In this document: piece after piece, positions 1 to 63,095 of the stretch
Numbering within the stretch: position 1 is the stretch's first letter
Layout: every line of letters starts with the position of its first letter
Program-made: the position numbers and the translations under genes
The notes under the pieces: model-generated
Seen by the model: only the letters and a program-made list of their open reading frames with translations
Told to the model about the DNA's origin: nothing
Databases searched by the model: none
Virus record (IMG/VR): IMGVR_UViG_3300044617_000558
Coordinates: 1 to 63,095 of that record
DNA from: a virus
DNA: 63,095 bases
Strand: one strand, 5' to 3'

Positions 1-281
1 GGATGAATGAATAGGCATACTGTGATTATACCATAAAAATTGACTAATACCAAGGTTGGTGGGTATAGGACAAACCAAGGTATTAGCCAATAATAAATTA
101 TACCATAAAGGTACAAAACGGACATGATATTTAAAGTTATCAAATTGTTATAATAGACAATGTCCGATTTGTTACAATAAGTCTATTTTAGCCAGATTAG
201 GGATAGTGTATACTTTAAATATATAAGAAAAAAGAACTATCTTTATAGTTTTAAAAGATATCTTATATATAGTATATATAG
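1..281. other. AT-rich spacer with imperfect inverted repeat
   Basis: No convincing gene. It holds an imperfect inverted repeat around 40-98 (TTGACTAATACC... and its near complement ...GGTATTAGCCAA) with AAGGTTGG/AACCAAGG cores, and a copy of the AATGTCCGATTTGT motif near 160 that recurs near 11400 and, inverted, near 12655. The rest is very AT-rich. It lies downstream of a leftward gene and at the edge of the window, so it may be a spacer or regulatory region. Confidence 0.4.
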
Positions 282-533
282 TTATTTAGATTTTGAAATA
301 TACTCAATAAGAATATCATACATGTGATCTAATTTGCGATCCATATCTTTACGTGTTTTGTCTGCTTCGTTTAGACGACTCTCTAATCTTGAAACTTGAT
401 CTTTTATCGATGATCCAGAATTGGGCTTAAGTTCGCTGAGATAATGTTTTACCATCCACTTGATTGCGAAGGCGATTGATGATACAATTGTAAGTATGGC
501 TACTATAAGAGAAGCCCAGTCTTGTACTGTCAT
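282..533 (-). CDS. Small membrane protein with coiled coil (holin-like)
   Basis: An 83-aa protein with one N-terminal membrane helix (about residues 6-27, LIVAILTIVSSIAFAI), followed by a basic linker and a charged helical tail (about 40-80) likely to form a coiled coil. One membrane helix plus a coiled-coil tail is common among phage holin-like and spanin-like proteins. I chose the ATG of MTVQDWAS; longer readings run into the divergent gene at 566. The function is not proven by any diagnostic motif. Confidence 0.6.
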   Translation of the reverse strand: MTVQDWASLIVAILTIVSSIAFAIKWMVKHYLSELKPNSGSSIKDQVSRLESRLNEADKTRKDMDRKLDHMYDILIEYISKSK

Positions 534-565
534 AATAAGATTATTATAAGGGGTATATTCAAAAA

Positions 566-1336
566 ATGAAAACAGACATACTGGATACATTGGAGTATTC
601 TAGGAATTTGATTATATCCCCCGACATGGATGGTTTTATGTCCGCAAAATTACTAGAGCGTTTTAACGGTTCGAAAATAGTAGGTTCGTATGACAAAAAT
701 ATTTTATGTCTCGCCGACGGTATAAATCCAGAAGAATGTTTGTTCGTCGACTGCGATATGAATCGTCAAGAGTATGTATCTCTCGGCAACCATATGCGAC
801 TCTTAGAAGATAATATGTCAGTCGAGTCGTTTAATCCGAATGTGCACTTCGGCGTTTCGACATATAGCGACAAGTTTCCTTTCGCAACCGCTTTTTTGAT
901 TTCGTTCGCAATAGAGGCTGATCTTTCCGAACAAGACCTTATACGCATGGCTTTCGCTGACTCAACTCTCAAGAACATGGAGAAGTACAGCGATAACATG
1001 CGAAACTGGTCTACACGGATGGAACATCCTGCAACAAAGTACATAATGGACAATTCGGACATTGCAAAAAGAAATGATGCACAAGCAAGGTTTGATTATG
1101 TTGATCAATCATTTACATCAAAGCGTTATGGCAAGACTCGTTACATAGATACCCTAAATAACGCCCTAGCAGGGCAGGAGATGAAGTTTGAGCCATTAGT
1201 CCAGGGTATGAAGTATGTATGCGACAAAGTTGGCATAGAAACCCTTATAAGGTATAATAGAGATATCATCTCTTATGCAGAGATATTTACAGGAGAGTAT
1301 TCTGTAACTTACGATCAAGAAAAGGAATGGGCATGA
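566..1336 (+). CDS. DHH-like phosphoesterase-related protein
   Basis: A 256-aa protein. The N-terminus (LIISPDMDGFMSAKLLERF, residues about 14-32) has the Asp-x-Asp-Gly signature seen at the start of DHH-family phosphoesterases and related phage proteins, followed by a second acidic motif (FVDCDMN, about 60-66). Such enzymes cleave small nucleotides or phosphoesters with metal ions. A full DHH triad is not obvious, so the call rests on the N-terminal motif and overall length. It is divergent from 282-533 and translationally coupled to the next gene. Confidence 0.45.
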   Translation: MKTDILDTLEYSRNLIISPDMDGFMSAKLLERFNGSKIVGSYDKNILCLADGINPEECLFVDCDMNRQEYVSLGNHMRLLEDNMSVESFNPNVHFGVSTYSDKFPFATAFLISFAIEADLSEQDLIRMAFADSTLKNMEKYSDNMRNWSTRMEHPATKYIMDNSDIAKRNDAQARFDYVDQSFTSKRYGKTRYIDTLNNALAGQEMKFEPLVQGMKYVCDKVGIETLIRYNRDIISYAEIFTGEYSVTYDQEKEWA

Positions 1337-1518
1337 CAAGACACGAAGTAATTGAGATTATGATTGAAACAGTAAATGGTTATAACATCAACCTAATGAA
1401 GCAAGCCAAGATGAGCGATGCCGATATTACAAAAAACATTGATGCTCAGTATCCAGCATTGCAGCATATGTTTGGTATGATTTATGACGATCTTGAAATT
1501 AAAGGCGCTTTTAATTAA
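1333..1518 (+). CDS. Small hypothetical protein
   Basis: A 61-aa protein (MTRHEVIEIM...). The start is the second of two nearby ATGs because AAAGGA sits 6 nt upstream of it; the gene overlaps the end of the DHH-like gene by 4 nt, so the two are probably co-translated. It is mostly helical and acidic at the end. No recognisable domain. Confidence 0.6.
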   Translation: MTRHEVIEIMIETVNGYNINLMKQAKMSDADITKNIDAQYPALQHMFGMIYDDLEIKGAFN

Positions 1519-1593
1519 AACTAATAGATAAACCTTGGTTTGTCGTCATCTTTTTTTCTACGAAACTTTAGTTTGATTCTGTATAGATAATAC

Positions 1594-2628
1594 TTAATTG
1601 CCAGCATTTTTAAAAGCCTCTTCAAACTTTTCTGCAATGTGAATATGCTTGTGTACACCCATGTGTCCTGTTACTACTTTTATTCCTGGCAAACCACTTT
1701 TAGGCTCTCCGTCCATAGGGAAGTCAAAATTTAGGCCATAGATGTCCCTGTATTCTTCATGACATTGCTTGTGGGTTATTTTTAAAGGTTCGTTGCCGTA
1801 AAAATTTTCTCTATACATTCCGCTAGGGCCATATGACCATTTTATTTGCTCTAGATATACATAATTTTTAAAATCCATTGAGTCTATGTTTCTATGCAAA
1901 TATTCATCTTGCCATTTATCCCATGTTCCCCAAAATAATTGGATGTTGTTTAATTTACAGTATAACTCCAGCATGTGAATGTAGTCTAGGTTTATTGAAA
2001 AAAGAAATTCTGAAGGAATCATATCTTCCGCCAAATGTGGAGCCTTGGAGTACTTTGTGTCTTTTACTAGACTTCTTCCATTGGTTGTCATAATACTATA
2101 TTCCATTCTGCCAACTCTATCAGGAGAGATAGTGCTTCCACGCATAAATGTAGTTTCAGATTTCATTTGAATTCTTGTAAAGTCTGGAAATAAACAAAAT
2201 AGTACCTTGGGGTTTCCATATTCTTTGCAAAATGCTATTGTGTTTCTTACAATAAATTGTACGCCTTTTCCACTCCAGCCAAGATTGTATGATTTTGTGT
2301 TTAGCGATTTAGATAAAATATTTCCCCAAATTCCATCAAGCACAACTCCAGATCCCCAAGTAAAAGAACATCCTGCAAAAACCATTTCTCTGGTTTCTAA
2401 AAATTCATCACTTCTGTATCCCATAGAATTACGTATGTACGGATCCTTATCTTCATCTGGAGTCCATATTAAGTCTTGGTTAATAGTATATGCTCCACCT
2501 TTTTTGTAATAAAGTTTATATTTTGAGTTATACCAATTGAAAGGATCATTGACAAACCTTATTGTTAAATCTTCATTTGCACTTGGCTTTGGTTTATAGT
2601 AACCCTCTGGAGTTAACTCGTTACTCAT
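1594..2628 (-). CDS. SGNH-like hydrolase family protein (paralog 1 of 3)
   Basis: A 344-aa protein. Residues about 85-93 (AGCSFTWGS) match the Gly-x-Ser block I of SGNH/GDSL esterases, followed by an Asn-Gly-rich segment (YNLGWSGKG), and a C-terminal His-containing block (HMGVHKHIHIAEKF) where the catalytic His would lie. Related proteins sit at 22818 and 25103; all three share block I and a PDF motif (LFCLFPDFTR here). SGNH enzymes remove or transfer acyl groups on glycans and lipids. The paralogs stand beside sulfotransferases, so glycan modification is a reasonable inference. It overlaps the upstream small gene by ATGA. Confidence 0.6.
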   Translation of the reverse strand: MSNELTPEGYYKPKPSANEDLTIRFVNDPFNWYNSKYKLYYKKGGAYTINQDLIWTPDEDKDPYIRNSMGYRSDEFLETREMVFAGCSFTWGSGVVLDGIWGNILSKSLNTKSYNLGWSGKGVQFIVRNTIAFCKEYGNPKVLFCLFPDFTRIQMKSETTFMRGSTISPDRVGRMEYSIMTTNGRSLVKDTKYSKAPHLAEDMIPSEFLFSINLDYIHMLELYCKLNNIQLFWGTWDKWQDEYLHRNIDSMDFKNYVYLEQIKWSYGPSGMYRENFYGNEPLKITHKQCHEEYRDIYGLNFDFPMDGEPKSGLPGIKVVTGHMGVHKHIHIAEKFEEAFKNAGN

Positions 2629-2833
2629 TTTTGCAACTACACCCCGTGCAGCAGGTTTCTGAAAATAATTTTACAGCCAGGTTAGGCTCTTCTGGTCTAC
2701 CCATATCCTCCCAAAATACTTCTCTTCCCATGTTGTCTGTTACTGGTAAAGGACTTGATTCAAATTGTGGATTGTTTGGTTCTGGTCTGACTTCTATGTC
2801 CCAGGAATTTTCTAGATTATCTAATATGCCCAT
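2621..2833 (-). CDS. Small cysteine-tailed protein, leaderless
   Basis: A 70-aa acidic protein ending in CCTGCSCKNE, a cysteine-rich tail that could bind metal. On the minus strand a TATAAT box is followed by exactly 6 nt and the ATG, so the mRNA is probably leaderless. It overlaps the SGNH-like gene downstream and is likely its operon partner. Family unknown. Confidence 0.65.
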   Translation of the reverse strand: MGILDNLENSWDIEVRPEPNNPQFESSPLPVTDNMGREVFWEDMGRPEEPNLAVKLFSETCCTGCSCKNE

Positions 2834-3020
2834 ATGAATATTATACCTTATCCCGTCGAAATCTGAAAAATTTTGTAAAACCTAAATAGCCTAAAATCTG
2901 AATATTTTGTCCAGATGTATGATACATGTTATACAGAAAAACACACACAAAAAATAGTGCGCCCATAATGATGATGATTTAAATAAGATCTAAACCCTCA
3001 AACCATAAACCCTAATGCTT

Positions 3021-3034
3021 TGGCACTAGTGCCA
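3021..3034. repeat. 14-bp perfect palindrome (TGGCACTAGTGCCA)
   Basis: Lies in the 2834-3068 gene-free spacer downstream of the leftward micro-gene operon. A partial second copy (TGACACTAGTACC) follows 10 bp later. It could be a protein-binding site or a short hairpin; there is no T-tract, so a terminator is less likely. The rest of the spacer shows no gene. Confidence 0.4.
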
Positions 3035-3068
3035 TGATTTACTTTGACACTAGTACCCGCTAATTATC

Positions 3069-3167
3069 TTAACACTTGCAAGGGTCTATGCGGGTCTCTT
3101 TCTCACTAAAAATGATGATACCTGTATCCCCGCAAAACTCGCAGGTGTGTGCATACATTGCGTTCAC
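3069..3167 (-). CDS. 32-aa zinc-ribbon micro-protein
   Basis: Starts at GTG, overlapping the upstream gene's TAG by one base (TAGTG). The sequence VNAMYAHTCEFCGDTG...DPCKC has CxxC and CxC pairs spaced like a zinc knuckle. Last gene of a five-gene leftward operon (3686 to 3069). Function unknown. Confidence 0.65.
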   Translation of the reverse strand: MNAMYAHTCEFCGDTGIIIFSEKETRIDPCKC

Positions 3168-3328
3168 TATGCGACCTCTTTCTCTTTTAGTATTCCTAGA
3201 ATTAACTGTAACTGTTCTGTTGTGAGTAGGGCTGTTGCACAACCCCATGACCATGCAAGTGCCATGTCATCATAGTGTGTCTTAGCAAGAGAGTTAATCT
3301 CTGCAATTACTTCATTGTTACTTATCAT
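3167..3328 (-). CDS. 53-aa hypothetical protein
   Basis: MISNNEVIAEINSLAK... with a strong GGAGG ribosome site 5 nt upstream. It abuts the preceding gene's TAA and overlaps the next GTG. No recognisable domain; helical and mildly acidic. Operon context is the only clue. Confidence 0.65.
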   Translation of the reverse strand: MISNNEVIAEINSLAKTHYDDMALAWSWGCATALLTTEQLQLILGILKEKEVA

Positions 3329-3448
3329 TTAGTTACCTCCAATAACAAAAGCGGTGATGATTGCTATTGCAACACCAACAAAGGCACCGATTGGGCCCAT
3401 GTAATCGTATTCATCTAATAAATCAATCATGTATGTAAAAGGGTTCAT
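3329..3448 (-). CDS. 39-aa single-pass membrane protein
   Basis: MNPFTYMIDLLDEYDYMGPIG followed by a hydrophobic stretch (about 19-36, AFVGVAIAIITAFVIG). Start and stop overlap or abut both neighbours (TAATG upstream, TAA-ATG downstream), which strongly suggests a translated operon member. Function unknown. Confidence 0.65.
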   Translation of the reverse strand: MNPFTYMIDLLDEYDYMGPIGAFVGVAIAIITAFVIGGN

Positions 3449-3594
3449 TAGTTTTCTTCTTTCTCTAAAAGGTATTGGTTATTTAGGGGGCGAGAGTGAC
3501 TAGCGAACATAGCCTCTATCTTAGCCTTATTCTTTTCACGCTCTATTGCGTAGCGAGCCTGTTGCTCTGCTCTTATTCTTTCTAGTGTGCTCAT
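3448..3594 (-). CDS. 48-aa charged helical protein
   Basis: MSTLERIRAEQQARYAIEREKNKAK... is rich in Arg, Lys and Glu and probably one long helix. It overlaps the upstream gene by ATGA and the downstream gene by TAATG. Unknown function. Confidence 0.65.
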   Translation of the reverse strand: MSTLERIRAEQQARYAIEREKNKAKIEAMFASHSRPLNNQYLLEKEEN

Positions 3595-3686
3595 TTGTTA
3601 GCACCTTTCGTTAGTAGGGACATTGCTTGCGCTAGGCTTTCCTTGCGCTGGGCTTCTACATAAGCCTTGTATTCATCTAGTGTCAT
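3591..3686 (-). CDS. 31-aa micro-protein, first gene of leftward operon
   Basis: MTLDEYKAYVEAQRKESLAQ... preceded by AAAGAAAGG. It is the first gene after the leftward TTTGTCAG-type promoter at 3724-3747. Unknown function; the strict overlap with its neighbour (ATGA) supports translation. Confidence 0.6.
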   Translation of the reverse strand: MTLDEYKAYVEAQRKESLAQAMSLLTKGANK

Positions 3687-3723
3687 TTATCTGACCTTTC
3701 TTTATTTAATCTCTATACCTAGT

Positions 3724-3747
3724 ATTCTAGCACCTACCACTGACAAA
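3724..3747 (-). promoter_or_regulatory. TTTGTCAG-N10-TAGAAT promoter (leftward)
   Basis: On the minus strand TTTGTCAG, exactly 10 nt, then TAGAAT, about 40 nt upstream of the first gene of the leftward micro-gene operon. The same arrangement occurs at 4033, 5210, 6740, 10793 and 11439. There is no good -35 hexamer at 17 bp. Confidence 0.6.
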
Positions 3748-4032
3748 TTAGCCTGTTTCTCGGGCGTGTCGGGAAAGTATTTTTGTGATTTGGGTCACAT
3801 TGTTTTACCCTGTTATTTAATTGTATACCTGTAAGGGTATCATAAATACCGCTAAAAGTCAAGACGACACGCCGTATAGATGATGTGATCCTCATCACAC
3901 GGGCCGGCACTTTTTTGTCAAGTCGACACGCTGATAAAAATGGTCATTGTTATTTATGACCATACAAATGTGACCTTTATCACTTGTGACCTACCTCACA
4001 ATGTCCGTTTTGGTAGTATTTGTACCCCTCAA

Positions 4033-4056
4033 TTTGTCAGACCCCCATGCTACACT
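4033..4056 (+). promoter_or_regulatory. TTTGTCAG-N10-TACACT promoter
   Basis: Drives the rightward operon 4112-4954. The two abutting CRP-like sites are centred about 70 and 86 nt upstream of the expected start (near 4063), a spacing typical of activator sites. Confidence 0.6.
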
Positions 4057-4111
4057 TACAGTATAAAGAAAAACAAGGGTAAAGAAATCCCTTAAAGAAA
4101 GGTAGGTCAAA

Positions 4112-4291
4112 ATGACTACACTAACAATAACAAAATGCGTTGAGCATAATCCTATGAAATCTGCTATCTCCGAAATCGGTGATGAGCAATTTACCTTCTG
4201 CCAAAATTGTGAGCAGAACATTGAGCGTTGGTATAACGATACTGACCCTGAGCGTCTACCTATGTGGACAGATTGGAAGGTGTCAGCATGA
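4112..4291 (+). CDS. 59-aa zinc-binding hypothetical protein
   Basis: MTTLTITKCVEHNPMK...FTFCQNCEQNIERWY... has CxxC plus an upstream Cys/His pair, so a small zinc ribbon is likely. GAAAGGTAGG precedes the ATG. First gene of the rightward operon; overlaps the next by ATGA. Confidence 0.65.
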   Translation: MTTLTITKCVEHNPMKSAISEIGDEQFTFCQNCEQNIERWYNDTDPERLPMWTDWKVSA

Positions 4292-4470
4292 ACGACACTA
4301 TGCAATTCATAGATGAGCAAGGCTTATGCGCTATGGATAACATCTGCGCTTTTTGCATAACACTATTTGACGGGTGGAATAGATTTTGCCCAGCGTGTAA
4401 GGACTACAAGGGCGTTATGTCTCTCCCTGATTTTATCAACACTTATGGAAAGGAAGGACTTACAAGATGA
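4288..4470 (+). CDS. 60-aa zinc-ribbon protein
   Basis: MNDTMQFIDEQG... contains CAFC and CPAC pairs (about residues 19-38). The ATG overlapping the previous stop (ATGA) is preferred over an upstream in-frame ATG inside the neighbour. Unknown role. Confidence 0.65.
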   Translation: MNDTMQFIDEQGLCAMDNICAFCITLFDGWNRFCPACKDYKGVMSLPDFINTYGKEGLTR

Positions 4471-4631
4471 GTACTTTTGTTAATCTCCCCTCAGTTTGTG
4501 GGGCTACATCTGCAAGCGTAGATGTCTATGACTTAGACCTTAACCCTCATGGGGTTATCTGTTGCGATAACTGCAAGTCTATCGTGTTATGCCGTAAGGC
4601 TTGGGATTTTTTATACAAGAAAGGAGAATAA
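4467..4631 (+). CDS. 54-aa zinc-ribbon protein
   Basis: MSTFVNLPSVCGATSA...ICCDNCKSIVLCRKAW... with a CCDNC...C cluster. Overlaps the preceding gene by ATGA, with AAGGAAGGA upstream. Unknown function; one of many small cysteine proteins in this region. Confidence 0.65.
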   Translation: MSTFVNLPSVCGATSASVDVYDLDLNPHGVICCDNCKSIVLCRKAWDFLYKKGE

Positions 4632-4635
4632 CTAA

Positions 4636-4776
4636 ATGGCTATTTTTAATTTTGAGTTATTCGTTGATGTCGAAGCAGATGATTTTGAGTCTGCCTATTC
4701 ATGGCTAAAGGCTATGCCCCTTGAGAGACAATTAGACTTTCATGTCATTGACTATCGAGAGGTTGAGGTTGAGTAA
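4636..4776 (+). CDS. 46-aa acidic hypothetical protein
   Basis: MAIFNFELFVDVEADDFESAY... preceded by AAGGAG. The beta-rich opening and acidic helix resemble small phage accessory proteins, but no family is recognised. Its stop overlaps the next start (TAATG). Confidence 0.6.
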   Translation: MAIFNFELFVDVEADDFESAYSWLKAMPLERQLDFHVIDYREVEVE

Positions 4777-4868
4777 TGAAAACACTTCAAGAAAAACTTG
4801 ATGCAGTTGCGTTAGAGTTAGAACCAATACTTTGGGATTTACTAAATGAAATTGAGGAAAATAAATGA
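4776..4868 (+). CDS. 30-aa micro-protein
   Basis: MKTLQEKLDAVALELEPILWDLLNEIEENK, a single amphipathic acidic helix. TAATG overlap upstream and ATGA overlap downstream support translation. Function unknown. Confidence 0.55.
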   Translation: MKTLQEKLDAVALELEPILWDLLNEIEENK

Positions 4869-4954
4869 GTAACTTTTTTATAAGTGGAAACGCATTGTTT
4901 TGGTTTTCTTTTATTTGTTTATTTTATGGACTTTACTCTTTTGTAAAAGAATAA
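4865..4954 (+). CDS. 29-aa membrane micro-protein
   Basis: Almost entirely hydrophobic (about residues 9-26, ALFWFSFICLFYGLYSF), so a single membrane helix. Last gene of the operon, followed directly by a terminator. Confidence 0.55.
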   Translation: MSNFFISGNALFWFSFICLFYGLYSFVKE

Positions 4955-4965
4955 AATAAAAAAGG

Positions 4966-4995
4966 ATCGCAGAAATAAAAACTCTGCGATTTTTT
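4966..4995 (+). terminator. Rho-independent terminator
   Basis: ATCGCAGA (4966-4973) pairs perfectly with TCTGCGAT (4983-4990) and is followed by a run of T. It ends the 4112-4954 operon. Confidence 0.85.
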
Positions 4996-5264
4996 GCCGG
5001 CCCCTAAAAAGTTATCCACAGGGTGTGCATAAGTAATGTGATAAGAAACACACTTTTATTTCCCCAATTTACGGCGTGTCGATTTGCTTTTTTGAGATTT
5101 CTTTGCTATACTTCTAGGTATAACAATTAAATAATGACTAATTAAGCAATGAGCCTTAGCAAATAAATGTGACGAGTATCACAGTGAGCCTAAGCAAATA
5201 AGTGCCCAATTTGTCAGTGCCCCCTGTTATACTTACTTATACAAACAAACGAAAGGTAGTCAAA
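4996..5264. promoter_or_regulatory. Regulatory spacer with DnaA box, CRP-like sites and direct repeat
   Basis: Contains GCCGGC (4997), a perfect DnaA-box sequence TTATCCACA (5012-5020), TGTGA-N6-ACACA (5037-5052), a CGTGTCGATTTG block (5073), a perfect TGTGA-N6-TCACA site (5168-5183) flanked by a direct repeat of GAGCCTWAGCAAATAA, and the TTTGTCAG promoter. No gene. Confidence 0.55.
5210..5233 (+). promoter_or_regulatory. TTTGTCAG-N10-TATACT promoter
   Basis: Drives 5265-6497. The perfect CRP-like site at 5168-5183 is centred about 65 nt upstream of the expected start near 5240. Confidence 0.6.
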
Positions 5265-5462
5265 ATGACTTACACTGTAAAACTAGAAACCTTTAATGGT
5301 TCTGTAAAGAAAATCGACCTTGCCTCAAAAGGTGCGGTTGCTCAATTCATCTCAACATACCCAACACAATTACCTGTTGGCGTGTCTGTTAAAGTCGCTT
5401 GCGACACTCTCGGAATTAGTGGTGTCCTTCGTGGCACTCTTACACCTACAAACCCAAACTAA
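5265..5462 (+). CDS. 65-aa hypothetical protein
   Basis: MTYTVKLETFNGSVKKIDLASKG... with GAAAGGTAG 7-10 nt upstream. Longer in-frame readings begin inside the promoter and were rejected. Predicted beta-rich; no family recognised. Confidence 0.6.
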   Translation: MTYTVKLETFNGSVKKIDLASKGAVAQFISTYPTQLPVGVSVKVACDTLGISGVLRGTLTPTNPN

Positions 5463-5479
5463 GAATAGGAAAACTAACA

Positions 5480-5686
5480 ATGGTACAAATCGAACACAAT
5501 CTAAAATTCATCACTGAGGTAGACGAAACTCATCCAATCGGAATGCGCCTGCTTGCACTAGAAAAAGAAATGCAAATTGCAATGCTTGAAGGAATGCTAA
5601 AAGAATTAGTAGGCAGTAAACTCGGTCCTGTCCTTGATGAAATAAATTCGGGTGGGTCCTATGCAATTCTAAAGGTGGCAGAATAA
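5480..5686 (+). CDS. 68-aa hypothetical protein
   Basis: MVQIEHNLKFITEVDETHPIGMRLLALEKEMQ..., mostly helical with a Leu/Met-rich centre. AGGAAAA precedes the start; the stop overlaps the next ATG (TAATG). Unknown function. Confidence 0.6.
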   Translation: MVQIEHNLKFITEVDETHPIGMRLLALEKEMQIAMLEGMLKELVGSKLGPVLDEINSGGSYAILKVAE

Positions 5687-5838
5687 TGAACGGGGTAAAA
5701 CTTTCAGTCCGTAACATTAGCGGACAAATTTCTTATCCTGCTTATGAGGCTCACTCAATTGAAAAGGTTATTGAAATTGTAAATAGTACATGGCGTTTAG
5801 ATAATGTCGCAGATGTAGAGAAAGTGGAGATTTACTAA
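5686..5838 (+). CDS. 50-aa hypothetical protein
   Basis: MNGVKLSVRNISGQISYPAYEAHS... has an alternating beta pattern then a helix. Coupled to both neighbours by overlap or adjacency. Unknown function. Confidence 0.55.
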   Translation: MNGVKLSVRNISGQISYPAYEAHSIEKVIEIVNSTWRLDNVADVEKVEIY

Positions 5839-6021
5839 ATGATGACTCGCAAAGACTACATTGAAACTGCAAACATTCTAAATAAATTTGCAGACACAAT
5901 CGACTCACACACTTTTCAAGATTTAATTTTTGAATTTAGCGAATGGTTCGCTTCAGACAATCCAAGATTTGATGAAAATAAATTTTGGGATGCTTGCGTT
6001 AAAGAATTGGAAATGGCATAA
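5839..6021 (+). CDS. 60-aa hypothetical protein
   Basis: MMTRKDYIETANILNKFAD..., helical and aromatic-rich near the end. Immediately follows the previous stop and overlaps the lipoprotein start (TAATG). The second Met is an equally possible start. Confidence 0.55.
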   Translation: MMTRKDYIETANILNKFADTIDSHTFQDLIFEFSEWFASDNPRFDENKFWDACVKELEMA

Positions 6022-6497
6022 TGAAAAAACTAATTTCAATAATTGTTGGACTATTTTTAATTTCAACTCTATCTGCTTGTTCTTCATTGTTAGCAGACAC
6101 AGACTCATGCCCCGAGGGATACTATAAAAGCAACGGAGGTAAGTGTTTAGAATGGGGACTTGATGAATGGGTGGCTGATGAGCCCGTTGATACATCTTGG
6201 ATTCCTAGTGATTTTAATGGTTATGCAGGAGACGACAACATTGCTTGGAGATGGGCAACCAAAGAATTTGACTGCGACTATGGCGATGCATGTTGGTCTG
6301 TACTTGTAATAACAAGAGATGGATGCCCAAATGGAATGTATGCAGAAATTGCCATTTTTGATAAAAACGATATTCAAATTGGCTATACAAATGAGTTAAC
6401 AACTTATGTAAGTCCAAAACAAAAAGTACGACTTGGTTTTGATACTTTTGATGACAATGCTAGAACTGCTTCAATAACAGAAATTAATTGTCGTTAA
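6021..6497 (+). CDS. Secreted lipoprotein, possible exclusion factor
   Basis: A 158-aa protein with a lipoprotein signal peptide: MKK, hydrophobic core and lipobox LSAC with the lipidated Cys at about residue 20. The mature part has paired cysteines and a beta-rich C-terminal half (YAEIAIFDKNDIQIGYTNEL...) that recalls FxLYD-type domains of actinobacterial lipoproteins. A phage lipoprotein on the outer membrane face often blocks superinfection; that role is inferred here. It is the last gene of its operon and is followed 13 nt later by the 24-nt hairpin element. Confidence 0.6.
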   Translation: MKKLISIIVGLFLISTLSACSSLLADTDSCPEGYYKSNGGKCLEWGLDEWVADEPVDTSWIPSDFNGYAGDDNIAWRWATKEFDCDYGDACWSVLVITRDGCPNGMYAEIAIFDKNDIQIGYTNELTTYVSPKQKVRLGFDTFDDNARTASITEINCR

Positions 6498-6510
6498 CTA
6501 TTAACAAAAT

Positions 6511-6534
6511 CCTGAGCAAGATCTAAAACTGCTC
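6511..6534 (+). repeat. 24-nt 3' hairpin element, copy 1
   Basis: CCT, arm GAGCA, 11-nt loop (AGATCTAAAAC), arm TGCTC. It lies 13 nt after the lipoprotein stop codon. See the finding on this repeat family: nine copies, all exactly 24 nt, all on the sense strand downstream of a gene. Confidence 0.75.
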
Positions 6535-6795
6535 AAAGATTTGCCGGCCCGTTTTCCACAGGTCAGACCAAGTTATCCACAGGTCATTTAAGATGTGAGA
6601 TTAAACACACCTATTGAGCGTCTCACTATTTAAGATTACTCAAAAGTAACTTGAGATTTTTTGTCTAATAGGCTAGACTTACATAGTAAGAAAAAATAAA
6701 TAAAAGAAAGTCTATTCGCTTACGGCGTGTCTAACCGAAAATGTCAGACCCCCATGATAGGATAGAATTATCAACAAAAAGAAAGAGGTTGGCAA
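6535..6795. promoter_or_regulatory. Regulatory spacer with DnaA box
   Basis: Holds GCCGGCC (6543), TTCCACAGG and a perfect DnaA-box sequence TTATCCACA (6573-6581), a TGTGA-N6-ACACA site (6594-6609), a CGGCGTGTC block (6723) and the promoter AATGTCAG-N10-TAGGAT (6740-6763). No gene seen. Confidence 0.5.
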
Positions 6796-7005
6796 ATGTC
6801 AGCAAATGTCTACACAATAGAAAACCTACTTGTAGGAAAAACTTATAAGTCCCGTACACTTACGGGAGAAATTATCTCAGCAGAAAAGTCTGATGTCTGG
6901 TACGCCGATTGCGAGTCTTATCGTGTTCAGGTACGCCCTCACTATCCCTCAGTATTTAATCTAAAAGATACATACCGCATACTTGCAGTAAAGATTGGAG
7001 ACTAA
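6796..7005 (+). CDS. 69-aa hypothetical protein
   Basis: MSANVYTIENLLVGKTYKSRTLTGEII..., predicted beta-barrel-like with a short C-terminal strand. AAAGAGG lies upstream. First gene of the operon to 7967. No family recognised. Confidence 0.6.
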   Translation: MSANVYTIENLLVGKTYKSRTLTGEIISAEKSDVWYADCESYRVQVRPHYPSVFNLKDTYRILAVKIGD

Positions 7006-7009
7006 TAAA

Positions 7010-7186
7010 ATGAATAATTGGAATTGCTATGATTGCTATGATGAGGGTGTACTCTTTTGGGGCAATGGTCATGGAGAATTTGACTCAGAATTTTGTGAGT
7101 GCAACAAGGGCGTGTCTCTTGAAAATGAATACTCAACATGGTATGCTGAAACAGTAATGAACGAATTTTATAAGGAGAATGCATAA
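7010..7186 (+). CDS. 58-aa zinc-binding protein
   Basis: MNNWNCYDCYDEGVLFWGNG...FCECNKG... has CxxC and CxC pairs, suggesting a zinc ribbon. The ATG with GGAG 9-12 nt upstream is chosen over an in-frame TTG. The stop overlaps the next start. Confidence 0.6.
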   Translation: MNNWNCYDCYDEGVLFWGNGHGEFDSEFCECNKGVSLENEYSTWYAETVMNEFYKENA

Positions 7187-7404
7187 TGAACGAATACCTA
7201 TACTCAGTAACTACCACTAACGATAGTGAGACTAAGCCTAATTGGATTGGTCGCTACTCAGATGCTTTATCTGCCGTTGAAGTTTATCAACGATTTGTAG
7301 ACCACGGATTTGCTAACGAATACCGAACAGTTAATCTGTCAGAGCCGTCAGGCAAAATGCATACAAAGATTTTGTATCGCTCAGGAATTGTAGGGGGTAA
7401 GTAA
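7186..7404 (+). CDS. 72-aa hypothetical protein
   Basis: MNEYLYSVTTTNDSETKPNWIGRYSD..., alpha/beta with no diagnostic motif. TAATG overlap with the gene before, and the next ATG follows its stop directly. Confidence 0.55.
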   Translation: MNEYLYSVTTTNDSETKPNWIGRYSDALSAVEVYQRFVDHGFANEYRTVNLSEPSGKMHTKILYRSGIVGGK

Positions 7405-7728
7405 ATGGGAAGTAATTTTGCACAAGACTTAGCAGAAAACATTGACATAAGCCTTGAACAGGCTATCGGTTATCACTTACAAGGTAATCACTATCCACCA
7501 GTACCACTAAGCATGGTTAAGCCTTGCATTGAAGCGCTAGATGCGGCTCGTGAATTAGATGCAATGCGCCAGATTGAGATGCCTGAAGGCGTATTCTATA
7601 AGGGCAAGACTACCGCACCAGCATGGGCTATCATTGAACAACACCACTTAGATGCATGGTTGCCACAAGATGAAAACGAATACTATGGTGAAGATGCAGG
7701 CTATGAACTAGGGTTAGGGTTAGAATAA
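7405..7728 (+). CDS. 107-aa hypothetical actinophage-type protein
   Basis: MGSNFAQDLAENIDISLEQAIGYHLQGNHYPPVP... The YHLQxNHYPPVP motif (about residues 21-34) is typical of a small conserved actinophage family of unknown function. The acidic tail ends in a repeated LGLGLE. Coupled to its neighbours. Confidence 0.6.
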   Translation: MGSNFAQDLAENIDISLEQAIGYHLQGNHYPPVPLSMVKPCIEALDAARELDAMRQIEMPEGVFYKGKTTAPAWAIIEQHHLDAWLPQDENEYYGEDAGYELGLGLE

Positions 7729-7967
7729 TGTCTGATACAATGGTAAACATGGAATTGATCCACGCAGATAACTTAACACCAGACCAAATAATGCTTGGCG
7801 ATTTAATCAAAATTGACAATGACATTGTTGAAGTAATTTTTGTTGAATCTGATTCAACAGGAGATAACTATGACATACAAACACAAAATGAATTTGGTGA
7901 AAAAGAATTTACTCAGTATGCTTATACTGATTTGATTCCATTGTATGTTTTTATTCAAGAAGAATAA
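7728..7967 (+). CDS. 79-aa acidic hypothetical protein
   Basis: MSDTMVNMELIHADNLTPDQIMLGDLIKIDNDIVEV... resembles a small SH3/KOW-like barrel (GDLIKIDNDIVEVIFVE). The function is unknown. Last gene before a strong hairpin. Confidence 0.55.
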   Translation: MSDTMVNMELIHADNLTPDQIMLGDLIKIDNDIVEVIFVESDSTGDNYDIQTQNEFGEKEFTQYAYTDLIPLYVFIQEE

Positions 7968-7975
7968 CTAAAAGT

Positions 7976-8003
7976 ATTTTTATGCACTTCCCCGCATAAA
8001 AAT
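7976..8003. terminator. Bidirectional terminator
   Basis: ATTTTTATGC (7976-7985) and GCATAAAAAT (7994-8003) form a perfect 10-bp stem with A/T tails on both sides, directly after the 6796-7967 operon. Confidence 0.75.
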
Positions 8004-8053
8004 GCCGGCGTGTCGATTTGACATTTTTATACCATTTATGCTAAGATTAGTTT

Positions 8054-8209
8054 ATGACAACAAAAAAAAGCCCCGAGGAATTACGCAGACTTATGGAATT
8101 ACGCCGTAGTAATGCAGCCTCTGCCGTACCCAATAAAAAGAAATATGACAGAAAAAAATGTCAGTCCCTTATGTTAGAATTAAAGAAAGAAAGAGGCCCT
8201 AATGACTAA
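8054..8209 (+). CDS. 51-aa basic protein, leaderless
   Basis: MTTKKSPEELRRLMELRRSNAAS... is strongly basic and helical. TAAGAT, 6 nt, ATG with TTGACA 18 bp further upstream indicates a leaderless transcript. It overlaps the GP88 gene by 8 nt. Possibly a small nucleic-acid-binding protein. Confidence 0.6.
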   Translation: MTTKKSPEELRRLMELRRSNAASAVPNKKKYDRKKCQSLMLELKKERGPND

Positions 8210-8924
8210 ACTACTACGCTCAAAAGATAGAAAGGTGGCTAACCTTGTCACACCCAACGGAAAGCAAGCAAGCATTGCCAATACATTCGGATTACCCGCA
8301 GGAAAGGCTTATTCATGTCCTGGCGCAACGACTGTCTGCGAAAGTGTTTGCTACGCAGGCAAATTGGAAAAGGTCTTTCCAACAGTAAAGAAAAACCTAT
8401 TGCACAATTGGTCATTGCTTAAAGACGCAGACGGTGAAGCCATGGTGCGCTTACTTAATGAGATGATCACAGAATTCAAGAGTGATTGTGTAAAGCGTAA
8501 TGCCCCTATGCTATTCCGTATCCACTGGGACGGAGATTTCTTCAATGATACTTATGCATATGCATGGAAAATAGTTATTGATAAGCATGAGGATGTTCAA
8601 TTCTGGGTTTATACTCGTGTAAAGTCTGCAGCGCTTATTCTTAAGGATGTATCTAATTTATCATTGTATTTTTCTGCTGATAGTGAGAATGTTAAAACTG
8701 CTGTTGATCTAAAAATTAACAGTGGCGTACGCATGGCATACCTTGCTAAGAATTTTGCTATTGGTCAAGCCGATGTAAAAGAAATGATAGGACGACCTGC
8801 TGCTAAGTGTCCTGAGAATAATAAACAAATTCCACTTATCTCAACAAATGGAAGCGCTTGCGTTTCTTGCTCACTTTGTGTATACTCTAAGAGTGACATA
8901 ATTTTTTCTGCAACTAAGAAATGA
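8202..8924 (+). CDS. GP88-family protein
   Basis: A 240-aa protein whose N-terminus (SIANTFGLPAGKAYSCPGAT, about residues 24-43, then CESVCYAGKLEK) matches the GP88 domain of mycobacteriophage and other actinophage proteins. Conserved cysteines at about 39, 46, 50 and the C-terminal CPEN...CVSCSLC cluster could hold a metal or Fe-S centre. The biochemical role of this family is unknown. AGAAAGAGG precedes the start. It shares a leaderless transcript with the basic protein upstream. Confidence 0.75.
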   Translation: MTKLLRSKDRKVANLVTPNGKQASIANTFGLPAGKAYSCPGATTVCESVCYAGKLEKVFPTVKKNLLHNWSLLKDADGEAMVRLLNEMITEFKSDCVKRNAPMLFRIHWDGDFFNDTYAYAWKIVIDKHEDVQFWVYTRVKSAALILKDVSNLSLYFSADSENVKTAVDLKINSGVRMAYLAKNFAIGQADVKEMIGRPAAKCPENNKQIPLISTNGSACVSCSLCVYSKSDIIFSATKK

Positions 8925-8930
8925 GACGAG

Positions 8931-8993
8931 ATGAGTTCAACACAAATTATATTTTTATTTTTCTTTCTTACTCTTGTATTTTTCTATCAATGA
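8931..8993 (+). CDS. 20-aa membrane micro-protein (tentative)
   Basis: MSSTQIIFLFFFLTLVFFYQ, entirely hydrophobic. It follows GP88 by 6 nt with GAGACGAG upstream. Similar 27-30 aa hydrophobic peptides end other operons here, which supports it, but it is very short. Confidence 0.4.
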   Translation: MSSTQIIFLFFFLTLVFFYQ

Positions 8994-9159
8994 AAAATGC
9001 AGGGGCCGGCGCAAAATATTTGATTTGTCAAGTTGCGACACGCATTTAAGATGTGATTAAGCACACACCACAAAACCTCCCCAAAATTGGCATTTCTGAC
9101 ATTTTTCTGCTAAAATTATACTATAAGCAATTAACCCCCACAACGAAAGGCAAGACCCA
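8994..9159. promoter_or_regulatory. Regulatory spacer
   Basis: GGCCGGC (9004), TTTGTCAAGTTGCGACACGC (9025) and TGTGA-N6-ACACA (9052-9067), then a promoter with CTGACA and TACTAT about 17 bp apart near 9106-9135. It repeats the cassette seen before the other operons. Confidence 0.5.
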
Positions 9160-9330
9160 ATGACACTACATGGATACACCTACCAAATCGGTGATTTATT
9201 CACAACAAGCAAAACAGGCGTTACAGGTCGTATCGCAGGTTTCTCACCAATCAGTAATAAGGTTACTAGAGTTAGCCTAGTCCTAGCAAACGGCTCTCGT
9301 CGCTTGGCTATGGTCAAGACATCTAAGTAA
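9160..9330 (+). CDS. 56-aa hypothetical protein, paralog A
   Basis: MTLHGYTYQIGDLFTTSKTGVTGRIAGF... aligns with the next gene: both share TYxxGDxFTTxKxxVTGxI and a C-terminal NGxxR block. Likely a small beta-barrel. GAAAGG precedes the ATG. The pair appears to be a tandem duplication. Confidence 0.6.
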   Translation: MTLHGYTYQIGDLFTTSKTGVTGRIAGFSPISNKVTRVSLVLANGSRRLAMVKTSK

Positions 9331-9438
9331 TCTCACATTGTGAGAAATGTCAGGTTTCGATTTGACATTTTTATCCCCAAAATGTTATACTTAGGTATAA
9401 CGAAATAACAACCCTCTAACAGAAAAGGAAATAAACAA
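9331..9438 (+). promoter_or_regulatory. Promoter with palindrome
   Basis: TCTCACATTGTGAGA is a perfect palindrome at 9331-9345, followed by TTGACA and TATACT 18 bp apart (about 9376-9405). It drives 9439-10098. Confidence 0.6.
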
Positions 9439-9603
9439 ATGGCAGTAGCAACAGCAACTTACAAGGTAGGCGATACTTTCACTACACAGAAGTCAAAGGT
9501 CACAGGAGTAATCACAGAGATTAACCCACAGGCTAACGGAAATGTTCGTGTAAAGTTAGATGTCAATGGACAGGCTCGCTATACAACTTGGACGGCTAAG
9601 TAA
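9439..9603 (+). CDS. 54-aa hypothetical protein, paralog B
   Basis: MAVATATYKVGDTFTTQKSKVTGVITEI..., clearly related to 9160-9330. AGAAAAGGAA lies upstream. Unknown function; followed 14 nt later by hairpin element copy 2. Confidence 0.6.
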   Translation: MAVATATYKVGDTFTTQKSKVTGVITEINPQANGNVRVKLDVNGQARYTTWTAK

Positions 9604-9617
9604 TCTAATTACTAATT

Positions 9618-9641
9618 CCTGAGCAAGAATAAAAACTGCTC
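9618..9641 (+). repeat. 24-nt 3' hairpin element, copy 2
   Basis: GAGCA/TGCTC stem with loop AGAATAAAAAC, 14 nt after the stop at 9603 and 35 nt before the next gene. Confidence 0.75.
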
Positions 9642-9675
9642 AACTCAACCCCCTAACAGAAAAGGAACAGACCCA

Positions 9676-10098
9676 ATGGCACGACAAAAAGCAATTAGCG
9701 TAAAAATCGCAACACCAAAGGTAATCAAGGCACTAGAAACTCGTCTTGCAAAGTTGCAATCAGACTACGCATCACAAGAAGCCAACGAAGCAAAGCACGA
9801 AAAGGCTTTGGAGAAGTGGCGCAAAGAAGTAGCAAAGTTCGCTATGGCTAATTTCGCTAAGGCAGAAAACTTCCGCACAAACTATCGCTCATGGAACAAG
9901 ACACTTAATGTTGATTTCGATTTAACAGTTAGTGAAGCAGACTTTCCTAGAGAGCCTGAGAAGGACTACGAAGTTCTCCACCGCCACTCATACAATGAGA
10001 TGAAAGAGGAATTGGAAAACGCAATTCGTATTCTAAAGATGACAGATGAGGAAACAGTAAGCACAAGCACTTACAATGCTATTGCTCGTTATCTCTAA
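9676..10098 (+). CDS. 140-aa coiled-coil protein
   Basis: MARQKAISVKIATPKVIKALETRLAKLQSDYASQ... Long charged heptad-like helices cover about residues 15-65, then a short ordered region and a final helix. AGAAAAGGAA upstream. No family recognised; possibly a scaffold or nucleic-acid accessory protein. Confidence 0.65.
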   Translation: MARQKAISVKIATPKVIKALETRLAKLQSDYASQEANEAKHEKALEKWRKEVAKFAMANFAKAENFRTNYRSWNKTLNVDFDLTVSEADFPREPEKDYEVLHRHSYNEMKEELENAIRILKMTDEETVSTSTYNAIARYL

Positions 10099-10151
10099 AT
10101 AAATCAACACGCCCCAAAGAAATGCGTGTATAAATAAATAGATTGGGACAA

Positions 10152-10175
10152 CCTGAGCAAGTTGTGAAACTGCTC
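10152..10175 (+). repeat. 24-nt 3' hairpin element, copy 3
   Basis: GAGCA/TGCTC stem with loop AGTTGTGAAAC, 53 nt after the stop at 10098 and just before the next ribosome site. Confidence 0.75.
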
Positions 10176-10199
10176 ACCCCAACTAACTTAAGGAATAAA

Positions 10200-10577
10200 A
10201 TGTCACAAAACAAAAACTCAGTAAAGCACTTGGCTTCACTAACAGAACACCTACAACCAAACGAAAACATCATTTCTTCGATCTTTGGTGTCTATGAGAC
10301 AAAGCGTATGGGAGATAAAACAATTAGAAATGGAGTCTTTGCTCTTACAGAAACAAGACTGCTATTCTTTGCAAAGAAGATGTTTGGTTATGATTTAGAA
10401 TCGTTTAAGTTTGACAAGATTAGTTCTATTGAACGCTCAAAGGGTGCCCTTGGTCACTCTATAACAGTTTACACATCTGGAAACGAAGTTCATGTTAAGT
10501 GGATTAACGATGGAGACTTTGTTGATTTCATGGATAACTTTGACGTTGCCCTTGAAAATAAGGTCTTGGTGTCATAA
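10200..10577 (+). CDS. Bacterial PH-domain-like protein
   Basis: A 125-aa protein. The pattern NGVFALTETRLLFFAKK...YDLESFKFDKISSIERSKG...HSITVYTSGNEVHVKW is characteristic of bacterial PH-like domains (bPH type), a seven-strand sandwich that binds peptides or lipids. The start at MSQNKNS has AAGG 8 nt upstream; a longer reading would include the hairpin element. Function in the phage unknown. Confidence 0.65.
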   Translation: MSQNKNSVKHLASLTEHLQPNENIISSIFGVYETKRMGDKTIRNGVFALTETRLLFFAKKMFGYDLESFKFDKISSIERSKGALGHSITVYTSGNEVHVKWINDGDFVDFMDNFDVALENKVLVS

Positions 10578-10580
10578 ACT

Positions 10581-10670
10581 ATGGTTAAGTTCGCTGCATT
10601 CATATTTTTACTTTTAACATCAATCATATGGGTGCCCGTACTTTTTGTATTACTTGCTCTAATTTTTTAG
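10581..10670 (+). CDS. 29-aa membrane micro-protein
   Basis: MVKFAAFIFLLLTSIIWVPVLFVLLALIF, a single membrane helix, 3 nt after the PH-like gene. Likely co-translated. Unknown role. Confidence 0.5.
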   Translation: MVKFAAFIFLLLTSIIWVPVLFVLLALIF

Positions 10671-10749
10671 ACAGTATTCGCCAGGCTGATTAGGGCGATA
10701 ATAGAAATACTATAGAGCCAGATCACACCATCTGTAAGAAGTGTAACTA

Positions 10750-10773
10750 CCTGAGTATGTATCAAAACTGCTC
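10750..10773 (+). repeat. 24-nt 3' hairpin element, copy 4
   Basis: Stem GAGTA/TGCTC: the C-to-T change makes a T-G wobble that still pairs in RNA. Loop TGTATCAAAAC. It lies 79 nt after the stop at 10670. Confidence 0.7.
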
Positions 10774-10782
10774 CCCGAAAGG

Positions 10783-10816
10783 GTCCTTGACAAATGTCAG
10801 TGGTACCCAGTATAAT
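10783..10816 (+). promoter_or_regulatory. Promoter for 10848-11276
   Basis: TTGACA (about 10787-10792) with 18 bp to TATAAT (10811-10816). The same DNA also reads AATGTCAG-N10-TATAAT, so the TTTGTCAG-type element and a normal -35 box are combined here. Confidence 0.65.
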
Positions 10817-10847
10817 TAAATTAACCAACTAACAGAAAGAGGCCCCC

Positions 10848-11276
10848 ATGGACCAAATAACAGTAACAGAAGAACCAAAGCACTACATGACACGAGAGTT
10901 TTTAGAAACAACTCTTGCACAAAACAAAGAACGCATTGCCAATCTTGAATCACACATTCAAACCGTAACACAACGTTCATACGGCGAGGCTGCAGAGCGC
11001 AACCGTATGCGTAACGAAATGCAAGAGTGGACCTTGGAAGCGCTAGAGAGTGGCACTTTTGATGAAAGTACCGCACAAGAGATTGCAGACATTTGCGGCT
11101 TTGAATTAACAAAAGAATTTGAATTGGAAGTTACAGTTCTTTATTCAATTACAGTCAATGCTCGTGATGAAGAGAGTGCACAAAATTCAATTCACGATAT
11201 TGATTTCGATACTGTTCAATATGACTCAGATAATATTTCTTGGTTATCATCCAGTGTTGATAGAATAGATATTTAG
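10848..11276 (+). CDS. 142-aa hypothetical protein
   Basis: MDQITVTEEPKHYMTREFLETTLAQNKERIANLESHIQ... The N-terminal half is a charged coiled coil with several Arg and the C-terminal half is beta-rich and acidic (FELEVTVLYSITVNARDEESAQ). AGAAAGAGG precedes the start. No family recognised. Confidence 0.6.
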   Translation: MDQITVTEEPKHYMTREFLETTLAQNKERIANLESHIQTVTQRSYGEAAERNRMRNEMQEWTLEALESGTFDESTAQEIADICGFELTKEFELEVTVLYSITVNARDEESAQNSIHDIDFDTVQYDSDNISWLSSSVDRIDI

Positions 11277-11294
11277 TAGGGGGCTACTAATAAA

Positions 11295-11318
11295 CCTGAG
11301 CATGTTTTTAAACTGCTC
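11295..11318 (+). repeat. 24-nt 3' hairpin element, copy 5
   Basis: GAGCA/TGCTC stem with loop TGTTTTTAAAC, 18 nt after the stop at 11276. It is followed by CCGGC, TTTGTCAAGTCGACAC and a TGTGA-N6-TCACT site (11378-11393). Confidence 0.75.
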
Positions 11319-11438
11319 CTCTATGCCCTCAAAAATTTTCCGGCACTAAAACTTTCATTTGTCAAGTCGACACACCATGTGATTAAGATCACTTTAAGAA
11401 ATGTCCGATTTGTCCTTGTTTAACTATCCCGATTTGCA

Positions 11439-11462
11439 TTTGTCAGCCCTCCCGTGTATACT
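11439..11462 (+). promoter_or_regulatory. TTTGTCAG-N10-TATACT promoter
   Basis: Drives the DUF932 gene. A TGTGA-N6-TCACT site lies about 80 nt upstream of the expected start. AATGTCCGATTTGTCC at 11399 is a repeat shared with 160 and (inverted) 12655. Confidence 0.6.
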
Positions 11463-11493
11463 TAGATTAACAACAACAAAAAGGAGAAAACTC

Positions 11494-12510
11494 ATGGCAC
11501 ATGAACTAGAATCACAAAATGGTAAGGCTTCATTCGCTTCATTTCGTGAACCTGCTTGGCATGGATTGGGTACCGTATTCACAGAAGAAAAAACAACAAA
11601 AGAAATGTTAGATTTGGCTAATCTTTCTAATTGGAATGTTCGTCTGGAAGATTTGGAAACCCCATCACATTTAACAAGTGACAAAAACTATCAGTACGTT
11701 TTGCGTACTAACCCTACTGATAACACACAGACCGACATTCTTGGTGTCGTTGGTGAGCGCTATCATGTAATGCAGAATGAAGATTTATTCTCATTCGGTG
11801 ATAACATTCTAGACGGCGGAGGTCGTTGGGAAACGGCTGGCTCAATCAAGGGTGGTCGTGTCGTATTCGGTGCATTAGCACTAGAGCGTGAAACTGTCCT
11901 AGACCCTAACGGTGTTGCGGATAAGGTAAAGACTTATTTACTTATCAACACATCACATGACGGCTCAATCGCTATTCAAGCAAGCATTACACCTGTTCGT
12001 GTTGTGTGCGCTAACACTCTTAACCTTGCACTAAACACAACTAAGAAAAAGAATGGTGTCAAGCAATCTTTCAAGATTCGCCACACTCAGACCGCTTCTG
12101 GTAAGGTTGCCGTTGCTCGTGAGACTCTTGGTCTTGCTCATAAGTACATGGACTCATTTGATGTTATGGCTAACGCTATGATTCAGAAAGAAATCACAGC
12201 GCAAGATTTCAATAACATCATTCTTGCTGCATACCCTAAGCCTGAAAAAGATTCTAAGGGTGCTTTCAAGAAATGGGAAAATAAGGTTGATGTTATCAAT
12301 GACATCTACACAGGCGAGTTTAATGGTATGATTGCTGGTAATGCTTGGGGTGCTTTCAATGCACTAACTGAGCGCCTTGATTGGTATCGTTCTGCTCGTG
12401 GTGGTTCTAACGAATCTATCCTTGCAAGCGCAAGTGGTTTTGACCCTGCAATTAACGCAGAAAAAAATCGTTTGCTAAAAGTTGTGCAAAATGTTTTGCA
12501 GATTGCATAA
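11494..12510 (+). CDS. DUF932 phage/plasmid-like protein
   Basis: A 338-aa protein of normal length for DUF932. Recognisable parts are AWHGLGTVF (about 21-29), the VVGERYHVMQNEDLFSFGDNIL block, and VRVVCANTLNLAL. DUF932 proteins are common in phages and plasmids; their role is unknown though often placed with recombination or replication genes. AAGGAG precedes the ATG. It is the longest gene in the rightward region and seems to be transcribed alone. Confidence 0.85.
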   Translation: MAHELESQNGKASFASFREPAWHGLGTVFTEEKTTKEMLDLANLSNWNVRLEDLETPSHLTSDKNYQYVLRTNPTDNTQTDILGVVGERYHVMQNEDLFSFGDNILDGGGRWETAGSIKGGRVVFGALALERETVLDPNGVADKVKTYLLINTSHDGSIAIQASITPVRVVCANTLNLALNTTKKKNGVKQSFKIRHTQTASGKVAVARETLGLAHKYMDSFDVMANAMIQKEITAQDFNNIILAAYPKPEKDSKGAFKKWENKVDVINDIYTGEFNGMIAGNAWGAFNALTERLDWYRSARGGSNESILASASGFDPAINAEKNRLLKVVQNVLQIA

Positions 12511-12521
12511 TTAAAAAAATT

Positions 12522-12545
12522 CCTGAGCAAGAATTAAAACTGCTC
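12522..12545 (+). repeat. 24-nt 3' hairpin element, copy 6
   Basis: GAGCA/TGCTC stem with loop AGAATTAAAAC, 11 nt after the DUF932 stop and 9 nt before tRNA-Asp. Position between an mRNA and a tRNA fits a processing or end signal. Confidence 0.75.
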
Positions 12546-12554
12546 TCCATAACT

Positions 12555-12628
12555 GGAGCGTTAGCATAGTTGGTTAATGCGCTACCCTGTCACGGTAGAG
12601 ATCACGGGTTCAAGTCCCGTACGCTTCG
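12555..12628 (+). tRNA. tRNA-Asp (GTC)
   Basis: Cloverleaf readable by eye: acceptor GGAGCGT/ACGCTTC, anticodon stem CTACC/GGTAG with loop CTGTCAC (anticodon GTC), T-arm ACGGG-TTCAAGT-CCCGT. No CCA is encoded. Confidence 0.92.
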
Positions 12629-12630
12629 CA

Positions 12631-12785
12631 AAAGTGGCCGGCAGGACAAATAGTACAAATCGGACATACAAAAATGTCAATCTTAAATTAAATTACGAAG
12701 AACTAAAAAAACCCCCAGAAAAATGTCAAACTTAAAAATCTTTACGATACTTGACATTTATCCCCCAAACCCCTATAATTAGTAT
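12631..12785. promoter_or_regulatory. Spacer with leaderless promoter
   Basis: Contains GGCCGGC (12637), the inverted AATGTCCGATTTGT motif, two AAAAATGTCAA(T/A)CTTAAA repeats, and TTGACA-17 bp-TATAAT (about 12751-12779) whose start would coincide with the ATG at 12786. Confidence 0.65.
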
Positions 12786-12950
12786 ATGACCCAAACAATG
12801 AGAACGATTGACGAATTAGTCAATGAGATGTATATGGACAATGAGCCACATCTCGAATACATGGAAAATATGAACGGTGGGGATTGTGATTGTGCAATTC
12901 ACACTACCTTGAATACAATAGTCAAATACTGGTGGGATGAGGAGAACTGA
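12786..12950 (+). CDS. 54-aa acidic protein, leaderless
   Basis: MTQTMRTIDELVNEMYMDNEPHLEYM... with CDCAIH near residue 40. TATAAT then exactly 6 nt then ATG. First of an operon of overlapping genes to 13323. Unknown function. Confidence 0.6.
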   Translation: MTQTMRTIDELVNEMYMDNEPHLEYMENMNGGDCDCAIHTTLNTIVKYWWDEEN

Positions 12951-13108
12951 TGTTAGGTTATGAGAGAGATGATTTAGATAACATGGTTCTTGCTATTGAT
13001 TCTGCTTTAACTACCGTGAATCCTGACGATGACCCCTGGTTACACAGAAACCTAACACAAGCCTCAGACTTCTTGTCAGGGCTATGGGCAGAAGGGTACT
13101 TTGACTAA
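12950..13108 (+). CDS. 52-aa hypothetical protein
   Basis: MLGYERDDLDNMVLAIDSALTTVNPDDDPW..., helical and acidic. TGATG overlap with the previous gene, TAATG overlap with the next. Unknown function. Confidence 0.6.
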   Translation: MLGYERDDLDNMVLAIDSALTTVNPDDDPWLHRNLTQASDFLSGLWAEGYFD

Positions 13109-13323
13109 TGTGGACTAAGTATGATTATCTATGTACAGACTGTGATGCTCTTATAGAGATTACTGCTTGTGCTGATAAGGTTCTTGATCCCGCCTGCATT
13201 TGCGGGGGATTAGGAATAGTTATCCTATTATCACAGGGAGATGGAGCAGGACCTCTCCTGGAGCCTGTGACGAAGGTCACACCACGAGAAGTTGTAAAAA
13301 TCAACACGAACCCTTATAATTAA
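13108..13323 (+). CDS. 71-aa zinc-ribbon protein
   Basis: MWTKYDYLCTDCDALIEITACADKVLDPACICGG... The CxxC...CxC arrangement is like rubredoxin-type or FmdB-type zinc ribbons. The end of this gene carries the promoter of the next gene. Confidence 0.6.
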   Translation: MWTKYDYLCTDCDALIEITACADKVLDPACICGGLGIVILLSQGDGAGPLLEPVTKVTPREVVKINTNPYN

Positions 13324-13326
13324 TAT

Positions 13327-13485
13327 ATGGACCTAAACACATTAAGAGAGTATATTAAAATTCACATACTGTCCCTTGAACAGGACTTGGCCAATGAGGA
13401 CGGGGCTGATAGTATCTGCTCCTACCTAGAAGGCGCTATCGATGTATCAAACCACTATTTGTCAGTGCTAGAGGGTAGAATATAA
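13327..13485 (+). CDS. 52-aa hypothetical protein, leaderless
   Basis: MDLNTLREYIKIHILSLEQDLANEDG... TTGTAA-17 bp-TATAAT (13315-13320), 6 nt, ATG. Helical, acidic. Unknown function. Confidence 0.6.
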   Translation: MDLNTLREYIKIHILSLEQDLANEDGADSICSYLEGAIDVSNHYLSVLEGRI

Positions 13486-13487
13486 CT

Positions 13488-13763
13488 ATGGAAACAACAC
13501 AACTAGAACCAAGACTACAACGCATGGTAGACGCAGGTCTATCAGGTACAGACATCTTGCATGGGGAACTTAAGAACCTTATGCTTATTGCTGAGCAGGA
13601 ACTCACAGAGATTGCAACTGAGGAAGAAGAAGGTGGCTACTCAGACGCTATGCTATCTATGCAACGCACAGAGGCAGAGGGCAGACTAGACGCACTTGTA
13701 GATGTCTATGCTCTTACATACCAACTAGCATTTGCTATTAGTGAAAGGACTAAGAATGCCTAA
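13488..13763 (+). CDS. 91-aa helical protein
   Basis: METTQLEPRLQRMVDAGLSGTDILHGELKNL..., all-helical and acidic. It overlaps the next gene by 8 nt. Resembles small conserved actinophage proteins, but no domain is named. Confidence 0.6.
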   Translation: METTQLEPRLQRMVDAGLSGTDILHGELKNLMLIAEQELTEIATEEEEGGYSDAMLSMQRTEAEGRLDALVDVYALTYQLAFAISERTKNA

Positions 13764-13935
13764 GTGTTTAGACTGTGGTAACACAACAAGGTTTTGGTAT
13801 CAGGAACTTGGTAACAAACTTGGTATCTATAACGAGGACGGCTCTCTTGAAGATGTAGAGGATGATTACTACGATGAGGTAGAGGGTGGCACATGTGCTG
13901 AGTGTGACTCTACTAATATCGAAGGGAAGTTGTAA
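13756..13935 (+). CDS. 59-aa zinc-ribbon protein
   Basis: MPKCLDCGNTTRFWYQELG...CAECDSTNIEGKL: two CxxC pairs about 45 residues apart with an acidic insert, a classic zinc ribbon. GAAAGGAC upstream fixes the start. Its stop overlaps the next ATG. Confidence 0.7.
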   Translation: MPKCLDCGNTTRFWYQELGNKLGIYNEDGSLEDVEDDYYDEVEGGTCAECDSTNIEGKL

Positions 13936-14369
13936 TGTCAACTAATTTTATCGAACTTACCTTTGATGATTGGTGTGAGCAATACAAGCCAATCAAGAAT
14001 CATATAGATACAAATGCTTCCTTTGACGGAGAGATGTTTGAGACCTATGGTGATGAGGTTGAGTTTGTTAAGTCTCAGTCCCCTGAAAATATCTGGATGT
14101 ATGGAGACGGTGACGACGGTGCCTCTTACCTGTGGAATGGCTGGGGATTTGTTAATCGAATAGGATACTTTATCACTGAGGTACCCTGCCCACCTGATAC
14201 GACCATTCAGGTCTTGGTCAGTCATAACTGGTACTACTGTGAAAACTGCGGTACTGAGATGGAGGACCCTGATAATCTTATTAGAGATGCCTTTGATGAG
14301 GCAGACTTGCAAAAGTGCCCCCAATGTGCTACACTTGATGAAATAACCCAAATGAAGGAGACCCAATGA
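13935..14369 (+). CDS. 144-aa hypothetical protein with zinc ribbon
   Basis: MSTNFIELTFDDWCEQYKPIKNHID... The C-terminal YYCENCGTEM...KCPQCATLDE is a zinc ribbon (CxxC twice, about residues 98-130). The N-terminal part recalls small actinophage proteins of unknown function. Overlaps the next gene by ATGA. Confidence 0.65.
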   Translation: MSTNFIELTFDDWCEQYKPIKNHIDTNASFDGEMFETYGDEVEFVKSQSPENIWMYGDGDDGASYLWNGWGFVNRIGYFITEVPCPPDTTIQVLVSHNWYYCENCGTEMEDPDNLIRDAFDEADLQKCPQCATLDEITQMKETQ

Positions 14370-14689
14370 GAACAGAAATAGACAACTTAATCCCAGCAGG
14401 ATACTTTTCAGTAGACTCAGGACAAGCAATGGTAGGCGACCCGTGCTACCTTGACCAATGGAAAACAGATGAAGGCTTAGAGTGGGACTTACAGGGCAAG
14501 ATAGGTCAATACTCCTATCAAGGCGCTAGTGCTACTACAATTGAAAACTCATACGGAGAACTAGGAATAGGTTCTGCCGTAGTATTTAACACAGGCTATG
14601 GTGACGGATACTATCCTGTCTTTGTTCAGATGAACGAGGACGGACGAGTTAGCAAGGTAGTTATTGATTTCGAAGGTGAGATTAAATAA
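14366..14689 (+). CDS. 107-aa hypothetical protein (GDPCYL motif)
   Basis: MRTEIDNLIPAGYFSVDSGQAMVGDPCYLDQW... The DSGxxxVGDPCYL signature and beta-rich C-terminus recall a widespread phage/bacterial family (DUF4241-like); the assignment is tentative. AAGGAG upstream; overlaps both neighbours. Confidence 0.6.
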   Translation: MRTEIDNLIPAGYFSVDSGQAMVGDPCYLDQWKTDEGLEWDLQGKIGQYSYQGASATTIENSYGELGIGSAVVFNTGYGDGYYPVFVQMNEDGRVSKVVIDFEGEIK

Positions 14690-14835
14690 TGTCAGAATTT
14701 AAAGTAGAAGTTATCTTTGAGCCAACAGGCGATTACATGACATTTAGATATGAAGCAGAGGCAGAAGATGAAGAAGCACTGCTCAATGAAGTACTAAGCC
14801 AACTATCAATCGTATCTTTTAAGGAGCAAGACTAG
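14689..14835 (+). CDS. 48-aa acidic hypothetical protein
   Basis: MSEFKVEVIFEPTGDYMTFRYEAEAEDEEALL..., beta-beta-alpha pattern. TAATG overlap upstream and TAGTG overlap downstream. Unknown function. Confidence 0.6.
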   Translation: MSEFKVEVIFEPTGDYMTFRYEAEAEDEEALLNEVLSQLSIVSFKEQD

Positions 14836-14918
14836 TGGAAATCATTTTAGGAGCACTATTTATAATGTGGTTTTTGGGAGCACTAACAGGCTCTTGGACC
14901 AACGAACCGAAACTATAA
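14835..14918 (+). CDS. 27-aa membrane micro-protein (GTG start)
   Basis: VEIILGALFIMWFLGALTGSWTNEPKL: one membrane helix. AAGGAG lies upstream and the GTG overlaps the preceding TAG. Unknown. Confidence 0.5.
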   Translation: MEIILGALFIMWFLGALTGSWTNEPKL

Positions 14919-14928
14919 GGAGAAAACC

Positions 14929-15294
14929 ATGGGAGCAAGGATCAACTTTGTATTTAAAGACGTTGAGGATGAAGCACACGTAGTCCTATATAGCCACTGG
15001 GGTGAGACCGAATGGCAGCGGGACCTAGCAATGGCGCTGCAGCATTCAAAGCCTAGGTGGAAAGACTATGCCTACTTTACCCGCATGATGATTAGTTATC
15101 TTATTCAAGACTCCGTGCTGGAGGAGACAGGGTTTGGTATTTATGCTATTACTGGTACCAACTTTGAATTAGGCGAGACCACTGTCGTTATCGATATCGC
15201 TAAAGAGACTGTCTATGAGGCAGGCAAGGACCTACAGGTCGACTGGCAGTTATTTATTAATGCATATCTACCAAGTTTAGTTGAGACAATCTAG
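14929..15294 (+). CDS. 121-aa conserved phage hypothetical protein
   Basis: MGARINFVFKDVEDEAHVVLYSHWGETEWQRDLAMALQHSKPRWKDYAYFTRMMISYLI... The HVVLYSHWG and YFTRMMISYLI blocks are typical of a small actinophage family of unknown function. AAGGAG upstream. Ends the operon before a terminator. Confidence 0.65.
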   Translation: MGARINFVFKDVEDEAHVVLYSHWGETEWQRDLAMALQHSKPRWKDYAYFTRMMISYLIQDSVLEETGFGIYAITGTNFELGETTVVIDIAKETVYEAGKDLQVDWQLFINAYLPSLVETI

Positions 15295-15333
15295 GTATTG
15301 GGTCACCTAGATTATCGGGTGGAAGGGGCAGGC

Positions 15334-15361
15334 GTGGGGCTTGCTCTTTCCCCCACTTTTT
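15334..15361 (+). terminator. Rho-independent terminator
   Basis: GTGGGG (15334-15339) pairs with CCCCAC (15351-15356), followed by five T. Confidence 0.7.
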
Positions 15362-15386
15362 GATACAATAGATACAAGGGAGAACT

Positions 15387-15593
15387 ATGCGTATAAGCAG
15401 ACGAGTCACAGAGGAAGAAAAGGTTGCCAACAAAATTGGTAACATAGTTGCTGACCTCAGAGTTGATTTGGAATTGGTCGGGGAATACCTAGCAAAATCT
15501 CAGCCCTATGTAGTGTATAATAGATTACAGACAATAGCAGAGTCAGCCAAAGAAACTAGGGAAGGTACAAATTATGCTCACAACAACTTTTGA
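15387..15593 (+). CDS. 68-aa basic helical protein
   Basis: MRISRRVTEEEKVANKIGNIVADLRVDLELVGEYLAK..., helical. AAGGGAG precedes the ATG and a TACAAT box (about 15365) stands upstream. Overlaps the next gene by 20 nt. Unknown function. Confidence 0.6.
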   Translation: MRISRRVTEEEKVANKIGNIVADLRVDLELVGEYLAKSQPYVVYNRLQTIAESAKETREGTNYAHNNF

Positions 15594-15879
15594 TAACAAG
15601 GCTTTAATCTTGGGTCAGGTATGGATGCAACATAAGACCGATGACGAAATGGCAGATTTCTTTGAGTACAATGACCTTGGTATTCCACTTGCTTTTGCTT
15701 ATGCCGAGGGTATCATCAATTATACAGAGACACTTGCTAGATACGTAACAGAAACATTTGATTTATTGCTAGAGGCATTAGACATTGAGGATGCAGGGTT
15801 TGACGACTTGCAAGATTTGTGGGATGCATTAGAAGCAATCAATGAACATAATGACACCAACCCTACAAACCCTCTCTGA
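15574..15879 (+). CDS. 101-aa acidic helical protein
   Basis: MLTTTFDNKALILGQVWMQHKTDDEMADFFEYNDLGIPLAFAYAEGII... with a very acidic C-terminal half. GGAAGG lies upstream within the preceding gene. Belongs to no family I recognise. Confidence 0.6.
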   Translation: MLTTTFDNKALILGQVWMQHKTDDEMADFFEYNDLGIPLAFAYAEGIINYTETLARYVTETFDLLLEALDIEDAGFDDLQDLWDALEAINEHNDTNPTNPL

Positions 15880-16060
15880 GGGCGGGGCCGGAAACTCTTT
15901 TGTAACAAACCATCAAACCTTATTTCCAAAAGACATTACGATCCAAACCATAATTTCCCCAAACCAGGACATTACGAACCCTAAAAACTTTCCCCCAGCA
16001 GAACTTATACCATAGTTTGTAAGGTTTGTCAAACCTTTTATATGGTGTTATAATGAATAT
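15880..16060 (+). promoter_or_regulatory. AAGGTTTG-repeat region and palindromic operator/promoter
   Basis: Several CAAACC/AAGGTTTG half-sites precede a 17-bp perfect palindrome AAGGTTTG-T-CAAACCTT (16021-16037). It overlaps a consensus promoter: TTGTCA (16026-16031), 17 bp, TATAAT (16049-16054), with the ATG exactly 6 nt later. A repressor binding the palindrome would cover the -35 box. Confidence 0.7.
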
Positions 16061-16336
16061 ATGAGTCCAAGAAGCCACTTTGCAGATTATGCTAAAAGAG
16101 ATCCTAAAGGATACCAAACCTTTACAGATAATATGTGGAACTCCTTTGTTACTATTACCCATAAGATTGGTTTGTCTCCTTTCTTTTCATTCACCCCCGA
16201 TTTTTTAGACGGGTTAGATGCTAAAGCAATCGGAAAGCAACTGGGCAATGTTTATAATCAAACGATGACTGATAATCCTGTTACTGGTACCTTCGCCGTC
16301 GGCGAAATCCCAGGGGATAAAGACCAAACCCCATAA
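16061..16336 (+). CDS. 91-aa hypothetical protein, leaderless, operator-controlled
   Basis: MSPRSHFADYAKRDPKGYQTFTDNMWNSFVTITHKIG... No known domain and no clear helix-turn-helix. TATAAT, 6 nt, ATG: leaderless. Its promoter carries the AAGGTTTG palindrome, and related half-sites continue downstream, so it could be part of a copy-control or replication-control circuit; this is inference from position. Confidence 0.6.
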   Translation: MSPRSHFADYAKRDPKGYQTFTDNMWNSFVTITHKIGLSPFFSFTPDFLDGLDAKAIGKQLGNVYNQTMTDNPVTGTFAVGEIPGDKDQTP

Positions 16337-16806
16337 CAAATAACCCCTATAGAATAACAAACCTTTTCTCCTGGTTTTCTATAAATTTCATATTGGTTTT
16401 ATAAAATAACATTACGATTATGGCAAATTTCTCCCTGGTTTTGGGAGATTTTTTTTGCATAAAATGGGCTTGACAAACCATCGTTTACGATGTATAATGC
16501 CCAAACCATGCATATTAAGGTTTGACAGATATGAAGGTTTGTGATACAATCCCGCTTCGAAGGTTTGGGGATAGGAAGGTTTGAGGTTTGGGATTACGAA
16601 CGCCCCTTATAAAAGCGCTCCCTACTCCACTATCCTCCACTTCACTCCACTTCTAGACTATCTAATTAAATTATCAGTAACATTTATCTGTGGATAACAT
16701 GTGGATAACTATGACATTTTTAGTCTATTGTCCTGTGGATAACCATCATTGACAAACCACATTTGAGGGTATATACTTAAGATATAACTACAACAAAGGG
16801 ATCAAA
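16337..16806 (+). other. Origin-like non-coding region with tandem promoters
   Basis: No credible gene. Contents in order: terminator TCTCCC/GGGAGA plus eight T (16430-16456); promoter TTGACA-17-TATAAT (16470-16498) with the palindrome CATCGT-TT-ACGATG (16479-16492) inside its spacer; promoter TTGACA-17-TACAAT (16522-16550); six or more AAGGTTTG/CAAACC repeats; pyrimidine-rich tract (16620-16655); three DnaA-box sequences TGTGGATAA (16689-16697, 16700-16708, 16734-16742); promoter TTGACA-17-TATACT (16749-16777). This combination suits a replication origin and/or a regulatory RNA. Confidence 0.55.
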
Positions 16807-17079
16807 ATGAAGTTAGACTATACAGAAAATGTAGTATACATTAAAGCAAACCTTGAAGAAGAAATGTCAAAATTAGATGAAACACAATTAGATGCCTATC
16901 GTAGAGATACTATTCACAGCATAATGAGAGATGCTCATGAAAGAATTATTGATGTTGAGACAGCAAGATACTTAATGGCTGCTGTGTATCCAGGGTTCTT
17001 TGAAAAACCACAAAAGTTTAGAAATGATTATTTGGGACTTGACCTACTAACCAGAGTCTATACATGGTGGAAACAATGA
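16807..17079 (+). CDS. 90-aa hypothetical protein
   Basis: MKLDYTENVVYIKANLEEEMSKLDETQLDAYRRDTIHS..., largely helical. It follows a full TTGACA-17-TATACT promoter and AAAGGGATC ribosome site. Next to the origin-like region, so a replication role is possible but unsupported by motif. Confidence 0.6.
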   Translation: MKLDYTENVVYIKANLEEEMSKLDETQLDAYRRDTIHSIMRDAHERIIDVETARYLMAAVYPGFFEKPQKFRNDYLGLDLLTRVYTWWKQ

Positions 17080-17087
17080 TACTAGTC

Positions 17088-17112
17088 TGTGGATAACTGC
17101 TATAATTAAACC
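17088..17112 (+). promoter_or_regulatory. Leaderless promoter overlapping a DnaA box
   Basis: TATAAT at 17101-17106 lies 6 nt before the ATG at 17113. A fourth TGTGGATAA box (17088-17096) sits in the spacer between -35 and -10. Confidence 0.55.
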
Positions 17113-17199
17113 ATGAAACCTTTTCTCATTATAATGCTTGGCCTGTTCATATTTCTTAACTGGATGGCCTACCTACAAACGCAAAGGATGGGTGGATAA
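17113..17199 (+). CDS. 28-aa membrane micro-protein, leaderless
   Basis: MKPFLIIMLGLFIFLNWMAYLQTQRMGG, single membrane helix. TATAAT-6-ATG start; TAATG overlap with the next gene. Unknown function. Confidence 0.55.
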   Translation: MKPFLIIMLGLFIFLNWMAYLQTQRMGG

Positions 17200-17297
17200 T
17201 GCTAAACATCCTATGCTTTGACTGTGGCGGTATGTATCAACTACCTTATGGGGTATCAAACCCTACATCCAAGTGTCCAAAATGCGACGGCAAATAA
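17199..17297 (+). CDS. 32-aa zinc-knuckle protein
   Basis: MLNILCFDCGGMYQLPYG...CPKCDGK, two CxxC pairs: a minimal zinc ribbon. Coupled to the membrane micro-protein upstream. Confidence 0.6.
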   Translation: MLNILCFDCGGMYQLPYGVSNPTSKCPKCDGK

Positions 17298-17300
17298 AGA

Positions 17301-17615
17301 TTACGATAGGTCCTTTATAGCCCTATTGACCATACGGATCAAACCTTTTCTGGTTATCTTCGACGCATCAAATGTCTCCGTATAGCCCCCTTGTGGCATA
17401 TCTGCCTTATCCAGGAAATAACCATGCTTAGAAGTAAGGGTTTGTACTACTAGGGATTCTACTGCTCTCGCTTTATCCCGTTCGGAAAATGCCCAATACT
17501 TAATCAGTATCCAACCCTTGGTCCTATGGGCTGCAAACCTTCTACCAGACACATCTGATATCCCTATTTTGACAGCCTTATACACAGGGCTGTATAGTAT
17601 ATATAATAGGGTCAT
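17301..17615 (-). CDS. T5orf172/GIY-YIG-like protein, leaderless
   Basis: A 104-aa protein. TLLYILYSPVYKAVKIGISD (about 2-21) followed by Arg at RRFAAHR is the compact GIY-YIG variant of T5orf172/MUG113 domains, which act as nucleases or DNA-binding modules. The start is set by TATAAT (17622-17627) 6 nt upstream of the ATG; an upstream start would place coding sequence over this promoter. Divergent from 17664. Confidence 0.65.
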   Translation of the reverse strand: MTLLYILYSPVYKAVKIGISDVSGRRFAAHRTKGWILIKYWAFSERDKARAVESLVVQTLTSKHGYFLDKADMPQGGYTETFDASKITRKGLIRMVNRAIKDLS

Positions 17616-17663
17616 AGGTCTATTATACTTGACATCCCCCGTTTTTTTTGAGACAATAGGGAT

Positions 17664-17831
17664 ATGAATAAAAAAGCACAATCTCCTACAAAAGTGGAGA
17701 TCAATAAAAAAACAGGTAAGTGGCGCTTCTTAGACATAGAGTTGGGTGTGTACTCTTCACAGGAGTGGGATACTAGGAATGAGGCATTCAAGATGTCTGA
17801 TAAATATCGTAGAAAGCATGAGATCAAATGA
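17664..17831 (+). CDS. 55-aa hypothetical protein, leaderless
   Basis: MNKKAQSPTKVEINKKTGKWRFLDIELGVYSS... Promoter TTGACA (17629-17634), 17 bp, GACAAT, 6 nt, ATG. The beta-hairpin plus basic tail looks like a small nucleic-acid-binding fold, but this is not certain. Overlaps the next gene by ATGA. Confidence 0.65.
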   Translation: MNKKAQSPTKVEINKKTGKWRFLDIELGVYSSQEWDTRNEAFKMSDKYRRKHEIK

Positions 17832-17989
17832 AACCTTTAACAGATAGACAAGTGGCCAGCCGATTCTGGAAAATGATCATAATTAACTGCACCCATGAAT
17901 TTGAATGGTCATTGCAGTGTGGGGAGATAGCCTGTGGCAAGTGCTATGTAACCTATGATGAATATAAAAGAAAGTATGAGAATGTCTAG
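17828..17989 (+). CDS. 53-aa zinc-ribbon-like protein
   Basis: MKPLTDRQVASRFWKMIIINCTHEFEWSLQCGEIACGKCYVTYDE...: C-x-H...C...CxxC. ATGA overlap upstream, 8-nt overlap downstream. Confidence 0.6.
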   Translation: MKPLTDRQVASRFWKMIIINCTHEFEWSLQCGEIACGKCYVTYDEYKRKYENV

Positions 17990-18158
17990 CCTAGATGAAT
18001 TCATGAAGGACCCTTGGAAAAGGTTTAACGAAATGCGTAATACACCACACGAATGTGATTACGATTACAGGATAGACTCCTCTGGCACTATGTTCTTTGA
18101 GATATGTAAACTATGCCTTGACACTAAAGGTGTAATTGAGATGGATGACCATGACTAA
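17982..18158 (+). CDS. 58-aa zinc-binding hypothetical protein
   Basis: MSSLDEFMKDPWKRFNEMRNTPHECDYDYRIDSSGTMFFEICKLCLDTKG... HxC and CxxC pairs. The start overlapping the previous stop is preferred to an in-frame ATG 27 nt earlier. Confidence 0.55.
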   Translation: MSSLDEFMKDPWKRFNEMRNTPHECDYDYRIDSSGTMFFEICKLCLDTKGVIEMDDHD

Positions 18159-18399
18159 ATGTTATGCTAAAAAAAATAATGGCAAGACCTGCTTTGCAAA
18201 GGTAACCGACCATACACATTTCTGCCATATCCACGATCCTAACGGAAAGTTCAGACAACAACTAAAGCGTAAAGGAATGGGAAAAGACTATGTTGCTAGG
18301 TGTGAACATACTTGGTATATGAGAGAGCATGGGATTACCTGTACAAGATGCCTAATGATTTGGGAGAGTGATGAGGATAATAGTCTGTCCGATTTGTAA
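18151..18399 (+). CDS. 82-aa zinc-finger-like protein
   Basis: MTKCYAKKNNGKTCFAKVTDHTHFCHIHDPNGKF...CEHTW...CTRCLMIW. Two clusters (C-x9-C...H..CxIH and C-x-H...CxxC) suggest two small zinc sites. Similar small proteins are common in actinophages; no function assigned. Confidence 0.6.
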   Translation: MTKCYAKKNNGKTCFAKVTDHTHFCHIHDPNGKFRQQLKRKGMGKDYVARCEHTWYMREHGITCTRCLMIWESDEDNSLSDL

Positions 18400-18475
18400 G
18401 AAGGAGTGGGATCTTAGATGGGGTGTCTTTGGACATGACTCCCTTGCTAGGCATATGAAGGCTGCTCACCAATAG
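18371..18475 (+). CDS. 34-aa C2H2 zinc-finger micro-protein
   Basis: MRIIVCPICKKEWDLRWGVFGHDSLARHMKAAHQ: C-x2-C, then H-x4-H at the end of a helix, the classic C2H2 layout in a free-standing 34-residue protein. It overlaps the preceding gene by 29 nt. Could bind DNA or a host protein. Confidence 0.6.
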   Translation: MRIIVCPICKKEWDLRWGVFGHDSLARHMKAAHQ

Positions 18476-18532
18476 TGCCCGTTTAGGGCATAAGAAGGTT
18501 TATAACTTCTATTTTGCGCCGAACTTTAAAAA

Positions 18533-19102
18533 CTATTTTTTCGCCGAACCTGCAGGTGGCGTTGTTCTTGTAAACATTTGTAGCGAAACACGCAGACTTC
18601 CTTCGCTCACTGGAGTTGTATAGTGTTTTTCATTGTCATCGTTATACACCAAAAGGCCTTGAGACGGAACTAACACCTTCCACTTGTTATCATTTTTGTC
18701 TAGATAGTTAAAAGTTCCACCATCTTCAAGTGACCATTTAGGGTTGATGTAAGATGTAAAAACCTTTCTATCTGTTTCAGCAAAGCCATCGCTATGAAGA
18801 GGAATATATGCACCTGGTGTCCACAAAAAAACCATTATCTGTAGAGCGTCATTCATGCTTACAATGTCTAACCGTACAAACTCTTCTTTTAGTTTTTTAA
18901 CAATCTCATCAGGTGGAAAATAAATTATAACTGGTCTGCTATCTTTGACAATCTTAGGATCCCAAGAGGCGTTGGTCTTTGTTACAATTGGCTTTGGAAA
19001 ACCAAGTGGGTGTGCACCCTGTATTCCATAATAGTAAGAAGTAGCCCAATTAAATATATCTGAGCACAACTCTTTACTTAGCCCACTCTCAAATATTTTC
19101 AT
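18533..19102 (-). CDS. 2-oxoglutarate/Fe(II) oxygenase 1, leaderless
   Basis: A 189-aa protein with the double-stranded beta-helix signature of 2OG dioxygenases: H-S-D (PLHSDGF), a distal His (NEKHYTTPV) and an Arg for 2-oxoglutarate (SLRVSLQ). Such enzymes hydroxylate proteins, nucleobases or small molecules using O2 and 2OG. On the minus strand TATACT, 6 nt, ATG. Divergent with the sulfotransferase at 19140. First of at least nine such genes in the window. Confidence 0.75.
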   Translation of the reverse strand: MKIFESGLSKELCSDIFNWATSYYYGIQGAHPLGFPKPIVTKTNASWDPKIVKDSRPVIIYFPPDEIVKKLKEEFVRLDIVSMNDALQIMVFLWTPGAYIPLHSDGFAETDRKVFTSYINPKWSLEDGGTFNYLDKNDNKWKVLVPSQGLLVYNDDNEKHYTTPVSEGSLRVSLQMFTRTTPPAGSAKK

Positions 19103-19139
19103 ATAGCGAGTATAGCACAGGGTATGCTATTATAGACTT

Positions 19140-19706
19140 ATGGAACCATACAAGCCAAACACTAAGATTAAGAATCCAACCTACGAGTACTCCATCGTAA
19201 CAGTTCCTAGGACAGGTTCTCACTATCTTCAAGATAGAATTGAGCAACACACAGGGGTATATGTTAGGAAATATCATGACCTACAAGATAACAAAATGAT
19301 AACGATAGTAAGAGATCCAATAGACTTCCTGTCTTCTTATGTGGCTATGGAGTCTCTATACTATGAAGGAAGACTTGATAAGTTTTTGGCCGACCCTGAT
19401 CAGTACTGCTTTGGTGACTGGTTTGCTCAAGATGATATAAGCATTATTGACAATTTTCACATTATAATCAAGTATGAGTCTTTGACAGATTCACCGCTTG
19501 AAACCATAACAAAGGTGGCAGAGAAAATGTCACTTGACATAATTGAAACCAGGTACAAGAGCAATGTCACCGACATGCCATACAGGAAGTATGTGGCATC
19601 TAGCAAGAACCTAAAAGATTATGAAAGAATAAGGAAGATAATAGAGCAACAGGACCTCACAAGGACATATGAAATTTACAATAAGTTCTTAGAGAAGGCT
19701 ATATAA
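19140..19706 (+). CDS. Sulfotransferase-family protein 1, leaderless
   Basis: A 188-aa protein with the PAPS-binding 5'-phosphosulfate loop TVPRTGSHYL (about 21-30) and the 3'-phosphate motif IVRDPIDFLSSY (about 56-67). These define PAPS-dependent sulfotransferases, which move sulfate to glycans, lipids or proteins. Smaller than many (250-300 aa) but both ligand motifs are intact. TATTAT-6-ATG start. An APS-kinase domain that could supply PAPS is encoded at 39024. Confidence 0.75.
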   Translation: MEPYKPNTKIKNPTYEYSIVTVPRTGSHYLQDRIEQHTGVYVRKYHDLQDNKMITIVRDPIDFLSSYVAMESLYYEGRLDKFLADPDQYCFGDWFAQDDISIIDNFHIIIKYESLTDSPLETITKVAEKMSLDIIETRYKSNVTDMPYRKYVASSKNLKDYERIRKIIEQQDLTRTYEIYNKFLEKAI

Positions 19707-19725
19707 ATTATGATACAATTGCCAA

Positions 19726-19851
19726 ATGCACAAATTGGAATCTTCATATACTAAGTTTATGGGCTACAGAGTAGCCTGCAATGGGTGTGACCAACTATAT
19801 TTTAAGCCTAATGATGAGCCATTTGTCTGCACTACCTGCTCTGAGGGTTAA
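19726..19851 (+). CDS. 41-aa zinc-ribbon protein, leaderless
   Basis: MHKLESSYTKFMGYRVACNGCDQLYFKPNDEPFVCTTCSEG: two CxxC pairs, a complete zinc ribbon. TACAAT, 6 nt, ATG. Confidence 0.65.
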   Translation: MHKLESSYTKFMGYRVACNGCDQLYFKPNDEPFVCTTCSEG

Positions 19852-19866
19852 TGGTATAATAGTTAT

Positions 19867-20484
19867 ATGGCATACATGATAAATAATAAGTCCGTTGGAA
19901 ATGATCCTTTGTCAATCGAAAGAACTGAGGCATATCATAAATTTTTAAATAGATTAGGCAACTCCAAAGATAATATTATAACCATTCCTAACTTCTTAAC
20001 ACAAGAAGAAATATCCTATCTTATGGACGGCCTAGAAGAAAGACACTCACATCGTTTTGTTTCTCAAAAAGGTCCTAACGGAGAGCCATTAACTTACATG
20101 CATAAGTATGATGGTCTGCCTGATATCTACAATATTATAAGTAGAGTTAAAAATGAAATAATAAAGGCATACAAAATAGAAGATATCAAAATAGTAGAAA
20201 AAGAAGACTTCCTAGGTGTTGTTCACTGGGAGACTGGATCTTACTTAAATGTTCATGTAGACGATCTTGGTTATGTAACAGAAAACCATTTGCCAATTAT
20301 TATTTATTTAAATGATAACTATGAGGGTGGAGAGATTAAGTTTGAAACACATGATCTTTCTATTAAGCCTAATACTGGTGATTTAGTTGTATTCCCTGGA
20401 AATATGCATTATGCTCATGAGGTTACAAAAGTTTTATCTGGCGATAGATACACATTACCTATTTGGTTTACGGTAGTTGAGTAA
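19867..20484 (+). CDS. 2-oxoglutarate/Fe(II) oxygenase 2, leaderless
   Basis: A 205-aa prolyl-4-hydroxylase-like protein. Iron ligands H130-V-D132 and H184, 2OG Arg194; YLNDNYEGGEIKF is the typical strand-turn of this phage subfamily. TATAAT (19855-19860), 6 nt, ATG. Its stop overlaps the next gene, which is followed by the LLM-2OG fusion, so the three form an operon. Confidence 0.8.
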   Translation: MAYMINNKSVGNDPLSIERTEAYHKFLNRLGNSKDNIITIPNFLTQEEISYLMDGLEERHSHRFVSQKGPNGEPLTYMHKYDGLPDIYNIISRVKNEIIKAYKIEDIKIVEKEDFLGVVHWETGSYLNVHVDDLGYVTENHLPIIIYLNDNYEGGEIKFETHDLSIKPNTGDLVVFPGNMHYAHEVTKVLSGDRYTLPIWFTVVE

Positions 20485-20738
20485 TGACAGAACCTACAAA
20501 AAAAAGAAAACTACTAGATGGTTCTGAAGTTAATGATTATGACTATCCAATTGATCTAATCTTGCATACAAAAGCACCAGCCAAATGGAAGTTGATTGAC
20601 CTTGAAACAGGCCAAGAGTATCTTGGCTCAGACATATCACATGAAAATTTTGCAGAACTATTAAGAAGCAAGGTATCTTATTCAAAAATAGGTTCTTGGT
20701 TTAAGACTAAAGGAAGAGTGACTAATAATGGAAAATAA
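20484..20738 (+). CDS. 84-aa hypothetical protein
   Basis: MTEPTKKRKLLDGSEVNDYDYPIDLILHTKAPAKWKLIDLETGQEYLG... Basic N-terminus, beta-rich middle. Lies between two oxygenase genes (TAATG overlap upstream, 11-nt overlap downstream), so it may be a substrate or partner of them; this is inference. AAAWKLIDxxTGxxY is a pattern seen in several phage proteins of unknown function. Confidence 0.6.
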   Translation: MTEPTKKRKLLDGSEVNDYDYPIDLILHTKAPAKWKLIDLETGQEYLGSDISHENFAELLRSKVSYSKIGSWFKTKGRVTNNGK

Positions 20739-22155
20739 GAATAAGCCTATAACATTTCACTGGATGTGGAGAAGACACTGGCAGATAAATGACAGCATTG
20801 AAAACCTAGACCTTAAGGGAATTCTTGGTATGGCACAAGAACTAGATAATGCTAATGTAAAGTCTGTATTGCTTCCATATGGACCAGGAGGTATTGATTT
20901 TTCATTAGTAATAAAAGAGGCATTAGAAAAAACAAATCAACTAATAATGACAATCGCTTTACCAGCATATGGCGTAAGCCCAGATTATGCTGCAAAGATT
21001 CTTGAAACCTTAAATCGTTTTGCTCCTGGAAGAATTGGTGTAAACATGGTTGCTGGAAGATGGGGAGACGAAGGCAATGGTCATTCTGAAAAGTTGGTAA
21101 TCGATCACTATATGCACGATCCTTCATTGATTGACACCCTTGAAAAAAGAGTTGCCATATCTGAAGTTTGGATGGACAAGGTAATGGCTTTAATGGAAAA
21201 CCATCAGCACAAAACACACATGGCAGTCGTTGGCTCATCAGATACAACAATAAGAATAGCAAACAAGCATTGCGAATATATCTATGTTGATGATAATTTA
21301 TTGTTTAAAGAACAGTTTAAAAAGATTGATCTAGATAAGGTGAAGCCAATAGTGATTATTGATCCACTTATTACGACACATCCAGACGATGAAAAGTATG
21401 TCAAGTATGATAAGAATGCTCCAGTTAGACAGCAGCATCATTTGATAAAAGGAAAATTAGTCGATGTTGTGGCACAAATAAGAAATCTATCTGAGAAATT
21501 TGGCATTTATGACTTTATGATTCATACTGATCAAGAAGATATTAGCAAGTTGTTAGACATGGTAAAAAACTTTAATGACATTGTGGTTCCTGAAGGAAAT
21601 GTAATCGGCTACTCTGATCTAACAGTAAAAAACTTTAATAAAATTGGAGGGAGTCCTAGCAATATCAAGGTGTTTAATGATTACTTAAGCAAAGAGGAAT
21701 GTGAACACATCATAGGACTTATAGAAAGTACAGAGACAAGCAATAATCGTCCTTTGCAGCCAGATAGTTCTGGAAATCCTGCAATATCTTTGTTGTATTA
21801 CGACTCACTCACCTATTCAGAAAAATATATACCTGGTATTCAGGCTATACTAGAAAAAGAATTTGGTGTAAAACTAAAGCCAAGGAATTCTCGTTTTGCT
21901 CAATGGGTTCATAATAATAGTCAAACTATTCCAATAGATGATATGGGTCATAAAGACTCAAACCATTTAGCAGGATGGGTTTATCTAAATGATGACTACG
22001 ATGGTGGAGGTTTGTCTTTTATTAATCAGGGATTATCACTTAAGCCAAAGGCTGGTGATCTGATTCTGTACCCTGGAAATCCTCACTATTGGTATCATGT
22101 AGGACCAGCAAATGGTTCGAGATACATTATGCCAATATGGTTTGATTTTGTATAA
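20728..22155 (+). CDS. LLM flavin oxidoreductase fused to 2OG/Fe(II) oxygenase
   Basis: A 475-aa two-domain protein. Residues about 1-285 read as a luciferase-like (LLM) flavin-dependent monooxygenase related to SsuD alkanesulfonate monooxygenase (TFHWMWRRHWQI at the start, RFAPGRIGVNMVAGRWGDEGNG near 95-115, RVAISEVW). Residues about 305-475 are a prolyl-4-hydroxylase-like 2OG domain with H408-K-D410, H457 and R465. Both active-site sets look intact. I know of no standard family with this fusion. Last gene of the operon starting at 19867. Sulfonate or hydroxyl-group chemistry is possible; the substrate is unknown. Confidence 0.75.
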   Translation: MENKNKPITFHWMWRRHWQINDSIENLDLKGILGMAQELDNANVKSVLLPYGPGGIDFSLVIKEALEKTNQLIMTIALPAYGVSPDYAAKILETLNRFAPGRIGVNMVAGRWGDEGNGHSEKLVIDHYMHDPSLIDTLEKRVAISEVWMDKVMALMENHQHKTHMAVVGSSDTTIRIANKHCEYIYVDDNLLFKEQFKKIDLDKVKPIVIIDPLITTHPDDEKYVKYDKNAPVRQQHHLIKGKLVDVVAQIRNLSEKFGIYDFMIHTDQEDISKLLDMVKNFNDIVVPEGNVIGYSDLTVKNFNKIGGSPSNIKVFNDYLSKEECEHIIGLIESTETSNNRPLQPDSSGNPAISLLYYDSLTYSEKYIPGIQAILEKEFGVKLKPRNSRFAQWVHNNSQTIPIDDMGHKDSNHLAGWVYLNDDYDGGGLSFINQGLSLKPKAGDLILYPGNPHYWYHVGPANGSRYIMPIWFDFV

Positions 22156-22170
22156 TGGTATAATAATTAA

Positions 22171-22296
22171 ATGGAAAAGTCTAAGTGTTTTTTTTGTAAC
22201 AAGGATGCTACACATTACGATATAGTGGTAAACCATGAAGATTTTATCGTTGCAGATGTGTGTATGACCCATTTGTCTATGGGGTTAGTATCCTAG
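22171..22296 (+). CDS. 41-aa zinc-finger protein, leaderless
   Basis: MEKSKCFFCNKDATHYDIVVNHEDFIVADVCMTHLSMGLVS: CxxC...H...CxxH, a DUF7455-like mini zinc site. TATAAT (22159-22164), 6 nt, ATG. Precedes the second sulfotransferase by one base. Confidence 0.65.
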   Translation: MEKSKCFFCNKDATHYDIVVNHEDFIVADVCMTHLSMGLVS

Positions 22297-22297
22297 T

Positions 22298-22813
22298 ATG
22301 AATTTACCCAAAATAGTTGCTTACCCAAGGTCTGGTACTCACTATCTTCAAAACCTAATACTTGCACACTCTTCTCAAAAAATAACATTTAGCCACTATG
22401 CAGTTCCTGAAAATATTTTTATTGTGACTATTGTAAGAGATCCTTTTGATAGTATTCAATCTTTTATGGCAATGAGAAAGCACTATAATCCAGAAACATA
22501 TAAGGAGACTGACTACCTAGACTACTATGTTGGACTGTATAAATATTTAGATCTAAATGCTAATATAATTATTGATTATAATGATCTAATCAATTTTCCC
22601 GAAGAAACAACAAAAACGATATGTGATTTAATTGGTTTTGAAAAAAACATATCCGACTACGATGTTCTTGGTGACAACAAAGACATAGAATATTTAGTGT
22701 CTAGCAAAAAGGTTAAAGAATATAATGAAGAATATTTTAAAATAGAAGACATGTCAAACTGCTATAATGAGTACAACAAACTTTTATCTAAAGTAAACAG
22801 AGTGAGGAACTAG
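22298..22813 (+). CDS. Sulfotransferase-family protein 2
   Basis: A 171-aa protein with AYPRSGTHYLQN (about 8-19), the PAPS 5' loop, and IVRDPFDSIQSF (about 46-57), the 3' phosphate motif. Related to 19140-19706. Co-transcribed with the zinc protein upstream and the SGNH-like gene downstream, linking sulfate transfer with acyl chemistry. Confidence 0.75.
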   Translation: MNLPKIVAYPRSGTHYLQNLILAHSSQKITFSHYAVPENIFIVTIVRDPFDSIQSFMAMRKHYNPETYKETDYLDYYVGLYKYLDLNANIIIDYNDLINFPEETTKTICDLIGFEKNISDYDVLGDNKDIEYLVSSKKVKEYNEEYFKIEDMSNCYNEYNKLLSKVNRVRN

Positions 22814-22817
22814 GACC

Positions 22818-23825
22818 ATGGTACAAATTACAAAAAATATCTTAGACTTTTATGAAGATAATGAAACCAATCACTACTACTTAAAAAAATATTTTACAAA
22901 CACTCTTGAGATTGGCTATTACCCTCCATATGCAACAAATGTTGTTCTAAATAAGTCAAACGGAGAGTCTTTTTTGCCGACTGTAGATGAACAGAATACA
23001 TACGAAATTAATGGACTTGGCATGCGTGGAGAAGTGTATCCTGATGCCGATATTTTAGCCTCTGGTTGTTCCATCACATTTGGCATTGGTGTCCCAGAAG
23101 ATGGAAGATGGACAAATATTTTAAGCAAAAAGATGAATAGAGAAGTAATGAACCTAGGAAATCCTGGAAATTCTGTATCAACTGTATGTGAAAATGTTAT
23201 TCGTTACTGTATGAATAACAAAATGCCAAAAGAAATTTTTTGTTTGATGCCAGATTTTTTTAGAAGTATGGTTGTTGTAGACAAAGAATTTTATAAGTCA
23301 GGAGTAAAAAGAGAAAACGTTGGTGTAAGTGATTATTTAGAATTGATGTTTTGTAATCCTGTAGTTAAAACAGATAGCCGTGTTGTATATATGGAAACAA
23401 AAAATAAAGAAAACATAGAGGACGCAGTATCTCCGCATCAATTAATTTTAAATGCTGTAACCTCTATTTATGCTCTAGAGTCATTCTGCTTATCAAACAA
23501 CATAAAACTATACTGGACAACATGGGATAGGGCAAGTTCTGAAATAATGTACCAACTATCGGACATTAAAGATTTTAAACTAAAGAACTTTGTTCCTTTT
23601 TACCCAAGACATGCGATAGGACACCTTCAGTATTTTCTAAAAAGAACTTGTTTTTCAGACCACAATTCTGATTTTAAGGATCATTTATGTTGGCATGATG
23701 GATCTGATTACTCTGTTATAAATTATAAAAAAGAACCTACGCATTGTCATCCAGGAATTCATTACCAAGAGCATGTGGCAGACTTTTTTTATGGCCTATA
23801 CAGTCAAAATAATTCAATAGTTTGA
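22818..23825 (+). CDS. SGNH-like hydrolase family protein (paralog 2)
   Basis: A 335-aa protein: block I ASGCSITFGIG (about 80-90), NLGNPGNS, CLMPDFFRS, and a C-terminal HPGIHYQEHVADFFY block carrying the likely catalytic His. About two thirds of residues in the core match the third paralog at 25103 by eye. GGAC precedes the ATG weakly. Probably acts on glycan or lipid acyl groups; no direct evidence. Confidence 0.65.
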   Translation: MVQITKNILDFYEDNETNHYYLKKYFTNTLEIGYYPPYATNVVLNKSNGESFLPTVDEQNTYEINGLGMRGEVYPDADILASGCSITFGIGVPEDGRWTNILSKKMNREVMNLGNPGNSVSTVCENVIRYCMNNKMPKEIFCLMPDFFRSMVVVDKEFYKSGVKRENVGVSDYLELMFCNPVVKTDSRVVYMETKNKENIEDAVSPHQLILNAVTSIYALESFCLSNNIKLYWTTWDRASSEIMYQLSDIKDFKLKNFVPFYPRHAIGHLQYFLKRTCFSDHNSDFKDHLCWHDGSDYSVINYKKEPTHCHPGIHYQEHVADFFYGLYSQNNSIV

Positions 23826-23856
23826 CTTATTTCTCAGTTTAAGGTATACTGGATAT

Positions 23857-24087
23857 ATGATTCAATGGATTGCTGACTATGCACACTGGGTGCTTGCCTG
23901 TATTGGCGTATCTGGTATTTATTTTGTTGGAAGAAAAACCCTATGGGGATGGTTTGTGCTATTATTTAATGAGTGCTTATGGATAGCGTATGCCTTAGTT
24001 ACAGACCAGTACGGTTTTATCTTTGCAGCAGTAGCATACGGCGCTGTTTATATTAGATCATATCTTCACTGGAGGAGAGATGCTTAA
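23857..24087 (+). CDS. 76-aa two-helix membrane protein, leaderless
   Basis: MIQWIADYAHWVLACIGVSGIYFVGRKTLWGWFVLLFNECLWIAYALVTDQYGFIFAAVAYGAVYIRSYLHW... has two to three membrane segments. TTGACT-17-TATACT, 6 nt, ATG: a near-consensus leaderless promoter. The WxxL/YxxxxxxWxWxxxLxNExxWxxYA pattern is found in small phage membrane proteins. Confidence 0.65.
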   Translation: MIQWIADYAHWVLACIGVSGIYFVGRKTLWGWFVLLFNECLWIAYALVTDQYGFIFAAVAYGAVYIRSYLHWRRDA

Positions 24088-24289
24088 GCATTACGATATA
24101 CCCGATCCTTTCCAAACCTTTGTAGCCAAGAAGTATTCTAACGCTAAAGGCTATGTGCATGACTTCTTTACTGGGGAATGGTCTTATAGATGTTCTTGCT
24201 GCAAGGAAGATCTTTATGCTCCGTCCCGCAAAATTATGACAAAGATTCGTCTCTATCATACAAGGAATGAGTGCTTAGGTGGATACTAA
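24080..24289 (+). CDS. 69-aa zinc-binding hypothetical protein
   Basis: MLKHYDIPDPFQTFVAKKYSNAKGYVHDFFTGEWSYRCSCCKEDLY... with C-x-CC and a late H/C pair. GGAGGAGAG upstream; overlaps both neighbours. Confidence 0.6.
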   Translation: MLKHYDIPDPFQTFVAKKYSNAKGYVHDFFTGEWSYRCSCCKEDLYAPSRKIMTKIRLYHTRNECLGGY

Positions 24290-24395
24290 TCTATGCCTTG
24301 TTTGTTCATTAGACAGAGACTCAGAGTGGTTTTGGAATGCTCATCAAACAATGACTGATGGAAAGACATGGTGTGTTAATGCCAAGAGAGCCTAA
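24279..24395 (+). CDS. 38-aa zinc-binding protein (GTG start)
   Basis: VDTNLCLVCSLDRDSEWFWNAHQTMTDGKTWCVNAKRA: CxxC...H...C. The GTG overlaps the previous gene by 11 nt with AGGTGG context. Moderately supported by composition and overlap. Confidence 0.5.
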   Translation: MDTNLCLVCSLDRDSEWFWNAHQTMTDGKTWCVNAKRA

Positions 24396-24405
24396 GATTA
24401 CGAAG

Positions 24406-24504
24406 ATGGACTGGAGGTCCTTGGGCTATTGGCCAGTTTATAAGGATGGAAAGAAGGTGTGGGAAAAAGATGATAAATCATTCAACCAAGACAGAAAGAA
24501 CTAA
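24406..24504 (+). CDS. 32-aa hypothetical protein (tentative)
   Basis: MDWRSLGYWPVYKDGKKVWEKDDKSFNQDRKN. It overlaps the next gene by 35 nt, more than usual here, so one of the two starts may be wrong. Confidence 0.4.
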   Translation: MDWRSLGYWPVYKDGKKVWEKDDKSFNQDRKN

Positions 24505-24805
24505 AATACTTCCATTACGATGGATAGGAAATATATGTGGAGAGTTTGCTGGTAATCATTTAGTTAAGGCTATTGATTTAGATGAGGCATTAGATAGTAA
24601 TTTAGGATTTCGTTATAAATACCACGCAAAAATGTGGGTACTGCTTAATAAGCCTTATGAGCGTTGGGGAACATACTATATAATAGATACTGATAAATGG
24701 AAGAGCGAGATAGATCAAATGAGAATAGATATGTCAGATGAAGGATGGGATGACTATGACGCTTTTGGTAAGGCATATTGGGATAAAGATAAGGATAAAA
24801 AATGA
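24470..24805 (+). CDS. 111-aa hypothetical protein
   Basis: MINHSTKTERTKILPLRWIGNICGEFAGNHLVKAIDLDEALDSNLG... alpha/beta with an acidic tail ending in DKDKDKK. The start is uncertain (an in-frame ATG lies 24 nt upstream). Its end overlaps the next gene by ATGA. Confidence 0.55.
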   Translation: MINHSTKTERTKILPLRWIGNICGEFAGNHLVKAIDLDEALDSNLGFRYKYHAKMWVLLNKPYERWGTYYIIDTDKWKSEIDQMRIDMSDEGWDDYDAFGKAYWDKDKDKK

Positions 24806-24975
24806 GTATAGATGAAATGATGTTACGAGAAGAAATTGCAAGGGCTATTGAGGCTATTCCCGTTGAGGAATCTGTTACCAATGCCGTTGGTATGCGTATG
24901 CTTGCAGCAAAGGTTGCAAGAGGAGAAGATAACTACATGAATAGATGGTTTGAGAGGCAGGTAGATTTTGAATGA
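24802..24975 (+). CDS. 57-aa helical protein
   Basis: MSIDEMMLREEIARAIEAIPVEESVTNAVGMRMLAAKVARG..., one or two helices. ATGA overlaps on both sides. Unknown function; similar to short actinophage proteins. Confidence 0.6.
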   Translation: MSIDEMMLREEIARAIEAIPVEESVTNAVGMRMLAAKVARGEDNYMNRWFERQVDFE

Positions 24976-25061
24976 TTAGTTTATTCTTTTTAGTACCAGC
25001 ATTTATTGCAGGGTATGTAGCATGTTATTTTATTATGACATATAAAGTAAATCAAGATTAA
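24972..25061 (+). CDS. 29-aa membrane micro-protein
   Basis: MISLFFLVPAFIAGYVACYFIMTYKVNQD, single membrane helix. Overlaps the preceding gene by ATGA. Fits the recurring pattern of a hydrophobic peptide ending an operon. Confidence 0.55.
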   Translation: MISLFFLVPAFIAGYVACYFIMTYKVNQD

Positions 25062-25102
25062 GATAGGCTCATAAGTTATATCCATTTATGATATAATTAA
25101 TT

Positions 25103-26110
25103 ATGAAATTTTTAACAAGAGACATCTTGCCCTTTTATAAAGAAAATAAAGAAGATGGTTGGTATTTGAATAAGTTTTTTACAAATACATTAGAAGTTGG
25201 AAATTATTCACCATTTCAAGAGGGTGCTGTTAGTTCAAGTCGCAGGTCTGAAGGTAAAGAAGTAGACACAGTTGATGAAGTTAATACATACAAAATAAAT
25301 TCTATTGGATGTAGGGGAGAAATTGATGAAGACTCAGACATACTTGCCTCTGGTTGCTCTATTACCTTTGGTCTTGGTGTTCCAGAAGATGGAAGATGGA
25401 CAAATCTTTTAAGCAAAAAGATTAATAGAAGTGTTACTAATCTGGGTGGACCTGGAGCCTCAGTAGAAAGTATTTGTTTTAATTTAATACAGTACTGTCT
25501 AAACACCAAAATGCCGAAAGAGATTTTTTGCTTAATGCCAGACTTTTTTAGAAGCATGATTGTTGTAGATAAAGAATTTTATAAATCAAAAGTTAATAGA
25601 GGATCTATGGGTACACAAGATCCCCTAGGTTATGTTTTTTGTAACCCAAAAGTAATTAAAGATGGTAAATCATTTTTTATGGAGATTGAAGATAAAAAAT
25701 ACGTAGAGGACTCAACTTCTCCACACCAACTAATAATGAACTCTATTAGGTACATTTATATGCTAGAAGCATTCTGTGCATCAAATAATATAAAACTACA
25801 CTGGTCAGTTTGGGACCCACCAAGTTCTTATATTTTAGAAGAATTAGGCAAAATGAAAGATTTTAAATTAAAAAACTTTTCATCATTTTATCCTCCTAAC
25901 TCAGAATATAATGGTCCTGGATCAATGATAGATTTTGCTTGTGACCCAAGAAACCATAAACACGAGTTTAGAGATCACCCATCATGGATTAAAGGTTCTG
26001 ATTATGCTTTTATAGATGGTAAAAAAACATATGTAAATTCTCATCCTGGAATTCATATTCAAGAACATTTTGCAGATTTTTTTTATAATATATACAATAA
26101 AGACAAATAA
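25103..26110 (+). CDS. SGNH-like hydrolase family protein (paralog 3)
   Basis: A 335-aa protein close to 22818-23825: ASGCSITFGLG, LGGPGAS, CLMPDFFRS and HPGIHIQEHFADFFY are all conserved in place. TATAAT with 5 nt before the ATG, so leaderless or nearly so. The pair is a recent duplication separated by six small genes. Confidence 0.65.
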   Translation: MKFLTRDILPFYKENKEDGWYLNKFFTNTLEVGNYSPFQEGAVSSSRRSEGKEVDTVDEVNTYKINSIGCRGEIDEDSDILASGCSITFGLGVPEDGRWTNLLSKKINRSVTNLGGPGASVESICFNLIQYCLNTKMPKEIFCLMPDFFRSMIVVDKEFYKSKVNRGSMGTQDPLGYVFCNPKVIKDGKSFFMEIEDKKYVEDSTSPHQLIMNSIRYIYMLEAFCASNNIKLHWSVWDPPSSYILEELGKMKDFKLKNFSSFYPPNSEYNGPGSMIDFACDPRNHKHEFRDHPSWIKGSDYAFIDGKKTYVNSHPGIHIQEHFADFFYNIYNKDK

Positions 26111-26163
26111 AACTAATAAGAATTTTATTTGACAAACCTAAAGATGCAGAGTACAATTAATAT

Positions 26164-26613
26164 ATGAAACCAACAGCGCACATATACGATGTAGATGGAA
26201 CCCTAGCCAATGTAGATCCATACCTACATCATGTTCGTGGCCCTAATAGGGACTACAACGCCTTTCATGAGGCTTCTATAGATGCCCTGCCAAATGTAGA
26301 AGTTGTTGAGATGCTAAATAATTCTGTTAGTGATGGTCATTCTATTTTGGTTGTTACGTCTCGTAAAGAAAAGTATCGTGGACTGACCTCTATGTGGCTT
26401 GCCAAGAACAATATCAGATCACATGGCTTGTTCATGAGAGCAGATGACGATAACAGGCCAGACTATGAAGTAAAGAAAGATATTCTTGATAATATCAGTA
26501 GTCTATGGAATGTAACTCATGCTGTTGATGACAATCCAAATGTGATAAGATTGTGGGAAGACCACAAAATTCCTACAACCAAAATAGGAACATGGGATGG
26601 GAATAAGAATTGA
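26164..26613 (+). CDS. HAD-family phosphatase (polynucleotide 3'-phosphatase-like), leaderless
   Basis: A 149-aa protein with HAD motif I DVDGTLA (about 9-15), motif II TSRKE (about 65-69) and DDNPNVI near the end. The length and motif order resemble the phosphatase half of T4 polynucleotide kinase and related phage proteins. Likely removes phosphate from nucleic-acid ends or nucleotides. TTGACA-17-TACAAT, 6 nt, ATG gives one of the clearest leaderless promoters in the window. Confidence 0.75.
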   Translation: MKPTAHIYDVDGTLANVDPYLHHVRGPNRDYNAFHEASIDALPNVEVVEMLNNSVSDGHSILVVTSRKEKYRGLTSMWLAKNNIRSHGLFMRADDDNRPDYEVKKDILDNISSLWNVTHAVDDNPNVIRLWEDHKIPTTKIGTWDGNKN

Positions 26614-26644
26614 CAGGCAACCTAGAGAATGGTATGATTAGTAT

Positions 26645-26806
26645 ATGAAACAGACAAACAATAAGGTATCTCAACATAAAATTAAGAGAGCCGCTAAGAA
26701 CAAGAAAAGAACACAGTCTAAGCCACACCTTTCAAAGTTTGAACGCAAACAGCAAAGGATCAGAGAAGAAATTATCCTAGGCTCATTGCATTCTATACCT
26801 AATTAG
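26645..26806 (+). CDS. 53-aa basic protein, leaderless
   Basis: MKQTNNKVSQHKIKRAAKNKKRTQSKPHLSKFERKQQRIREE..., very rich in Lys/Arg. TTGACA-17-TATGAT, 6 nt, ATG. Possibly nucleic-acid binding. Confidence 0.65.
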   Translation: MKQTNNKVSQHKIKRAAKNKKRTQSKPHLSKFERKQQRIREEIILGSLHSIPN

Positions 26807-26820
26807 AACTGGAGATATTC

Positions 26821-26964
26821 ATGGTAGATCATGACGAGTTAAACAAAATATCAAAAGAACTAAAACGCTACATAATTAAACAACATATGAAAACATATTA
26901 TCATACCACTATTGGTATCTTATGCTTTCTGCTTGGAACATTCTTTGGATTACTAATCAAATAA
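26821..26964 (+). CDS. 47-aa membrane protein
   Basis: MVDHDELNKISKELKRYIIKQHMKTYYHTTIGILCFLLGTFFGLLIK: basic helix then one membrane helix. GGAG upstream. Ends 6 nt before a tRNA. Confidence 0.6.
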   Translation: MVDHDELNKISKELKRYIIKQHMKTYYHTTIGILCFLLGTFFGLLIK

Positions 26965-26970
26965 GGACTA

Positions 26971-27044
26971 GCACCAGTAGCCAAGTTGGTTAAGGCACCG
27001 AACTCATAATTCGGCTATCGTAGGTTCAAGTCCTACCTGGTGTA
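26971..27044 (+). tRNA. tRNA-Met (CAT)
   Basis: Acceptor GCACCAG/CTGGTGT, anticodon stem CCGAA/TTCGG with loop CTCATAA, T-arm GTAGG-TTCAAGT-CCTAC. With a CAT anticodon it could also be a lysidine-modified tRNA-Ile2. No CCA encoded. Confidence 0.9.
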
Positions 27045-27048
27045 CTAG

Positions 27049-27122
27049 ACATCTGTAACTCAGTTGGTTAGAGTACCTGCCTTATATGCAGAGAGCCGAA
27101 GGTTCAAGTCCTTCCAGATGTA
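27049..27122 (+). tRNA. tRNA-Ile (TAT)
   Basis: Acceptor ACATCTG/CAGATGT is perfect; anticodon loop CTTATAT gives TAT (reads AUA). T-arm GAAGG-TTCAAGT-CCTTC. The outermost anticodon-stem pair is mismatched. A rare-codon tRNA in most Actinobacteria. Confidence 0.85.
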
Positions 27123-27126
27123 CTTT

Positions 27127-27199
27127 GTCTCCATCGTCTAGTGGCCTAGGACTCTGCCCTTTCACGGCAGCAACACGGATTCGAATTCCGTTGGAGATA
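27127..27199 (+). tRNA. tRNA-Glu (TTC)
   Basis: Acceptor GTCTCCA/TGGAGAT, anticodon stem CTGCC/GGCAG with loop CTTTCAC, T-arm ACGGA-TTCGAAT-TCCGT. Confidence 0.9.
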
Positions 27200-27203
27200 C
27201 CAA

Positions 27204-27276
27204 ACCTCTGTAGTTCAGTGGACAGAACGTTGGACTTCTAAGCCAAGCGTCGCAGGTTCGATTCCTGCCAGGGGTA
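27204..27276 (+). tRNA. tRNA-Arg (TCT)
   Basis: Acceptor ACCTCTG/CAGGGGT, loop CTTCTAA with anticodon TCT (reads AGA), T-arm GCAGG-TTCGATT-CCTGC. AGA codons are frequent in this phage. Confidence 0.88.
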
Positions 27277-27318
27277 CATGGTATAATTTAATTACCTAGA
27301 TAACAGAAAGAGAAACTC

Positions 27319-29367
27319 ATGAGCGAAGAAAAGTGTCCTTACACTGGACAAACCTATACAACTGAAGCCAGAACCAATAAGGACTGGTGGCCTAATCAAT
27401 TAGACTTATCGTCATTACGGAAGCATTCAGAAAAGTCTGACCCCATGGGAGATAATTTTAACTATGCTAATGAGTTTAATGCTTTAGACCTTGACGCTAT
27501 TAAGTATGATATCAATACACTTCTAACTACCTCGCAAGATTGGTGGCCTGCAGACTACGGCAACTATGGTCCATTTTTTATTCGTATGGCATGGCATAGT
27601 GCTGGTACATACAGAGTAACTGATGGTCGTGGTGGTGCTGGAGAAGGTCTACATAGATTTGCTCCACAAAACTCTTGGCCAGATAACGGCAACCTTGATA
27701 AGGCCCGTCGTTTGTTATGGCCGATCAAGCAGAAGTACGGTAAGAAGATTTCCTGGGCAGACCTAATGATTCTTGCAGGTAACGTTGCTCTTGAGAACAT
27801 GGGCTTCAAGACATTTGGTTTTGCTGGTGGTCGTGCAGATGTATGGGAGTCTGATGACACATACTGGGGTACAGAAAAAGAATGGCTTGCTGATAACCGT
27901 TATAGCGGAGATCGTGAGTTAGAAAATCCTCTTGCTGCAGTACAAATGGGTCTCATCTATGTAAACCCAGAAGGACCTGATGGAAACCCTGATCCAGTTC
28001 TTTCTGCAAGAGACATTCGTGAAACATTTGCTCGAATGGCGATGAATGATGAAGAGACAGTTGCACTAATTGCAGGTGGTCATGCATTTGGTAAGGCACA
28101 CGGTGCAGGAGATCCCTCACATGTTGGTCCAAACCCAGAGGCTGCTCCTCTTGAAGACCTTGGTCTTGGATGGAAGAATTCATTTGGCAAGGGTAATGCA
28201 GAAGATACTATAACAAGTGGTATTGAAGGTGCATGGACTGCAACTCCTACTAAGTGGGACAACTCATACCTTAAGTTATTGTTTAAGTATGATTGGACAC
28301 AAACAAAGTCACCTGCTGGTGCAACACAATGGATTCCAACAGATGAGTCTGCTGCTAATTTAGTTCCAGATGCACACATTGAGGGTAAGTTCCATGCTCC
28401 AGTTATGACAACTGCAGACCTTGCATTGAGGTTTGATCCTGAGTATGAAAAGATTTCACGCAGATTCCTTGAGGACTTTGACTACTTCTCAGATCAGTTT
28501 GCTCGTGCATGGTTTAAATTAACTCATCGTGATATGGGTCCAATTTCTCGTTATCTTGGCAAAGAAGTTCCTTCTGAGAGACTAATATGGCAGGATCCAG
28601 TTGGAGATGTTACACGGTACAGTCTAACGCAAGAAGATGTTGATGCAATTAAGGAAAAAATAATTAATTCAGGACTGTCGGTATCTGATTTAGTAACTAC
28701 TGCTTGGGCATCTGCTTCTACATTCCGAAAGACAGACAAGCGTGGTGGTGCTAACGGTGCTCGTATTGTTCTTGCTCCTCAAAATACTTGGGCAGTTAAT
28801 GATTACGATGCTATTGATAGGGTCGTAACAGTATTAGAAAAAATTAAGGAAGAGTTTAACGTTTCTCTCGCTGATCTAATTGTGTTTGCTGGTTTAGTTG
28901 GTGTTCAACTTGCTGCTCACAACTCTGAGGTCGGAGTAGTTATTAGTGCTAAATTTAGTCGTGGAGATGCAACTCAAGAACAAACAGATGTAGAATCGTT
29001 TGCAGTTCTTGAGCCAAAGTTTGATGCATTCCGTAACTATATTGATCCAAGCATTACTGCACCAGAAGAGGTCTTGCTAGTAGAAAAGGCAAACCTATTG
29101 GGACTAACTCCAGTAGAAATGGTTCTTCTCTTATCTGGAATGAGAATGCTAAGCAACAACAAGTTAGATAATAGTTATTTAATCAAACTGTTGTCCTATA
29201 TTAATGCTGAAGAAGCAGTAGATGTTCCTCGTGTAGACCTTATCATTGCTTCTAACTCAGAACTTAGAGCGATTGCTGAAGTTTATGCTTCTAGTGATGC
29301 TAAAGAAAAGTTTGTTCATGATTTTGTTTCAGCATGGACAAAGGTAATGAACGCAGATCTGTTTTAA
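27319..29367 (+). CDS. Catalase-peroxidase KatG
   Basis: A 682-aa bifunctional haem catalase-peroxidase that removes hydrogen peroxide. The N-terminal haem domain is complete: distal Arg89, Trp92 and His93 ([11 protein letters not shown]), Tyr214 ([10 protein letters not shown]) and Met240 ([12 protein letters not shown]) of the Met-Tyr-Trp adduct needed for catalase activity, and proximal His255 ([14 protein letters not shown]). The C-terminal domain (about 400-682) is present. It is slightly shorter than bacterial KatG (about 720-740 aa), mainly at the N-terminus. It has its own TATAAT (27282-27287) and AGAAAGAG ribosome site after four tRNAs, and ends with hairpin element copy 8. Probably acquired from a host; acI-type Actinobacteria carry katG. 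Confidence 0.95.
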
Positions 29368-29383
29368 TATAAACAACCATAGT

Positions 29384-29407
29384 CCTGGGTATGACTTAAA
29401 ACTACCC
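29384..29407 (+). repeat. 24-nt 3' hairpin element, copy 8 (covariant)
   Basis: Same 24-nt layout, 16 nt after the katG stop, but with stem GGGTA/TACCC in place of GAGCA/TGCTC: two base pairs changed with compensation. Loop TGACTTAAAAC keeps the AAAC end. This is the best evidence that the element works as RNA. Confidence 0.75.
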
Positions 29408-29411
29408 AATA

Positions 29412-29540
29412 TTACTTTTTAGGATGCTTTGGTTCATATGGTGCGATCTTAGACTTAACTCGACCATCTTTGTATAGTCTAACAATCCATCCATCTTTAA
29501 TCTGAATAGGATTAAACGCTGCTGCTTTTTTCTTTGGCAT
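29412..29540 (-). CDS. 42-aa basic protein
   Basis: MPKKKAAAFNPIQIKDGWIVRLYKDGRVKSKIAPYEPKHPKK, a beta-hairpin with basic ends, similar to small phage proteins placed next to structural genes. Its ATG overlaps the upstream stop (TAATG). Convergent with katG. Confidence 0.6.
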   Translation of the reverse strand: MPKKKAAAFNPIQIKDGWIVRLYKDGRVKSKIAPYEPKHPKK

Positions 29541-29980
29541 TATTTTATAACCCTAAATGGAGAATCTGACCAACTATCTGACTTAGCAACTGGTATACAG
29601 TTTGGTACTGGCTTCCCATCAGCACCTGGCTTCATTCCTCTTTGAACATATCCATCCCAGCAAGGTGCAGCCTTTCCCATTTGTGCGTCATACATTGCCA
29701 TAGCAACTTCTGAATCTTCTGGCTCAACCATAAGTGGTGGGATCTGAACATACATTGACATTGCACATGCTGTATATAGCCTTGTTGCTTCCCACATTCC
29801 GCTTTCTTCTTGTTCAAATAATTGAATCATTACCGCAGGATTTTCTGCTGATGCTTCCATGTAATACTCTGTACCAGGGTTTCCAAGGGCACCTTCATAC
29901 ATGACATGAACAACCTGTCCTATGTGGGTATCTCCTTCTCCACCGTGGGAGGTCATTGCAAAATCGCCTTCTTTTAGCAT
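29540..29980 (-). CDS. 146-aa phage protein with DGYVQRGMK...VPNCIP tail, leaderless
   Basis: MLKEGDFAMTSHGGEGDTHIGQVVHVMYEGALG... The N-terminal part resembles a small beta-barrel (KEGDFAMTSHGGEGDTHIGQVVHVM). The C-terminal tail PCWDGYVQRGMKPGADGKPVPNCIPV is a motif found at the ends of several virion or DNA-packaging proteins in related phages, so a virion link is possible. TATAAT (29987-29992), 6 nt, ATG on the minus strand. Confidence 0.6.
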   Translation of the reverse strand: MLKEGDFAMTSHGGEGDTHIGQVVHVMYEGALGNPGTEYYMEASAENPAVMIQLFEQEESGMWEATRLYTACAMSMYVQIPPLMVEPEDSEVAMAMYDAQMGKAAPCWDGYVQRGMKPGADGKPVPNCIPVAKSDSWSDSPFRVIK

Positions 29981-30005
29981 ATAATAATTATACCATGTCT
30001 TAGAA

Positions 30006-30647
30006 CTAGCCCTGAGTAATCTCTGGGTCGTCAGAAAATGCTATGCTTGCTGAATGCCTTGGGCACATTGACTCAACGCTATGGACTACACCCTTTGGTA
30101 TATACGCTGCATCTCCTTCACTTAACAATACTTCATAGTTTATTTCTTTATTGTCGTGAAAAACCTTCCATAGACTTTGCCCACTACCCTGAATAAATAA
30201 TCTGTCTTGTTGGTCTGAGTGAACTGCTGGATCCCAAAACTCAGTACCCCATCCATCTACACCATTATCATGTATTGTAAGTTCTTGTGGAGTCTTTTTA
30301 GGGTTGTCTGTATTAAATTTTGAAAAAAGGCTAGACAGATTATTGTCTGTCATTGCATTATTGTTTCTGTTTATAAAATGAATAATCATCATTGAAAAAA
30401 GTACATGCCCCTTATGAGATAAAGAAATATCTGAGACTGCTTTTTTGTAATACTCTAAAACCCTTGCATCATTTTCAATAACCATCGTGCCAAAGGAGTT
30501 GTAGACTATTGTTTCAGTTTCTTTTGCACGATCATAAAAATCGTTTATATCTTCCCAAGAAGGAAAATCTTTGTAGAAATTTTTTACAACATGCAGCCTT
30601 CTTTCTTTTGTGGCTGATATTAGGTCTTCTTTTGTCATTAAGGTCAT
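30006..30647 (-). CDS. Cupin/JmjC-like oxygenase A
   Basis: A 213-aa protein whose C-terminal half is a cupin: H143-S-D145 (VHSDQQDRLFIQGSGQSLWKVF), GDAAYIPKGVVHS with H189, and R197. This is the JmjC/cupin_4-like arrangement of 2OG hydroxylases acting on ribosomal proteins or tRNA, though shorter. Paralog at 31657. TATAAT lies 5 nt before the ATG. Confidence 0.65.
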   Translation of the reverse strand: MTLMTKEDLISATKERRLHVVKNFYKDFPSWEDINDFYDRAKETETIVYNSFGTMVIENDARVLEYYKKAVSDISLSHKGHVLFSMMIIHFINRNNNAMTDNNLSSLFSKFNTDNPKKTPQELTIHDNGVDGWGTEFWDPAVHSDQQDRLFIQGSGQSLWKVFHDNKEINYEVLLSEGDAAYIPKGVVHSVESMCPRHSASIAFSDDPEITQG

Positions 30648-30666
30648 ATAAAATTATAGCACATAA

Positions 30667-30933
30667 CTAGCCAGTTAATCGGTTGTGAGTTCTTATCCTA
30701 TGACAGTTAGCGCAAACCACCTCACACTTTTCTATCTCTTTCTTGATAGCCTTCCAGGAAAACCCATCGTGGATCATTCTTGATATGTTGTACTTTTTGT
30801 CTCTTATGTGATCAAAATCTAAGATAATGTGATTACTTATACCACAGTCTACACAGCCAGAATCTTCTTTTATCTTAGCAAGCATCTTCTTATACTGCTG
30901 CTTATTATAATGGTCCAACTCTTTGTCAGTCAT
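30667..30933 (-). CDS. HNH endonuclease-like protein
   Basis: An 88-aa protein: GCVDCG (zinc pair), ILDFDHI (the DH of the HNH core), and CANCHRIRTHNR (second zinc pair and final H-N). Complete HNH fold of minimal size. The start MTDKELDH follows a TATAAT by 7 nt. It may be a free-standing homing nuclease or a packaging-related nicking enzyme. A structured RNA gene lies just upstream. Confidence 0.75.
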   Translation of the reverse strand: MTDKELDHYNKQQYKKMLAKIKEDSGCVDCGISNHIILDFDHIRDKKYNISRMIHDGFSWKAIKKEIEKCEVVCANCHRIRTHNRLTG

Positions 30934-30961
30934 TGCTTCTATTATACCCTGCAATATTAAG

Positions 30962-31045
30962 GCCCCACACAGGCAATTCACCTGACTTGCGCCACGGTCT
31001 CTATCCAATGGGTAACTAATCCATCACTAAGGTCCTGTGTGGGAC
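30962..31045 (-). ncRNA. Candidate 84-nt structured RNA
   Basis: On the minus strand the two ends form a 12-bp stem (31045-31034 with 30973-30962; GTCCCACACAGG with CCTGTGTGGGGC, one G-U). A TACAAT box stands exactly 6 nt before 31045, so the predicted first base is also the first paired base. Inside, ATGG/CCAT and ACCT/AGGT can pair, suggesting a multi-branched fold. No anticodon arm or T-loop was found, so it is not a tRNA. Function unknown. Confidence 0.5.
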
Positions 31046-31068
31046 AACTATATTGTAACATAATAATG

Positions 31069-31092
31069 GAGCAGTTTATAGACTTGCTCAGG
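31069..31092 (-). repeat. 24-nt 3' hairpin element, copy 7
   Basis: Minus-strand GAGCA/TGCTC stem with loop AGTCTATAAAC, about 90 nt downstream of the hsp20 stop. Between them are two more hairpins, GTTGCT/AGCAAC and CCAGGGT/ACCCTGG. Confidence 0.7.
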
Positions 31093-31183
31093 TCTCCCAG
31101 GGTGCGACCCTGGCTTATCCGTACTCAGCAATAAGGTTGCTAAAAGCAACTGCATGTATCATGACGGAATGTTATCTATTATA

Positions 31184-31600
31184 CTACTTAATTTTAATAG
31201 ACTTGGGCTTTTTATCTTCAGGAACAATGCGTACTACATGAACATGCAGCATGCCATCCTTAAGTTCTGCAGAAGTTACTTCCATATATTCTCCCAGTGC
31301 AAAAGATCTTACGAACTTTCTTCCTGCGATACCCTTATGTACTACCTCTGCATCTGTTACTTCTACAATTTCACCCTTGATAATTAGTGTTCCATTATCT
31401 ACGGATACATCAATATCTTCCTTTGAAAAACCAGCAATAGCCAGCGAGATCTGATATGTGTCTTCATCTAGTTTAAGAAGATCATACGGAGGATATGACT
31501 GTGAGTTTGTTTTGTGTGCAGTATTTAGGCGATTTAACTCTCTGTTAAAGCCAATAAAAAAAGGATCATTAAATAGATCCATAGCGTACTTTGTTACCAT
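31184..31600 (-). CDS. Small heat-shock protein Hsp20
   Basis: A 138-aa IbpA-type small heat-shock protein. The alpha-crystallin core spans about residues 38-130: YDLLKLDEDTYQISLAIAGFSKEDIDVSVDNGTLIIKGE, then FVRSFALGEYMEVTSAELKDGMLHV and a final IxI-like KSIKIK. Such proteins hold unfolded proteins for refolding. AAAGGGG precedes the ATG. Phage Hsp20 genes are known in aquatic phages; here it lies between two oxygenase genes. Confidence 0.9.
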   Translation of the reverse strand: MVTKYAMDLFNDPFFIGFNRELNRLNTAHKTNSQSYPPYDLLKLDEDTYQISLAIAGFSKEDIDVSVDNGTLIIKGEIVEVTDAEVVHKGIAGRKFVRSFALGEYMEVTSAELKDGMLHVHVVRIVPEDKKPKSIKIK

Positions 31601-31656
31601 GTTATTCCCCTTTCAAGCGAATAAGTTAATTCCCCCCATACGGGCAGGTATTAATA

Positions 31657-32271
31657 TTATAGCACAGGTTCATCAGAAAAGGCTATACTTATTGAGTGTC
31701 TTGGACCTACAGACTCAACACTGTGCCTTACACCTTTTGGAATATATGCTAGGTCACCTGGGTTTAAGATAATTGCATCAATCAAGTTTTCTGAATCATC
31801 AAAAAGTCTCCAGAGGCTTTGCCCCCCGCCCTGAACAAAGAACCTATTCTCTCTGTCAAAATGCACTTTAGGATTCCAAAAATCTCCATCTATCCCATGA
31901 TCTTTAATAGTAATGTTATCTGGAATTTTTTTAGGGTTGTTTTCACAAAACCTATTAAATAAACTTAAACAGTCTGGATCACTAATAATATTATTATTTC
32001 TATTGATAAAATGCACTATGATCATTCCAAAAAGAGGGTACCCTTTATAAACTCTATTAATGCTATCCAATACATCTTTATAAAAGTCAAATATAATTTC
32101 TTTTTCTTGTGCCTGAAATGATGCAAAAGACATGTAGACTATCTTTTTATCTAAATCGTATACATTTCCTATGTCTGACCAGGACGGTGTTTTTGTAAGA
32201 AAATTTCTTGATACGTAAATCTTTTTTTGCTCTGTTGCTAAGGCTATGTCATTCCTTGTGATTGTCGTCAT
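31657..32271 (-). CDS. Cupin/JmjC-like oxygenase B, leaderless
   Basis: A 204-aa paralog of 30006-30647: H137-F-D139, GDLAYIPKGVRHS with H183, and R191; the FFVQGGGQSLWRLF strand is conserved. Duplicated pair flanking the HNH and hsp20 genes. TATAAT, 6 nt, ATG on the minus strand, back to back with the promoter of 32314. Confidence 0.65.
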   Translation of the reverse strand: MTTITRNDIALATEQKKIYVSRNFLTKTPSWSDIGNVYDLDKKIVYMSFASFQAQEKEIIFDFYKDVLDSINRVYKGYPLFGMIIVHFINRNNNIISDPDCLSLFNRFCENNPKKIPDNITIKDHGIDGDFWNPKVHFDRENRFFVQGGGQSLWRLFDDSENLIDAIILNPGDLAYIPKGVRHSVESVGPRHSISIAFSDEPVL

Positions 32272-32313
32272 TACTAAATTATATCATATTTGCTTATATG
32301 GTATAATTAAAAT

Positions 32314-32988
32314 ATGAATAGTAATAAGTCAATAAGAGGCCCATTAGAGTACAATCAAGAAAAAGAATATGAATACCACGAGATCGAATTAGCAAGGCAC
32401 ATATCCCAAAATCAACTAAATGGTGCAAGAATCTTTACATCAAAAGAAGAATACGCAAAAACTTTAAATAAAAATATAACATATTTAGAGGTAGGAGTTG
32501 GCTGGGGTAATTCTGCCAACATCTTTATAAGTGAAACAAATGCTGTAAGTGCAGATCTTTTAGATTGGTATAATAATGCTCCTGGAGTTTTACATCCAGG
32601 TGGCAGTGGTCCAGAAGATGAATCAATAACACACGAAGAACATATAAAAAATAAATTTTCTCAGTACCCAAATGTAAATACAATAAAGGGTGATGGAAGA
32701 TACATATTGCCTATTTTAAATAAAAGTTATGATCTTATCCTTTTAGATATTGGAAGAGAAAGGCTCATGACAAGAAAACTTATATCAGATTCAGCAAAAC
32801 TAACTAACATTAATGGCATCATAGGCCTAACTTCTTATACAAATTATGACAGTCTAATGTATGAGGGCCATGTAGGTATATACCAAAGTGTTAACGAATT
32901 TTTATACTTTAACAAAAACTGGTCTGTTGATGCTTTAGTCCTACACGATCTTTGCTTTCATGATATATATATTAAAAGAAACTCGTAA
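32314..32988 (+). CDS. SAM-dependent methyltransferase-like protein, leaderless
   Basis: A 224-aa protein. YLEVGVGWGNSANIF (about 56-70) is a class I methyltransferase motif I; DLILLDIGRER (about 139-149) fits motif IV. Resembles the Methyltransf_24 type that acts on sugars or peptides in surface-polymer clusters. TATAAT (32302-32307), 6 nt, ATG. The only rightward gene between 29 and 63 kb. Confidence 0.65.
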   Translation: MNSNKSIRGPLEYNQEKEYEYHEIELARHISQNQLNGARIFTSKEEYAKTLNKNITYLEVGVGWGNSANIFISETNAVSADLLDWYNNAPGVLHPGGSGPEDESITHEEHIKNKFSQYPNVNTIKGDGRYILPILNKSYDLILLDIGRERLMTRKLISDSAKLTNINGIIGLTSYTNYDSLMYEGHVGIYQSVNEFLYFNKNWSVDALVLHDLCFHDIYIKRNS

Positions 32989-32999
32989 TGAAATAGAAA

Positions 33000-33027
33000 A
33001 GCAGGCCTGCTAAATAACAAGCCTGCT
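33000..33027. terminator. Bidirectional terminator between convergent genes
   Basis: AGCAGGC (33000-33006) pairs with GCCTGCT (33021-33027); A- and T-rich flanks on both sides. Separates 32314-32988 from the leftward block. Confidence 0.65.
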
Positions 33028-33041
33028 AGTCTATAGCAAAA

Positions 33042-33341
33042 TTACTTTACTTGGTTATTTGTTCTTCCGCCACCTGATGACTTCTTTACAGGAGCCTTCT
33101 TTGCGGTCTTCTTAACAACCTTTGCAGACTTAACTGCCTTATCAACCTCTTCAACTGAAGGCATTCTTCCGAATGCTGTGTCTGAAGGGTTGGCTGCTCT
33201 CAATACAACTGGTACAAGCGCACCAAGTAATGAGTATGCAAGTGTCTGTGGATCTGTTACTCCAGATGCATACAACGCTGTTGCTGCACCAAGAACTGAT
33301 CTTCCGTATGACGCTAGTACTGCTTTGATTTGTTCGTTCAT
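33042..33341 (-). CDS. Holin-like membrane protein with KKSSGGG tail
   Basis: A 99-aa protein: N-terminal amphipathic helix, membrane segment (about 14-50, VLGAATALYASG...LLGALVPVVLRAA), basic linker, and tail KKSSGGGRTNNQVK. The same tail type (KKSSGGGGGKTNQV) ends the CHAP endolysin at 41829, hinting at a shared interaction or localisation signal. Holin is the best guess. AGGAGGAAAAA upstream. Confidence 0.6.
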   Translation of the reverse strand: MNEQIKAVLASYGRSVLGAATALYASGVTDPQTLAYSLLGALVPVVLRAANPSDTAFGRMPSVEEVDKAVKSAKVVKKTAKKAPVKKSSGGGRTNNQVK

Positions 33342-33358
33342 TTTTTCCTCCTAGGATA

Positions 33359-33511
33359 TTACTTTGTTAGTTCTGTATAATGATTTATACAGACATCTCT
33401 AATTTGTGTTTCGGTTGCATATAGTTTTTCTGCTTCAAGTTTACACGATAATACATGGCAAGAATAAAAAGCATTGTTTGCAAGTTCTTCGTATGACTTG
33501 AAAATTATCAT
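33359..33511 (-). CDS. 50-aa hypothetical protein
   Basis: MIIFKSYEELANNAFYSCHVLSCKLEAEKLYATETQIRDVCINHYTELTK, helical with three cysteines. It overlaps the upstream oxygenase by ATGA. Confidence 0.6.
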   Translation of the reverse strand: MIIFKSYEELANNAFYSCHVLSCKLEAEKLYATETQIRDVCINHYTELTK

Positions 33512-34062
33512 CTGGTTAAGCCTAACTCTGGCCTTTCAATGCTAGATCCACTAAACTTAAACCATTGGGTAGCAGAGTATCTTTCTTTGACTGTATTCTC
33601 AAGCACCTCATGCCAGTAATCTGAATTGCTTGGAAACATAACAAAACTATTAGCCTTTGGCTTAATCTTTAGATTATAGTCCATAAAGTTAATCTCTCCG
33701 CCTTCGTAGTCATCATTTATGTAGTATATTACTGCAAAGTCTCCTGCAGTATCTGCATGTTCGTGCATCTTATATCCTTTTTCAAATCTAATCAAAGGGG
33801 TACTCCTATTAGTGAAAGGATACAGATCTGCATTATAAAAATCTAAACATTTTTGATACGCAGTCATAAAAATTTTATCTAAAATTTTGCTAATTTCTTC
33901 TGATGTGTTACCTGGCATGACAACCTTGACACCCCAAGGCTGAGTATGCCAAGAGTCAACGCTTTCTGTGTAGTCGAGTAGTTGTTTATGCTCATCTACA
34001 GATAGAACATTTTCTGTGATTAGTATATTGTCTATAGAGTTTCCTACATATTGTTGTGTCAT
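33508..34062 (-). CDS. 2-oxoglutarate/Fe(II) oxygenase 3, leaderless
   Basis: A 184-aa protein with H102-A-D104, H151 and R161 and the INDDYEGGEINF turn. TATAAT, 6 nt, ATG on the minus strand. Closest in the window to 34066 and 35065;  all three begin with a V/I-xx-I-D-N-x-L region then a prolyl-hydroxylase fold. Confidence 0.8.
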   Translation of the reverse strand: MTQQYVGNSIDNILITENVLSVDEHKQLLDYTESVDSWHTQPWGVKVVMPGNTSEEISKILDKIFMTAYQKCLDFYNADLYPFTNRSTPLIRFEKGYKMHEHADTAGDFAVIYYINDDYEGGEINFMDYNLKIKPKANSFVMFPSNSDYWHEVLENTVKERYSATQWFKFSGSSIERPELGLTR

Positions 34063-34065
34063 GTG

Positions 34066-34668
34066 TTAATTATACCATTCTCCCTGTTTATTAAAAGTAG
34101 AGCCAGTAAACTGAAACCACATAGCAGAACTGTATCTGTTATTGTCAATAATTTCACGGACTCCATGCAAATAATTTTCATTACCAGGGAAAATGATTAA
34201 ACTGTTAGGCTTTGGTTTAATCTCTAATCCATGATCTGGGAAGTAAATCTCTCCGCCAGTGTAGTCATCGTTAATATAATAAACTGATGCGATATGGTTT
34301 ATTTCTGATGATAGTGTGTCTATGTGTGGGACCAAATAGAATCCTTTTACAAATTTAACTATATGCGTCCTTGGTTGACGGTGTGGATTAATGGCTACAC
34401 CATAAAGATCTGTAGACCTTTTATAAACAATTTCAAATGCTTTACCTAGTATCTCCAAAATTTCTTTTGGCAAATTTTGTGACTCAATAGTTTGAGCCTC
34501 CCAAGGTTGCTTTGTCCAAGATTCAGCATTTTTTGCATACTTAAGCAAAATTTCATGCTCATCTTTTGGCAGCACATCTTCTATATACTGGATATTTTCT
34601 ACAGCATTGCCTATTTTTGCAACATTGGCTAAATATATTTCATCTTTTTCAGAAGGATTTTCAATCAT
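34066..34668 (-). CDS. 2-oxoglutarate/Fe(II) oxygenase 4, leaderless
   Basis: A 200-aa protein: H115-I-D117, H168, R178; NDDYTGGEIYFPDHGLEIKPKPNSLIIFPGNENYLHGV is nearly the same as the motif in the 35065 gene, so the two are recent duplicates. TAAAAT, 6 nt, ATG. Confidence 0.8.
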   Translation of the reverse strand: MIENPSEKDEIYLANVAKIGNAVENIQYIEDVLPKDEHEILLKYAKNAESWTKQPWEAQTIESQNLPKEILEILGKAFEIVYKRSTDLYGVAINPHRQPRTHIVKFVKGFYLVPHIDTLSSEINHIASVYYINDDYTGGEIYFPDHGLEIKPKPNSLIIFPGNENYLHGVREIIDNNRYSSAMWFQFTGSTFNKQGEWYN

Positions 34669-35072
34669 GTATCTATTTTACCATAGTCATCTGGTAGCAG
34701 TTTCTTTAGTTCTTTATAGGCCCCTGAAATTTTTTTCATTGAGTGGTAGTGAGGGTATGCTGTTCCGACAACGCCATACTCATCAAAGTATGCAATTTCT
34801 GGCTCAATATCACTAACAAACTTATTTAATCCTTCTTGAACCTCATCTATATAGGTGTATGCCCAATCTCTAGAATCTGAAACAAATTTTAAAAATGCTT
34901 CATTAGACTGCTCTTGATCTGTCTTGTTTTCATCACTCATGGATTGCTGCATCAACAAAAGGTTTAGGGTGTTTGCAAGAATTACTCTATTTTTCTTTAT
35001 TTGTACAACATATAAAGAAAGAAAAAGACAGGACAAAAAAGCAAAGATACCAACAAGCGCTGACTCAACCAT
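34665..35072 (-). CDS. 135-aa membrane-anchored coiled-coil protein
   Basis: N-terminal membrane helix (about 4-24, ALVGIFAFLSCLFLSLYVV), basic stop-transfer, then long helices (about 30-135). Lies between two duplicated oxygenases, overlapping both. Unknown function; topology resembles spanin or sensor stalks. Confidence 0.6.
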   Translation of the reverse strand: MVESALVGIFAFLSCLFLSLYVVQIKKNRVILANTLNLLLMQQSMSDENKTDQEQSNEAFLKFVSDSRDWAYTYIDEVQEGLNKFVSDIEPEIAYFDEYGVVGTAYPHYHSMKKISGAYKELKKLLPDDYGKIDT

Positions 35073-35715
35073 AGTTCTTACCTCCCATTTGACGAATTTC
35101 TGTTGTTGGTCCTACAAATGTAGAGCCAGAGAAAATAAAGGATACCTGAAAAGTATGCCTAAATCCTTTTAAAACTTCTAATACTCCGTGAAGATAGTTT
35201 TCGTTACCAGGAAACATGATCAAACTGTTTGGTTTAGGTTTAATTTTTAAATCATAATCTGGAAAAACTATTTCTCCTCCATCATAATCATCATTAGGGT
35301 AATACATGCCTATAATGTGTAGATGTTTTTGAGCGTCTGTGTCTACATGGGGTCTCATCTTGCTGCCTCTGCTCCACCTTCTTATAATATAGTCACCCTT
35401 AAATTCATCACTTACTTCTATGTCATAATAAGACATGCATTCTAGTCTGGAAGTTTGAAATATTTTTTTTAAAAGTTCAATGATATCTTCTGGAACTGAT
35501 TCCTTCGGAGTTCTTTCGGTAGTCCACGGCTCTTTTACCCAAGAACTTTCATCATAGTTGTTTAAAAAATTAGATATTTTTTGATATTCTTCATTAGATA
35601 GAAAGTTATCTATAGTATGTACATTCTTTGCAGAACTTCCCAACTTATCAACATTTTTTAAATAAATCTCATCTTTTTCTAAATCAAGTTGTTTTCTAAA
35701 ATCTTCATCATTCAT
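35065..35715 (-). CDS. 2-oxoglutarate/Fe(II) oxygenase 5
   Basis: A 216-aa protein: H123-V-D125, H176, R186. Duplicate of the 34066 gene (shared NDDYxGGEIxFPDxxLxIKPKPNSL). GGAGG near the start; overlaps both neighbours by 4-8 nt. Confidence 0.8.
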   Translation of the reverse strand: MNDEDFRKQLDLEKDEIYLKNVDKLGSSAKNVHTIDNFLSNEEYQKISNFLNNYDESSWVKEPWTTERTPKESVPEDIIELLKKIFQTSRLECMSYYDIEVSDEFKGDYIIRRWSRGSKMRPHVDTDAQKHLHIIGMYYPNDDYDGGEIVFPDYDLKIKPKPNSLIMFPGNENYLHGVLEVLKGFRHTFQVSFIFSGSTFVGPTTEIRQMGGKNYG

Positions 35716-35951
35716 AATTCTTTTCCTCCTTCTCGGACTAACAAGACGATAGCCCCGTTATCCTCCAAAGCCTTCTTTACACGAATCATGTATTCTATTG
35801 CTTCTCTTTTCATTTCTACTGTCTCCAGAGACATAAAGTCTTTTTCTTTAGCCTTTACAGTTAAAAAATTATCATTGTCTATGATCTGTAAAGAAAAATT
35901 TTTAGGGCAGGTTACAGACCTAAAAGCCCTTTTCATTGCATCAGTATACAT
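35712..35951 (-). CDS. 79-aa hypothetical protein
   Basis: MYTDAMKRAFRSVTCPKNFSLQIIDNDNFLTVKAKEKDFMSLETVEMKREAIEYMIRVKKALEDNGAIVLLVREGG: alpha/beta with ordered strands. Overlaps the oxygenase by ATGA and follows whiB by 1 nt. Confidence 0.6.
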   Translation of the reverse strand: MYTDAMKRAFRSVTCPKNFSLQIIDNDNFLTVKAKEKDFMSLETVEMKREAIEYMIRVKKALEDNGAIVLLVREGGKEL

Positions 35952-35952
35952 A

Positions 35953-36234
35953 TCACTCCATTGTCAAAGACTGCCAAGTTTTGCCCCAGTCAGTCTTGCT
36001 CTTATGACTAGAAAACTCTTTAGAAACTTCTCCATTTTCTAAGTATACACCACCCCAGACTCCCCACTCTTTCCCCGAAATTCCGACAGAAAAGCACTCT
36101 TTCCTTACTGAGCATGATGAGCACAGGGCATCTATCGCTGGCCTAAGAAGTTCGTCTTCTTCGTACTTGTCAAAAAATAGGTTTGTATCATAGTCTAAGC
36201 AGACTGCTACATCTTTCCATTTATGTTTGTTCAT
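35953..36234 (-). CDS. WhiB-family Fe-S transcription regulator
   Basis: A 93-aa protein with the four iron-sulfur cysteines C12, C38, C41 and C47 (C-x25-CxxC-x5-C) and the GVWGG turn (58-62), the defining marks of WhiB-like proteins found only in Actinobacteria and their phages. WhiB proteins bind the primary sigma factor and change promoter choice. The basic tail (KSKTDWGKTW) may touch DNA. Strong evidence for an actinobacterial host. Confidence 0.92.
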   Translation of the reverse strand: MNKHKWKDVAVCLDYDTNLFFDKYEEDELLRPAIDALCSSCSVRKECFSVGISGKEWGVWGGVYLENGEVSKEFSSHKSKTDWGKTWQSLTME

Positions 36235-36447
36235 TTACTTCACATACTTATCTGGAATTTCCCACCCTTGACTAGAAGGAACAAACTCTTTTTTCATTTG
36301 CCACTTATTGTTTTTGTATATTCCAAACTTTGAAAAGTATGCTTTTTCTGATGGAAATGTCTCTACAACAGTCCACCCATCCCAAGACAGTTGCTTGTTG
36401 TTGGTTACGATTGATTCCATAACACTTAAAGAATTGATTATCTTCAT
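36235..36447 (-). CDS. 70-aa hypothetical protein
   Basis: MKIINSLSVMESIVTNNKQLSWDGWTVVETFPSEKAYFSKFGIYKNNKWQMKKEF..., beta-rich. ACGGAAAC lies before the chosen ATG; an in-frame start 30 nt earlier is possible. Directly upstream of whiB. Confidence 0.6.
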   Translation of the reverse strand: MKIINSLSVMESIVTNNKQLSWDGWTVVETFPSEKAYFSKFGIYKNNKWQMKKEFVPSSQGWEIPDKYVK

Positions 36448-36494
36448 ATTGTTTCCGTTCTGTTGTGTGCTTTGCACAGGTTATGTATACAGCC

Positions 36495-36845
36495 TTAAAA
36501 GTTGTATATGTTTGTATTTATATTGTTTAGTTTTGATAAATGAACAATCTTTGAAACAGGTTCTTTTGGATTAGAAAGAAAAGCAAAATGATTTATATCC
36601 TTTATATTTTCTTCTAGCCATTCGGAAGTAACCTTAAAGAACTTAATGTTCTTCTTTCTTGATTTCATTCCTCTTTCAGATAAGTTTGCAAACTCCATAG
36701 CCATCATGCTTATGTTGTTTGGCCCTGCAGAATAGATTATAAAATCTTTGTCCTGTTCTTCTAATTCAGAAAGGGCAACGGCCATTGATCTTAGGAATAT
36801 ATTGTAGTTGTTGAAACTACTCGTCCCCTGAACCCCTACTATCAT
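36495..36845 (-). CDS. 116-aa Rossmann-like (SLOG/YspA-like) protein
   Basis: MIVGVQGTSSFNNYNIFLRSMAVALSELEEQDKDFIIYSAGPNNISMMAMEFANL... A G-x-x-G-T start, then helix, strand and a second Gly/Asn turn resemble SLOG-type nucleotide-sensor folds common in phages. Assignment is tentative. Overlaps the upstream gene by 29 nt. Confidence 0.5.
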   Translation of the reverse strand: MIVGVQGTSSFNNYNIFLRSMAVALSELEEQDKDFIIYSAGPNNISMMAMEFANLSERGMKSRKKNIKFFKVTSEWLEENIKDINHFAFLSNPKEPVSKIVHLSKLNNINTNIYNF

Positions 36846-37230
36846 CGTTAATCCCTTCTCTTAGTTTATCCATTATAAACAGCATCTTATCTAATTGTAC
36901 CCTATCCATGTTGATCGTGTCAACTTCTTCTGCAGACTCTTTGTCAATTGACTGACCATTTATTGGTGCTTTGTAAAATATATTATCTTTAATCCAGTAT
37001 GCTTGATTGTCCAAGATAATAACCTTTACATTGGTTTTGTCATAATGCTTTTTTGACTGCGTACTGTTTTTTATTTTCCTTGAATATTTTTTGCCCACAT
37101 TAAACCTATAAAGAAGCATTGACTGGCTGATTATGTTAGTGTTATTTTTATCTCTTGATGCAAAAACATAAGTAAGTAGAACTAATAGGATAGTTACAGT
37201 TAGCCCAGCAGCACCATACCAGTTATTCAT
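36817..37230 (-). CDS. 137-aa single-pass membrane protein
   Basis: N-terminal membrane helix (about 6-24, AAGLTVTILLVLLTYVFAS), then a basic region and a small alpha/beta domain (VKVIILDNQAYWIKDNIFYKAPING). GGAGGAC upstream. Unknown function. Confidence 0.6.
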   Translation of the reverse strand: MNNWYGAAGLTVTILLVLLTYVFASRDKNNTNIISQSMLLYRFNVGKKYSRKIKNSTQSKKHYDKTNVKVIILDNQAYWIKDNIFYKAPINGQSIDKESAEEVDTINMDRVQLDKMLFIMDKLREGINDDSRGSGDE

Positions 37231-37253
37231 AAAGTCCTCCAGTATTCATTCTA

Positions 37254-37586
37254 TCACTTTTTTTCTGAAAGAACTCTTATTATTTCTTTGATAACAATTC
37301 TCTCACCTTTTGCTAGTGAGTTGACTGCATCTATGTCAAATGACTTTTCTGACAGTTTGACCATAGGGTCTTCAATAGTGACATCCATATCTATAAACCC
37401 TTTTTCCCATAACTTCATTGTAGTTTCTGAAAAATAAGATGACATATCTTTGCTTAGCGCTGGATTAATATTTCTTAATATACTCGTTGGTCTATACAGA
37501 GGCTCTCCAGTTTCTGTGTCTACTCCAGCAAACTCAAGACCGCCATTATCTACAAGCCTTTGGATTTCCTCATCTTCAAAGTTCAT
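37254..37586 (-). CDS. 110-aa acidic hypothetical protein
   Basis: MNFEDEEIQRLVDNGGLEFAGVDTETGEPLYRPTSILRNINPALSKDM... Helical with the GVDTETGEPLYR turn seen in many actinophage proteins. Overlaps the oxygenase upstream by 11 nt. Confidence 0.6.
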   Translation of the reverse strand: MNFEDEEIQRLVDNGGLEFAGVDTETGEPLYRPTSILRNINPALSKDMSSYFSETTMKLWEKGFIDMDVTIEDPMVKLSEKSFDIDAVNSLAKGERIVIKEIIRVLSEKK

Positions 37587-38148
37587 AAGATATTTCCTTT
37601 TCTTTTATGTTTGTTGCCCAAATAGGCATTGACATTCTTACACCAGATAAAACCTCGGTGATCTTGTGTACCTCTGTAGACTCAAAAATAACAAGACTTA
37701 ACTTTTTTGGCTTAATTGTAAGATTTCTATGTGGAAAATTTAAATATCCTCCATCAAAATCCTCATTTAAATAAATAATCCCGCTTCTAAATAAATGCTC
37801 TGCACCTTTATGGTTATCTGCATGCTCCGTAAGAATGCTTTCTGGTCCTAACATGAGCATAAAAAGTGATGCTAAATATATCTCTTCACTATCTTTAAAA
37901 AAAAGATTACACTCTAGCAAAAATTTATCAGAGTATTTTTTTAATAAATGTAGTACTTCTGGATGATCTGAAAATGTATTTCGTTCTGGTATGTGTGACT
38001 CATACCTTAACTTATTCTCAACCCTATGTCTTAAGGGTATATAGAATTTTTTCTTATCTAGGCAGTTATCTTTTATATAACTTGCAAGAGCATCAGCATC
38101 TTCTAAAGTTATAAAATTTTCTACTACATTTATTCTAAAATCTGTCAT
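37576..38148 (-). CDS. 2-oxoglutarate/Fe(II) oxygenase 6
   Basis: A 190-aa protein with H109-A-D111, H161 and R171; YLNEDFDGGYLNFPHRNLTIKPKKLSLVIF is the usual core. The ATG overlaps the thermonuclease stop. More distant from the 33-35 kb trio than they are from each other. Confidence 0.78.
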   Translation of the reverse strand: MTDFRINVVENFITLEDADALASYIKDNCLDKKKFYIPLRHRVENKLRYESHIPERNTFSDHPEVLHLLKKYSDKFLLECNLFFKDSEEIYLASLFMLMLGPESILTEHADNHKGAEHLFRSGIIYLNEDFDGGYLNFPHRNLTIKPKKLSLVIFESTEVHKITEVLSGVRMSMPIWATNIKEKEISYEL

Positions 38149-38555
38149 CACTTTCCAGACTTTGCTCTGGCCTTCTTCAAAGCGTCAAAATCTTTAACCT
38201 TTGTCTCTCCCATATATCCCCAAGCATGACCATCATTAATCATCTTGTCGTTAATTGAAACTGTGTCTCCATCAAGGTAGACCCAGCCAAGAATGCGACC
38301 ATATTTTTCAGATGAGTCCATCTTCTCTGTCTTGATAACTACAGACTTAGCACTGTCAATAGCAGCCTTCAAATAAGCCTTTGCTTCTAGTCCTAAGACC
38401 TTTTCAGCCTTGTCTGTAGTGCGAGACTCAGGGGTATCAATACCAGCCAGTCTTACTCTTGAACTAAAAGAAATGTCAAACCCTAAATCAATATCGACAT
38501 CAATGGTATCTCCATCAACGACCTTTGTTACTTTTTTTACATAGTATTCAAACAT
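38148..38555 (-). CDS. Thermonuclease-like (SNase) protein
   Basis: A 135-aa staphylococcal-nuclease-fold protein: VVDGDT (about 12-17), Arg35 (RVRLAGIDTPES), Glu43 and Arg87 (YGRILGWVYLDG) are the catalytic residues. No signal peptide, so it may act inside the cell, for example on host DNA. GGGGGAG precedes the ATG; the stop overlaps the next oxygenase. Confidence 0.88.
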   Translation of the reverse strand: MFEYYVKKVTKVVDGDTIDVDIDLGFDISFSSRVRLAGIDTPESRTTDKAEKVLGLEAKAYLKAAIDSAKSVVIKTEKMDSSEKYGRILGWVYLDGDTVSINDKMINDGHAWGYMGETKVKDFDALKKARAKSGK

Positions 38556-38758
38556 TATTTTCTCCCCCATTGTATATAGTTCCATCCACGCTCATGTGCG
38601 TAGTAGATGAATATTTTAACTACCGTTTCCCAAAACGCAATCGTTACGGAAAGAGCAGCATTTTTTGTTATGACATAGGCAACAGCAACAGAGGAAAGAG
38701 TACCCCATATGCGATAACTTAATGCCTTAACAAATGACCTTGCCCTGGTTACTGTCAT
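38555..38758 (-). CDS. DUF2061 membrane protein 1
   Basis: A 67-aa protein (MTVTRARSFVKALSYRIWGTLSSVAVAYVITKNAALSVTIAFWETVVKIFIYYAHERGWNYIQWGRK) with two membrane helices and the DUF2061 signature: basic N-term with R-S-F-x-K-x-x-x-x-R/I and C-terminal YYAHERGWNxIxWG. Overlaps its neighbours. DUF2061 genes are often near sulfate-activation genes in bacteria, as here. Confidence 0.75.
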   Translation of the reverse strand: MTVTRARSFVKALSYRIWGTLSSVAVAYVITKNAALSVTIAFWETVVKIFIYYAHERGWNYIQWGRK

Positions 38759-38958
38759 TCCTTGCCCCACCTAACAGCATTCCAAATTCTTTCATGATAA
38801 TAGTATGCTACAAAGTTAACCCCATTGGTTATTAGTGTAGCAATAGTAGCCAGACTAATATCTTCGCTCAAAGCATAAAGAGTTACAAACCCTGAAACCA
38901 TTGCGACAACTCTCCATGTTAAAGACTTAACAAGTGATCTACTTTTCTTTACGCTCAT
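38755..38958 (-). CDS. DUF2061 membrane protein 2
   Basis: A 67-aa paralog (MSVKKSRSLVKSLTWRVVAMVSGFVTLYALSEDISLATIATLITNGVNFVAYYYHERIWNAVRWGKE). Same layout as the previous gene, with GGAG 6 nt before the ATG. Function unknown. Confidence 0.75.
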   Translation of the reverse strand: MSVKKSRSLVKSLTWRVVAMVSGFVTLYALSEDISLATIATLITNGVNFVAYYYHERIWNAVRWGKE

Positions 38959-38998
38959 CTTTGTCTCCAAACATTATTCGCTCTTCTGCTTCGTTCAT
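38939..38998 (-). CDS. 19-aa leader-like ORF (tentative)
   Basis: MNEAEERIMFGDKDERKEK, overlapping the DUF2061 start by 20 nt. It might couple translation of the DUF2061 gene or be chance. Confidence 0.25.
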   Translation of the reverse strand: MNEAEERIMFGDKDERKEK

Positions 38999-39023
38999 TA
39001 AGCGACCAGACTCTTCTAAATAA

Positions 39024-39785
39024 TTAAAGACCCAACTGCTTGCGTTTTTCAGTAGCCGAAATAGCATGAATGTCTGCCCCCAAATCTACTTGTTCAATCT
39101 TGTATCCTACATCACGACCATATACAATGTTAGTAATGTTTGGTAGTCTTAATACTAATGCACCATCCATAAATTCATCCTTTGCAATATAACCCTTTAC
39201 CTGATCAAAGGTCAGTGGGTCCTTATCGCTTGTCTTGTAGGTATTACGGACTCCAAGCAGTACTTGGTCTGTTCTCTTCCCCGCTTCTTTATAAAGGGCG
39301 TGGTGGCCTTCGTGCCAAGGCTGGTACCTACCCAGCATAAGTGTTGTAGGTGCAGACCAATCATGAAGACTAAACTTATCAATGATGTGAGATGCCTTTG
39401 CTTCAGCATCTAGGTTGTGACTAATAAATGATACATCAAACTCTGTTGGTCGTTCAAACATCTTATTTGTATCTTCAAATCTACCCTCAGCAATTGTATC
39501 CATAAACACCAGGATGTCTGGCTTACCAAATGCTGCACGAGTTAAATCTGTAGGGCATACAAAGTCAACGATTACTGGAGCAACACCTTGCTTATCAATA
39601 AGACGAGCCATCTCTCCCATACGACGAGACTGTTCTAGTCTATCTTCTGGTGCAAACCCCAAGTCTGAGTTGACTGTTGCACGAACCTCATCTGCATTAA
39701 GATGAATAGCATTAATGCGTTCTTTAAGTGCTTTTGCTAATTCTGTTTTACCAGAACCTGGCAGTCCAATAATCTGAATAATCAT
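39024..39785 (-). CDS. APS kinase / nucleotidyltransferase fusion
   Basis: A 253-aa protein. Residues about 1-140 match adenylylsulfate kinase (CysC): P-loop GLPGSGKT (7-14), then ADEVRATVNSDLGFAPEDRLEQSRRMGEMA, the classic substrate-binding stretch. It would make PAPS, the sulfate donor. Residues about 147-253 form a cytidylyl/NMN-adenylyltransferase-like domain with GRYQPWHEGH (HxGH at 158-161) and a C-terminal ISATEKRK resembling the ISSTxxR motif. ATP sulfurylase is also an HxGH enzyme, so a CysC plus sulfurylase-like role is worth testing. PAPS would feed the two sulfotransferases. Confidence 0.8.
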   Translation of the reverse strand: MIIQIIGLPGSGKTELAKALKERINAIHLNADEVRATVNSDLGFAPEDRLEQSRRMGEMARLIDKQGVAPVIVDFVCPTDLTRAAFGKPDILVFMDTIAEGRFEDTNKMFERPTEFDVSFISHNLDAEAKASHIIDKFSLHDWSAPTTLMLGRYQPWHEGHHALYKEAGKRTDQVLLGVRNTYKTSDKDPLTFDQVKGYIAKDEFMDGALVLRLPNITNIVYGRDVGYKIEQVDLGADIHAISATEKRKQLGL

Positions 39786-40036
39786 GCGTGTGGATCTTCC
39801 TTTGCTTTATTCTCAATCAACTTGTCTCTCTCATCAATAAGAGTAATCGCAAAAGACATCATTTTCTTGTATCCTTCTGGGTTATTCATAATTTTGTTAT
39901 AGTGATGGCCACAAAACATAAGGTCTCCGTTTAGACCAGTAACCTGAACTAAAGCCTCTGCGTTGCATTTATCGCAGCGATCCTTTGGAGATAGTTGCCA
40001 TTCTTGCTTTACTTCATCTTTAATCATTGTAAACAT
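39782..40036 (-). CDS. DUF7455-like zinc protein 1
   Basis: An 84-aa protein: DRCDKCNAEALVQVTGLNGDLMFCGHHYNKIM (about 19-51) is the DUF7455-type actinobacterial zinc motif (CxxC...CxHH). AGGAG upstream. Driven by the consensus promoter at 40088-40116. Overlaps the APS kinase gene by ATGA. Confidence 0.75.
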   Translation of the reverse strand: MFTMIKDEVKQEWQLSPKDRCDKCNAEALVQVTGLNGDLMFCGHHYNKIMNNPEGYKKMMSFAITLIDERDKLIENKAKEDPHA

Positions 40037-40087
40037 ATTGTACTCCTATTTTGACTACTAGTTGAATAAAATTTTACTACATTCTTA

Positions 40088-40116
40088 ATTATACACCAGA
40101 CAGGTGGATTTGTCAA
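40088..40116 (-). promoter_or_regulatory. Consensus promoter for sulfate operon
   Basis: On the minus strand TTGACA (40116-40111), 17 bp, TATAAT (40093-40088), giving a leader of about 45 nt with AGGAG before 40036. It lies just past the end of 40121-40699. Confidence 0.75.
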
Positions 40117-40120
40117 AACA

Positions 40121-40699
40121 CTATATGCATTTTAGGTTTAGAGATTCTTCAATGATTGTGCTGGTCATTCTGTATCTTTCATCTAAAATGTCATAAAAAT
40201 CTTCATATTTTGAACCATTGCTGTAGTATCTGTAGTAAGTTTTTCTAAAATGAAAATTACAATAAAATGCAGTTTTTCCCTCTTTATCTGTTACTTTAAC
40301 AAGTGCTTCCGCAATACATAGATTGTTGGTATTGGTCGTACGACCACGGTCACTTTCTACAAAGCAAGACCTACCCATTGTCTCTGTGCTTGTTACATTT
40401 TTTGCAAATGTTTCTTTAACTCTTTCTCTTTCGTCAATAAGTACAATTTCTCTCTTATCAACTAAGACTTCATCATCCTCTTCATAGTCAATATAGTTTC
40501 CATTAAATTTTTCATAATGATAGTGGTAGTCACACAAAAATTTATTACCATGTGTGCCTTCAATATATACATAGGCTGGTGCAACACAGGAAGTACTGGG
40601 TCTTTTTAAAAATTTTGTAATGTGTGCTGTTTTTTCTGGCATGATCATCATTGCGTCAAATGCCTGACATGTTTGATTTTCTGGTATAGTAGTTATCAT
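40121..40699 (-). CDS. DUF7455-like zinc protein 2 (two sites)
   Basis: A 192-aa protein with two related zinc halves: (1) about 7-60, CQAFD...CVAPAYVYIEG..KFLCDYHYHYE; (2) about 115-165, CIAEALVKVTDKEGKTAFYCNFHFRKTYYRYY. The repeat suggests internal duplication. Paralog of 40708. Confidence 0.65.
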   Translation of the reverse strand: MITTIPENQTCQAFDAMMIMPEKTAHITKFLKRPSTSCVAPAYVYIEGTHGNKFLCDYHYHYEKFNGNYIDYEEDDEVLVDKREIVLIDERERVKETFAKNVTSTETMGRSCFVESDRGRTTNTNNLCIAEALVKVTDKEGKTAFYCNFHFRKTYYRYYSNGSKYEDFYDILDERYRMTSTIIEESLNLKCI

Positions 40700-40707
40700 T
40701 TTTATAT

Positions 40708-41322
40708 TTAAAGGTACGTAAGACCTTTTGCTTCCTCATCAATAGTCATTGTCATTCTGTATCTCTCATCTAATACTTTAAAATAGTTTTCAAACACAAC
40801 TCCGTTATTAATGTATCTAGCATAAGTTCTTCTAAAGTGAAAATTACAATAAAAAAGATCTTTTGAAATATCGTCTGGGTCTAGCGTTGAAATAAAATTT
40901 ACCTTGCGAAAAGGCATTGCCATAACATTAATTTTTACCAAAGCCTCGGCATTGCAACCAGGTCCACCTGGATTGAAGTAATTAGTTAAACAGCAAATGT
41001 GACCAAGCGTTTCTGTGCTTGTTACATTTTTTGCAAATGTTTCTTTAACTCTTTCTGTCTCATCAACTATATATTGTGCAATTTCTGAAACAGAATGATT
41101 GGGCGCTGAATAGCATTGTCTATTTACGAACAGTTCGTAGTAGTAGTGTGTATCACAAAGAAACCTTTTACCATGCTTACCCTCTACATAAATATATGCT
41201 GGCATTATACAAGATGTATTTGGCTGGGCAGTGGCATGATGTCTTTCTAATACATCATTAGTCATAAGCATTCTTGGATCAAATGCTTGACAGATTTGTC
41301 CTTCTGGTATCTTAGTTATCAT
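40708..41322 (-). CDS. DUF7455-like zinc protein 3 (two sites)
   Basis: A 204-aa paralog of 40121-40699: CIMPAYIYVEGKHGKRFLCDTHYYYE and CNAEALVKI...DLFYCNFHFRRTYARYI, and the same VKETFAKNVTSTET and VLDERYRMT segments. Tandem duplication. Unknown function. Its stop-side partner overlaps FmdB-like 41319. Confidence 0.65.
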   Translation of the reverse strand: MITKIPEGQICQAFDPRMLMTNDVLERHHATAQPNTSCIMPAYIYVEGKHGKRFLCDTHYYYELFVNRQCYSAPNHSVSEIAQYIVDETERVKETFAKNVTSTETLGHICCLTNYFNPGGPGCNAEALVKINVMAMPFRKVNFISTLDPDDISKDLFYCNFHFRRTYARYINNGVVFENYFKVLDERYRMTMTIDEEAKGLTYL

Positions 41323-41504
41323 TTTTTTCTATTTTCCGTGGAATAAAATCCACTTCCGTTAAAGACTGCTCCAACACTAGAGTACACACGAACCAGCGGT
41401 AGAGTGCAAAACTCACACTCATACCCTGGATCGGCATCATTTATGCTACGAACCTTAGTATAGTCTTTATTGCACGACTCACATATATATTCGTATGCTG
41501 GCAT
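41319..41504 (-). CDS. FmdB-type zinc-ribbon protein
   Basis: A 61-aa protein: MPAYEYICESCNKDYTKVRSINDADPGYECEFCTLPLVRVYSSVGAVFNGSGFYSTENRKK, a complete FmdB-family regulator-like zinc ribbon (CxxC, CxxC, GSGFYxT). Translation starts at the ATG overlapping the previous stop (TAATG). Common in actinophages. Confidence 0.85.
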   Translation of the reverse strand: MPAYEYICESCNKDYTKVRSINDADPGYECEFCTLPLVRVYSSVGAVFNGSGFYSTENRKK

Positions 41505-41611
41505 TACTTCTTTTTCTTTTCTTTTACATACCAAACAGGAAGTTTGAGTTCATCTCCAGACCACTCATAGCCTAGTGCTTTTACTACAAACCTAATAATT
41601 TTAATTCTCAT
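41504..41611 (-). CDS. 35-aa basic protein
   Basis: MRIKIIRFVVKALGYEWSGDELKLPVWYVKEKKKK. Overlaps the stop of the DUF2061 gene upstream and the FmdB start downstream (TAATG), supporting translation. Confidence 0.6.
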   Translation of the reverse strand: MRIKIIRFVVKALGYEWSGDELKLPVWYVKEKKKK

Positions 41612-41829
41612 TACTTAACCTTCTTTCCAAACCTTGCCCAAATTCTTTCATGAATATAAAAGAAAGTCATTTCTAGTGTAAGGTACATCAGTCCGTATAG
41701 ACCAACATACTCCCACTCTGCCTCTCCAGTATAGTACTTTAGAACAAGATAAATTATTCCAGAAACAAAAGTAAAGTGTACGAATGGCCAACTTATAGTC
41801 TTTAGCAATGACTTTTTTCTTGACTCCAT
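41611..41829 (-). CDS. DUF2061 membrane protein 3
   Basis: A 72-aa protein: KKSLLKTISWPFVHFTFVSGIIYLVLKYYTG...YVGLYGLMYLTLEMTFFYIHERIWARFGKK. Third DUF2061 paralog; the FFYIHERIWxRxG end is conserved. Its ATG overlaps the endolysin stop (TAATG). Confidence 0.7.
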   Translation of the reverse strand: MESRKKSLLKTISWPFVHFTFVSGIIYLVLKYYTGEAEWEYVGLYGLMYLTLEMTFFYIHERIWARFGKKVK

Positions 41830-42470
41830 TATAGTGCTACCTGGTTTGTCTTTCCGCCACCGCCACCTGATGACTTCTTAGCAGCAGGCTTTGCAGCCTT
41901 TTTTGCTGGTGATGTTGGTGTTGCAGACGCAACCACCTTGTTAAGTAGTGGAGCATTTTCTTCACCAGTGTAGACTGGACGGCCCCAACCAACTACAGCG
42001 TTAACTAACTTCTTCTTATTGTTCTTTACGTATGCACGAGTCTTTTCTACGCACATTCCTCCATTGCGCTGGTCTCCCTTTGAAGTTCCTGAAGTGTTTC
42101 CCTCAATAACTTGGATTGTTCCATCGCCGTTGTTCTTAATGCAAAGACCAACATGTGAAATACGATTTACACCATCTTCTGGGAAATCAAAATAGATCCA
42201 GTCTCCTGGAGTTGGATCATCGTTACGAGCATCTGACCAGCGCTCAGCCTTCTTAAACCAATCTGCTGCTGCTACTGTTGATGCAGACTTCGGGAATGAT
42301 TTTACTCCCGATGTAAATGCACACCAAGAAACAAATGATTGGCACCATGGTTGGAAGTTAACCTTTATCCATGCTCCGTACTTTGTTTCATTATCTTTAG
42401 GGCCTTCTATTGTGCCCACTTCTTTCTTTGCAACCTCTATGATTGCCTCTAAACTACCTTTTGCTGCCAT
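41829..42470 (-). CDS. CHAP-domain endolysin
   Basis: A 213-aa protein. CHAP-type cysteine amidase/peptidase: Cys43 (PWCQSFVSW), His106 (RISHVGLC) and Glu123 (QVIEGNTSG) form the likely catalytic set. After residue 165 comes an Ala/Pro/Lys linker and tail KKSSGGGGGKTNQV, shared in type with the holin-like protein at 33042. No signal peptide, so a holin would release it. GGAGGCC upstream. Confidence 0.85.
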   Translation of the reverse strand: MAAKGSLEAIIEVAKKEVGTIEGPKDNETKYGAWIKVNFQPWCQSFVSWCAFTSGVKSFPKSASTVAAADWFKKAERWSDARNDDPTPGDWIYFDFPEDGVNRISHVGLCIKNNGDGTIQVIEGNTSGTSKGDQRNGGMCVEKTRAYVKNNKKKLVNAVVGWGRPVYTGEENAPLLNKVVASATPTSPAKKAAKPAAKKSSGGGGGKTNQVAL

Positions 42471-42513
42471 GTCTGGCCTCCTTTGTCTCTTATATATTAT
42501 AGCATCTTGACAA

Positions 42514-43179
42514 CTAATTGTCCATACTCTTGTACAACTGCTTTAGTCCCTTTAATGTTCCTATGTCCATATATTTTCCACCTGGTCTTACAGCCAAAAT
42601 GTTAGAACCGTCTTGTATCCATTCTTTTAATTGTTTTCCTGGATGTTCTAGTTCTGGATTCAAATATCTGATCATATTTTTACGAAACAACATTGTCCCC
42701 CACATATCTGGGTAATCACAATTCTCTTTTTTGTCTTCTGAATACAGGACTTTATCTCCTGAAACCTGAACCTGCCCTACACGACCTTTTAGTTCATCTC
42801 CACATTCCCAAACACCAAGCACCAGGTCTGCATTTGTTTCTTTAAACATTTCCTTATATATATTACCTTGAGCATTAAGGATGTAGGTGTCTGGCATTCC
42901 AACCAAAACAGTATCGTTATAGTCTCCTACCATAAACTTAATTGCCTCAGACATTGTTGATGGCTCATGAACAATAAGTTTAATATTCATATTCATATTC
43001 TCAACAATTGGAACCCATTCTGATCTTGTAGATACCCTAACCTCATCACAGAACTCAAGCATTTGTTCTACATGCCACTGTAGCAAAGATCTTTCATCAG
43101 ATATCGGCAAACAAAATTTTGGTATGCCACCAACTCTTGATGATCTTCCAGACGCTGGTAATACTCCTATTATAGCCAT
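42514..43179 (-). CDS. Sugar-phosphate nucleotidyltransferase
   Basis: A 221-aa NTP-transferase fold protein: VLPASGRSSRVGGIPKFCLPI (about 5-25, the GxGxR...K signature region), TVLVGMPDTYI (metal Asp), and DIGTLKGL near the end. Makes NDP-sugars. The ATG with GGAAGG 6 nt upstream is preferred over a TTG two codons earlier. Next to the carbamoyltransferase, so an NDP-sugar route for glycan decoration is likely. Confidence 0.8.
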   Translation of the reverse strand: MAIIGVLPASGRSSRVGGIPKFCLPISDERSLLQWHVEQMLEFCDEVRVSTRSEWVPIVENMNMNIKLIVHEPSTMSEAIKFMVGDYNDTVLVGMPDTYILNAQGNIYKEMFKETNADLVLGVWECGDELKGRVGQVQVSGDKVLYSEDKKENCDYPDMWGTMLFRKNMIRYLNPELEHPGKQLKEWIQDGSNILAVRPGGKYMDIGTLKGLKQLYKSMDN

Positions 43180-43195
43180 TGGCAACCTTCCTATA

Positions 43196-44629
43196 TTAAC
43201 CTATAATTTTTGTATTATAGGTTTTCTCCCATGCAATTATATCAGTTTGATCATTTAATAAAGGTTGACCCTTGATATTTAAACTAGTGTTAAGTAATAC
43301 TGGCACACCAGTTTCAATATAAAACTTATTAATTGCTCTCCATAGACCACGATGCTGGTTCTTGTTCACAGTCTGAACTCTTGATGTACCATCTGCATGA
43401 ACCACAGAAGGTATCTTGTCAGGCTGTAGGCACTTAACCGTATACTGCATGTAAGGGCTTGTAAAGTCCATATCAAACCATTTGGATGCACATTCCTCCA
43501 TGACTACTGGAGCAAATGGTCTAAACAACTCTCTTTGTTTAATTAGATTAACCTTGTCTTTAATGTTTGGATCTCTTGGATCTGCAAGTATGCTTCTATT
43601 TCCAAGTGCTCTTGGACCGTACTCTGCTCTTCCTGTTGCTACTGCTACGATTCCGTCTTTTAATATACCGTCCACGATTTGCTGTACTGGATATTCTCCT
43701 CCAAGATCATAACCAAGATATGGAGTCTTCCAGTCAAGATGCTTTCCGTATAGGGCTGCTGCTGCACCCAAAGAACTACCAGCGTCTCCTGGGTTTGGCA
43801 TGATCCAAATCATATCGAATATATTCCAAAGCAATGTATTTGCTGAAGAATTAAGAGCACATCCACCCATGAACACCAAATTATTTTTACCAGTCATTCT
43901 TTTTGCCATACGCATAAATTGATTTAATCTTTGCTCGTATACTACCTGAACTGCTGCTGCGATATCAAATTTGTCTTTCTCGGTAATTACCATTCCCCAG
44001 TCATTTATTCCTTTATGAAAGTTATACTTTTGTTGATCATACTCTGGGAAATATTCATCTACTTCTTTGTAATATCTTCTCCAGTCTCCGTATGCAGCCA
44101 TGCCCATCATAATATATTCTTCTTGGTTTGGCATAAGGCCAATTAACTGAGTGAAGGCTGAATAGAATAATCCAAAACTAACTGGATAGTTTTGCTTATA
44201 CTTAAGTTTAATCTTGTCTCCTTCACCAACCCAAATTGTTGATGTATTAAACTCACCAATTGCGTCTAGCACTACAATACAAGCATCGTTAAACGAACTG
44301 GTATAGTACCCTGCTGCTGCATGAGAGTAGTGATGGCTAAAGTTTTTTCTTGGTAAATCTCCAAGTTCTGTAGATTCAAACCACGGTCTGTCTCCACCGA
44401 ACCCACCCCTAGTCTTTACTCTAAGTTTCTTAAGTAAAGGCTTTTCGTAATATGCTATTTGATCTGGATATCCATATTGCAGGGCATCTTTAATTAGTTC
44501 TTTATTTGTGAACCAGTCATTTTTTTGTTTACTATATCTTTCTGAATGCCCAGCAAAAAGTATCTCACCATCTTTTATTAGAGATACAGATGCGTCATGT
44601 GTAGTCTCATTAACACCCAGTATTAGCAT
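43196..44629 (-). CDS. NodU/CmcH-type O-carbamoyltransferase
   Basis: A 477-aa protein. N-terminal Kae1-like domain: MLILGVNETTHDASVSLIKDGEILFAGHSERYSKQKND, HHYSHAAAGYYTSSFNDACIVVLDAIG; C-terminal carbamoyltransferase part with RAEYGPRALGNRSILADPRDP and LFRPFAPVVMEE. These enzymes transfer carbamoyl from carbamoyl phosphate to sugar hydroxyls. Shorter than many homologs (about 550-600) but all main blocks are present. AATTCGGAG upstream. Confidence 0.9.
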   Translation of the reverse strand: MLILGVNETTHDASVSLIKDGEILFAGHSERYSKQKNDWFTNKELIKDALQYGYPDQIAYYEKPLLKKLRVKTRGGFGGDRPWFESTELGDLPRKNFSHHYSHAAAGYYTSSFNDACIVVLDAIGEFNTSTIWVGEGDKIKLKYKQNYPVSFGLFYSAFTQLIGLMPNQEEYIMMGMAAYGDWRRYYKEVDEYFPEYDQQKYNFHKGINDWGMVITEKDKFDIAAAVQVVYEQRLNQFMRMAKRMTGKNNLVFMGGCALNSSANTLLWNIFDMIWIMPNPGDAGSSLGAAAALYGKHLDWKTPYLGYDLGGEYPVQQIVDGILKDGIVAVATGRAEYGPRALGNRSILADPRDPNIKDKVNLIKQRELFRPFAPVVMEECASKWFDMDFTSPYMQYTVKCLQPDKIPSVVHADGTSRVQTVNKNQHRGLWRAINKFYIETGVPVLLNTSLNIKGQPLLNDQTDIIAWEKTYNTKIIG

Positions 44630-44640
44630 TAGTCTCCGAA

Positions 44641-44727
44641 TTAATAAATATAGTCATTATCTCTAGGAAGTTTTTTAATTCTTTTCTTAATAATGTAGTA
44701 CCTTATCATCTTAATTATTTTTTTCAT
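44641..44727 (-). CDS. 28-aa basic micro-protein
   Basis: MKKIIKMIRYYIIKKRIKKLPRDNDYIY, strongly basic amphipathic helix. It starts next to the oxygenase stop and ends before the carbamoyltransferase ribosome site. Confidence 0.5.
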   Translation of the reverse strand: MKKIIKMIRYYIIKKRIKKLPRDNDYIY

Positions 44728-44728
44728 T

Positions 44729-45394
44729 TTATAATAGTGGGAACCAGTGCTGTTCTGGTATGGTCCTTCCTGCAGATATAATTACATCTAAAGGTTGAAC
44801 ATCATACGCAATAGTAATTCTTGGCCCAGACCAATCCCAGTCACCCATAGCATGTGGGTGTCCTACTTCTGAAACAACTAGACGATTGTTTTTATTTACA
44901 TTATCAACAATTCGTGAAGGATCATTAAACAGTTTGTAATGAGTTATGGATGGTTCTGCATTTACACAATAGTATCCGTGAAAGTTTGGAGCGCCTGGGC
45001 TTCCATGATCATGGTAGTCTAACTTTCCAACCTCTGCTCTATTTATGTTAAACCAGCCTTGGATGTAGTAGTTCTGCTTTTCAAAATCTACGTCGTAGTA
45101 TTCGCATGCCTCTTTAACTGTGTCTGATATTGCCTTGTTTAGTTTGTATAAAGACTTATGGTAAAACTGAAAGACATTATACTCTTTCCACTTAACTGTT
45201 GACAAACTTCCAGACTCTAAAAAAATTCCCTTGTCTTTTTCCATTGAGGTTACGCCAGGCAAGGTTGCATTTTCAATCATCGCATACTTTTTTTCTAAAA
45301 ATCTAGACAACTCTTCTAAATCATTATCTAGATATCTTTCAAAAAATCTATGCTCTTTTGTAAACTTTGGTGCTGGCATGTTTGAATTTAACAC
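44729..45394 (-). CDS. 2OG-Fe(II) oxygenase-like protein 7
   Basis: A 221-aa protein: YIQGWFNINRAEVGKLDYHDHGSPG (about 110-134, His/Asp/His cluster), VGHPHAMGDWDWSGPRITIAYDVQP (H179/H181, R192). This matches phage 2OG oxygenases of the cyanophage-like subfamily rather than the prolyl-hydroxylase-like ones. AAAGGAGA upstream. Next to the carbamoyltransferase. Confidence 0.6.
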   Translation of the reverse strand: MLNSNMPAPKFTKEHRFFERYLDNDLEELSRFLEKKYAMIENATLPGVTSMEKDKGIFLESGSLSTVKWKEYNVFQFYHKSLYKLNKAISDTVKEACEYYDVDFEKQNYYIQGWFNINRAEVGKLDYHDHGSPGAPNFHGYYCVNAEPSITHYKLFNDPSRIVDNVNKNNRLVVSEVGHPHAMGDWDWSGPRITIAYDVQPLDVIISAGRTIPEQHWFPLL

Positions 45395-45445
45395 TGTCTA
45401 TCTCCTTTGTTGTTTTACTTCTATGTAACCATTATACACTATTTG

Positions 45446-45518
45446 CTGCCCCACCTGGCCTCGATCCAGGGACATCCGAATTAACAGTTCGGCACTCTAC
45501 CAACTGAGTTATAGGGCA
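45446..45518 (-). tRNA. tRNA-Asn (GTT)
   Basis: Minus-strand cloverleaf: acceptor TGCCCTA/TGGGGCA, anticodon stem CCGAA/TTCGG with loop CTGTTAA, T-arm CCTGG-ATCGAGG-CCAGG. Discriminator G; no CCA encoded. Confidence 0.92.
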
Positions 45519-45521
45519 ATG

Positions 45522-45545
45522 GGGCAGTTTAAAGTCATGCCTAGG
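45522..45545 (-). repeat. 24-nt 3' hairpin element, copy 9
   Basis: Minus-strand copy 8 nt after the subtilase stop and 3 nt before tRNA-Asn. Arms AGGCA/TGCCC with one mismatch at the base; loop TGACTTTAAAC keeps AAAC. Confidence 0.6.
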
Positions 45546-45553
45546 ACTATTAT

Positions 45554-46429
45554 TTAATTACGAATGTATGATGCTGTACCAATTAAAATCTTTGGAAGAG
45601 ATGATAGGTACTCTCCAAAAGTTTTATATGTGTTGCGATTTACATATGATGCTGCAGAGACTACAGTTGCTACAGAACTTCCAGCAGTATCTGTTGGAGA
45701 TCCATTGTACTTTGTGATGCTTACCTTGCCAGGGGCAACCATTGTAAGTCCAGGACCAGTATTGGTTGCTCTCTCAAGTTGAGTTTCATTTGCAAGTGCT
45801 CCGACTGGAATTACACCATTGACACATGATGGAAATCCAATAACATCTGTACGACGATCATTGCCAGTTGCAACAAAAACTGGAATGTTGTTAGAACTCA
45901 ATGATGCTACTGCACTAATAGTAACTGTATCTCGTGTACATAGTGCAAGATTTCCTGCACTTACTGAAGACTGACTTACTGAAAGAGCATCGATACTGTA
46001 CTTAGATGCATTCTTTGATACCCAATCAAATGCCAAAGCCAGCGCTTTTGCATCGCCTCGTGAGTTTCCAAGAGTTGTGACATCGTTAAATCGAATAAAC
46101 ACAATCTTTAAGTTTGGATTTACTGTCAAGGCGGACTTAACCATAGCATCACCATGAAAGGTTGCGTTGTTTAGGTCAAAGTTGATTTTATTCTTCTGCA
46201 TTGGCCATGGTGCTGATGCTGCCTTTGGTCCTTCCATAAATAACTGACCATTAGGACAGGCCATGCTCTTTGTTGTTGTAAAGCAAACTTCGTGAATAAT
46301 TGAGTTAAACTTTGTAGAATCGATAGCAGAGTCAATGATTGCTAAGACCTTTTGATCTTCTGCTTGTGATGGTTGCATTGCTGTAAATGCAATTGTAATT
46401 GATAGTAGTGCTAGTAGTACTTTCTTCAT
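45554..46429 (-). CDS. Secreted subtilase (S8-type serine protease)
   Basis: A 291-aa protein with a signal peptide (residues 1-23, MKKVLLALLSITIAFTAMQPSQA). Catalytic residues of subtilases are readable: Asp33 (AIIDSAID), His92 (FHGDAM), Asn190 (VATGND, oxyanion) and Ser252 (AGSSVATV). It lacks a propeptide of usual length. Could digest host envelope proteins or antagonists outside the cell. AAGGAG precedes the ATG. tRNA-Asn and a 24-nt hairpin follow. Confidence 0.8.
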   Translation of the reverse strand: MKKVLLALLSITIAFTAMQPSQAEDQKVLAIIDSAIDSTKFNSIIHEVCFTTTKSMACPNGQLFMEGPKAASAPWPMQKNKINFDLNNATFHGDAMVKSALTVNPNLKIVFIRFNDVTTLGNSRGDAKALALAFDWVSKNASKYSIDALSVSQSSVSAGNLALCTRDTVTISAVASLSSNNIPVFVATGNDRRTDVIGFPSCVNGVIPVGALANETQLERATNTGPGLTMVAPGKVSITKYNGSPTDTAGSSVATVVSAASYVNRNTYKTFGEYLSSLPKILIGTASYIRN

Positions 46430-46449
46430 TGTTTTCTCCTTGTTGTTGT

Positions 46450-46668
46450 TTATTGTTTGATTTTTAAAACTACTTGGCAAGGGTCTCCGCCCTCTTCCCA
46501 TTCTTGCTGTTCTTCATCTGTCATATAGGGATCTCCCTCATGAGTGTTGCAGAACGGCTCTGTTACCCATCCCCGCTCAATTCCATTTTCAAGCCAGATC
46601 TCAAACTCATCAAAGTCTGACTCTATGTTCTGAATGTCCTTTAGGATCTCTTCAAATTCTTCGCTCAT
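46450..46668 (-). CDS. 72-aa acidic hypothetical protein, leaderless
   Basis: MSEEFEEILKDIQNIESDFDEFEIWLENGIERGWVTEPFCNTHEGDPYMTDEEQQEWEEGGDPC... WVTEPFCNTHEGDPYMTDEE is a signature seen in short actinophage proteins. TATACT, 6 nt, ATG. Confidence 0.65.
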   Translation of the reverse strand: MSEEFEEILKDIQNIESDFDEFEIWLENGIERGWVTEPFCNTHEGDPYMTDEEQQEWEEGGDPCQVVLKIKQ

Positions 46669-46683
46669 ATTATAAGTATACTC

Positions 46684-47208
46684 CTAAGCGCTTATGATGT
46701 CAACTGGTCCCATGCAGGATGGGTTAAATTTAATTGCTGCAGATACTGCCTGTTGTACTCTATTCCTTGCATTTTTTTGTTTGTCTGTTGCATACAAAAC
46801 ACCATATGCATATTCTGATCCAGATCCAATAGAAATGTATGGCACTGAGTACTTGGATAAAGACATATCTCCAGAACTATGTTCATAAATTTCGCCACGG
46901 ATGCCAATAATTAAACTAAGTTCTCCTTCTTTAGATGTATCAATCCAAAACTCGTTATAAAATTCACGAAGTTCTTTAATAAATTTTGTATGCATAAACT
47001 TATCTGTGTCTTTAATGTTTGGTGCTGATGGTCTAAAGTTGTGTCTAATTCTGTCACCGTCCATTGACCCAGCATAACCAATTAAGTATGGACCTGTCTT
47101 CCAAACCTTTGGTGATTCAAGTGCAAGGATGACTCCATCATCTGATGCTCCACGATCTCCAGCCATATAAATCTTTTCTTCATGGCGTAAAGCAACAATA
47201 CAGGTCAT
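46684..47208 (-). CDS. Proteasome-beta/HslV-like Ntn hydrolase
   Basis: A 174-aa protein starting MTCIVAL: after Met removal the Thr becomes the N-terminal nucleophile. Relative to it, Asp17 (AGDRGAS) and Lys33 (ESPKVWK) fall exactly at the positions used by HslV and proteasome beta subunits. GYAGSMDGDR and IGSGSEYAYGVLYA match the S-x-G elements of the fold. It may assemble a protease ring or act alone. Promoter TTGACA-18-TATACT at 47240-47269 with a GAGAGGG leader. Confidence 0.82.
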   Translation of the reverse strand: MTCIVALRHEEKIYMAGDRGASDDGVILALESPKVWKTGPYLIGYAGSMDGDRIRHNFRPSAPNIKDTDKFMHTKFIKELREFYNEFWIDTSKEGELSLIIGIRGEIYEHSSGDMSLSKYSVPYISIGSGSEYAYGVLYATDKQKNARNRVQQAVSAAIKFNPSCMGPVDIISA

Positions 47209-47239
47209 GACAAAGCCCTCTCCAGATAGGTGATACTTA

Positions 47240-47269
47240 AGTATACCATTGCCCAGAGAGGGCTGTCAA
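47240..47269 (-). promoter_or_regulatory. Promoter for the proteasome-like gene
   Basis: Minus strand TTGACA (47269-47264), 18 bp, TATACT (47245-47240). The leader has an inverted GCCCTCTC/GAGAGGGC pair that could form a hairpin with the -35 region. Confidence 0.6.
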
Positions 47270-47285
47270 CTACCGTCAATAATGA

Positions 47286-47570
47286 CTAATTAGCCTTTTT
47301 GTCTACCGTCTTAAACGCATCATTGATCTCTGCCAATGTGAGTTTTCCATCGTCCAAAAAAGCCCTTGCCAGTCTTTCAATGACTGTTGCTACGCCTAAC
47401 AAACCTGCAAGCATAACTGCCTGGATTGTGTCAATTCCTACTACTGCTCCAGCACCAAGTACTGATAGACCAGAAGCAGCGAACACTGCTACAATACGCA
47501 TCAAAACATTTGTCAAAGCCTTTTGTGGGTGCTCCTTCTTAGGAGGCTCTACTACCTTTTTAGTTGCCAT
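47286..47570 (-). CDS. Holin-like membrane protein B
   Basis: A 94-aa protein: Lys-rich start, membrane segments (about 24-44 and 48-68), then a short charged tail. Gly/Ala/Val-rich helices fit a holin or prophage-type holin. GGAGG upstream. Second of two adjacent candidates. Confidence 0.6.
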   Translation of the reverse strand: MATKKVVEPPKKEHPQKALTNVLMRIVAVFAASGLSVLGAGAVVGIDTIQAVMLAGLLGVATVIERLARAFLDDGKLTLAEINDAFKTVDKKAN

Positions 47571-47572
47571 AT

Positions 47573-47779
47573 TTAGTCCTCCTTTCTTAGCGGGATTGTA
47601 ATCAGCCAGATTACTGTTGTTGCAAGTACTGCAATACCAACAATGTCTCTTGCTGATCCCGTCAAAGTTAACCATGCTATGAAGAAGCCAAGGAGGGTAA
47701 AGGCTTGTGCGATTATCTCCACCCCTGCATCTTTTAACCATGTGAAGAATCCCTTCACAACCTTTGTTATTATTTTCAT
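47573..47779 (-). CDS. Holin-like membrane protein A
   Basis: A 68-aa protein with two membrane helices (about 19-39 and 45-62) and basic/acidic ends (IPLRKED). Directly follows the PA14 protein gene and precedes another holin-like gene with GGAGGAC between them. Two-component holin is plausible. Confidence 0.6.
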   Translation of the reverse strand: MKIITKVVKGFFTWLKDAGVEIIAQAFTLLGFFIAWLTLTGSARDIVGIAVLATTVIWLITIPLRKED

Positions 47780-47780
47780 A

Positions 47781-49925
47781 TTACCTCCTCATCCCAATCA
47801 TTACGTTTGCAATCTGTGAAACAATGATTACTGGGATAATGACTTCCTGGGCTTTTTCTCTCTGATCATCTGTCATGTCCATACCCAACTCAGAGAAATT
47901 GGATAGGAGTTCTGCTACATCCACTTCAAATACTGCTCCGAGTGGGTCTTCAAGAAATGCTTCTGTTTGTACTTCTGTTACTGCATCTGCTAATGTAAAT
48001 GGCATTGGTGTATCCCCTGCTGATTCTGATCTGTCAGTAAACTCAACAAATGCTTCTGCAAGTGCTGGGTTAGACTTCATCTGCTCAGCAATCTGTGCAA
48101 CCTCTGAAGGCTTAATACCAAGATCACTTGCTACCTCTGCTTTTGCTTCTTGTGTCAATGCCCTAAGTGTCTGACTAACTGCTGTTACTTGTTCAGGGGA
48201 AAGAGTAACTAACTTATTATCACTGCTTGTAAGGTTAGCAATAACATTAGATAGATCTTCTTCTGTTCCCGTTCCTTTTTCAGGAACAAGTGCTGCTAAT
48301 ACTTCATCTTTGATTTCTACATCTGGTTCAGTCCAAGGATTATCTTCTGGCTCTGGATCTGGTCCAGGTTCTGGGGAAGGCTCTGGAGTAGGCTCTTCAG
48401 TTGGGTCTACAACTGGCTCTTCAGTTGGTTCTGGATCTGGGGTAACTTCTGGGGTAGGTTCAGGTGTAGGCTCATCTGTAGGGTCTACTGTAGGCTCTGT
48501 AGAAGGCTCTGGTGTAGGTTCTTCAGTTGGTTCATCTGTTGGGTCTGGGGATGGCTCTGGTGTAGGTTCTTCAGTTGGCTCTTCAGTCGGTTCTGGAGAA
48601 GGTTCTGGTGTGGGTTCTGGGGTAGGCTGATTGGCTGCAGCATTTGCTGCTGCTTGAGCAATAGCAGCATTAAGTTCTCTTTCTGCCTGATCATAATAAT
48701 ATTCCCAAGCATCACTAATAGCATTATTTAAATCAACGATTGACTGATTGTATATTTCTATTTTGCTATTCTTTAACTCTAAAGCATCTTCTGTATCTGC
48801 AACGGCATCAAGATGTTCCTGTGTCTTAGTTTGCAAAACCTGATTCATTGATGACAGTGTTGCATTCTCAGAGTTGTATACGCTTAGTTTGTCATTGTAT
48901 ACTGCCAATTTATTGTTATAGTTTGTTTGTGCTATAGCCTGTGCTGCAACAGCATCATTGTAAGCATTTATTTGTGATTGAGTTGGTCCTGATCCAGAAG
49001 AAAATGTATTAAGATTACAACTAAAATTTTGTCCCCAGACTCTTGGATTTCCAGCATAATCACATCCTGCTCCAGTCCATCCACCAGGTATAGCCCAGCC
49101 AAGATGATAGGAACCTGGTCCCCCACCGTTATACCACCATATTTCTACATCTAAAGTTTTGTCTTCACTAACATCATATACGGGAGAGTAATCGCTCCAA
49201 TTTGTCCCTTGCTCTACCCAGTTATCAACAGCAAGTTGCCCGTCAACATACATTCTAAAACCATCATCTGTATATCCTGCAAAGTAGGTTTGTGTAAACC
49301 ATGATGGAACTGTGATTTGCCCAGTAAATTTAACTATAAAGTTTTCGTATCTATTACCGCAAACTGGAAGTTGCATGCTGCTTGAGTTCCAGGTACCAGA
49401 ACAGATAACTCCACTTGGAGTTGCTATTCCAGGGAATGTTCTCGTCAAATAATAGACAGTATATGCCAAACCTTGCCCTGCAGCAGCCTGCATATTAGAC
49501 TGTGTGGTTTGAACATTAATATTGGCTATGCTGAGAGCATCCTGTGCATCGTTTCTTTCTTCAAGAGCGTTGTCTTTATGTTCAAGGGCCAAGGCTACTG
49601 TGGCTGTCTGACCATCCACATTTGATTGGGCAAGGTTCTTTGCTTCTAAGGCTGTGGCCTCTGCTTCTACTGCATCCTCATGAGCATCGTAGGAATCATC
49701 CCTAAGTTCCATCGCATTTTTGGCATAGGTGAACTTGTTTTCTGCTATATCTATAAGATCTATAAAATCATCTTGGTAGCCAAGATCGTCTACGCTATCG
49801 TTAAGTTCCTGTATTTCTTGGGCTGCAACTGTGAGGGGATCATCAGAGTGTGCACCTTCTGGGGAGATAATAAGCCAGCCAAATGCTAAGAGTGTGGCTG
49901 TCAGTATGCGTGTTAGTCTTTTAAT
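47781..49925 (-). CDS. Secreted PA14-domain surface protein with Pro/Glu/Thr repeats; probable ATT start
   Basis: About 714 aa if translation begins at ATT (49925). From that codon the protein reads KRLTRILTATLLAFGWLIIS, a clear signal peptide, with GGGGGAAAGG upstream; the first ATG (at 49712) would remove it. The order is signal; coiled coil (about 30-120); PA14 domain (about 140-270; TYFAGYTDDGFRMYVDGQLAVDNW is the glycan-binding-type core); coiled coil; PTPEPSPE repeats (about 430-525); helical tail ending in a membrane-like segment (VIIPVIIVSQIANVMI). PA14 domains bind carbohydrates. This may be an adhesin, a virion fibre or a cell-surface protein. Confidence 0.7.
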   Translation of the reverse strand: MKRLTRILTATLLAFGWLIISPEGAHSDDPLTVAAQEIQELNDSVDDLGYQDDFIDLIDIAENKFTYAKNAMELRDDSYDAHEDAVEAEATALEAKNLAQSNVDGQTATVALALEHKDNALEERNDAQDALSIANINVQTTQSNMQAAAGQGLAYTVYYLTRTFPGIATPSGVICSGTWNSSSMQLPVCGNRYENFIVKFTGQITVPSWFTQTYFAGYTDDGFRMYVDGQLAVDNWVEQGTNWSDYSPVYDVSEDKTLDVEIWWYNGGGPGSYHLGWAIPGGWTGAGCDYAGNPRVWGQNFSCNLNTFSSGSGPTQSQINAYNDAVAAQAIAQTNYNNKLAVYNDKLSVYNSENATLSSMNQVLQTKTQEHLDAVADTEDALELKNSKIEIYNQSIVDLNNAISDAWEYYYDQAERELNAAIAQAAANAAANQPTPEPTPEPSPEPTEEPTEEPTPEPSPDPTDEPTEEPTPEPSTEPTVDPTDEPTPEPTPEVTPDPEPTEEPVVDPTEEPTPEPSPEPGPDPEPEDNPWTEPDVEIKDEVLAALVPEKGTGTEEDLSNVIANLTSSDNKLVTLSPEQVTAVSQTLRALTQEAKAEVASDLGIKPSEVAQIAEQMKSNPALAEAFVEFTDRSESAGDTPMPFTLADAVTEVQTEAFLEDPLGAVFEVDVAELLSNFSELGMDMTDDQREKAQEVIIPVIIVSQIANVMIGMRR

Positions 49926-49983
49926 TTACCTTTCCCCCTTGCAGACTGATGTCTGATAGGATGATTATACCATTTTATTCCAC

Positions 49984-50013
49984 AAAAAAGGGGCTACCGT
50001 AATTGGTAACCCC
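49984..50013 (-). terminator. Rho-independent terminator
   Basis: Minus-strand GGGGTTACC (50013-50005) pairs with GGTAGCCCC (49998-49990, one G-U), followed by six T. Ends the surface-protein gene. Confidence 0.8.
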
Positions 50014-50029
50014 TTAAATGTTGGACTAA

Positions 50030-51169
50030 TTACTTGAGGTAAGTAACCTTAGCCTTTGGATTCTTTGCATTCCACTTCTTTGCAAGTGAATTGAAAGCAT
50101 CCTTAATTGACTTAAGTGCAGCAGCATTATCTGCTGTTAACTTAGCGATAGTTGCATCCTTAGCAAGGACAACTGCATCTGAAGCAGTCTTTGCATCAGC
50201 AAGTGCCTTAGCAGAAGCAGCCTTCTCAGCAGCAAGAGCAGCAGCAGATGCTGCCTTCTCTGTTGCTAGTGCAGCAGCAGCATCAGCGTTAGCCTTTACA
50301 ACTGCAGCATCTGAAATAGCCTTAGCAGCAAGTGCTGCATCCTTTGCAGCCTTCTCAGCAGCAAGTTCTGATACTAGATCACGAACTGCAATCTCTGCGA
50401 ATGGTGCAAGTGTTGGAGCAGTCAAACCAACTACTGCTGCTGCAACTGCATCTGATGATGTTGTTGGTGCAAAAGTAATTAGTGAGCGTGTTCCTGTTGT
50501 TGGAAGAGTAGCCTTAAAGGTTGCTGTTCCAAAGTCTGTTAGAGTAGCACCAGTTGTTACTGTTGCTGTATCCATAACTGCTGTTGAAGCAAAGACGGTT
50601 GCTGTAATTGACTTGCCAGATACCTTGTTGCCAAATGCATCTGTTGCAGTTACAACGATATCCTGCTTAGTTCCTGCTGCACCTGCTGAAGGTGCTGAAA
50701 CTGTTAGGTTGTTGATCTTACCAGCAGTACCCTGTACATAGTATGTAAGAGTTGTTCCACCATTGTTAATTACAACGGTTCCAATTGCTGTTGTCTTTGT
50801 GTAGACAAAAAATGTTGCAGTTGTTCCAGTGCCTGTTGCGATTGTCAAAGATGATGATCCTGACGATGCTCCGACTGGTGCTGCCGATGTGTGTAGTGCT
50901 GATACGATTGTTGCGTTAGTTGCTACTGCAGAAACTGATGTTCCTGCTGCTACTGTTGCCACAAAGCGTAGTGCATCTGCTGCATCGATTGTGTTATCTG
51001 CTGGTACTGGCAATGTGGCAGGGGTAGCAATTACACCATTGGTTGTATTTGCTGTTCCATCTAGCGTTACCGCTACTGTCATTACTGTAGCATTTGCAGG
51101 TGCTACGGCGACCATGCCCAAAGTCATGGCTGCAACCACGGCTAGTGCGATTTTCTTGAATGAATTCAT
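50030..51169 (-). CDS. Host-like secreted surface protein
   Basis: A 379-aa protein with a signal peptide ending APANA (about residues 1-27). It is Ala/Thr/Val-rich with Ig-like beta regions (about 30-260; PSAGAAGTKQDIVVTATDAFGNKVSGK is a big-Ig-like strand pattern), then a long Ala/Lys-rich coiled coil (about 265-350), ending KWNAKNPKAKVTYLK. The layout is very like S-layer or surface proteins of small freshwater Actinobacteria. It may have come from a host to mask the cell or alter adsorption. Strong AAGGAG; terminator follows. Confidence 0.7.
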   Translation of the reverse strand: MNSFKKIALAVVAAMTLGMVAVAPANATVMTVAVTLDGTANTTNGVIATPATLPVPADNTIDAADALRFVATVAAGTSVSAVATNATIVSALHTSAAPVGASSGSSSLTIATGTGTTATFFVYTKTTAIGTVVINNGGTTLTYYVQGTAGKINNLTVSAPSAGAAGTKQDIVVTATDAFGNKVSGKSITATVFASTAVMDTATVTTGATLTDFGTATFKATLPTTGTRSLITFAPTTSSDAVAAAVVGLTAPTLAPFAEIAVRDLVSELAAEKAAKDAALAAKAISDAAVVKANADAAAALATEKAASAAALAAEKAASAKALADAKTASDAVVLAKDATIAKLTADNAAALKSIKDAFNSLAKKWNAKNPKAKVTYLK

Positions 51170-51188
51170 TCGGTATTTCTCCTTATTT

Positions 51189-52976
51189 TTATAGTGTTTT
51201 TAGTCTGTCCAAATAGTCTTTTATCTCTTCTATTTGGCTAGGTTTATATTGTATCACATTGCGACTTTCTAAGTCAAATTGCTCCTCTGGAGTTTTTGGT
51301 CTATCCCTAAAAGTATGAACCTCTACTTCAGTGTCTATATTTTTTGGGGTATGTGATATTGCCCCAAATATTGCTCCACACACAGCATCAGCCAAGTCCT
51401 TTGACTTTTTGCGGGGGTGGTCAACTCTGTCATTTTTCATAATCTTTAACTGTGTTAGTTCATCAAACAATAAATCAATTGCAGGCATAGCAAGTCTTTC
51501 CTCGTAGACAAGCATAGCCATATCCTCGTAGTGCTTCTTGGCAACAGAAACAGTATCAGTTTTCATTCCAACCTGCTTTAATTCATTCTGAATATCAAAT
51601 GATTGCCAACGGTCAAATGAAACCATGCCAATATCAAACCCAAGTCTTCTAAGATTCTGAATCCATTGTTTAACTTCTGATAGGTTGACTGGGCCTTCTA
51701 CCTTTGGTTCCCACCATGCTACTGCATCTACTACGACTATTGGAGCAACTTGTTCGTAGTTGTTGATGACTTGTATGTTTACCCATTTTTCTACATGTGC
51801 AATTGCTACCGCACACTTGTCATGTTTTTGTGCAAGGTCAGCATGAACATAGTACTTCTTTGTTGGATCTGGCTTAAAGCCTTCGTCAAACCTTCTAAAG
51901 TTATCCACAGGGTTTCTTAATGTCATGCAGGCTCTAACTTTGTCTGCCTGCTTAAAGAATGCATCAGAAGCAAATGTTGGCACACATGCAAAGCGCATCA
52001 TTGCATCTCCTAGATCTGTTAGGAATGCAATCTTAAAGTCATCAATCTTTCTTGTAGGGTTTACCTCCCATGTAGGTCTCTTTAGTGCAAATACCCCTGG
52101 ATACTTGTATGATGTGATTTGATCTTCGTCCCACGAAATTTCAAAAGAATTGTCTGCACTATCTTCTGGAAGCAGTTCATTAATTATAAACTTGTGTGTT
52201 CTCTCTATAACTTCTTTCTCAGCAACTACATCATCATATTTTTCTGAAATAAAGTCTCCTGGATATCTTGGAAAAGAAAGCAAAACTACCTTACCCAGAT
52301 CAGGAAAGCGTGAGTCTACTGAACCACGGAAAGCCTTATAGATATTATCAGCAGTCTTTCCTTGCTCATTACCAGTTCCAACTTCAGATGCAAAACCAGA
52401 AATCTCATCAAGAACTGCAAGCAGAAGGTTTAGTCCCTCATGTGATTCACGCTCTGAGTGACCAGAGTAAACGGTAATAGATTTGTCAAACTCAATTGAG
52501 TCAGCCTTTGCATAATACTTTCCAGCAAACCATGGGGATCTTTCAATCTTTGATTTAAAACCTTTAAAGAAAACATTCTTTGCTTGTTGTGCGTTAATAG
52601 CAACATTGATTAGGTCAATAGCATCTCCAGAGGGCTTACCAAAATACTTTGCTGGATCTTTAAGGCATAGAAGTTTGTATACAATATATGAGCATGCTAC
52701 AGTTGATGTAAAGTCTTTACCAGAACCCTTGCCAAGTTGCAGAATAATTTCATTCTTTGTGTATTTGTCGTAATATCTTAATCCTTTTTCTTCACCCATT
52801 ATGTTTATCAAATCTTCTTTACGATATATTTGGCTCATCGCCTCAACAATATCGTACTGAATATCAGACAAAGGTGGTTGCCCAAGGTATTCTTCTCCCT
52901 CAACAAATGTCCTTGCGTCTACTGGCATCTCATTAAAATGATCATCCTGTAGTGCCTCAAGGAACTCATTGAACAT
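51189..52976 (-). CDS. Terminase large subunit
   Basis: A 595-aa protein. Walker A GKGSGK (82-87, LQLGKGSGKDFTST), Walker B LLLAVLDE (184-191) and a C-terminal nuclease domain with acidic residues at HADLAQKHDKC, VVDAVAWW and DLADAVCG. It packages DNA into the prohead. The ATG with CACG overlap of the small subunit is chosen; the gene overlaps the small subunit by 11 nt. Confidence 0.92.
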   Translation of the reverse strand: MFNEFLEALQDDHFNEMPVDARTFVEGEEYLGQPPLSDIQYDIVEAMSQIYRKEDLINIMGEEKGLRYYDKYTKNEIILQLGKGSGKDFTSTVACSYIVYKLLCLKDPAKYFGKPSGDAIDLINVAINAQQAKNVFFKGFKSKIERSPWFAGKYYAKADSIEFDKSITVYSGHSERESHEGLNLLLAVLDEISGFASEVGTGNEQGKTADNIYKAFRGSVDSRFPDLGKVVLLSFPRYPGDFISEKYDDVVAEKEVIERTHKFIINELLPEDSADNSFEISWDEDQITSYKYPGVFALKRPTWEVNPTRKIDDFKIAFLTDLGDAMMRFACVPTFASDAFFKQADKVRACMTLRNPVDNFRRFDEGFKPDPTKKYYVHADLAQKHDKCAVAIAHVEKWVNIQVINNYEQVAPIVVVDAVAWWEPKVEGPVNLSEVKQWIQNLRRLGFDIGMVSFDRWQSFDIQNELKQVGMKTDTVSVAKKHYEDMAMLVYEERLAMPAIDLLFDELTQLKIMKNDRVDHPRKKSKDLADAVCGAIFGAISHTPKNIDTEVEVHTFRDRPKTPEEQFDLESRNVIQYKPSQIEEIKDYLDRLKTL

Positions 52977-53502
52977 CGTGGACAACGGTAATCACCTCAT
53001 TGTCTTTTGCAAATGAAGAAAGCCTACGCATAATTTCATCACGAACCTGTGGATACTCTGAGGCAATATCTTTTAGAATAAGTACAAGAATTTCTTGACG
53101 CTTTTCAATTTCCATCATCTCTTCTGCAAGTTCTTTATTCTCAAGTAGGCCAGCCTTTTGAAGCATATCGATACGCTTAGACTCAATATCCATTACAAGT
53201 TTGATAGCAGCAGTCTTTGCGCTAAGATTGTTTGTCATAGATGCCTCATCAATAACTTCGTATGTACGAGAAACCAACTTGCTGTAGTGAGTGTCTGCTG
53301 CAGCCAGGGCTTCTTTGGCACGAGCACGAATAGCATCATTAGCAGATGCCATAACTTTCCACTCATTAATAAGAGTTACAACTCTTTGTCTTGGTATTGA
53401 GAGTTGCTTAGAGATAACTGTTGGATCATTTCCCTTAAGGTATTCTTCTACTACCTGATTTACTTGATCAAGGTGCTTAACTAAATCATCTTCAGTTGAC
53501 AT
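52966..53502 (-). CDS. Terminase small subunit
   Basis: A 178-aa protein directly before the large subunit. N-terminal helix-turn-helix-like part (about 20-55; DPTVISKQLSIPRQRVVTLINEW), central helices, and C-terminal oligomerisation tail. Recognises the packaging site. Position and HTH support the call. Confidence 0.75.
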   Translation of the reverse strand: MSTEDDLVKHLDQVNQVVEEYLKGNDPTVISKQLSIPRQRVVTLINEWKVMASANDAIRARAKEALAAADTHYSKLVSRTYEVIDEASMTNNLSAKTAAIKLVMDIESKRIDMLQKAGLLENKELAEEMMEIEKRQEILVLILKDIASEYPQVRDEIMRRLSSFAKDNEVITVVHDVQ

Positions 53503-53734
53503 ACTTGCCCTCTAGTCTGTTTATCTCATCTTTAATATAAAAGATTGCTTTTTCAAGATCCTGAATTGTTTTTGCCTCATCTTTAAGTCCTGCTCTCCAA
53601 AGATACTTGAAAGCATTACCGATATTAAAATTACGATGACGAGTTATCTCAATACACTCAATACCAGACGGGTCTGATGTATAGTGTAATGGATTGTTTA
53701 CTTGGTCAACGGTTATGGTTAGATTATCACTCAT
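53492..53734 (-). CDS. DUF3310 protein
   Basis: An 80-aa protein: VNNPLHYTSDPSGIECIEITRHRNFNIGNAFKYLWRAGLKDEAKTIQDLEKAIFYI (about 9-66) is a textbook DUF3310 domain, common in phages near nucleotide or terminase genes. Function unknown, sometimes noted as nucleotide-kinase-associated. Confidence 0.88.
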   Translation of the reverse strand: MSDNLTITVDQVNNPLHYTSDPSGIECIEITRHRNFNIGNAFKYLWRAGLKDEAKTIQDLEKAIFYIKDEINRLEGKYVN

Positions 53735-53861
53735 AAGATTCCTCTTCGTCAGATTCCCAATCAAATGTTTCTGGAATACCTTTTAGCGCAGCAAATGCAA
53801 AGGCAAAGCCAACGCTGCCTGCTACAGCAAGTGCTACTAATGCTTTTTCAAATTTATTCAT
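53727..53861 (-). CDS. 44-aa membrane protein
   Basis: MNKFEKALVALAVAGSVGFAFAFAALKGIPETFDWESDEEESYE: one membrane helix and a strongly acidic tail. Overlaps both neighbours by 4-8 nt. Confidence 0.6.
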   Translation of the reverse strand: MNKFEKALVALAVAGSVGFAFAFAALKGIPETFDWESDEEESYE

Positions 53862-54013
53862 CGCTTTGATTTCCTTAATCCAAATTTAGCAAGGTATACG
53901 TAGATAGTTTCCAAAGAGCATCCACATTCCTTTGCAATCTCTTCTGGTGTTTTTTTATCCATAAGATATCTCTTACGCATAAATGTTTCACTTGTATATA
54001 GTTTAGCAGACAT
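53858..54013 (-). CDS. 51-aa helix-turn-helix protein
   Basis: MSAKLYTSETFMRKRYLMDKKTPEEIAKECGCSLETIYVYLAKFGLRKSKR. TPEEIAKECGCSLETIYVYLAKFGL (about 22-46) is a clear HTH, similar to resolvase or Sigma70-region-4-like motifs in short phage regulators. ATGA overlap downstream. Confidence 0.7.
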   Translation of the reverse strand: MSAKLYTSETFMRKRYLMDKKTPEEIAKECGCSLETIYVYLAKFGLRKSKR

Positions 54014-54017
54014 GAGA

Positions 54018-54608
54018 CTAGTTGTCAACTCCAATTGCCTTACCCCAATTCTTTAGTGCCCAATGACCAATCCCGCAGGCATCTGCGACATCGTTATCTG
54101 TAATTGTTCTGTCATAGATTGTGTTGATAAAATTAATAGTTCTTTCTTTGCGAAGCATACGCTCATAAGCCTTGTAGTATGACTCAGACTTTCCAGGTGT
54201 CTCTGCTCTAATTAAAAGTTGTTCTTCTTTAGATATTTTTTTGTTTCCAATATAGTTTTGCCAAGTAATAGGAGAAACCTTTCCTATAACCTTTGTGCCA
54301 GTTTGTCCTGCTGATCCAAGGATTGCACCTTGAACTAAGGCAAGGTCTGCTGCTGTCTTTGGGCTATTCATAAATACAGTGTGCTCAATTACAATCGCTT
54401 CAAACCCACCGTATATTTCAAAAAACGCTTTTACTTTTTTACCAGCATCCATAACTTTTTGATAGATATCATTTCCTTCAAAGTTTATTTTGCCGATAGA
54501 CTCAAGATTATCTTCAACGAACAGGGCAAAGGCAAGACTATTAGTACTAGCATCAATAGCACAAATTCTTTGTGGCTTTAGTTCTAGCCCCCACTTATTC
54601 TTTACCAT
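54018..54608 (-). CDS. RuvC-like Holliday junction resolvase
   Basis: A 196-aa protein with the RNase-H fold of RuvC: Asp19 (CAIDASTNSLAFAL), Glu75 (AIVIEHTVFM) and acidic cluster near D171/D173/D176 (DNDVADACGIGHW). Cleaves recombination intermediates and branched replication DNA before packaging. Sits between replication genes and terminase. Overlaps the zinc protein by 14 nt. Confidence 0.8.
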   Translation of the reverse strand: MVKNKWGLELKPQRICAIDASTNSLAFALFVEDNLESIGKINFEGNDIYQKVMDAGKKVKAFFEIYGGFEAIVIEHTVFMNSPKTAADLALVQGAILGSAGQTGTKVIGKVSPITWQNYIGNKKISKEEQLLIRAETPGKSESYYKAYERMLRKERTINFINTIYDRTITDNDVADACGIGHWALKNWGKAIGVDN

Positions 54609-54879
54609 TTGTTTTACCCTTTATCTGCTTAATTGCTTTTGTAACTGCGTCTGGATTTATTGCACAAGAAGAGCATATTGCATCATCGTTATATATAGAG
54701 AGTGGAGAAGAGCAAGATCTGCAAAGTCTTGTCTTCCCCCTTCTTTTTTGTCTTTTTGAATGTAGATATCTCTCAGCAATTTTTTCTTTTGTTGCTAGAT
54801 CTCTACATTCTGCAGAGCAGTATATTTGGTATGATACTGACTGCTCAAAATTTTTATCGCAAAACTTACAATTCTTCAC
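54595..54879 (-). CDS. Zinc-finger protein
   Basis: A 94-aa protein with two zinc sites: CKFCDKNF...YCSAEC (about 4-25; a treble-clef-like CxxC...CxxxC) and CRSCSSPL...CSSC (about 53-72). A basic linker (SKRQKRRGKTR) lies between. Likely binds DNA. Overlaps RuvC-like and Cas4-like genes. Confidence 0.65.
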   Translation of the reverse strand: MKNCKFCDKNFEQSVSYQIYCSAECRDLATKEKIAERYLHSKRQKRRGKTRLCRSCSSPLSIYNDDAICSSCAINPDAVTKAIKQIKGKTNGKE

Positions 54880-55681
54880 CGAGAATCTCCAAGGGCGCTA
54901 TTTTTATTACGCCTGGACCTGCAGACTCACATGCTTTTTTAATTGGGCATGACTTGCATATCTTGGAGTTTGATCTATAGTTTTTGTTTGGCAGGGTTTT
55001 GTCTTCCCATGTCTTGCGAACTAATCTCATCCAATCAAATGCCTGGTCTACCCACCGACGGTAATGATCGTTTACATCTACAGGTATCAAAAGAAGTTCA
55101 TGATTATTTTTATTTTCATAAATCATGACACCTGTTGGTCTCTTTAAGATCTTCATATAAATAAGCAATTGCATTAGGTGACCATTCTTGGCCTTGCCTG
55201 ATGCTTTTCTATATTCAAACCCTTCGTTCATCATTGTTTTAATTTCACCAATGAGTTCTTCTCCCTGCCAATCAAACATAACATCACCATATCCAAAGAT
55301 GGGTGGATCATCATGCTTAATCTTAAACTCTGTAGTGGCCTCGTTATTTTCATCACGATAGACCTTAACAATACCAGCATTCATCATTGCATTTTGAATT
55401 CTTGCATGAGACAAAGTTCCAGCAGTCATATTTGCTGCTGCATACGCATCTGCATTATCTTCAAACATCTGACCATCAAAAGCAAGGTACCAATATCTTG
55501 CACACTCTCCGTGACCGTATGCTATGGTAGATGGAGCAAAAGTTTTCTTTGTTGTGTGCTTATCTACACGAGTAATCGTGTATCCTTCTTTAATTTTTGC
55601 TTCAAGTCCTGCTATGTCCATTCGATGAACTGGCTTTTCTTCTGGCTTAATCATAACTGTGTGCAGTAAATTTTTCGTCAT
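54866..55681 (-). CDS. Cas4/RecB-family PD-(D/E)XK nuclease with Fe-S cysteines
   Basis: A 271-aa exonuclease-like protein. Catalytic core: His92, Asp133 (GYGDVMF), E146-I-K148 (LIGEIKTM). Four cysteines that can hold a 4Fe-4S cluster: C60 (GECARYW), C242, C245 and C251 (CKSCPIKKAC). Cas4-like proteins resect DNA ends in phage recombination. No CRISPR array is present. It forms part of the replication/recombination operon. Confidence 0.85.
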   Translation of the reverse strand: MTKNLLHTVMIKPEEKPVHRMDIAGLEAKIKEGYTITRVDKHTTKKTFAPSTIAYGHGECARYWYLAFDGQMFEDNADAYAAANMTAGTLSHARIQNAMMNAGIVKVYRDENNEATTEFKIKHDDPPIFGYGDVMFDWQGEELIGEIKTMMNEGFEYRKASGKAKNGHLMQLLIYMKILKRPTGVMIYENKNNHELLLIPVDVNDHYRRWVDQAFDWMRLVRKTWEDKTLPNKNYRSNSKICKSCPIKKACESAGPGVIKIAPLEILGEEL

Positions 55682-55717
55682 TAATTTTCTCGTTTCTATT
55701 AGTATAAGTATAGCAGA

Positions 55718-56023
55718 CTATCGAGTTATATATTTTAACGCAGACACTAGATTATTAATAGATTCTGCTGCCGTATAATAAAGATTTTTTTTACCACGAT
55801 CTGACTTGTCAACATTAGCCATCCATGTAGCCTTGAACGCCATCTTAGCAGCAATTGCCTGAAGTCTTACAATTTCAACAGTAGCCACATTTAAAGGAAT
55901 GTCTGGCTTAATGATGATTTTTGCAATAAAAGTTAATGCTGTGGTTAGTTCTTCGTCTTCCATGTAGTCTGCAATCTCTGCAAGACCATTTACCATATCT
56001 ATTGTTGTGCCTTCATTTTGCAT
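55718..56023 (-). CDS. 101-aa conserved actinophage protein
   Basis: MQNEGTTIDMVNGLAEIADYMEDEELTTALTFIAKIIIKPDIPLNVATVEIVRLQAIAAKMAFKATWMANVDKSDRGKKNLYYTAAESINNLVSALKYITR. The KMAFKATWMANVDKSDRGKKNLYYTA block is typical of a small all-helical family in actinophage replication regions. Function unknown. Confidence 0.65.
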   Translation of the reverse strand: MQNEGTTIDMVNGLAEIADYMEDEELTTALTFIAKIIIKPDIPLNVATVEIVRLQAIAAKMAFKATWMANVDKSDRGKKNLYYTAAESINNLVSALKYITR

Positions 56024-56719
56024 TTAGTTTCCTTTTTTAAGAACTTTTAAGTTTAAAAGTGCGTCTTCTTTTGCAAAAAAATCTTTATTATATTGTGCAA
56101 ACACTGGATCTGCTTGCCAAGTTGCCAGTCTTTCTTTTCTTTTTTCTGGATCACGAGAAATATTATTTAACTTTTCAAAATCTTCTCTTGTTGCAAAATG
56201 CATTGTTAAAACCTCAGTCTTGTCTCCTTCTTTAAACAAGACAGGTTCTCTCCAGTGTACTTGACCAGCACCCCAGAATATAAGAAGATCTCCGTACTGA
56301 AGATTAAAACTTTCACCCTCAATTACTATCGGCCAATCAATATTACTATCTAGTTGATAGTCCATAGTCATTTTTGTAAAATAATTATCTGAATCATAGT
56401 GTACTGGTAATTTTGGATTTGTTGAGCCGTGATGTTCTTTTGTATAACTTAGATAACTGTTGTGAGACATAAATACTGTCTCTCCGATCATCTCTGATGC
56501 AAAAGATTCAAGTTTGGCCTGGATGCTTGGTGGATACATAAGTTCTATCTGCATTCTAGATAAGTCTGGAAGAATAAGTGGAGAGTGAAATGCTGATAAA
56601 TTTTTAGCATTTTTTTGATACTTCACTATTGCAAGTATCACCTCTAGTTCTTCTTCTGTAAAGAAGCCCTTTATGATGTGTGGCTTTATTTCGTTTTTTG
56701 GTGAGTGTCCTGTGTCCAT
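56024..56719 (-). CDS. 2OG-Fe(II) oxygenase-like protein 8, leaderless
   Basis: A 231-aa protein: H107-Y-D109 (PVHYDSD), H155 (QVHWREP), and a downstream Arg. The start is MDTGHSPK: TATAAT (56731-56726), 6 nt, ATG. An ATG 18 nt upstream lies inside the -10 box and is rejected. It is set among replication genes, so nucleic-acid demethylation or repair (AlkB-like use) is worth considering, though the motif spacing is not AlkB's. Confidence 0.65.
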   Translation of the reverse strand: MDTGHSPKNEIKPHIIKGFFTEEELEVILAIVKYQKNAKNLSAFHSPLILPDLSRMQIELMYPPSIQAKLESFASEMIGETVFMSHNSYLSYTKEHHGSTNPKLPVHYDSDNYFTKMTMDYQLDSNIDWPIVIEGESFNLQYGDLLIFWGAGQVHWREPVLFKEGDKTEVLTMHFATREDFEKLNNISRDPEKRKERLATWQADPVFAQYNKDFFAKEDALLNLKVLKKGN

Positions 56720-56726
56720 AATACTA

Positions 56727-57014
56727 TTATACACCATCCTCTGAAAGTTGTTCTAGTATGCTCATCTCAATTATGGCAAGTCTTACCTTTGAATTACCCT
56801 CGCCGATTACTACAACAATGGCTGGATCCTTTCCATTTTTCATGGCATCTGTAGTAGCCTTAGCCCAAACCTCTTTATTTAAAGTAAAGGATTTTCCAAC
56901 TTCTTTAAAGTCTACAACAAAGTTTTTCCAGGAAGCATCCCCCTTTTGGGTGTTACGACCAGAGTTCTTGTGCTGTTTAGCACCTATACGTTTCGACTCA
57001 CTCTTCTCCGTCAT
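56727..57014 (-). CDS. PD-(D/E)XK-like/VSR-like phage nuclease
   Basis: A 95-aa protein: NSGRNTQKGDASWKNFVVDFKEVGKSFTLNKEVWAKATTDAMKNGKDPAIVVVIGEGNSKVRLAIIEMSILEQL. The order Gly-rich start, acidic strand (VVDFKE), and IVVVIGE...IIE resembles small phage PDDEXK nucleases found beside recA. Assignment is by pattern only. GGAAGG upstream. Confidence 0.5.
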   Translation of the reverse strand: MTEKSESKRIGAKQHKNSGRNTQKGDASWKNFVVDFKEVGKSFTLNKEVWAKATTDAMKNGKDPAIVVVIGEGNSKVRLAIIEMSILEQLSEDGV

Positions 57015-57174
57015 TACCCTTCCATTTCTGCTTACCAAACTTTACAGTACTTAAATGTTTGTTTACACACATCCAAGTTGCTGTCTTTGTGTCTGGGTAA
57101 AGCCTTAAAGACTTAACCTCAGTCTTACACTCATGACAGGTAAACTTTCCGTAGTATACAGTGAAATTAGCCAC
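56998..57174 (-). CDS. 58-aa zinc-binding protein (GTG start)
   Basis: VANFTVYYGKFTCHECKTEVKSLRLYPDTKTATWMCVNKHLSTV...: CxxC...C-x3-H. GTG overlaps the recA end by 8 nt; its stop overlaps the nuclease start region by 17 nt. Confidence 0.6.
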   Translation of the reverse strand: MANFTVYYGKFTCHECKTEVKSLRLYPDTKTATWMCVNKHLSTVKFGKQKWKGNDGEE

Positions 57175-58177
57175 TTAGTTTTGCCTTGATTGATTCTTGC
57201 AAGTCAAGATCCTCTCTCACACGATTAACAAATGCTTCTTTGCCCTGAACTTTTGTCCCGTCAGGAAGTATGTACCAGGCCCCTGTACGCTCTACAATAC
57301 CGTTTAACTCTGCTGTAGTAACCAAGTCACCAATGGTATCAAGACCAATATCGTCACCTCTAAAGTAAAAATCATACTCACCAGACTGGAACCCTGGAGA
57401 GGTTTTTGAGAACTGGAGTTCCCACTTAATAGTTCTACCAATCTTTTCTTCAATTAATTTATCTCCTACCTTGATCTTGCCCTTAATCGCTTGATTGTCT
57501 GACTCTGAAGAAAAGAGTTTAATAATACATGAGGAATAAAACTTAGTAGCCTGACCACCAGAAGGCTGCTGGCTAGTATACATAGCATTGATATTATTAC
57601 GAGACTGAGAAATAAGAACAAGCAAAGTTGGCTTAACTTTATTGTTTGCATAGTTAAGCATTTTCCATGCGTTACTAAAGTCACGAGATTCTGCTCCAAT
57701 CTGCTTTGTGTTTTCCAAAGCCTTCATTTCATCTGTGTCCTTTTCAAAATAAATTGCAGGAAGCATTGATGTAATAGAGTCTACCACAATTAAATCAACA
57801 CCAGCATTCATAAGTCCAACCCCGACATCTACCATGTCACTAATGGTTCTTGCTTGTGAGTAGATTAGTTTTTCTGGGTCTACCCCAAGAGTTCTGGCCC
57901 AATCCTCAGAGTATGACATCTCAGAATCAATCCATGCACACAACTTTCCTTCTGCCTGGGCTAGAGCAATCATCTGAAGACACATAGAAGACTTTGCAGA
58001 CGACTTTGATCCCCAGATAAGGACTTGTCTACCGTAAGGCAGTCCACCTCCCAGTGCACGGTTTAGTCCGTAACTAGGGGTAGGCTGGTATTCATAGTTA
58101 ACACCGACACCACTTCCCAGTCTCTTTCTCAACTTAGGATCAAGTTGTGCTAATGCTTCTTCTATGCTAACCGACAT
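57167..58177 (-). CDS. RecA-like recombinase
   Basis: A 336-aa strand-exchange ATPase. Core begins YGLNRALGGGLPYGRQ; Walker A GSKSSAKSS (about 56-64) has Ala where Gly-Lys is expected; Walker B LIVVDSITSM; loop L1/L2 region PSGGQATKFYSSC; C-terminal VNRVREDL. GGAGG and 6 nt precede the chosen ATG. Between DnaE and the nucleases, for recombination-dependent replication. Confidence 0.9.
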   Translation of the reverse strand: MSVSIEEALAQLDPKLRKRLGSGVGVNYEYQPTPSYGLNRALGGGLPYGRQVLIWGSKSSAKSSMCLQMIALAQAEGKLCAWIDSEMSYSEDWARTLGVDPEKLIYSQARTISDMVDVGVGLMNAGVDLIVVDSITSMLPAIYFEKDTDEMKALENTKQIGAESRDFSNAWKMLNYANNKVKPTLLVLISQSRNNINAMYTSQQPSGGQATKFYSSCIIKLFSSESDNQAIKGKIKVGDKLIEEKIGRTIKWELQFSKTSPGFQSGEYDFYFRGDDIGLDTIGDLVTTAELNGIVERTGAWYILPDGTKVQGKEAFVNRVREDLDLQESIKAKLSG

Positions 58178-61100
58178 GTACATCCTCCAATGTTACTGTT
58201 CCGTCTTTTGTTTTTCCAAAATCAAACTTATAAGATTTTCCCTCTTCGATATTCATATATGCTTTTGCAAATGCTGTAGGAAATACCGTAATAGAATGAA
58301 GGTCTCTACTTGTATCTGCAAGTGTAAGAGATGCCATCTTCTTTCCAGTCTTTGTAACCCTTGGCTTAAATGAAACCACAAACATCTCATCATCCTTGTA
58401 TGGAAGTTGCTTATAACTTAAGAACTTTACAAGAGCGTGTGATGATTCTTTTATCTCATCTGAAGGTATGAAAGAAACAATCCTATTATCATTACACAAG
58501 ACCAGATAAGAACGACCCGTCTCAATAGTTGTATTTTCATCATCAAATATACCGACACTGCCAGTTTTGTCCAAAATTTCAACTCGTGACCATCCTGTTC
58601 CTCGTTTAATTGATTTTACCATACCCATAAAGATGTATGATCCTTTTTCTTCAAAGTCAACAATATCCTGAATAAAGGCGTAGTAGTGAGAAGGTATTGT
58701 AATATTAAACTCTGGAAGGTTTAAATATTCATACAGGTTCTCTTTAATCTCCGCATCATTTCTAGGATTATCATTAAAGGTTGCAGCACCAATTGCTCTT
58801 AGCGCTTGCAGTGCACGACTGTTTACTCCGTTACCCTTGGTAAATGTAAATTCTTCAAGTTCTTTGTAAGAATTAAATGGTCGTGCTGATATGTATCGTT
58901 CACCAATTTTGTCAGATATGAACTTGATAGCACTGAGTCCAAACCTAATACCTTTACCCTCAATTTTAAAATCGATATCCGAATCGTTAATGTGAGGTAA
59001 CTTAATGCTAATTCCCATTCTTTTTGCTTCAATAAGGTATTCAGTTCTCGCATCTTTATCCTTTTCGTTCTTTAGCACTGAGTACATAAACTCAAGTGGG
59101 TAATAATATTTTAGCCATGCTGTCCAATATGATAGCGTTGAGTATGCTACTGCGTGAGACTTGTTAAATGAATACCCTGCGTGAGCCTCAAAGTCATGCC
59201 ATAGATCACGAGCAGCGTTGGGAGCAATAAACTTTGATGCACCTTCTACGAACTTCTCTTTAAACTGATCAAATTCTTTAGCATCCTTTTTCTTTCCAAT
59301 GATCTTTCTAACTTTGTCTGCTTCCGACATGGACATACCGCCAAGGTGTACGCATGCTTGCATAACTTGTTCCTGGTAAAGAATACAGCCATAAGTGTCC
59401 TCCGTAAACTCCTTTAGTACTTGGTGTGTATAAGATATATTTTGACGACCATGTTTACGATCAACATAGTCTTTTCCAATAGTATTCATTGCACCTGGTC
59501 GAACTAGAGCATTTGATGCAGCAAGTTCATTGAGGTTCTTAACGCCCATCTTGACAAGAAGGTTTGTATATGGTGCTGCTTCACACTGAAACACGCCCTT
59601 TGTATATCCATCAGATAACATCTGATAAACATTTGCATCGTCCATCTTGATTTTAAGAAGGTCGATCTTCTTTCCATCTCGCTCTTTAATAATATCAATT
59701 GTGTTCTTAAGAACAGACAATGTCTTAAGACCCAGCGCATCAATCTTAATTAAACCAATTCTTTCAGCCTCTTCCATGTCAACGCCTACAACAGGAATTC
59801 TTTCATCAGAACCAGTTGATGATCTTGTTTCAAGTGGTGCGTATCTAAAGATTGGTTCTTTTGCAGTTACAACACCTGCTGCGTGAATGCCTGTGCCACG
59901 AATACGACCACGAAGTTGCTCTCCATAAACCTCTACCTCTGGATACTTCTCACGGAACTCGTATGTTGATTTAGATGTGCAGAAGTCATCCCATGTGTCT
60001 ACAGTCTTTAAAACCTTGTTAACATCTGAAAGAGGAATGTTTAATACTCGTGCAACATCTCTAACTATTCCTTTGCCTGTAAACTCAAGGAAGGTGGCGA
60101 TAGATGCAACATGTCGATACTGTCTAACAAGATAATCTTTTACTTCTTCACGACGAGTATCCTGAATGTCTGTATCAATATCTGGAAAGTCGTTACGCTC
60201 TGGATTAATAAAACGGAAAAACAAAAGGTTGTGTTCAATAGGATCAATGTCTGTAATCTTTAGTGCGTAACAAACAAGAGAACCAGCAGATGAACCTCTA
60301 CCAGGTCCAACCATAATCTCTTCTTTCTTGGCCCAGTTGATCATGTTACTCACAACAAGGAAGTACGGAGCAAACTTCTTGTCCTTAATAATCTGTAACT
60401 CTTCTTCAAGTCTGTCAAGGTATTCCTGGTTTTCTGACAAACCTCTCTCCGCCAAACCTTCTAACGCAACCTTTGCAAGTTCTTTGTCTGGACTCTTGTA
60501 TTGAACTGGTAGTAGGTTTAAGCCTTCTTGAATACCATAGTCTCCTACTGTTTCTGCTAATAGGAGTGTATTTGAGTAAATGTCAGGTCTATCAATACCC
60601 TGCGCTTCCATGGCTGCCTTGATCTCCTCATATGATAGAAGGTGGATATCAAACTTATTAAATGTAATCTGACGGTCTTCGCCATAAAGATAATCAAGGC
60701 GTTCCATCATGCTGCCCTTTTTCTTTGACTTTTCATATGTTGCATCTTTTACGAACTTGCCGTGTGTGTTCATGAGCAACTTAAACTCTTGAACTTCCTT
60801 TTGTGATGGATCGACATGGTGGCAGTCTGGTGTCACAATAACCTTAATACCAAACTCATCTGCAAGTTCTATTAAATACTTATTGATGTGTGCTTCATTA
60901 TGGGGCATAACCTCAATGTAGTAGTCGTCAGCAAAGCGCTCTTTGAACCAAGAGATATATTTCTTTGCGAGAGCAAACTCTTCTTCCTCAAGTGCTTTAA
61001 CTAAAACGCTACTTGGGCAAGCAGAAGAAACAATGATTCCTTCTTTATACTTTTCTAATATACTAAAATCAAATCTTGGCTTCTTAAAGAAACCATCTGT

Positions 61101-61442
61101 CCAAGATAGTTCACTAATCTTGTTTAGGTTTTCTAAACCAATTTGATTCTTGGCTAGAAGGATAATGTGATTATAGACAAGATCTTGCTGACCTTCTCTT
61201 TCAGACTTATCTCGTGTATCAGATATGTCTGCACACATGTATCCTTCTAGACCTAGAATTGGCTTAATGCCCTTTGCTTTTGCAATACGGTGCAGTTCCC
61301 TATGCCCAGATAAAGTACCGTGGTCAGTGATGGCTATTGCAGGCATCTCTAACTCAACTGCACGGTTCACGTATTCTTCTGGAGTAGCAATCCCATCAAA
61401 TAAACTAAAATGGGTGTGGACATGTAAGCCTACGTAGTTCAT
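58167..61442 (-). CDS. DNA polymerase III alpha subunit (DnaE)
   Basis: A 1091-aa family-C replicative polymerase. N-terminal PHP domain: H7/H9 (HVHTHFS), D40-H41 (ITDHGTLSG), D206 and H208 (TPDCHH). Palm: GPGRGSSAGSLVCY (379-392) and catalytic PDIDTDIQD (420-428). Then fingers, and a C-terminal OB-fold part (SYIFMGMVKSIKR...). Full length for DnaE1-type, so the phage replicates with its own polymerase. Directly after the gp32-like gene; overlaps recA by 11 nt. Confidence 0.95.
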   Translation of the reverse strand: MNYVGLHVHTHFSLFDGIATPEEYVNRAVELEMPAIAITDHGTLSGHRELHRIAKAKGIKPILGLEGYMCADISDTRDKSEREGQQDLVYNHIILLAKNQIGLENLNKISELSWTDGFFKKPRFDFSILEKYKEGIIVSSACPSSVLVKALEEEEFALAKKYISWFKERFADDYYIEVMPHNEAHINKYLIELADEFGIKVIVTPDCHHVDPSQKEVQEFKLLMNTHGKFVKDATYEKSKKKGSMMERLDYLYGEDRQITFNKFDIHLLSYEEIKAAMEAQGIDRPDIYSNTLLLAETVGDYGIQEGLNLLPVQYKSPDKELAKVALEGLAERGLSENQEYLDRLEEELQIIKDKKFAPYFLVVSNMINWAKKEEIMVGPGRGSSAGSLVCYALKITDIDPIEHNLLFFRFINPERNDFPDIDTDIQDTRREEVKDYLVRQYRHVASIATFLEFTGKGIVRDVARVLNIPLSDVNKVLKTVDTWDDFCTSKSTYEFREKYPEVEVYGEQLRGRIRGTGIHAAGVVTAKEPIFRYAPLETRSSTGSDERIPVVGVDMEEAERIGLIKIDALGLKTLSVLKNTIDIIKERDGKKIDLLKIKMDDANVYQMLSDGYTKGVFQCEAAPYTNLLVKMGVKNLNELAASNALVRPGAMNTIGKDYVDRKHGRQNISYTHQVLKEFTEDTYGCILYQEQVMQACVHLGGMSMSEADKVRKIIGKKKDAKEFDQFKEKFVEGASKFIAPNAARDLWHDFEAHAGYSFNKSHAVAYSTLSYWTAWLKYYYPLEFMYSVLKNEKDKDARTEYLIEAKRMGISIKLPHINDSDIDFKIEGKGIRFGLSAIKFISDKIGERYISARPFNSYKELEEFTFTKGNGVNSRALQALRAIGAATFNDNPRNDAEIKENLYEYLNLPEFNITIPSHYYAFIQDIVDFEEKGSYIFMGMVKSIKRGTGWSRVEILDKTGSVGIFDDENTTIETGRSYLVLCNDNRIVSFIPSDEIKESSHALVKFLSYKQLPYKDDEMFVVSFKPRVTKTGKKMASLTLADTSRDLHSITVFPTAFAKAYMNIEEGKSYKFDFGKTKDGTVTLEDVHVG

Positions 61443-61443
61443 A

Positions 61444-62100
61444 TTACCAATCTGCGTTGGTAGATGAAGTTACAGATGGGCCATCAAAGCCCAAATAGTA
61501 TGCTTCTTGCTCGGCATAAGGAATCTTCTTGAGTGCTGACTCAAGAGGATAAGGCTCAATGTCCTTCCAATCAAATGGTTCCTTGTCTGGTGCTGATGGA
61601 ATAAGTGTGTAATTAGTTTCAGTTCCCTGACCATTACGCTTTAACTTCCAAATTACGTTTGAGATGCTACCTGTTTCAAGTGCATACTCACGAATTGTAT
61701 TAAATGATGACTGCTTGCTGATACCCATTGACCAGATAGCAACGTATGGTGCTTCGATTCCATCGTCAACTAGTACGTTGCAATAGAAGCGAAGACGGCC
61801 ACGCCATCCTGCCTTTGGATCCTTGCGGTGCATTTCTTCTGCCCAGTCACGGCCTTCTGATTCCATTGTATCTACAGCCTTGCGCTTGTAGTCCTTTGGA
61901 TTTACGTGCTCCTTAACAACAAGTGCTAGTCCACGCTTTTCGTTATAGTTTGCAGAGTCTTCATCGAGTTCTTCAATGAAACGGATCTTTACTGATTGAC
62001 CGTCTGCAAGTTTTAGCCACTTTACCTTTGGCCCGTCGTTTTCATACTTTGGCTTGTCGAGCAGGGCATTGATGTTCTTGAGTCCCTTTACTACGCTCAT
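61444..62100 (-). CDS. gp32-like single-stranded DNA-binding protein
   Basis: A 218-aa protein like T4 gp32-type SSBs of actinophages: MSVVKGLKNINALLDKPKYENDGPKVKWLKLADGQSVKIRFIEEL, then FYCNVLVDDGIEAPYVAIWSMGISKQSSF and an acidic/aromatic C-terminus (about 195-218). It coats ssDNA. Own promoter TTGACA-18-TAAACT (62126-62155) and AAGGAG. Confidence 0.75.
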   Translation of the reverse strand: MSVVKGLKNINALLDKPKYENDGPKVKWLKLADGQSVKIRFIEELDEDSANYNEKRGLALVVKEHVNPKDYKRKAVDTMESEGRDWAEEMHRKDPKAGWRGRLRFYCNVLVDDGIEAPYVAIWSMGISKQSSFNTIREYALETGSISNVIWKLKRNGQGTETNYTLIPSAPDKEPFDWKDIEPYPLESALKKIPYAEQEAYYLGFDGPSVTSSTNADW

Positions 62101-62123
62101 ATTATTCTCCTTTGTTTGTTGTA

Positions 62124-63068
62124 TTAGTTTAGCATAAGTGATATTGATTTGTCAAACTGGAACTCTAAATTCTTAAGTTCTTCGTCTGGCATATCGCCAA
62201 TATCTTTATACTGATTGTTTAGTTTAATAACGGAAACACGACTAGAAAGTTTTTCAACTATTCTATCTTTCATGTTTCCTCCCGCCTCATCATTATCAGC
62301 AATAACAATAATGTTATTGAAATACTTCTGAAGCAATTCTATTTGTTTGCTTGATACGTTTGCACCAAGTGTTGCGACTGCTGGAAGTCCTACCTGGTCA
62401 AGTCTAATGGCATCAAATGATGATTCCACTACATATACTCTATCAGATTTCTTGACTCTGTGCAAGTTAAAAAGTGTTTTGCTTTTTGGAAGACCTGGCG
62501 TATTCTTAAAATCTTTTCCTTCAATAGATCTACCGACAAACCCAAGTGGTATACCATCTGGACTATGCACTGGAACAGTAACCATATCTTGTTTTTCTGA
62601 ATAGCCTAGTGAAAACTTTATACAAGAAGGCTTTTGAATTTTTCTATATGTAAAATAATTTTTTGCTCTTTCAGAAGCAATCAGGTTGTTGTGTAGTCTT
62701 TTAATAATTAGTTCGTCAAAAGTTTTATACTGCTCTTCTTTTACAAGAGCCTTGTCTATTTCTACAGCAAGATTTGTTACTTTTTCTTTGCTCTTAATAA
62801 ATCTAGCAGACTCAAAATATGTTCTACCAGATGTATGCATAACTAGTTCAATTAGGTCTGCAGATTTTTGACAAGAAAAACAAAAGAACATTCCGCTATC
62901 TTTTTGGACTTCGCCTGCTGGAGTTCTATGGTTGTTGTGAAATGGGCAAAAGATCATGAAATCTGCATCAAGTTCAGACTCTACAGTTATACCTGATCCT
63001 GTAAGGACTCGCTTGACTTGTTCTGCGGAATAAAGATTGGATTGGTTCCGTCTATTCCTGCTATCCAT
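62124..63068 (-). CDS. DnaG-like primase (short)
   Basis: A 314-aa protein. CHC2-type zinc finger: C41, H44, C63, C66 (CPFHNNH...FFCFSC). TOPRIM domain: E215 (VVESSFDAIRL), D258 and D260 (VIADNDEAG). It is shorter than bacterial DnaG (about 600) and has no helicase-binding domain. Starts primer synthesis for DnaE. Stop overlaps the gp32-like promoter. Confidence 0.85.
   Translation of the reverse strand: MDSRNRRNQSNLYSAEQVKRVLTGSGITVESELDADFMIFCPFHNNHRTPAGEVQKDSGMFFCFSCQKSADLIELVMHTSGRTYFESARFIKSKEKVTNLAVEIDKALVKEEQYKTFDELIIKRLHNNLIASERAKNYFTYRKIQKPSCIKFSLGYSEKQDMVTVPVHSPDGIPLGFVGRSIEGKDFKNTPGLPKSKTLFNLHRVKKSDRVYVVESSFDAIRLDQVGLPAVATLGANVSSKQIELLQKYFNNIIVIADNDEAGGNMKDRIVEKLSSRVSVIKLNNQYKDIGDMPDEELKNLEFQFDKSISLMLN
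62126..62155 (-). promoter_or_regulatory. Promoter for gp32-like gene
   Basis: Minus strand TTGACA (62155-62150), 18 bp, TAAACT (62131-62126), leader about 20 nt with AAGGAG. Confidence 0.6.
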
Positions 63069-63095
63069 GTGCTTTTCCTTTTCCCTGCGTAGACT

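Follow-up and report, generated by a model that had tools for sequence, protein, structure and literature searches.

The window, as the whole 63,095-nt stretch of viral DNA analysed here is called, carries among its genes a catalase-peroxidase, a DUF932 protein, an Hsp20-like protein, a protease-like protein and two tRNAs, and nine copies of a short element lie among them on both strands (Table 1). A window-wide pattern scan allowing up to 3 mismatches returns exactly nine matches, against an average of 0.40 and a maximum of 2 in 100 shuffles, and these are the nine copies, with the same layout, of a preliminary description made from the letters alone. A relaxed structural scan finds the identical nine copies and no extras; in the reversed window sequence it gives three weak matches, all without the conserved letters.

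Table 1. Copies of the element in the window, with neighbouring genes.
Feature	Position	Strand	Remarks
Pseudoknot copy 1	6509..6535	+	AT/AT outer helix, arms GAGCA/TGCTC; 13 nt past stop of ORF 6021-6497
Pseudoknot copy 2	9615..9642	+	14 nt past 54-aa ORF; ORF 9676-10098 next
Pseudoknot copy 3	10148..10176	+	53 nt past ORF 9676-10098
Pseudoknot copy 4	10748..10773	+	Arms GAGTA/TGCTC with U-G pair; upstream ORF stop 172 nt away
Pseudoknot copy 5	11292..11318	+	18 nt past ORF 10848-11276; DUF932 gene next
Pseudoknot copy 6	12518..12545	+	11 nt past DUF932 gene; tRNA-Asp 9 nt downstream
Pseudoknot copy 7	29381..29408	+	Arms GGGTA/TACCC; 16 nt past katG; convergent ORF end 3 nt beyond
Pseudoknot copy 8	31069..31095	-	91 nt past Hsp20-like gene
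Pseudoknot copy 9	45522..45548	-	Arms AGGCA/TGCCC, outer pair A-C; 8 nt past protease-like gene; tRNA-Asn 3 nt downstream
tRNA-Asp	12555..12629	+	RNase P cut expected just 3' of copy 6
tRNA-Asn	45445..45518	-	RNase P cut expected just 3' of copy 9
DUF932 gene	11401..12510	+	Pfam E 6.8e-48; copy 6 at 3' end
Peroxidase gene (catalase-peroxidase katG)	27319..29367	+	Pfam peroxidase E 7.4e-66; copy 7 at 3' end
42-aa ORF, convergent with katG	29412..29540	-	End 3 nt from copy 7; sequence reading
Hsp20-like gene	31184..31600	-	Upstream of copy 8; named by eye from protein sequence
Protease-like gene	45554..46501	-	Upstream of copy 9; phrog_3677 E 8.5e-12

The earlier claim that a stop codon lies 8-91 nt upstream of every copy holds for eight of them; copy 4 is the exception, 172 nt past a 144-aa ORF with no near upstream stop. 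The two copies said to touch tRNA genes are indeed adjacent to them, on their 5' side, but with gaps of 9 nt (tRNA-Asp) and 3 nt (tRNA-Asn).

A pseudoknot with two covarying helices

Two crossing helices, each backed by compensatory changes, make the element an H-type RNA pseudoknot. The preliminary description had proposed a 24-nt hairpin with five variable loop bases and had named compensatory changes in homologs as the support to seek. These changes are found, and a structured sense-strand RNA with covariation is borne out; the simple hairpin is ruled out by a covarying helix between flank and loop, in which loop bases pair with the 2-4 nt preceding CCT. Two or three of the five bases taken as free are engaged in it, and the element measures ~28 nt once this helix is counted.

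In the consensus, S1 reads n-3 n-2 n-1 C : G n n n and L1 is C; S2 has 4-6 bp, (T)RRNYA : TRNYY(A), followed by one junction base W, and L3 is nnAAAC. All nine window copies form S1 with 3-5 bp (C-G counted), and four extend S2 by one pair between the T of CCT and the A after the arm. Both inner S1 positions are paired in 153/153 viral copies and the third in 80% (shuffles, ~45%), and the covariation score is 0.570 versus 0.185 when shuffled and at most 0.13 when slid. A search made without regard to the arms recovers full pairing in 78 of 102 sites, where ~2 are expected, with 32 arm combinations. A search of Rfam 15, covering the window and 20 element loci at gathering scores and positions 9400-12800 at E up to 5, returned only tRNA, hammerhead neighbours and chance matches, with no family matching the element. 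A known Rfam family is thus rejected, and the pseudoknot family is apparently undescribed so far.

The unpaired letters C, W-G and AAAC are invariant beyond what pairing demands, and several copies per genome are seen. Both features would suit recognition by a protein of host or phage, acting in antitermination, translational repression or as a processing endonuclease. This reading is very unlikely, given how many phyla the element spans, in phages as in bacteria, and given that coremin, its match in eukaryotic RNA viruses, works in vitro with no protein cofactor; L3 adenines, moreover, are usually attributed to packing in the S2 groove. The element can be explained without postulating a dedicated phage binding protein.

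Distribution and placement behind genes

The element is present in phages of Firmicutes, actinobacteria, cyanobacteria and roseobacters, in crAss-like phages and in one Vibrio phage lineage, and probably also in Bacteroidota phages. Bacterial contigs carry it as well, including beside a conserved tiny ORF, and it is therefore not phage-specific as first supposed. In the genome-contig scan the count looked like chance, yet ~90% of the 91 unique arm-paired matches are also S1-paired, so most of these matches are real and chance is ruled out for them. No copy was found in E. coli genomes; 0/198 sampled Enterobacterales have the element, versus 6/200 Bacilli. The homologous gaps of Peebs and StarPlatinum, Streptomyces phages related to the one in the window, hold no element. 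Among Bacteroidia, 0/13 have RNase J above the profile cut-off, while crAss-like phages, whose hosts are likely Bacteroidia, carry the element; with these and the Vibrio phage lineage, the correlation with RNase J is imperfect.

Copies avoid coding sequence and follow it closely: 3% lie within same-strand ORFs versus 38.5% of random positions, and 63% have a stop codon at most 30 nt upstream versus 3.3% of random positions. A T-rich stretch comes next in 12-20% of copies outside the window, where ~3% is expected (about four to seven times). Such an excess would fit a transcription terminator or pause signal, a reading that is extremely improbable, because more than 80% of copies, all nine in the window included, lack the stretch, a scan behind katG found no terminator, and S2, 4-6 bp long and closing an 11-nt loop, is weak. 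The earlier statement that there is no T-tract, and hence no normal terminator, stands for the window copies but does not extend to this minority elsewhere. An intrinsic terminator (G+C-rich hairpin and U-tract) is rejected, with no T-tract in the window copies and none called behind katG. A promoter for a phage RNA polymerase is set aside too, as the katG copy points into the convergent ORF and the arms covary.

The spacing from stop codon to CCT has a hard floor of 8 nt, with 46/188 copies piled up exactly there and two below it, and in 32 bacterial loci the conserved tiny ORF has the element at a fixed 31-nt distance to its codons. A knot at the mRNA entry of the terminating ribosome might in this way serve as a roadblock or insulator, preventing readthrough, sliding or re-initiation into structured RNA (tRNA, ribozyme, terminator), or might pause termination. 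Such a role is unlikely: the floor is expected of any structure that has to remain folded during translation of the gene, bacterial ribosomes unwind far stronger structures while translating, and a device acting on ribosomes should be just as useful to E. coli and its phages, in which no copy is found. On its side stands the slowing of scanning ribosomes by coremin in vitro (PMC10520033). Stop-codon readthrough is ruled out, since a stop falls inside the element in several spacing classes and tRNAs follow many copies.

In the first set of copies the upstream gene is conserved and the downstream neighbour varies (326 pairs versus 35 with a CDS and 58 with a tRNA). In the second set, recovered with the arms free, this linkage is far less marked, at 21 versus 15, or 16 versus 4 for ORFs of at least 60 aa. 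The downstream ORFs were called mechanically. A DUF932 gene is paired with the element at 23 loci, followed by tRNA-Asp or some nine other neighbours; homologues of the Hsp20-like gene often have the element 8-25 nt downstream, and copies with the arms AGGCA/TGCCC in other phages have a homologous gene upstream and tRNA-Asn downstream, as in the window. The eight annotated Firmicute phages examined show the reverse arrangement: the scaffold gene comes next in 8/8, then the capsid gene, and the upstream gene varies.

Where tRNAs follow, as they often do, they begin 2-14 nt beyond the element, and the hammerheads present behind some copies have their cleavage site 6-8 nt 3' of the knot (6 nt in three Rfam-scored ones), so that the knot is retained on the upstream mRNA after processing. 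Phage type III hammerheads have a stable hairpin in the equivalent slot in 30/43 cases versus 31/215 random positions, with a tail of 5-6 nt, and the knot substitutes for this hairpin. It is a rare occupant of the slot, as none was found upstream of 129 hammerheads sampled regardless of the knot. Phage tRNAs as a whole show no such excess of stable hairpins in front of them (6/39 versus 4/39), and no mention of stable hairpins in the pre-cleavage slot was found in the hammerhead paper.

A possible roadblock for exonucleases

We infer, at about even odds but ahead of the other readings, that the element mechanically blocks processive RNA-degrading enzymes and so defines stable mRNA ends. The knot sits directly behind the translated gene, just outside the footprint of a ribosome on the stop codon. 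As a 3' cap, mainly in the window copies, it would act once the transcript has been cut a few bases beyond its 3' side, be it by RNase P, by a self-cleaving hammerhead or by some other endonuclease; 3'-to-5' exonucleases would then halt at the knot, and the end of the upstream message would be protected. For the window copies, the earlier suggestion of an mRNA-end or processing signal is still the reading that fits best, though without its phage-specificity. Some bacterial copies run into the stop codon of a tiny ORF and have a terminator-like hairpin behind them; there a 3' cap looks superfluous. In Firmicute phages, where scaffold and capsid genes follow, the element is more likely a 5' shield, at which RNase J, running 5' to 3', would be halted and the capsid message protected, on the model of coremin's block of Xrn1.

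The whole family might instead be a pure 5'-to-3' barrier, a prokaryotic exonuclease-resistant RNA (xrRNA) at whose S1 RNase J halts, with accumulation of the downstream capsid mRNA, tRNA or next gene RNA. The near-identity with coremin (PMC10520033), the site before scaffold and capsid genes, the concentration of most matches in phages of RNase J hosts with none in E. coli, and the arrest of bacterial RNase J1 in vitro by an unrelated, flaviviral xrRNA (PMC5760640) all agree with it. It is nevertheless doubtful as a general account. In hammerhead and tRNA contexts, cleavage leaves the element and the downstream product on different molecules; behind the katG copy no gene follows on the same strand, and the convergent ORF ending 3 nt away leaves no downstream gene in need of protection; crAss-like phages have the element, and their likely hosts lack RNase J by the profile used.

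If the roadblock is proven, phages actively set message ends and half-lives with a 28-nt module, which would account for many phage tRNAs and some hammerheads standing at a fixed short distance behind genes, and would offer a compact RNA-stabilising tool for bacteria. Different accumulation of mRNA segments within one phage operon becomes directly testable.

Relation to coremin and other known systems

Coremin (GUCCGAAGACGUUAAACUAC) stalls Xrn1 in vitro and occurs in RNA of plant and fungal viruses; it is known from eukaryotic RNA viruses only, and its description mentions neither phages nor bacteria (PMC10520033). It equals the element consensus minus the 5' strand of S2. Its hp1, GUC/GAC, equals S1 (GU/AC is the commonest S1 type in viral copies), both loops end in A-D, the spacer GUUAAACUAC reads as nn(n)AAACURC, and of coremin's 20 letters only those in the middle of the loop depart from the phage consensus; two natural copies match coremin at every letter outside the loop. 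The heptaloop CGAGUAA, reported as Xrn1-resistant for coremin (PMC10520033), contains the phage arm GAGUA, and both RNAs are sited behind stop codons and in intergenic regions. Against the coremin spacer letters AAACUAC, the next open position after the AAAC and U preset by the search pattern is G in 0.87 and A in 0.13 of copies, followed by C in 97%. Against the coremin loop YGAD/YGNNAD, the element has C first and A-W last; its second base, G in coremin, is T in 274/279 copies and otherwise C, the only two letters that the search pattern admitted. Two differences stand out. In the phage element, loop and spacer are separated by a helix of 4-6 bp. Coremin, for its part, depends on an additional hairpin, hp2, immediately downstream, whereas the 30 nt downstream of the element hold a hairpin in 52/279 copies versus 46 in shuffled sequence, no better than shuffled.

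Published descriptions of exonuclease-resistant RNAs were found from eukaryotic viruses only, and the open-licence literature yielded no bacterial or phage xrRNA, prokaryotic coremin or RNase J roadblock. The element may represent a widespread class of exonuclease-resistant RNAs in DNA phages and bacteria, sharing core fold and letters with coremin, in which a ~28-nt knot at the edge of the terminating ribosome would set mRNA ends after cleavage by ribozyme, RNase P or endonuclease, but this wider view is tentative and its chances fall somewhat short of even.

Other comparisons are looser. Flaviviral xrRNAs are likewise compact pseudoknotted RNAs taken as mechanical exonuclease blocks (PMC5760640), but they adopt a larger three-way-junction ring fold, have no sequence relation to the element and come from RNA viruses only. 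REP elements and pre-hammerhead hairpins resemble it as 3'-stabilising structures behind a stop codon, with a short 3' tail after cleavage, but are plain hairpins of any sequence rather than a pseudoknot with conserved letters. Readthrough and frameshift pseudoknots (MuLV gag-pol, luteovirus) share the H-type fold, a short spacing to the codon (5-9 nt) and an A-rich third loop; the phage element, in contrast, needs no open frame past the stop: TGA lies inside it in several spacing classes, many copies have a tRNA behind them, and TAA is the most frequent stop. ToxI-type antitoxins of type III toxin-antitoxin systems are also small H-type pseudoknots of phages and bacteria, but form tandem repeats before toxN, whereas copies of the element are single and dispersed, with no common toxin gene seen. 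If the wider view of a class shared with coremin is true, bacterial phages and plant and fungal viruses would have the same solution, by common descent or convergence.

The element as an H-type pseudoknot

The element is an H-type pseudoknot, as established by the covariation of helix S1 together with the pairing of helix S2 when its arms are left free. Scanning viral contigs with a pattern gave at least 120 loci, many of them multi-copy, and inspection of the flanks revealed that the 2-3 bases 5′ of the CCT anchor are complementary to the loop bases following W-G. Among the matches listed, S1 pairs 1 and 2 are present in all 153 unique viral copies and pair 3 in 80%; when loops are shuffled among copies, about 45% are paired. 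This test is unbiased, since the search pattern put no constraint on those positions. In an alignment of 118 distinct copies, 97.7% of pseudoknot cells are paired (77.5% shuffled), and the covariation score is 0.570 versus 0.185 shuffled and at most 0.13 with partners slid 1-3 bases. GC, AU, CG and UA all occur at the second S1 pair.

A second scan with unconstrained S2 arms yielded 102 new sites, 78 of which are paired at all four free positions (about 2 expected), and 32 arm combinations, including AGCTA/TAGCT, GCGCA/TGCGC and GGTCA/TGACC. The preliminary description had called the element a hairpin with covariation; its arm pairing is upheld by these sites, whereas a plain hairpin is contradicted by the flank-loop helix S1. 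The layout is S1 nnnC:Gnnn, a one-base L1, S2 of 4-6 bp with A-U closing, junction W and L3 nnAAAC. S2 can do without its outer pair, as window copy 9 shows. Rfam holds no family matching the element.

Copies in the window and occurrence elsewhere

All nine copies of the preliminary description lie exactly where it had placed them in the window, an IMG/VR virus record of 63,095 bases. A pattern search of the window allowing up to three mismatches gave these nine and no further match (shuffled sequence: mean 0.4, never more than two), and a relaxed pairing and letter scan returned the same set. The window phage probably infects an actinobacterium, because its terminase (55% identical) and DUF932 protein (53%) resemble Streptomyces phage counterparts of the family Stanwilliamsviridae. 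It also carries host-like genes (table). A conserved hairpin-like stretch 3′ of copy 4 is found again in two other loci, L042 and L012.

Selected features of the window
Feature	Position	Strand	Family	Remark
Hairpin-like stretch	10774-10815			GGGTCCTTGACAAATGTCAGTGGTACCC; 3′ of copy 4
Catalase-peroxidase (katG)	27319-29367			host-like
42-aa ORF	29412-29540	minus		MPKKKAAAFNPIQIKDGWIVRLYKDGRVKSKIAPYEPKHPKK; convergent with katG; shorter than listed-ORF length
JmjC/cupin-type protein	30006-30647			host-like
JmjC/cupin-type protein, second	31657-32271			host-like
Kinase	39024-39785		phrog_10255	host-like
NodU/CmcH-like carbamoyltransferase	43196-44629		phrog_1601	host-like

Each virus record with the element has one to six copies, and a reversed-pattern control on these records returned none. 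Named phages with the element infect Lactobacillus, Staphylococcus, Streptococcus, Anoxybacillus and Moorella, as well as roseobacters (including SIO1), Paracoccus, Synechococcus, Nostoc and Cylindrospermopsis. Further carriers are phages of Mycobacterium, Arthrobacter and Cellulosimicrobium, crAss-like phages and microviruses. In sampled bacterial genomes, the element occurs in 6 of 200 Bacilli (anchor left out), 0 of 198 Enterobacterales and 0 of 119 Burkholderiales other than one Polynucleobacter contig; a 37-variant query gave no match in E. coli genomes totalling 28 billion bases. That 16-kb contig (locus L158, G003 contig C50), binned with Polynucleobacter, has four copies inside 1.4 kb, two having hammerheads, and is probably a phage contig. 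The distribution is not strictly parallel to that of the exoribonuclease RNase J. The element may have been described elsewhere; the literature searched comprised open-licence papers.

Position behind stop codons and possible direction of action

The position of 169 viral copies was compared with random positions, with ORFs called mechanically. Copies rarely fall within an ORF on the same strand (3%, random 38.5%). A stop codon is located at most 30 nt upstream of 63% (3.3%), a start no more than 100 nt away from 48.5% (10.1%), and a tRNA lies within 40 nt of 11% (0.2%). Between stop codon and CCT there is a hard floor of 8 nt: of 188 distances, 46 equal 8, two are shorter and the remainder taper off. 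The first paired base is typically 5-7 nt 3′ of the stop codon. The geometry of mRNA entry into a ribosome terminating at a stop codon is established, and this base would lie approximately at that entry. Evidently, the knot has to remain folded during translation of the upstream gene.

Three contexts, those of hammerheads, tRNAs and copy 7, point to the upstream message. Type III hammerheads lie directly 3′ of the knot in L158 (Rfam E 2.6e-8 and 1.1e-5) and locus L024 (E 0.0019). In all three hammerheads the cleavage site is 6 nt beyond the 3′ edge of the knot, so the knot is retained on the upstream product; by eye, the distance is 7-8 nt in loci L135 and L014 and 13 nt in L011. Of 43 type III hammerheads from viral contigs (within L281-L399), fetched regardless of the knot, 30 are preceded by a stable hairpin that ends 4-12 nt (peak 5-6) short of the cleavage site; the same holds for 31 of 215 random positions and for 3 of 43 sites placed 60 nt further upstream. 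The knot fills the same slot. These hammerheads suggest that hairpin-capped mRNA 3′ ends made by ribozymes are a general device of phages. tRNAs start 2-14 nt 3′ of the knot, and RNase P would therefore leave it at the upstream mRNA's end. Copy 7 sits between katG and a convergent ORF whose end is 3 nt off. Pairs from the first data set in which the upstream gene persists and the downstream neighbour differs number 326, versus 35 for the reverse (plus 58 with a tRNA); the arm-free set tends weakly the same way (21 vs 15). The DUF932 gene retains the element in 23 loci, next to tRNA-Asp or other neighbours.

Eight Firmicute phages point in the opposite, downstream direction: their next gene is always scaffold, then capsid, and the upstream gene varies. 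A second structured leader lies between element and scaffold gene (L253, L270, L271, L278, L248); it is a hairpin with a loop that seems able to pair with bases preceding the ribosome-binding site (for example CGTT/AACG in L253 and L270). A putative roadblock acting on either side would fit both kinds of context.

Ribosome-linked use of the element is also suggested, because in 32 of 92 copies from bacterial contigs a conserved tiny ORF precedes the pseudoknot, its Cys codons at a fixed distance of 31 nt, with terminator-like hairpins 3′ of the knot in some loci. The ORF encodes about 15-30 aa with the core PRVAHCsEGC or RPVAHCKEGC, and CCT always follows the first codon of AHCxxGC at a distance of exactly 31 nt (loci L131, L134, L140, L144, L155, L156, L165-L170, L175, L178, L179, L181, L184, L191, L192, L197, L207, L210-L212, L222, L227, L229, L232, L237, L239, L241, L243). 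Neighbours, by reading, vary: Rrf2-like regulators, universal stress protein, Hcp-like, metal ATPase and class II RNR. The ORF may encode a regulatory peptide whose action is coupled to the knot.

Comparison with coremin and other exonuclease-resistant RNAs

Without the S2 5′ strand, the commonest letters of the element are those of coremin, GUCCGAAGACGUUAAACUAC. Coremin, found in plant and other eukaryotic virus RNA, stalls the 5′-to-3′ exonuclease Xrn1 and also slows scanning ribosomes in vitro (PMC10520033). Its authors permit longer loops, and a functional heptaloop, CGAGUAA (PMC10520033), includes the phage arm GAGUA. Coremin requires a second hairpin downstream, whereas the phage element lacks it; the S2 helix might substitute for that hairpin. 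Since this defining feature is absent and another, G as the second loop base, lay outside the search pattern (T or C there), we do not class the element as coremin, although it probably works in the same manner. Bacterial enzymes, too, can be subject to such a block, since RNase J1 is halted by a flaviviral xrRNA in vitro (PMC5760640).

Follow-up and report, generated by a model that had tools for sequence, protein, structure and literature searches.

One group of freshwater phages encodes a protein in which a luciferase-like (LLM) domain is fused to a 2OG-Fe(II)-oxygenase-type domain that has lost its iron-binding histidines throughout the family. The window analysed here, the whole 63,095-nucleotide stretch of IMG/VR record IMGVR_UViG_3300044617_000558, carries this protein as a single unbroken frame of 475 aa (20728-22155, plus strand). 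The architecture of the family, its loss of ligands, its conservation and its synteny can be read directly from the sequences compared. As to function, our tentative choice, to which we give a little less than an even chance, is a flavin- or F420-dependent LLM enzyme carrying a non-catalytic 2OG-fold module for substrate binding or for docking to the 2OG oxygenase encoded upstream. What emerges is a set of phages with a repurposed 2OG-oxygenase domain, devoid of iron ligands, whose fusion and conserved gene order link it with an LLM family of divergent sequence.

The record is a phage genome related to the large Streptomyces phages (55% identity for the terminase and 54.6% for the DnaE-type polymerase). 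It also encodes a catalase-peroxidase, KatG (27319-29367, plus strand), which looks complete and exceeds the NCBIfam cut-off. The closest relative of this KatG, by genome match, is that of the actinobacterium IMCC25003 (64%), which makes an actinobacterial host likely. With regard to F420 as against FMN, no CofH match was found in IMCC25003, the nearest KatG-bearing actinobacterium; one was found in another actinobacterial genome. The fusion gene and its neighbours are listed in the table.

Table. Parts of the fusion gene and adjoining genes in the window, with the evidence for each.
Feature	Position	Strand	Evidence
True 2OG-Fe(II) oxygenase, HVD...H...R	19867..20484	+	PF13640 E=6e-13
84-aa protein; its gene runs into the 5' end of the fusion gene	20484..20738	+	PHROG_4098 E=9e-8
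LLM (luciferase-like) domain, residues 1-285	20728..21582	+	NCBIfam, hhalign, AF2, Foldseek
Variable linker, residues 286-300; a stop and new start instead in 10/74 loci	21583..21627	+	alignment, junctions
2OG-Fe(II)-oxygenase-type pseudo-oxygenase domain, residues 301-475	21628..22152	+	ligand counts, hhalign, dN/dS
Small sulfotransferase-like protein, downstream	22298..22813	+	PF13469 E=1e-8
SGNH/GDSL-like protein, weak match	22818..23825	+	PF14606 E=0.0025, under cut-off

The N-terminal half is a short, divergent LLM TIM barrel, nearest to the alkanesulfonate monooxygenases. It matches PRK00719 (E=2.4e-7) and TIGR03565 (E=7e-7) in NCBIfam, a search of PDB sequences returns SsuD and MsuD, and hhalign against E. 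coli SsuD gives E=5e-7. The AF2 model of this half reaches a pLDDT of 77 and a pTM of 0.79, the models being built on shallow alignments, and shows the TIM-barrel fold; Foldseek pairs it with MsuD (E=3e-13), SsuD (1.6e-12) and KvPepI (1.8e-12, TM 0.70). An earlier sequence-only reading had called this half LLM, and all of these comparisons agree with it. PF00296 gives E=0.04 and 13.7 bits on the fusion against a curated cut-off of 27.9, which none of 10 related records exceeds; the half is a divergent relative of that superfamily by fold, not a Pfam-level member. The class I F420-dependent LLM oxidoreductases, KvPepI among them, share its compact barrel of ~270 residues (TM-score 0.70-0.72) at 12%-13% identity. 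The best viral fold matches, A0A6J7WN64 and A0A6J7WQ01 in BFVD (TM 0.80 and 0.71 of the target), are annotated as "Luciferase-like domain containing protein" of uncultured Caudovirales; they are free-standing proteins of ~250 aa, 16%-19% identical to the phage half, and have no 2OG-type domain.

In MsuD, FMN and O2 are contacted by A75, N104, V106, G108, G175, S177 and S178 (PMC8234197). By hhalign these correspond to Ala77, Asn106, Val108, Gly110, Gly169, Ser170 and Ser171, all invariant in the phage family, and H123 corresponds to His127, present in 24 of 25 sequences; the mapping is our own step, taken via the E. coli SsuD alignment with its one-residue numbering offset. The motifs GR-x3-N-x-V-x-G and GSSD are likewise shared with SsuD and MsuD. 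MsuD contacts FMN further through R77, R126, Y127 and the lid (PMC8234197). In the phage half R77 is matched by Pro79, R126 and Y127 have no clear counterpart, and the lid is ~45 residues shorter. The LLM half is nevertheless the more constrained part of the protein, with a mean column identity of 88%, an invariant aromatic and basic stretch (HWMWRRHW) and, by a simple pairwise estimate, a median dN/dS of 0.10 compared to 0.16 in the 2OG-type half, values that indicate purifying selection on both. These observations bear on the possibility that neither half is catalytic and that the protein's role is to scaffold the sulfotransferases along with the 2OG oxygenase encoded upstream. The absence of several FMN contacts, together with a dead 2OG half, is what such a scaffold would look like, but the stronger constraint on the LLM half, its invariant flavin core and its HWMWRRHW stretch lead us to consider it unlikely. 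We infer instead that the LLM half uses reduced FMN (or F420) as its cofactor; no flavin reductase was recognised among the examined genes of the record.

What this enzyme would act on is less like SsuD and MsuD than its fold is. These group C flavin monooxygenases are its nearest relatives by sequence (E 2e-4 to 2e-7) as well as by structure, an APS-kinase gene is found in eight of 11 related records, and sulfotransferase-like genes adjoin the fusion. One might therefore suppose an alkanesulfonate-type monooxygenase that releases sulfite from sulfonates to feed the PAPS and sulfotransferase genes of the phage. However, the LLM half scores 30 bits where the SsuD-type family cut-off is 510, and the residues that bind sulfonate in MsuD (W195, R225, H227, R296 and S299; PMC8234197) have no counterparts in the alignment: the extrapolated position of W195 is Asp188, residues 203-216 hold neither Arg nor His, and the lid element IS-4 is shortened. 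No sulfite-oxidising or sulfonate-uptake genes were recognised among the examined genes of the record, and we regard desulfonation as improbable. Its fold and flavin core are thus those of an LLM enzyme; lacking the residues for sulfonate and most of the MsuD lid, it has a substrate site unlike theirs. Of the apparently complete LLM active site described earlier, the flavin-core residues are conserved, while counterparts of the sulfonate-binding residues of SsuD and MsuD cannot be recognised; the phage protein differs from these enzymes also in its extra C-terminal domain.

The C-terminal half, from about residue 300, has the double-stranded beta-helix (DSBH) fold of the 2OG-Fe(II) oxygenases, as had been proposed from the sequence. 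It matches PHROG_61 (E=2.5e-11) and PHROG_2297, the isolated domain matches PF13640 (E=1.3e-5), Foldseek returns PHD2 (E=4.7e-9), and an hhalign comparison of its profile with that of the canonical 2OG protein encoded upstream gives E=1e-36. In this last alignment, which is gap-free around both sites, PIDD (402-405) stands opposite the canonical HVDD, and WYHV (455-458) opposite the distal AHEV. The first iron histidine is thus replaced by Pro402 and the second by Tyr456, while Asp404 and the 2OG-binding Arg465 are kept. The same holds across 75 distinct sequences. The first histidine is found in none of them (Pro in 54, Ser in ten, Arg in six, Ala in four and Gln in one) and the second in three, the other 72 having Tyr; the Asp ligand position holds Asp in 68 and Asn in seven, and Arg465 is present in all 75. 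The six other 2OG-type paralogs of the phage that were compared, lying within 18533-38151 and starting at 18533, 19867, 33508, 34066, 35065 and 37576, all align with an HxD and a later His. On a tree the pseudo-domain splits from the canonical 2OG rows with support of 98/99, one divergent row (L067) being uncertainly placed. That locus (L067:1687-3156) encodes the same LLM half with a far more divergent 2OG half, in which QID stands for HxD and a His may be the distal ligand.

The motif presumably taken for HxD in the sequence-only reading, HKD at 408-410, varies at its first position (H, S, R or I) and is out of register with the true HxD, a case that illustrates the risk of reading such motifs by eye. 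The complete 2OG active site that it reported does not exist in this family, and of the motifs whose conservation it proposed to check, those of the flavin core are conserved and those of the 2OG half are not. One could still argue, in line with that reading, for a bifunctional enzyme with active flavin and Fe(II)/2OG sites, the latter built from unusual ligands such as H395, D405, D410 and H413. These residues are well conserved (74, 75, 75 and 74 of 75 sequences, respectively), as is Arg465, and the 2OG half is under purifying selection. But the absence of the first histidine everywhere and of the second in all but three sequences, the Asn in seven rows, and the position of the HKDSNH-type stretch, which sits in a loop of low model confidence (405-411) and faces positions of the upstream 2OG protein that are not ligands, make this explanation highly improbable. 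Two successive oxidations within one chain, as first suggested, are hence not supported; a single substrate could still be oxidised twice with the true 2OG oxygenase from upstream as partner.

The dN/dS of ~0.16 indicates that the dead 2OG-type domain is not decaying. As the Asp ligand persists in most sequences and the Arg for 2OG in all, residual binding of 2OG or metal is possible. The pseudo-domain would appear to share its ancestry within the 2OG family with the upstream true 2OG gene, and it resembles the phage 2OG-Fe(II) oxygenases in fold and in the 2OG-binding Arg while differing from them in its iron ligands. A DSBH domain without a metal site has been described at the C-terminus of OGFOD1/Tpa1p, where it is thought to serve in binding or partner recognition (PMC4396695). 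The likeness is one of analogy, not of membership: OGFOD1/Tpa1p are eukaryotic proteins in which that domain follows an active DSBH domain, whereas the phage pseudo-domain is joined to an LLM domain.

The two halves are fused in this order in 64 of the 74 distinct viral loci, and the earlier description of one protein, LLM first and 2OG-fold second, is borne out. In the other ten loci they are adjacent separate genes in different frames: the first stops after about 283-288 codons, and nine of the ten junctions read TAATATG. Three changes between the fused and split states are required on the tree, and the pseudo-domains of the split loci lack the same iron ligands. The linker of the fused protein has low pLDDT at 290-293. 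That an assembly or frame artefact has joined two genes might be supposed from the gene border at the junction in those ten loci, but it is ruled out by 64 distinct fused loci that keep one frame on many contigs, free of stop codons and diverging by degrees. The gene border that the sequence-only reading had suggested looking for in homologs does exist, then, and reflects evolutionary fission or fusion, not assembly error. Because fused and split forms coexist and the split ones have lost the same ligands, an artefact is untenable and the halves would seem to work together; their alternation is a gene-fusion argument for physical association.

No LLM+2OG architecture was found in Pfam, NCBIfam, PHROGs or BFVD, or in the literature searched, in keeping with the sequence-only reading, which knew of no described family with this order. 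Both kinds of domain are known; their combination, with the dead 2OG domain in it, is a new variation. Among 50,697 catalogued phage records there was no convincing LLM relative, the matches being weak ones to SsuD in Acinetobacter contigs and others at chance level. A bacterial LLM relative was likewise absent from a GTDB set of one genome for each of 84,980 species, screened with two conserved peptide patterns that make a narrow probe, and from 101 genomes belonging to the order that includes the candidate acI host, screened with a profile that had no positive control.

The synteny of the fusion gene with the true 2OG oxygenase and the 84-aa gene is nearly invariant. A true 2OG oxygenase lies directly upstream in 62 of the 63 loci with room for it, has its HxD motif and distal His intact in 69 of 70, and is the nearest homolog of the pseudo-domain among those tested; the second 2OG oxygenase previously noted in the operon is this gene, and it is the candidate partner of the fusion. 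The 84-aa gene is found upstream in 72 of 72 loci. A stretch of 49 aa in its product is 49% identical to Serratia phage LC53, and the product includes a domain of ~45 aa that forms the C-terminus of nucleotidyltransferase-kinase proteins of T4-like phages, encoded near sugar-phosphate genes. Downstream, a sulfotransferase-like gene follows within about 4 kb in 33 of 33 loci and an SGNH-like homolog in 28 of 33, and eight of the 11 larger related records have an APS-kinase/nucleotidyltransferase gene. Gene content of this kind, together with the carbamoyltransferase and NTP-transferase genes of the window, suggests a target that is decorated by hydroxylation, sulfation and perhaps carbamoylation.

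In the reading we favour, the LLM half would be the catalytic one, oxidising or reducing a small molecule or side chain with its reduced flavin or F420. The dead 2OG half would pair with the upstream true 2OG oxygenase or hold a substrate common to both, the LLM reaction and the hydroxylation by the 2OG enzyme being directed at one target. In either role, the upstream enzyme is the most likely partner of the dead DSBH domain. Should this partnership be real, a pseudo-oxygenase would link an enzyme of the flavin type with a genuine 2OG hydroxylase in a cassette that has sulfotransferase-like genes. Hydroxylation of the target followed by its sulfation is the likeliest pathway context, because the cassette includes sulfotransferase-like genes and most of the phages have an APS-kinase gene elsewhere. 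The fullest version, an LLM enzyme tethered in that pathway by a dead 2OG domain heterodimerised with the active 2OG oxygenase, both acting on one substrate, is more doubtful; if true, it would place two oxygenases of different cofactor classes in one complex acting before sulfation.

Several other genes of the window can be described. One gene (39024-39785, minus strand), the one retained in eight of the 11 related records, joins an APS-kinase-like domain to a domain that weakly resembles cytidylyltransferases and has an HxGH-like motif, and a NodU-type carbamoyltransferase (43196-44629, minus strand) stands beside a MobA-like NTP transferase (42514-43185, minus strand). Three similar proteins of ~335 aa (1594-2628, minus strand; 22818-23825 and 25103-26110, plus strand) share a GCSxTFG motif and resemble SGNH/GDSL hydrolases, with weak or absent Pfam matches. 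Two JmjC_2/cupin-like proteins are encoded on the minus strand at 30006-30647 and 31657-32271.
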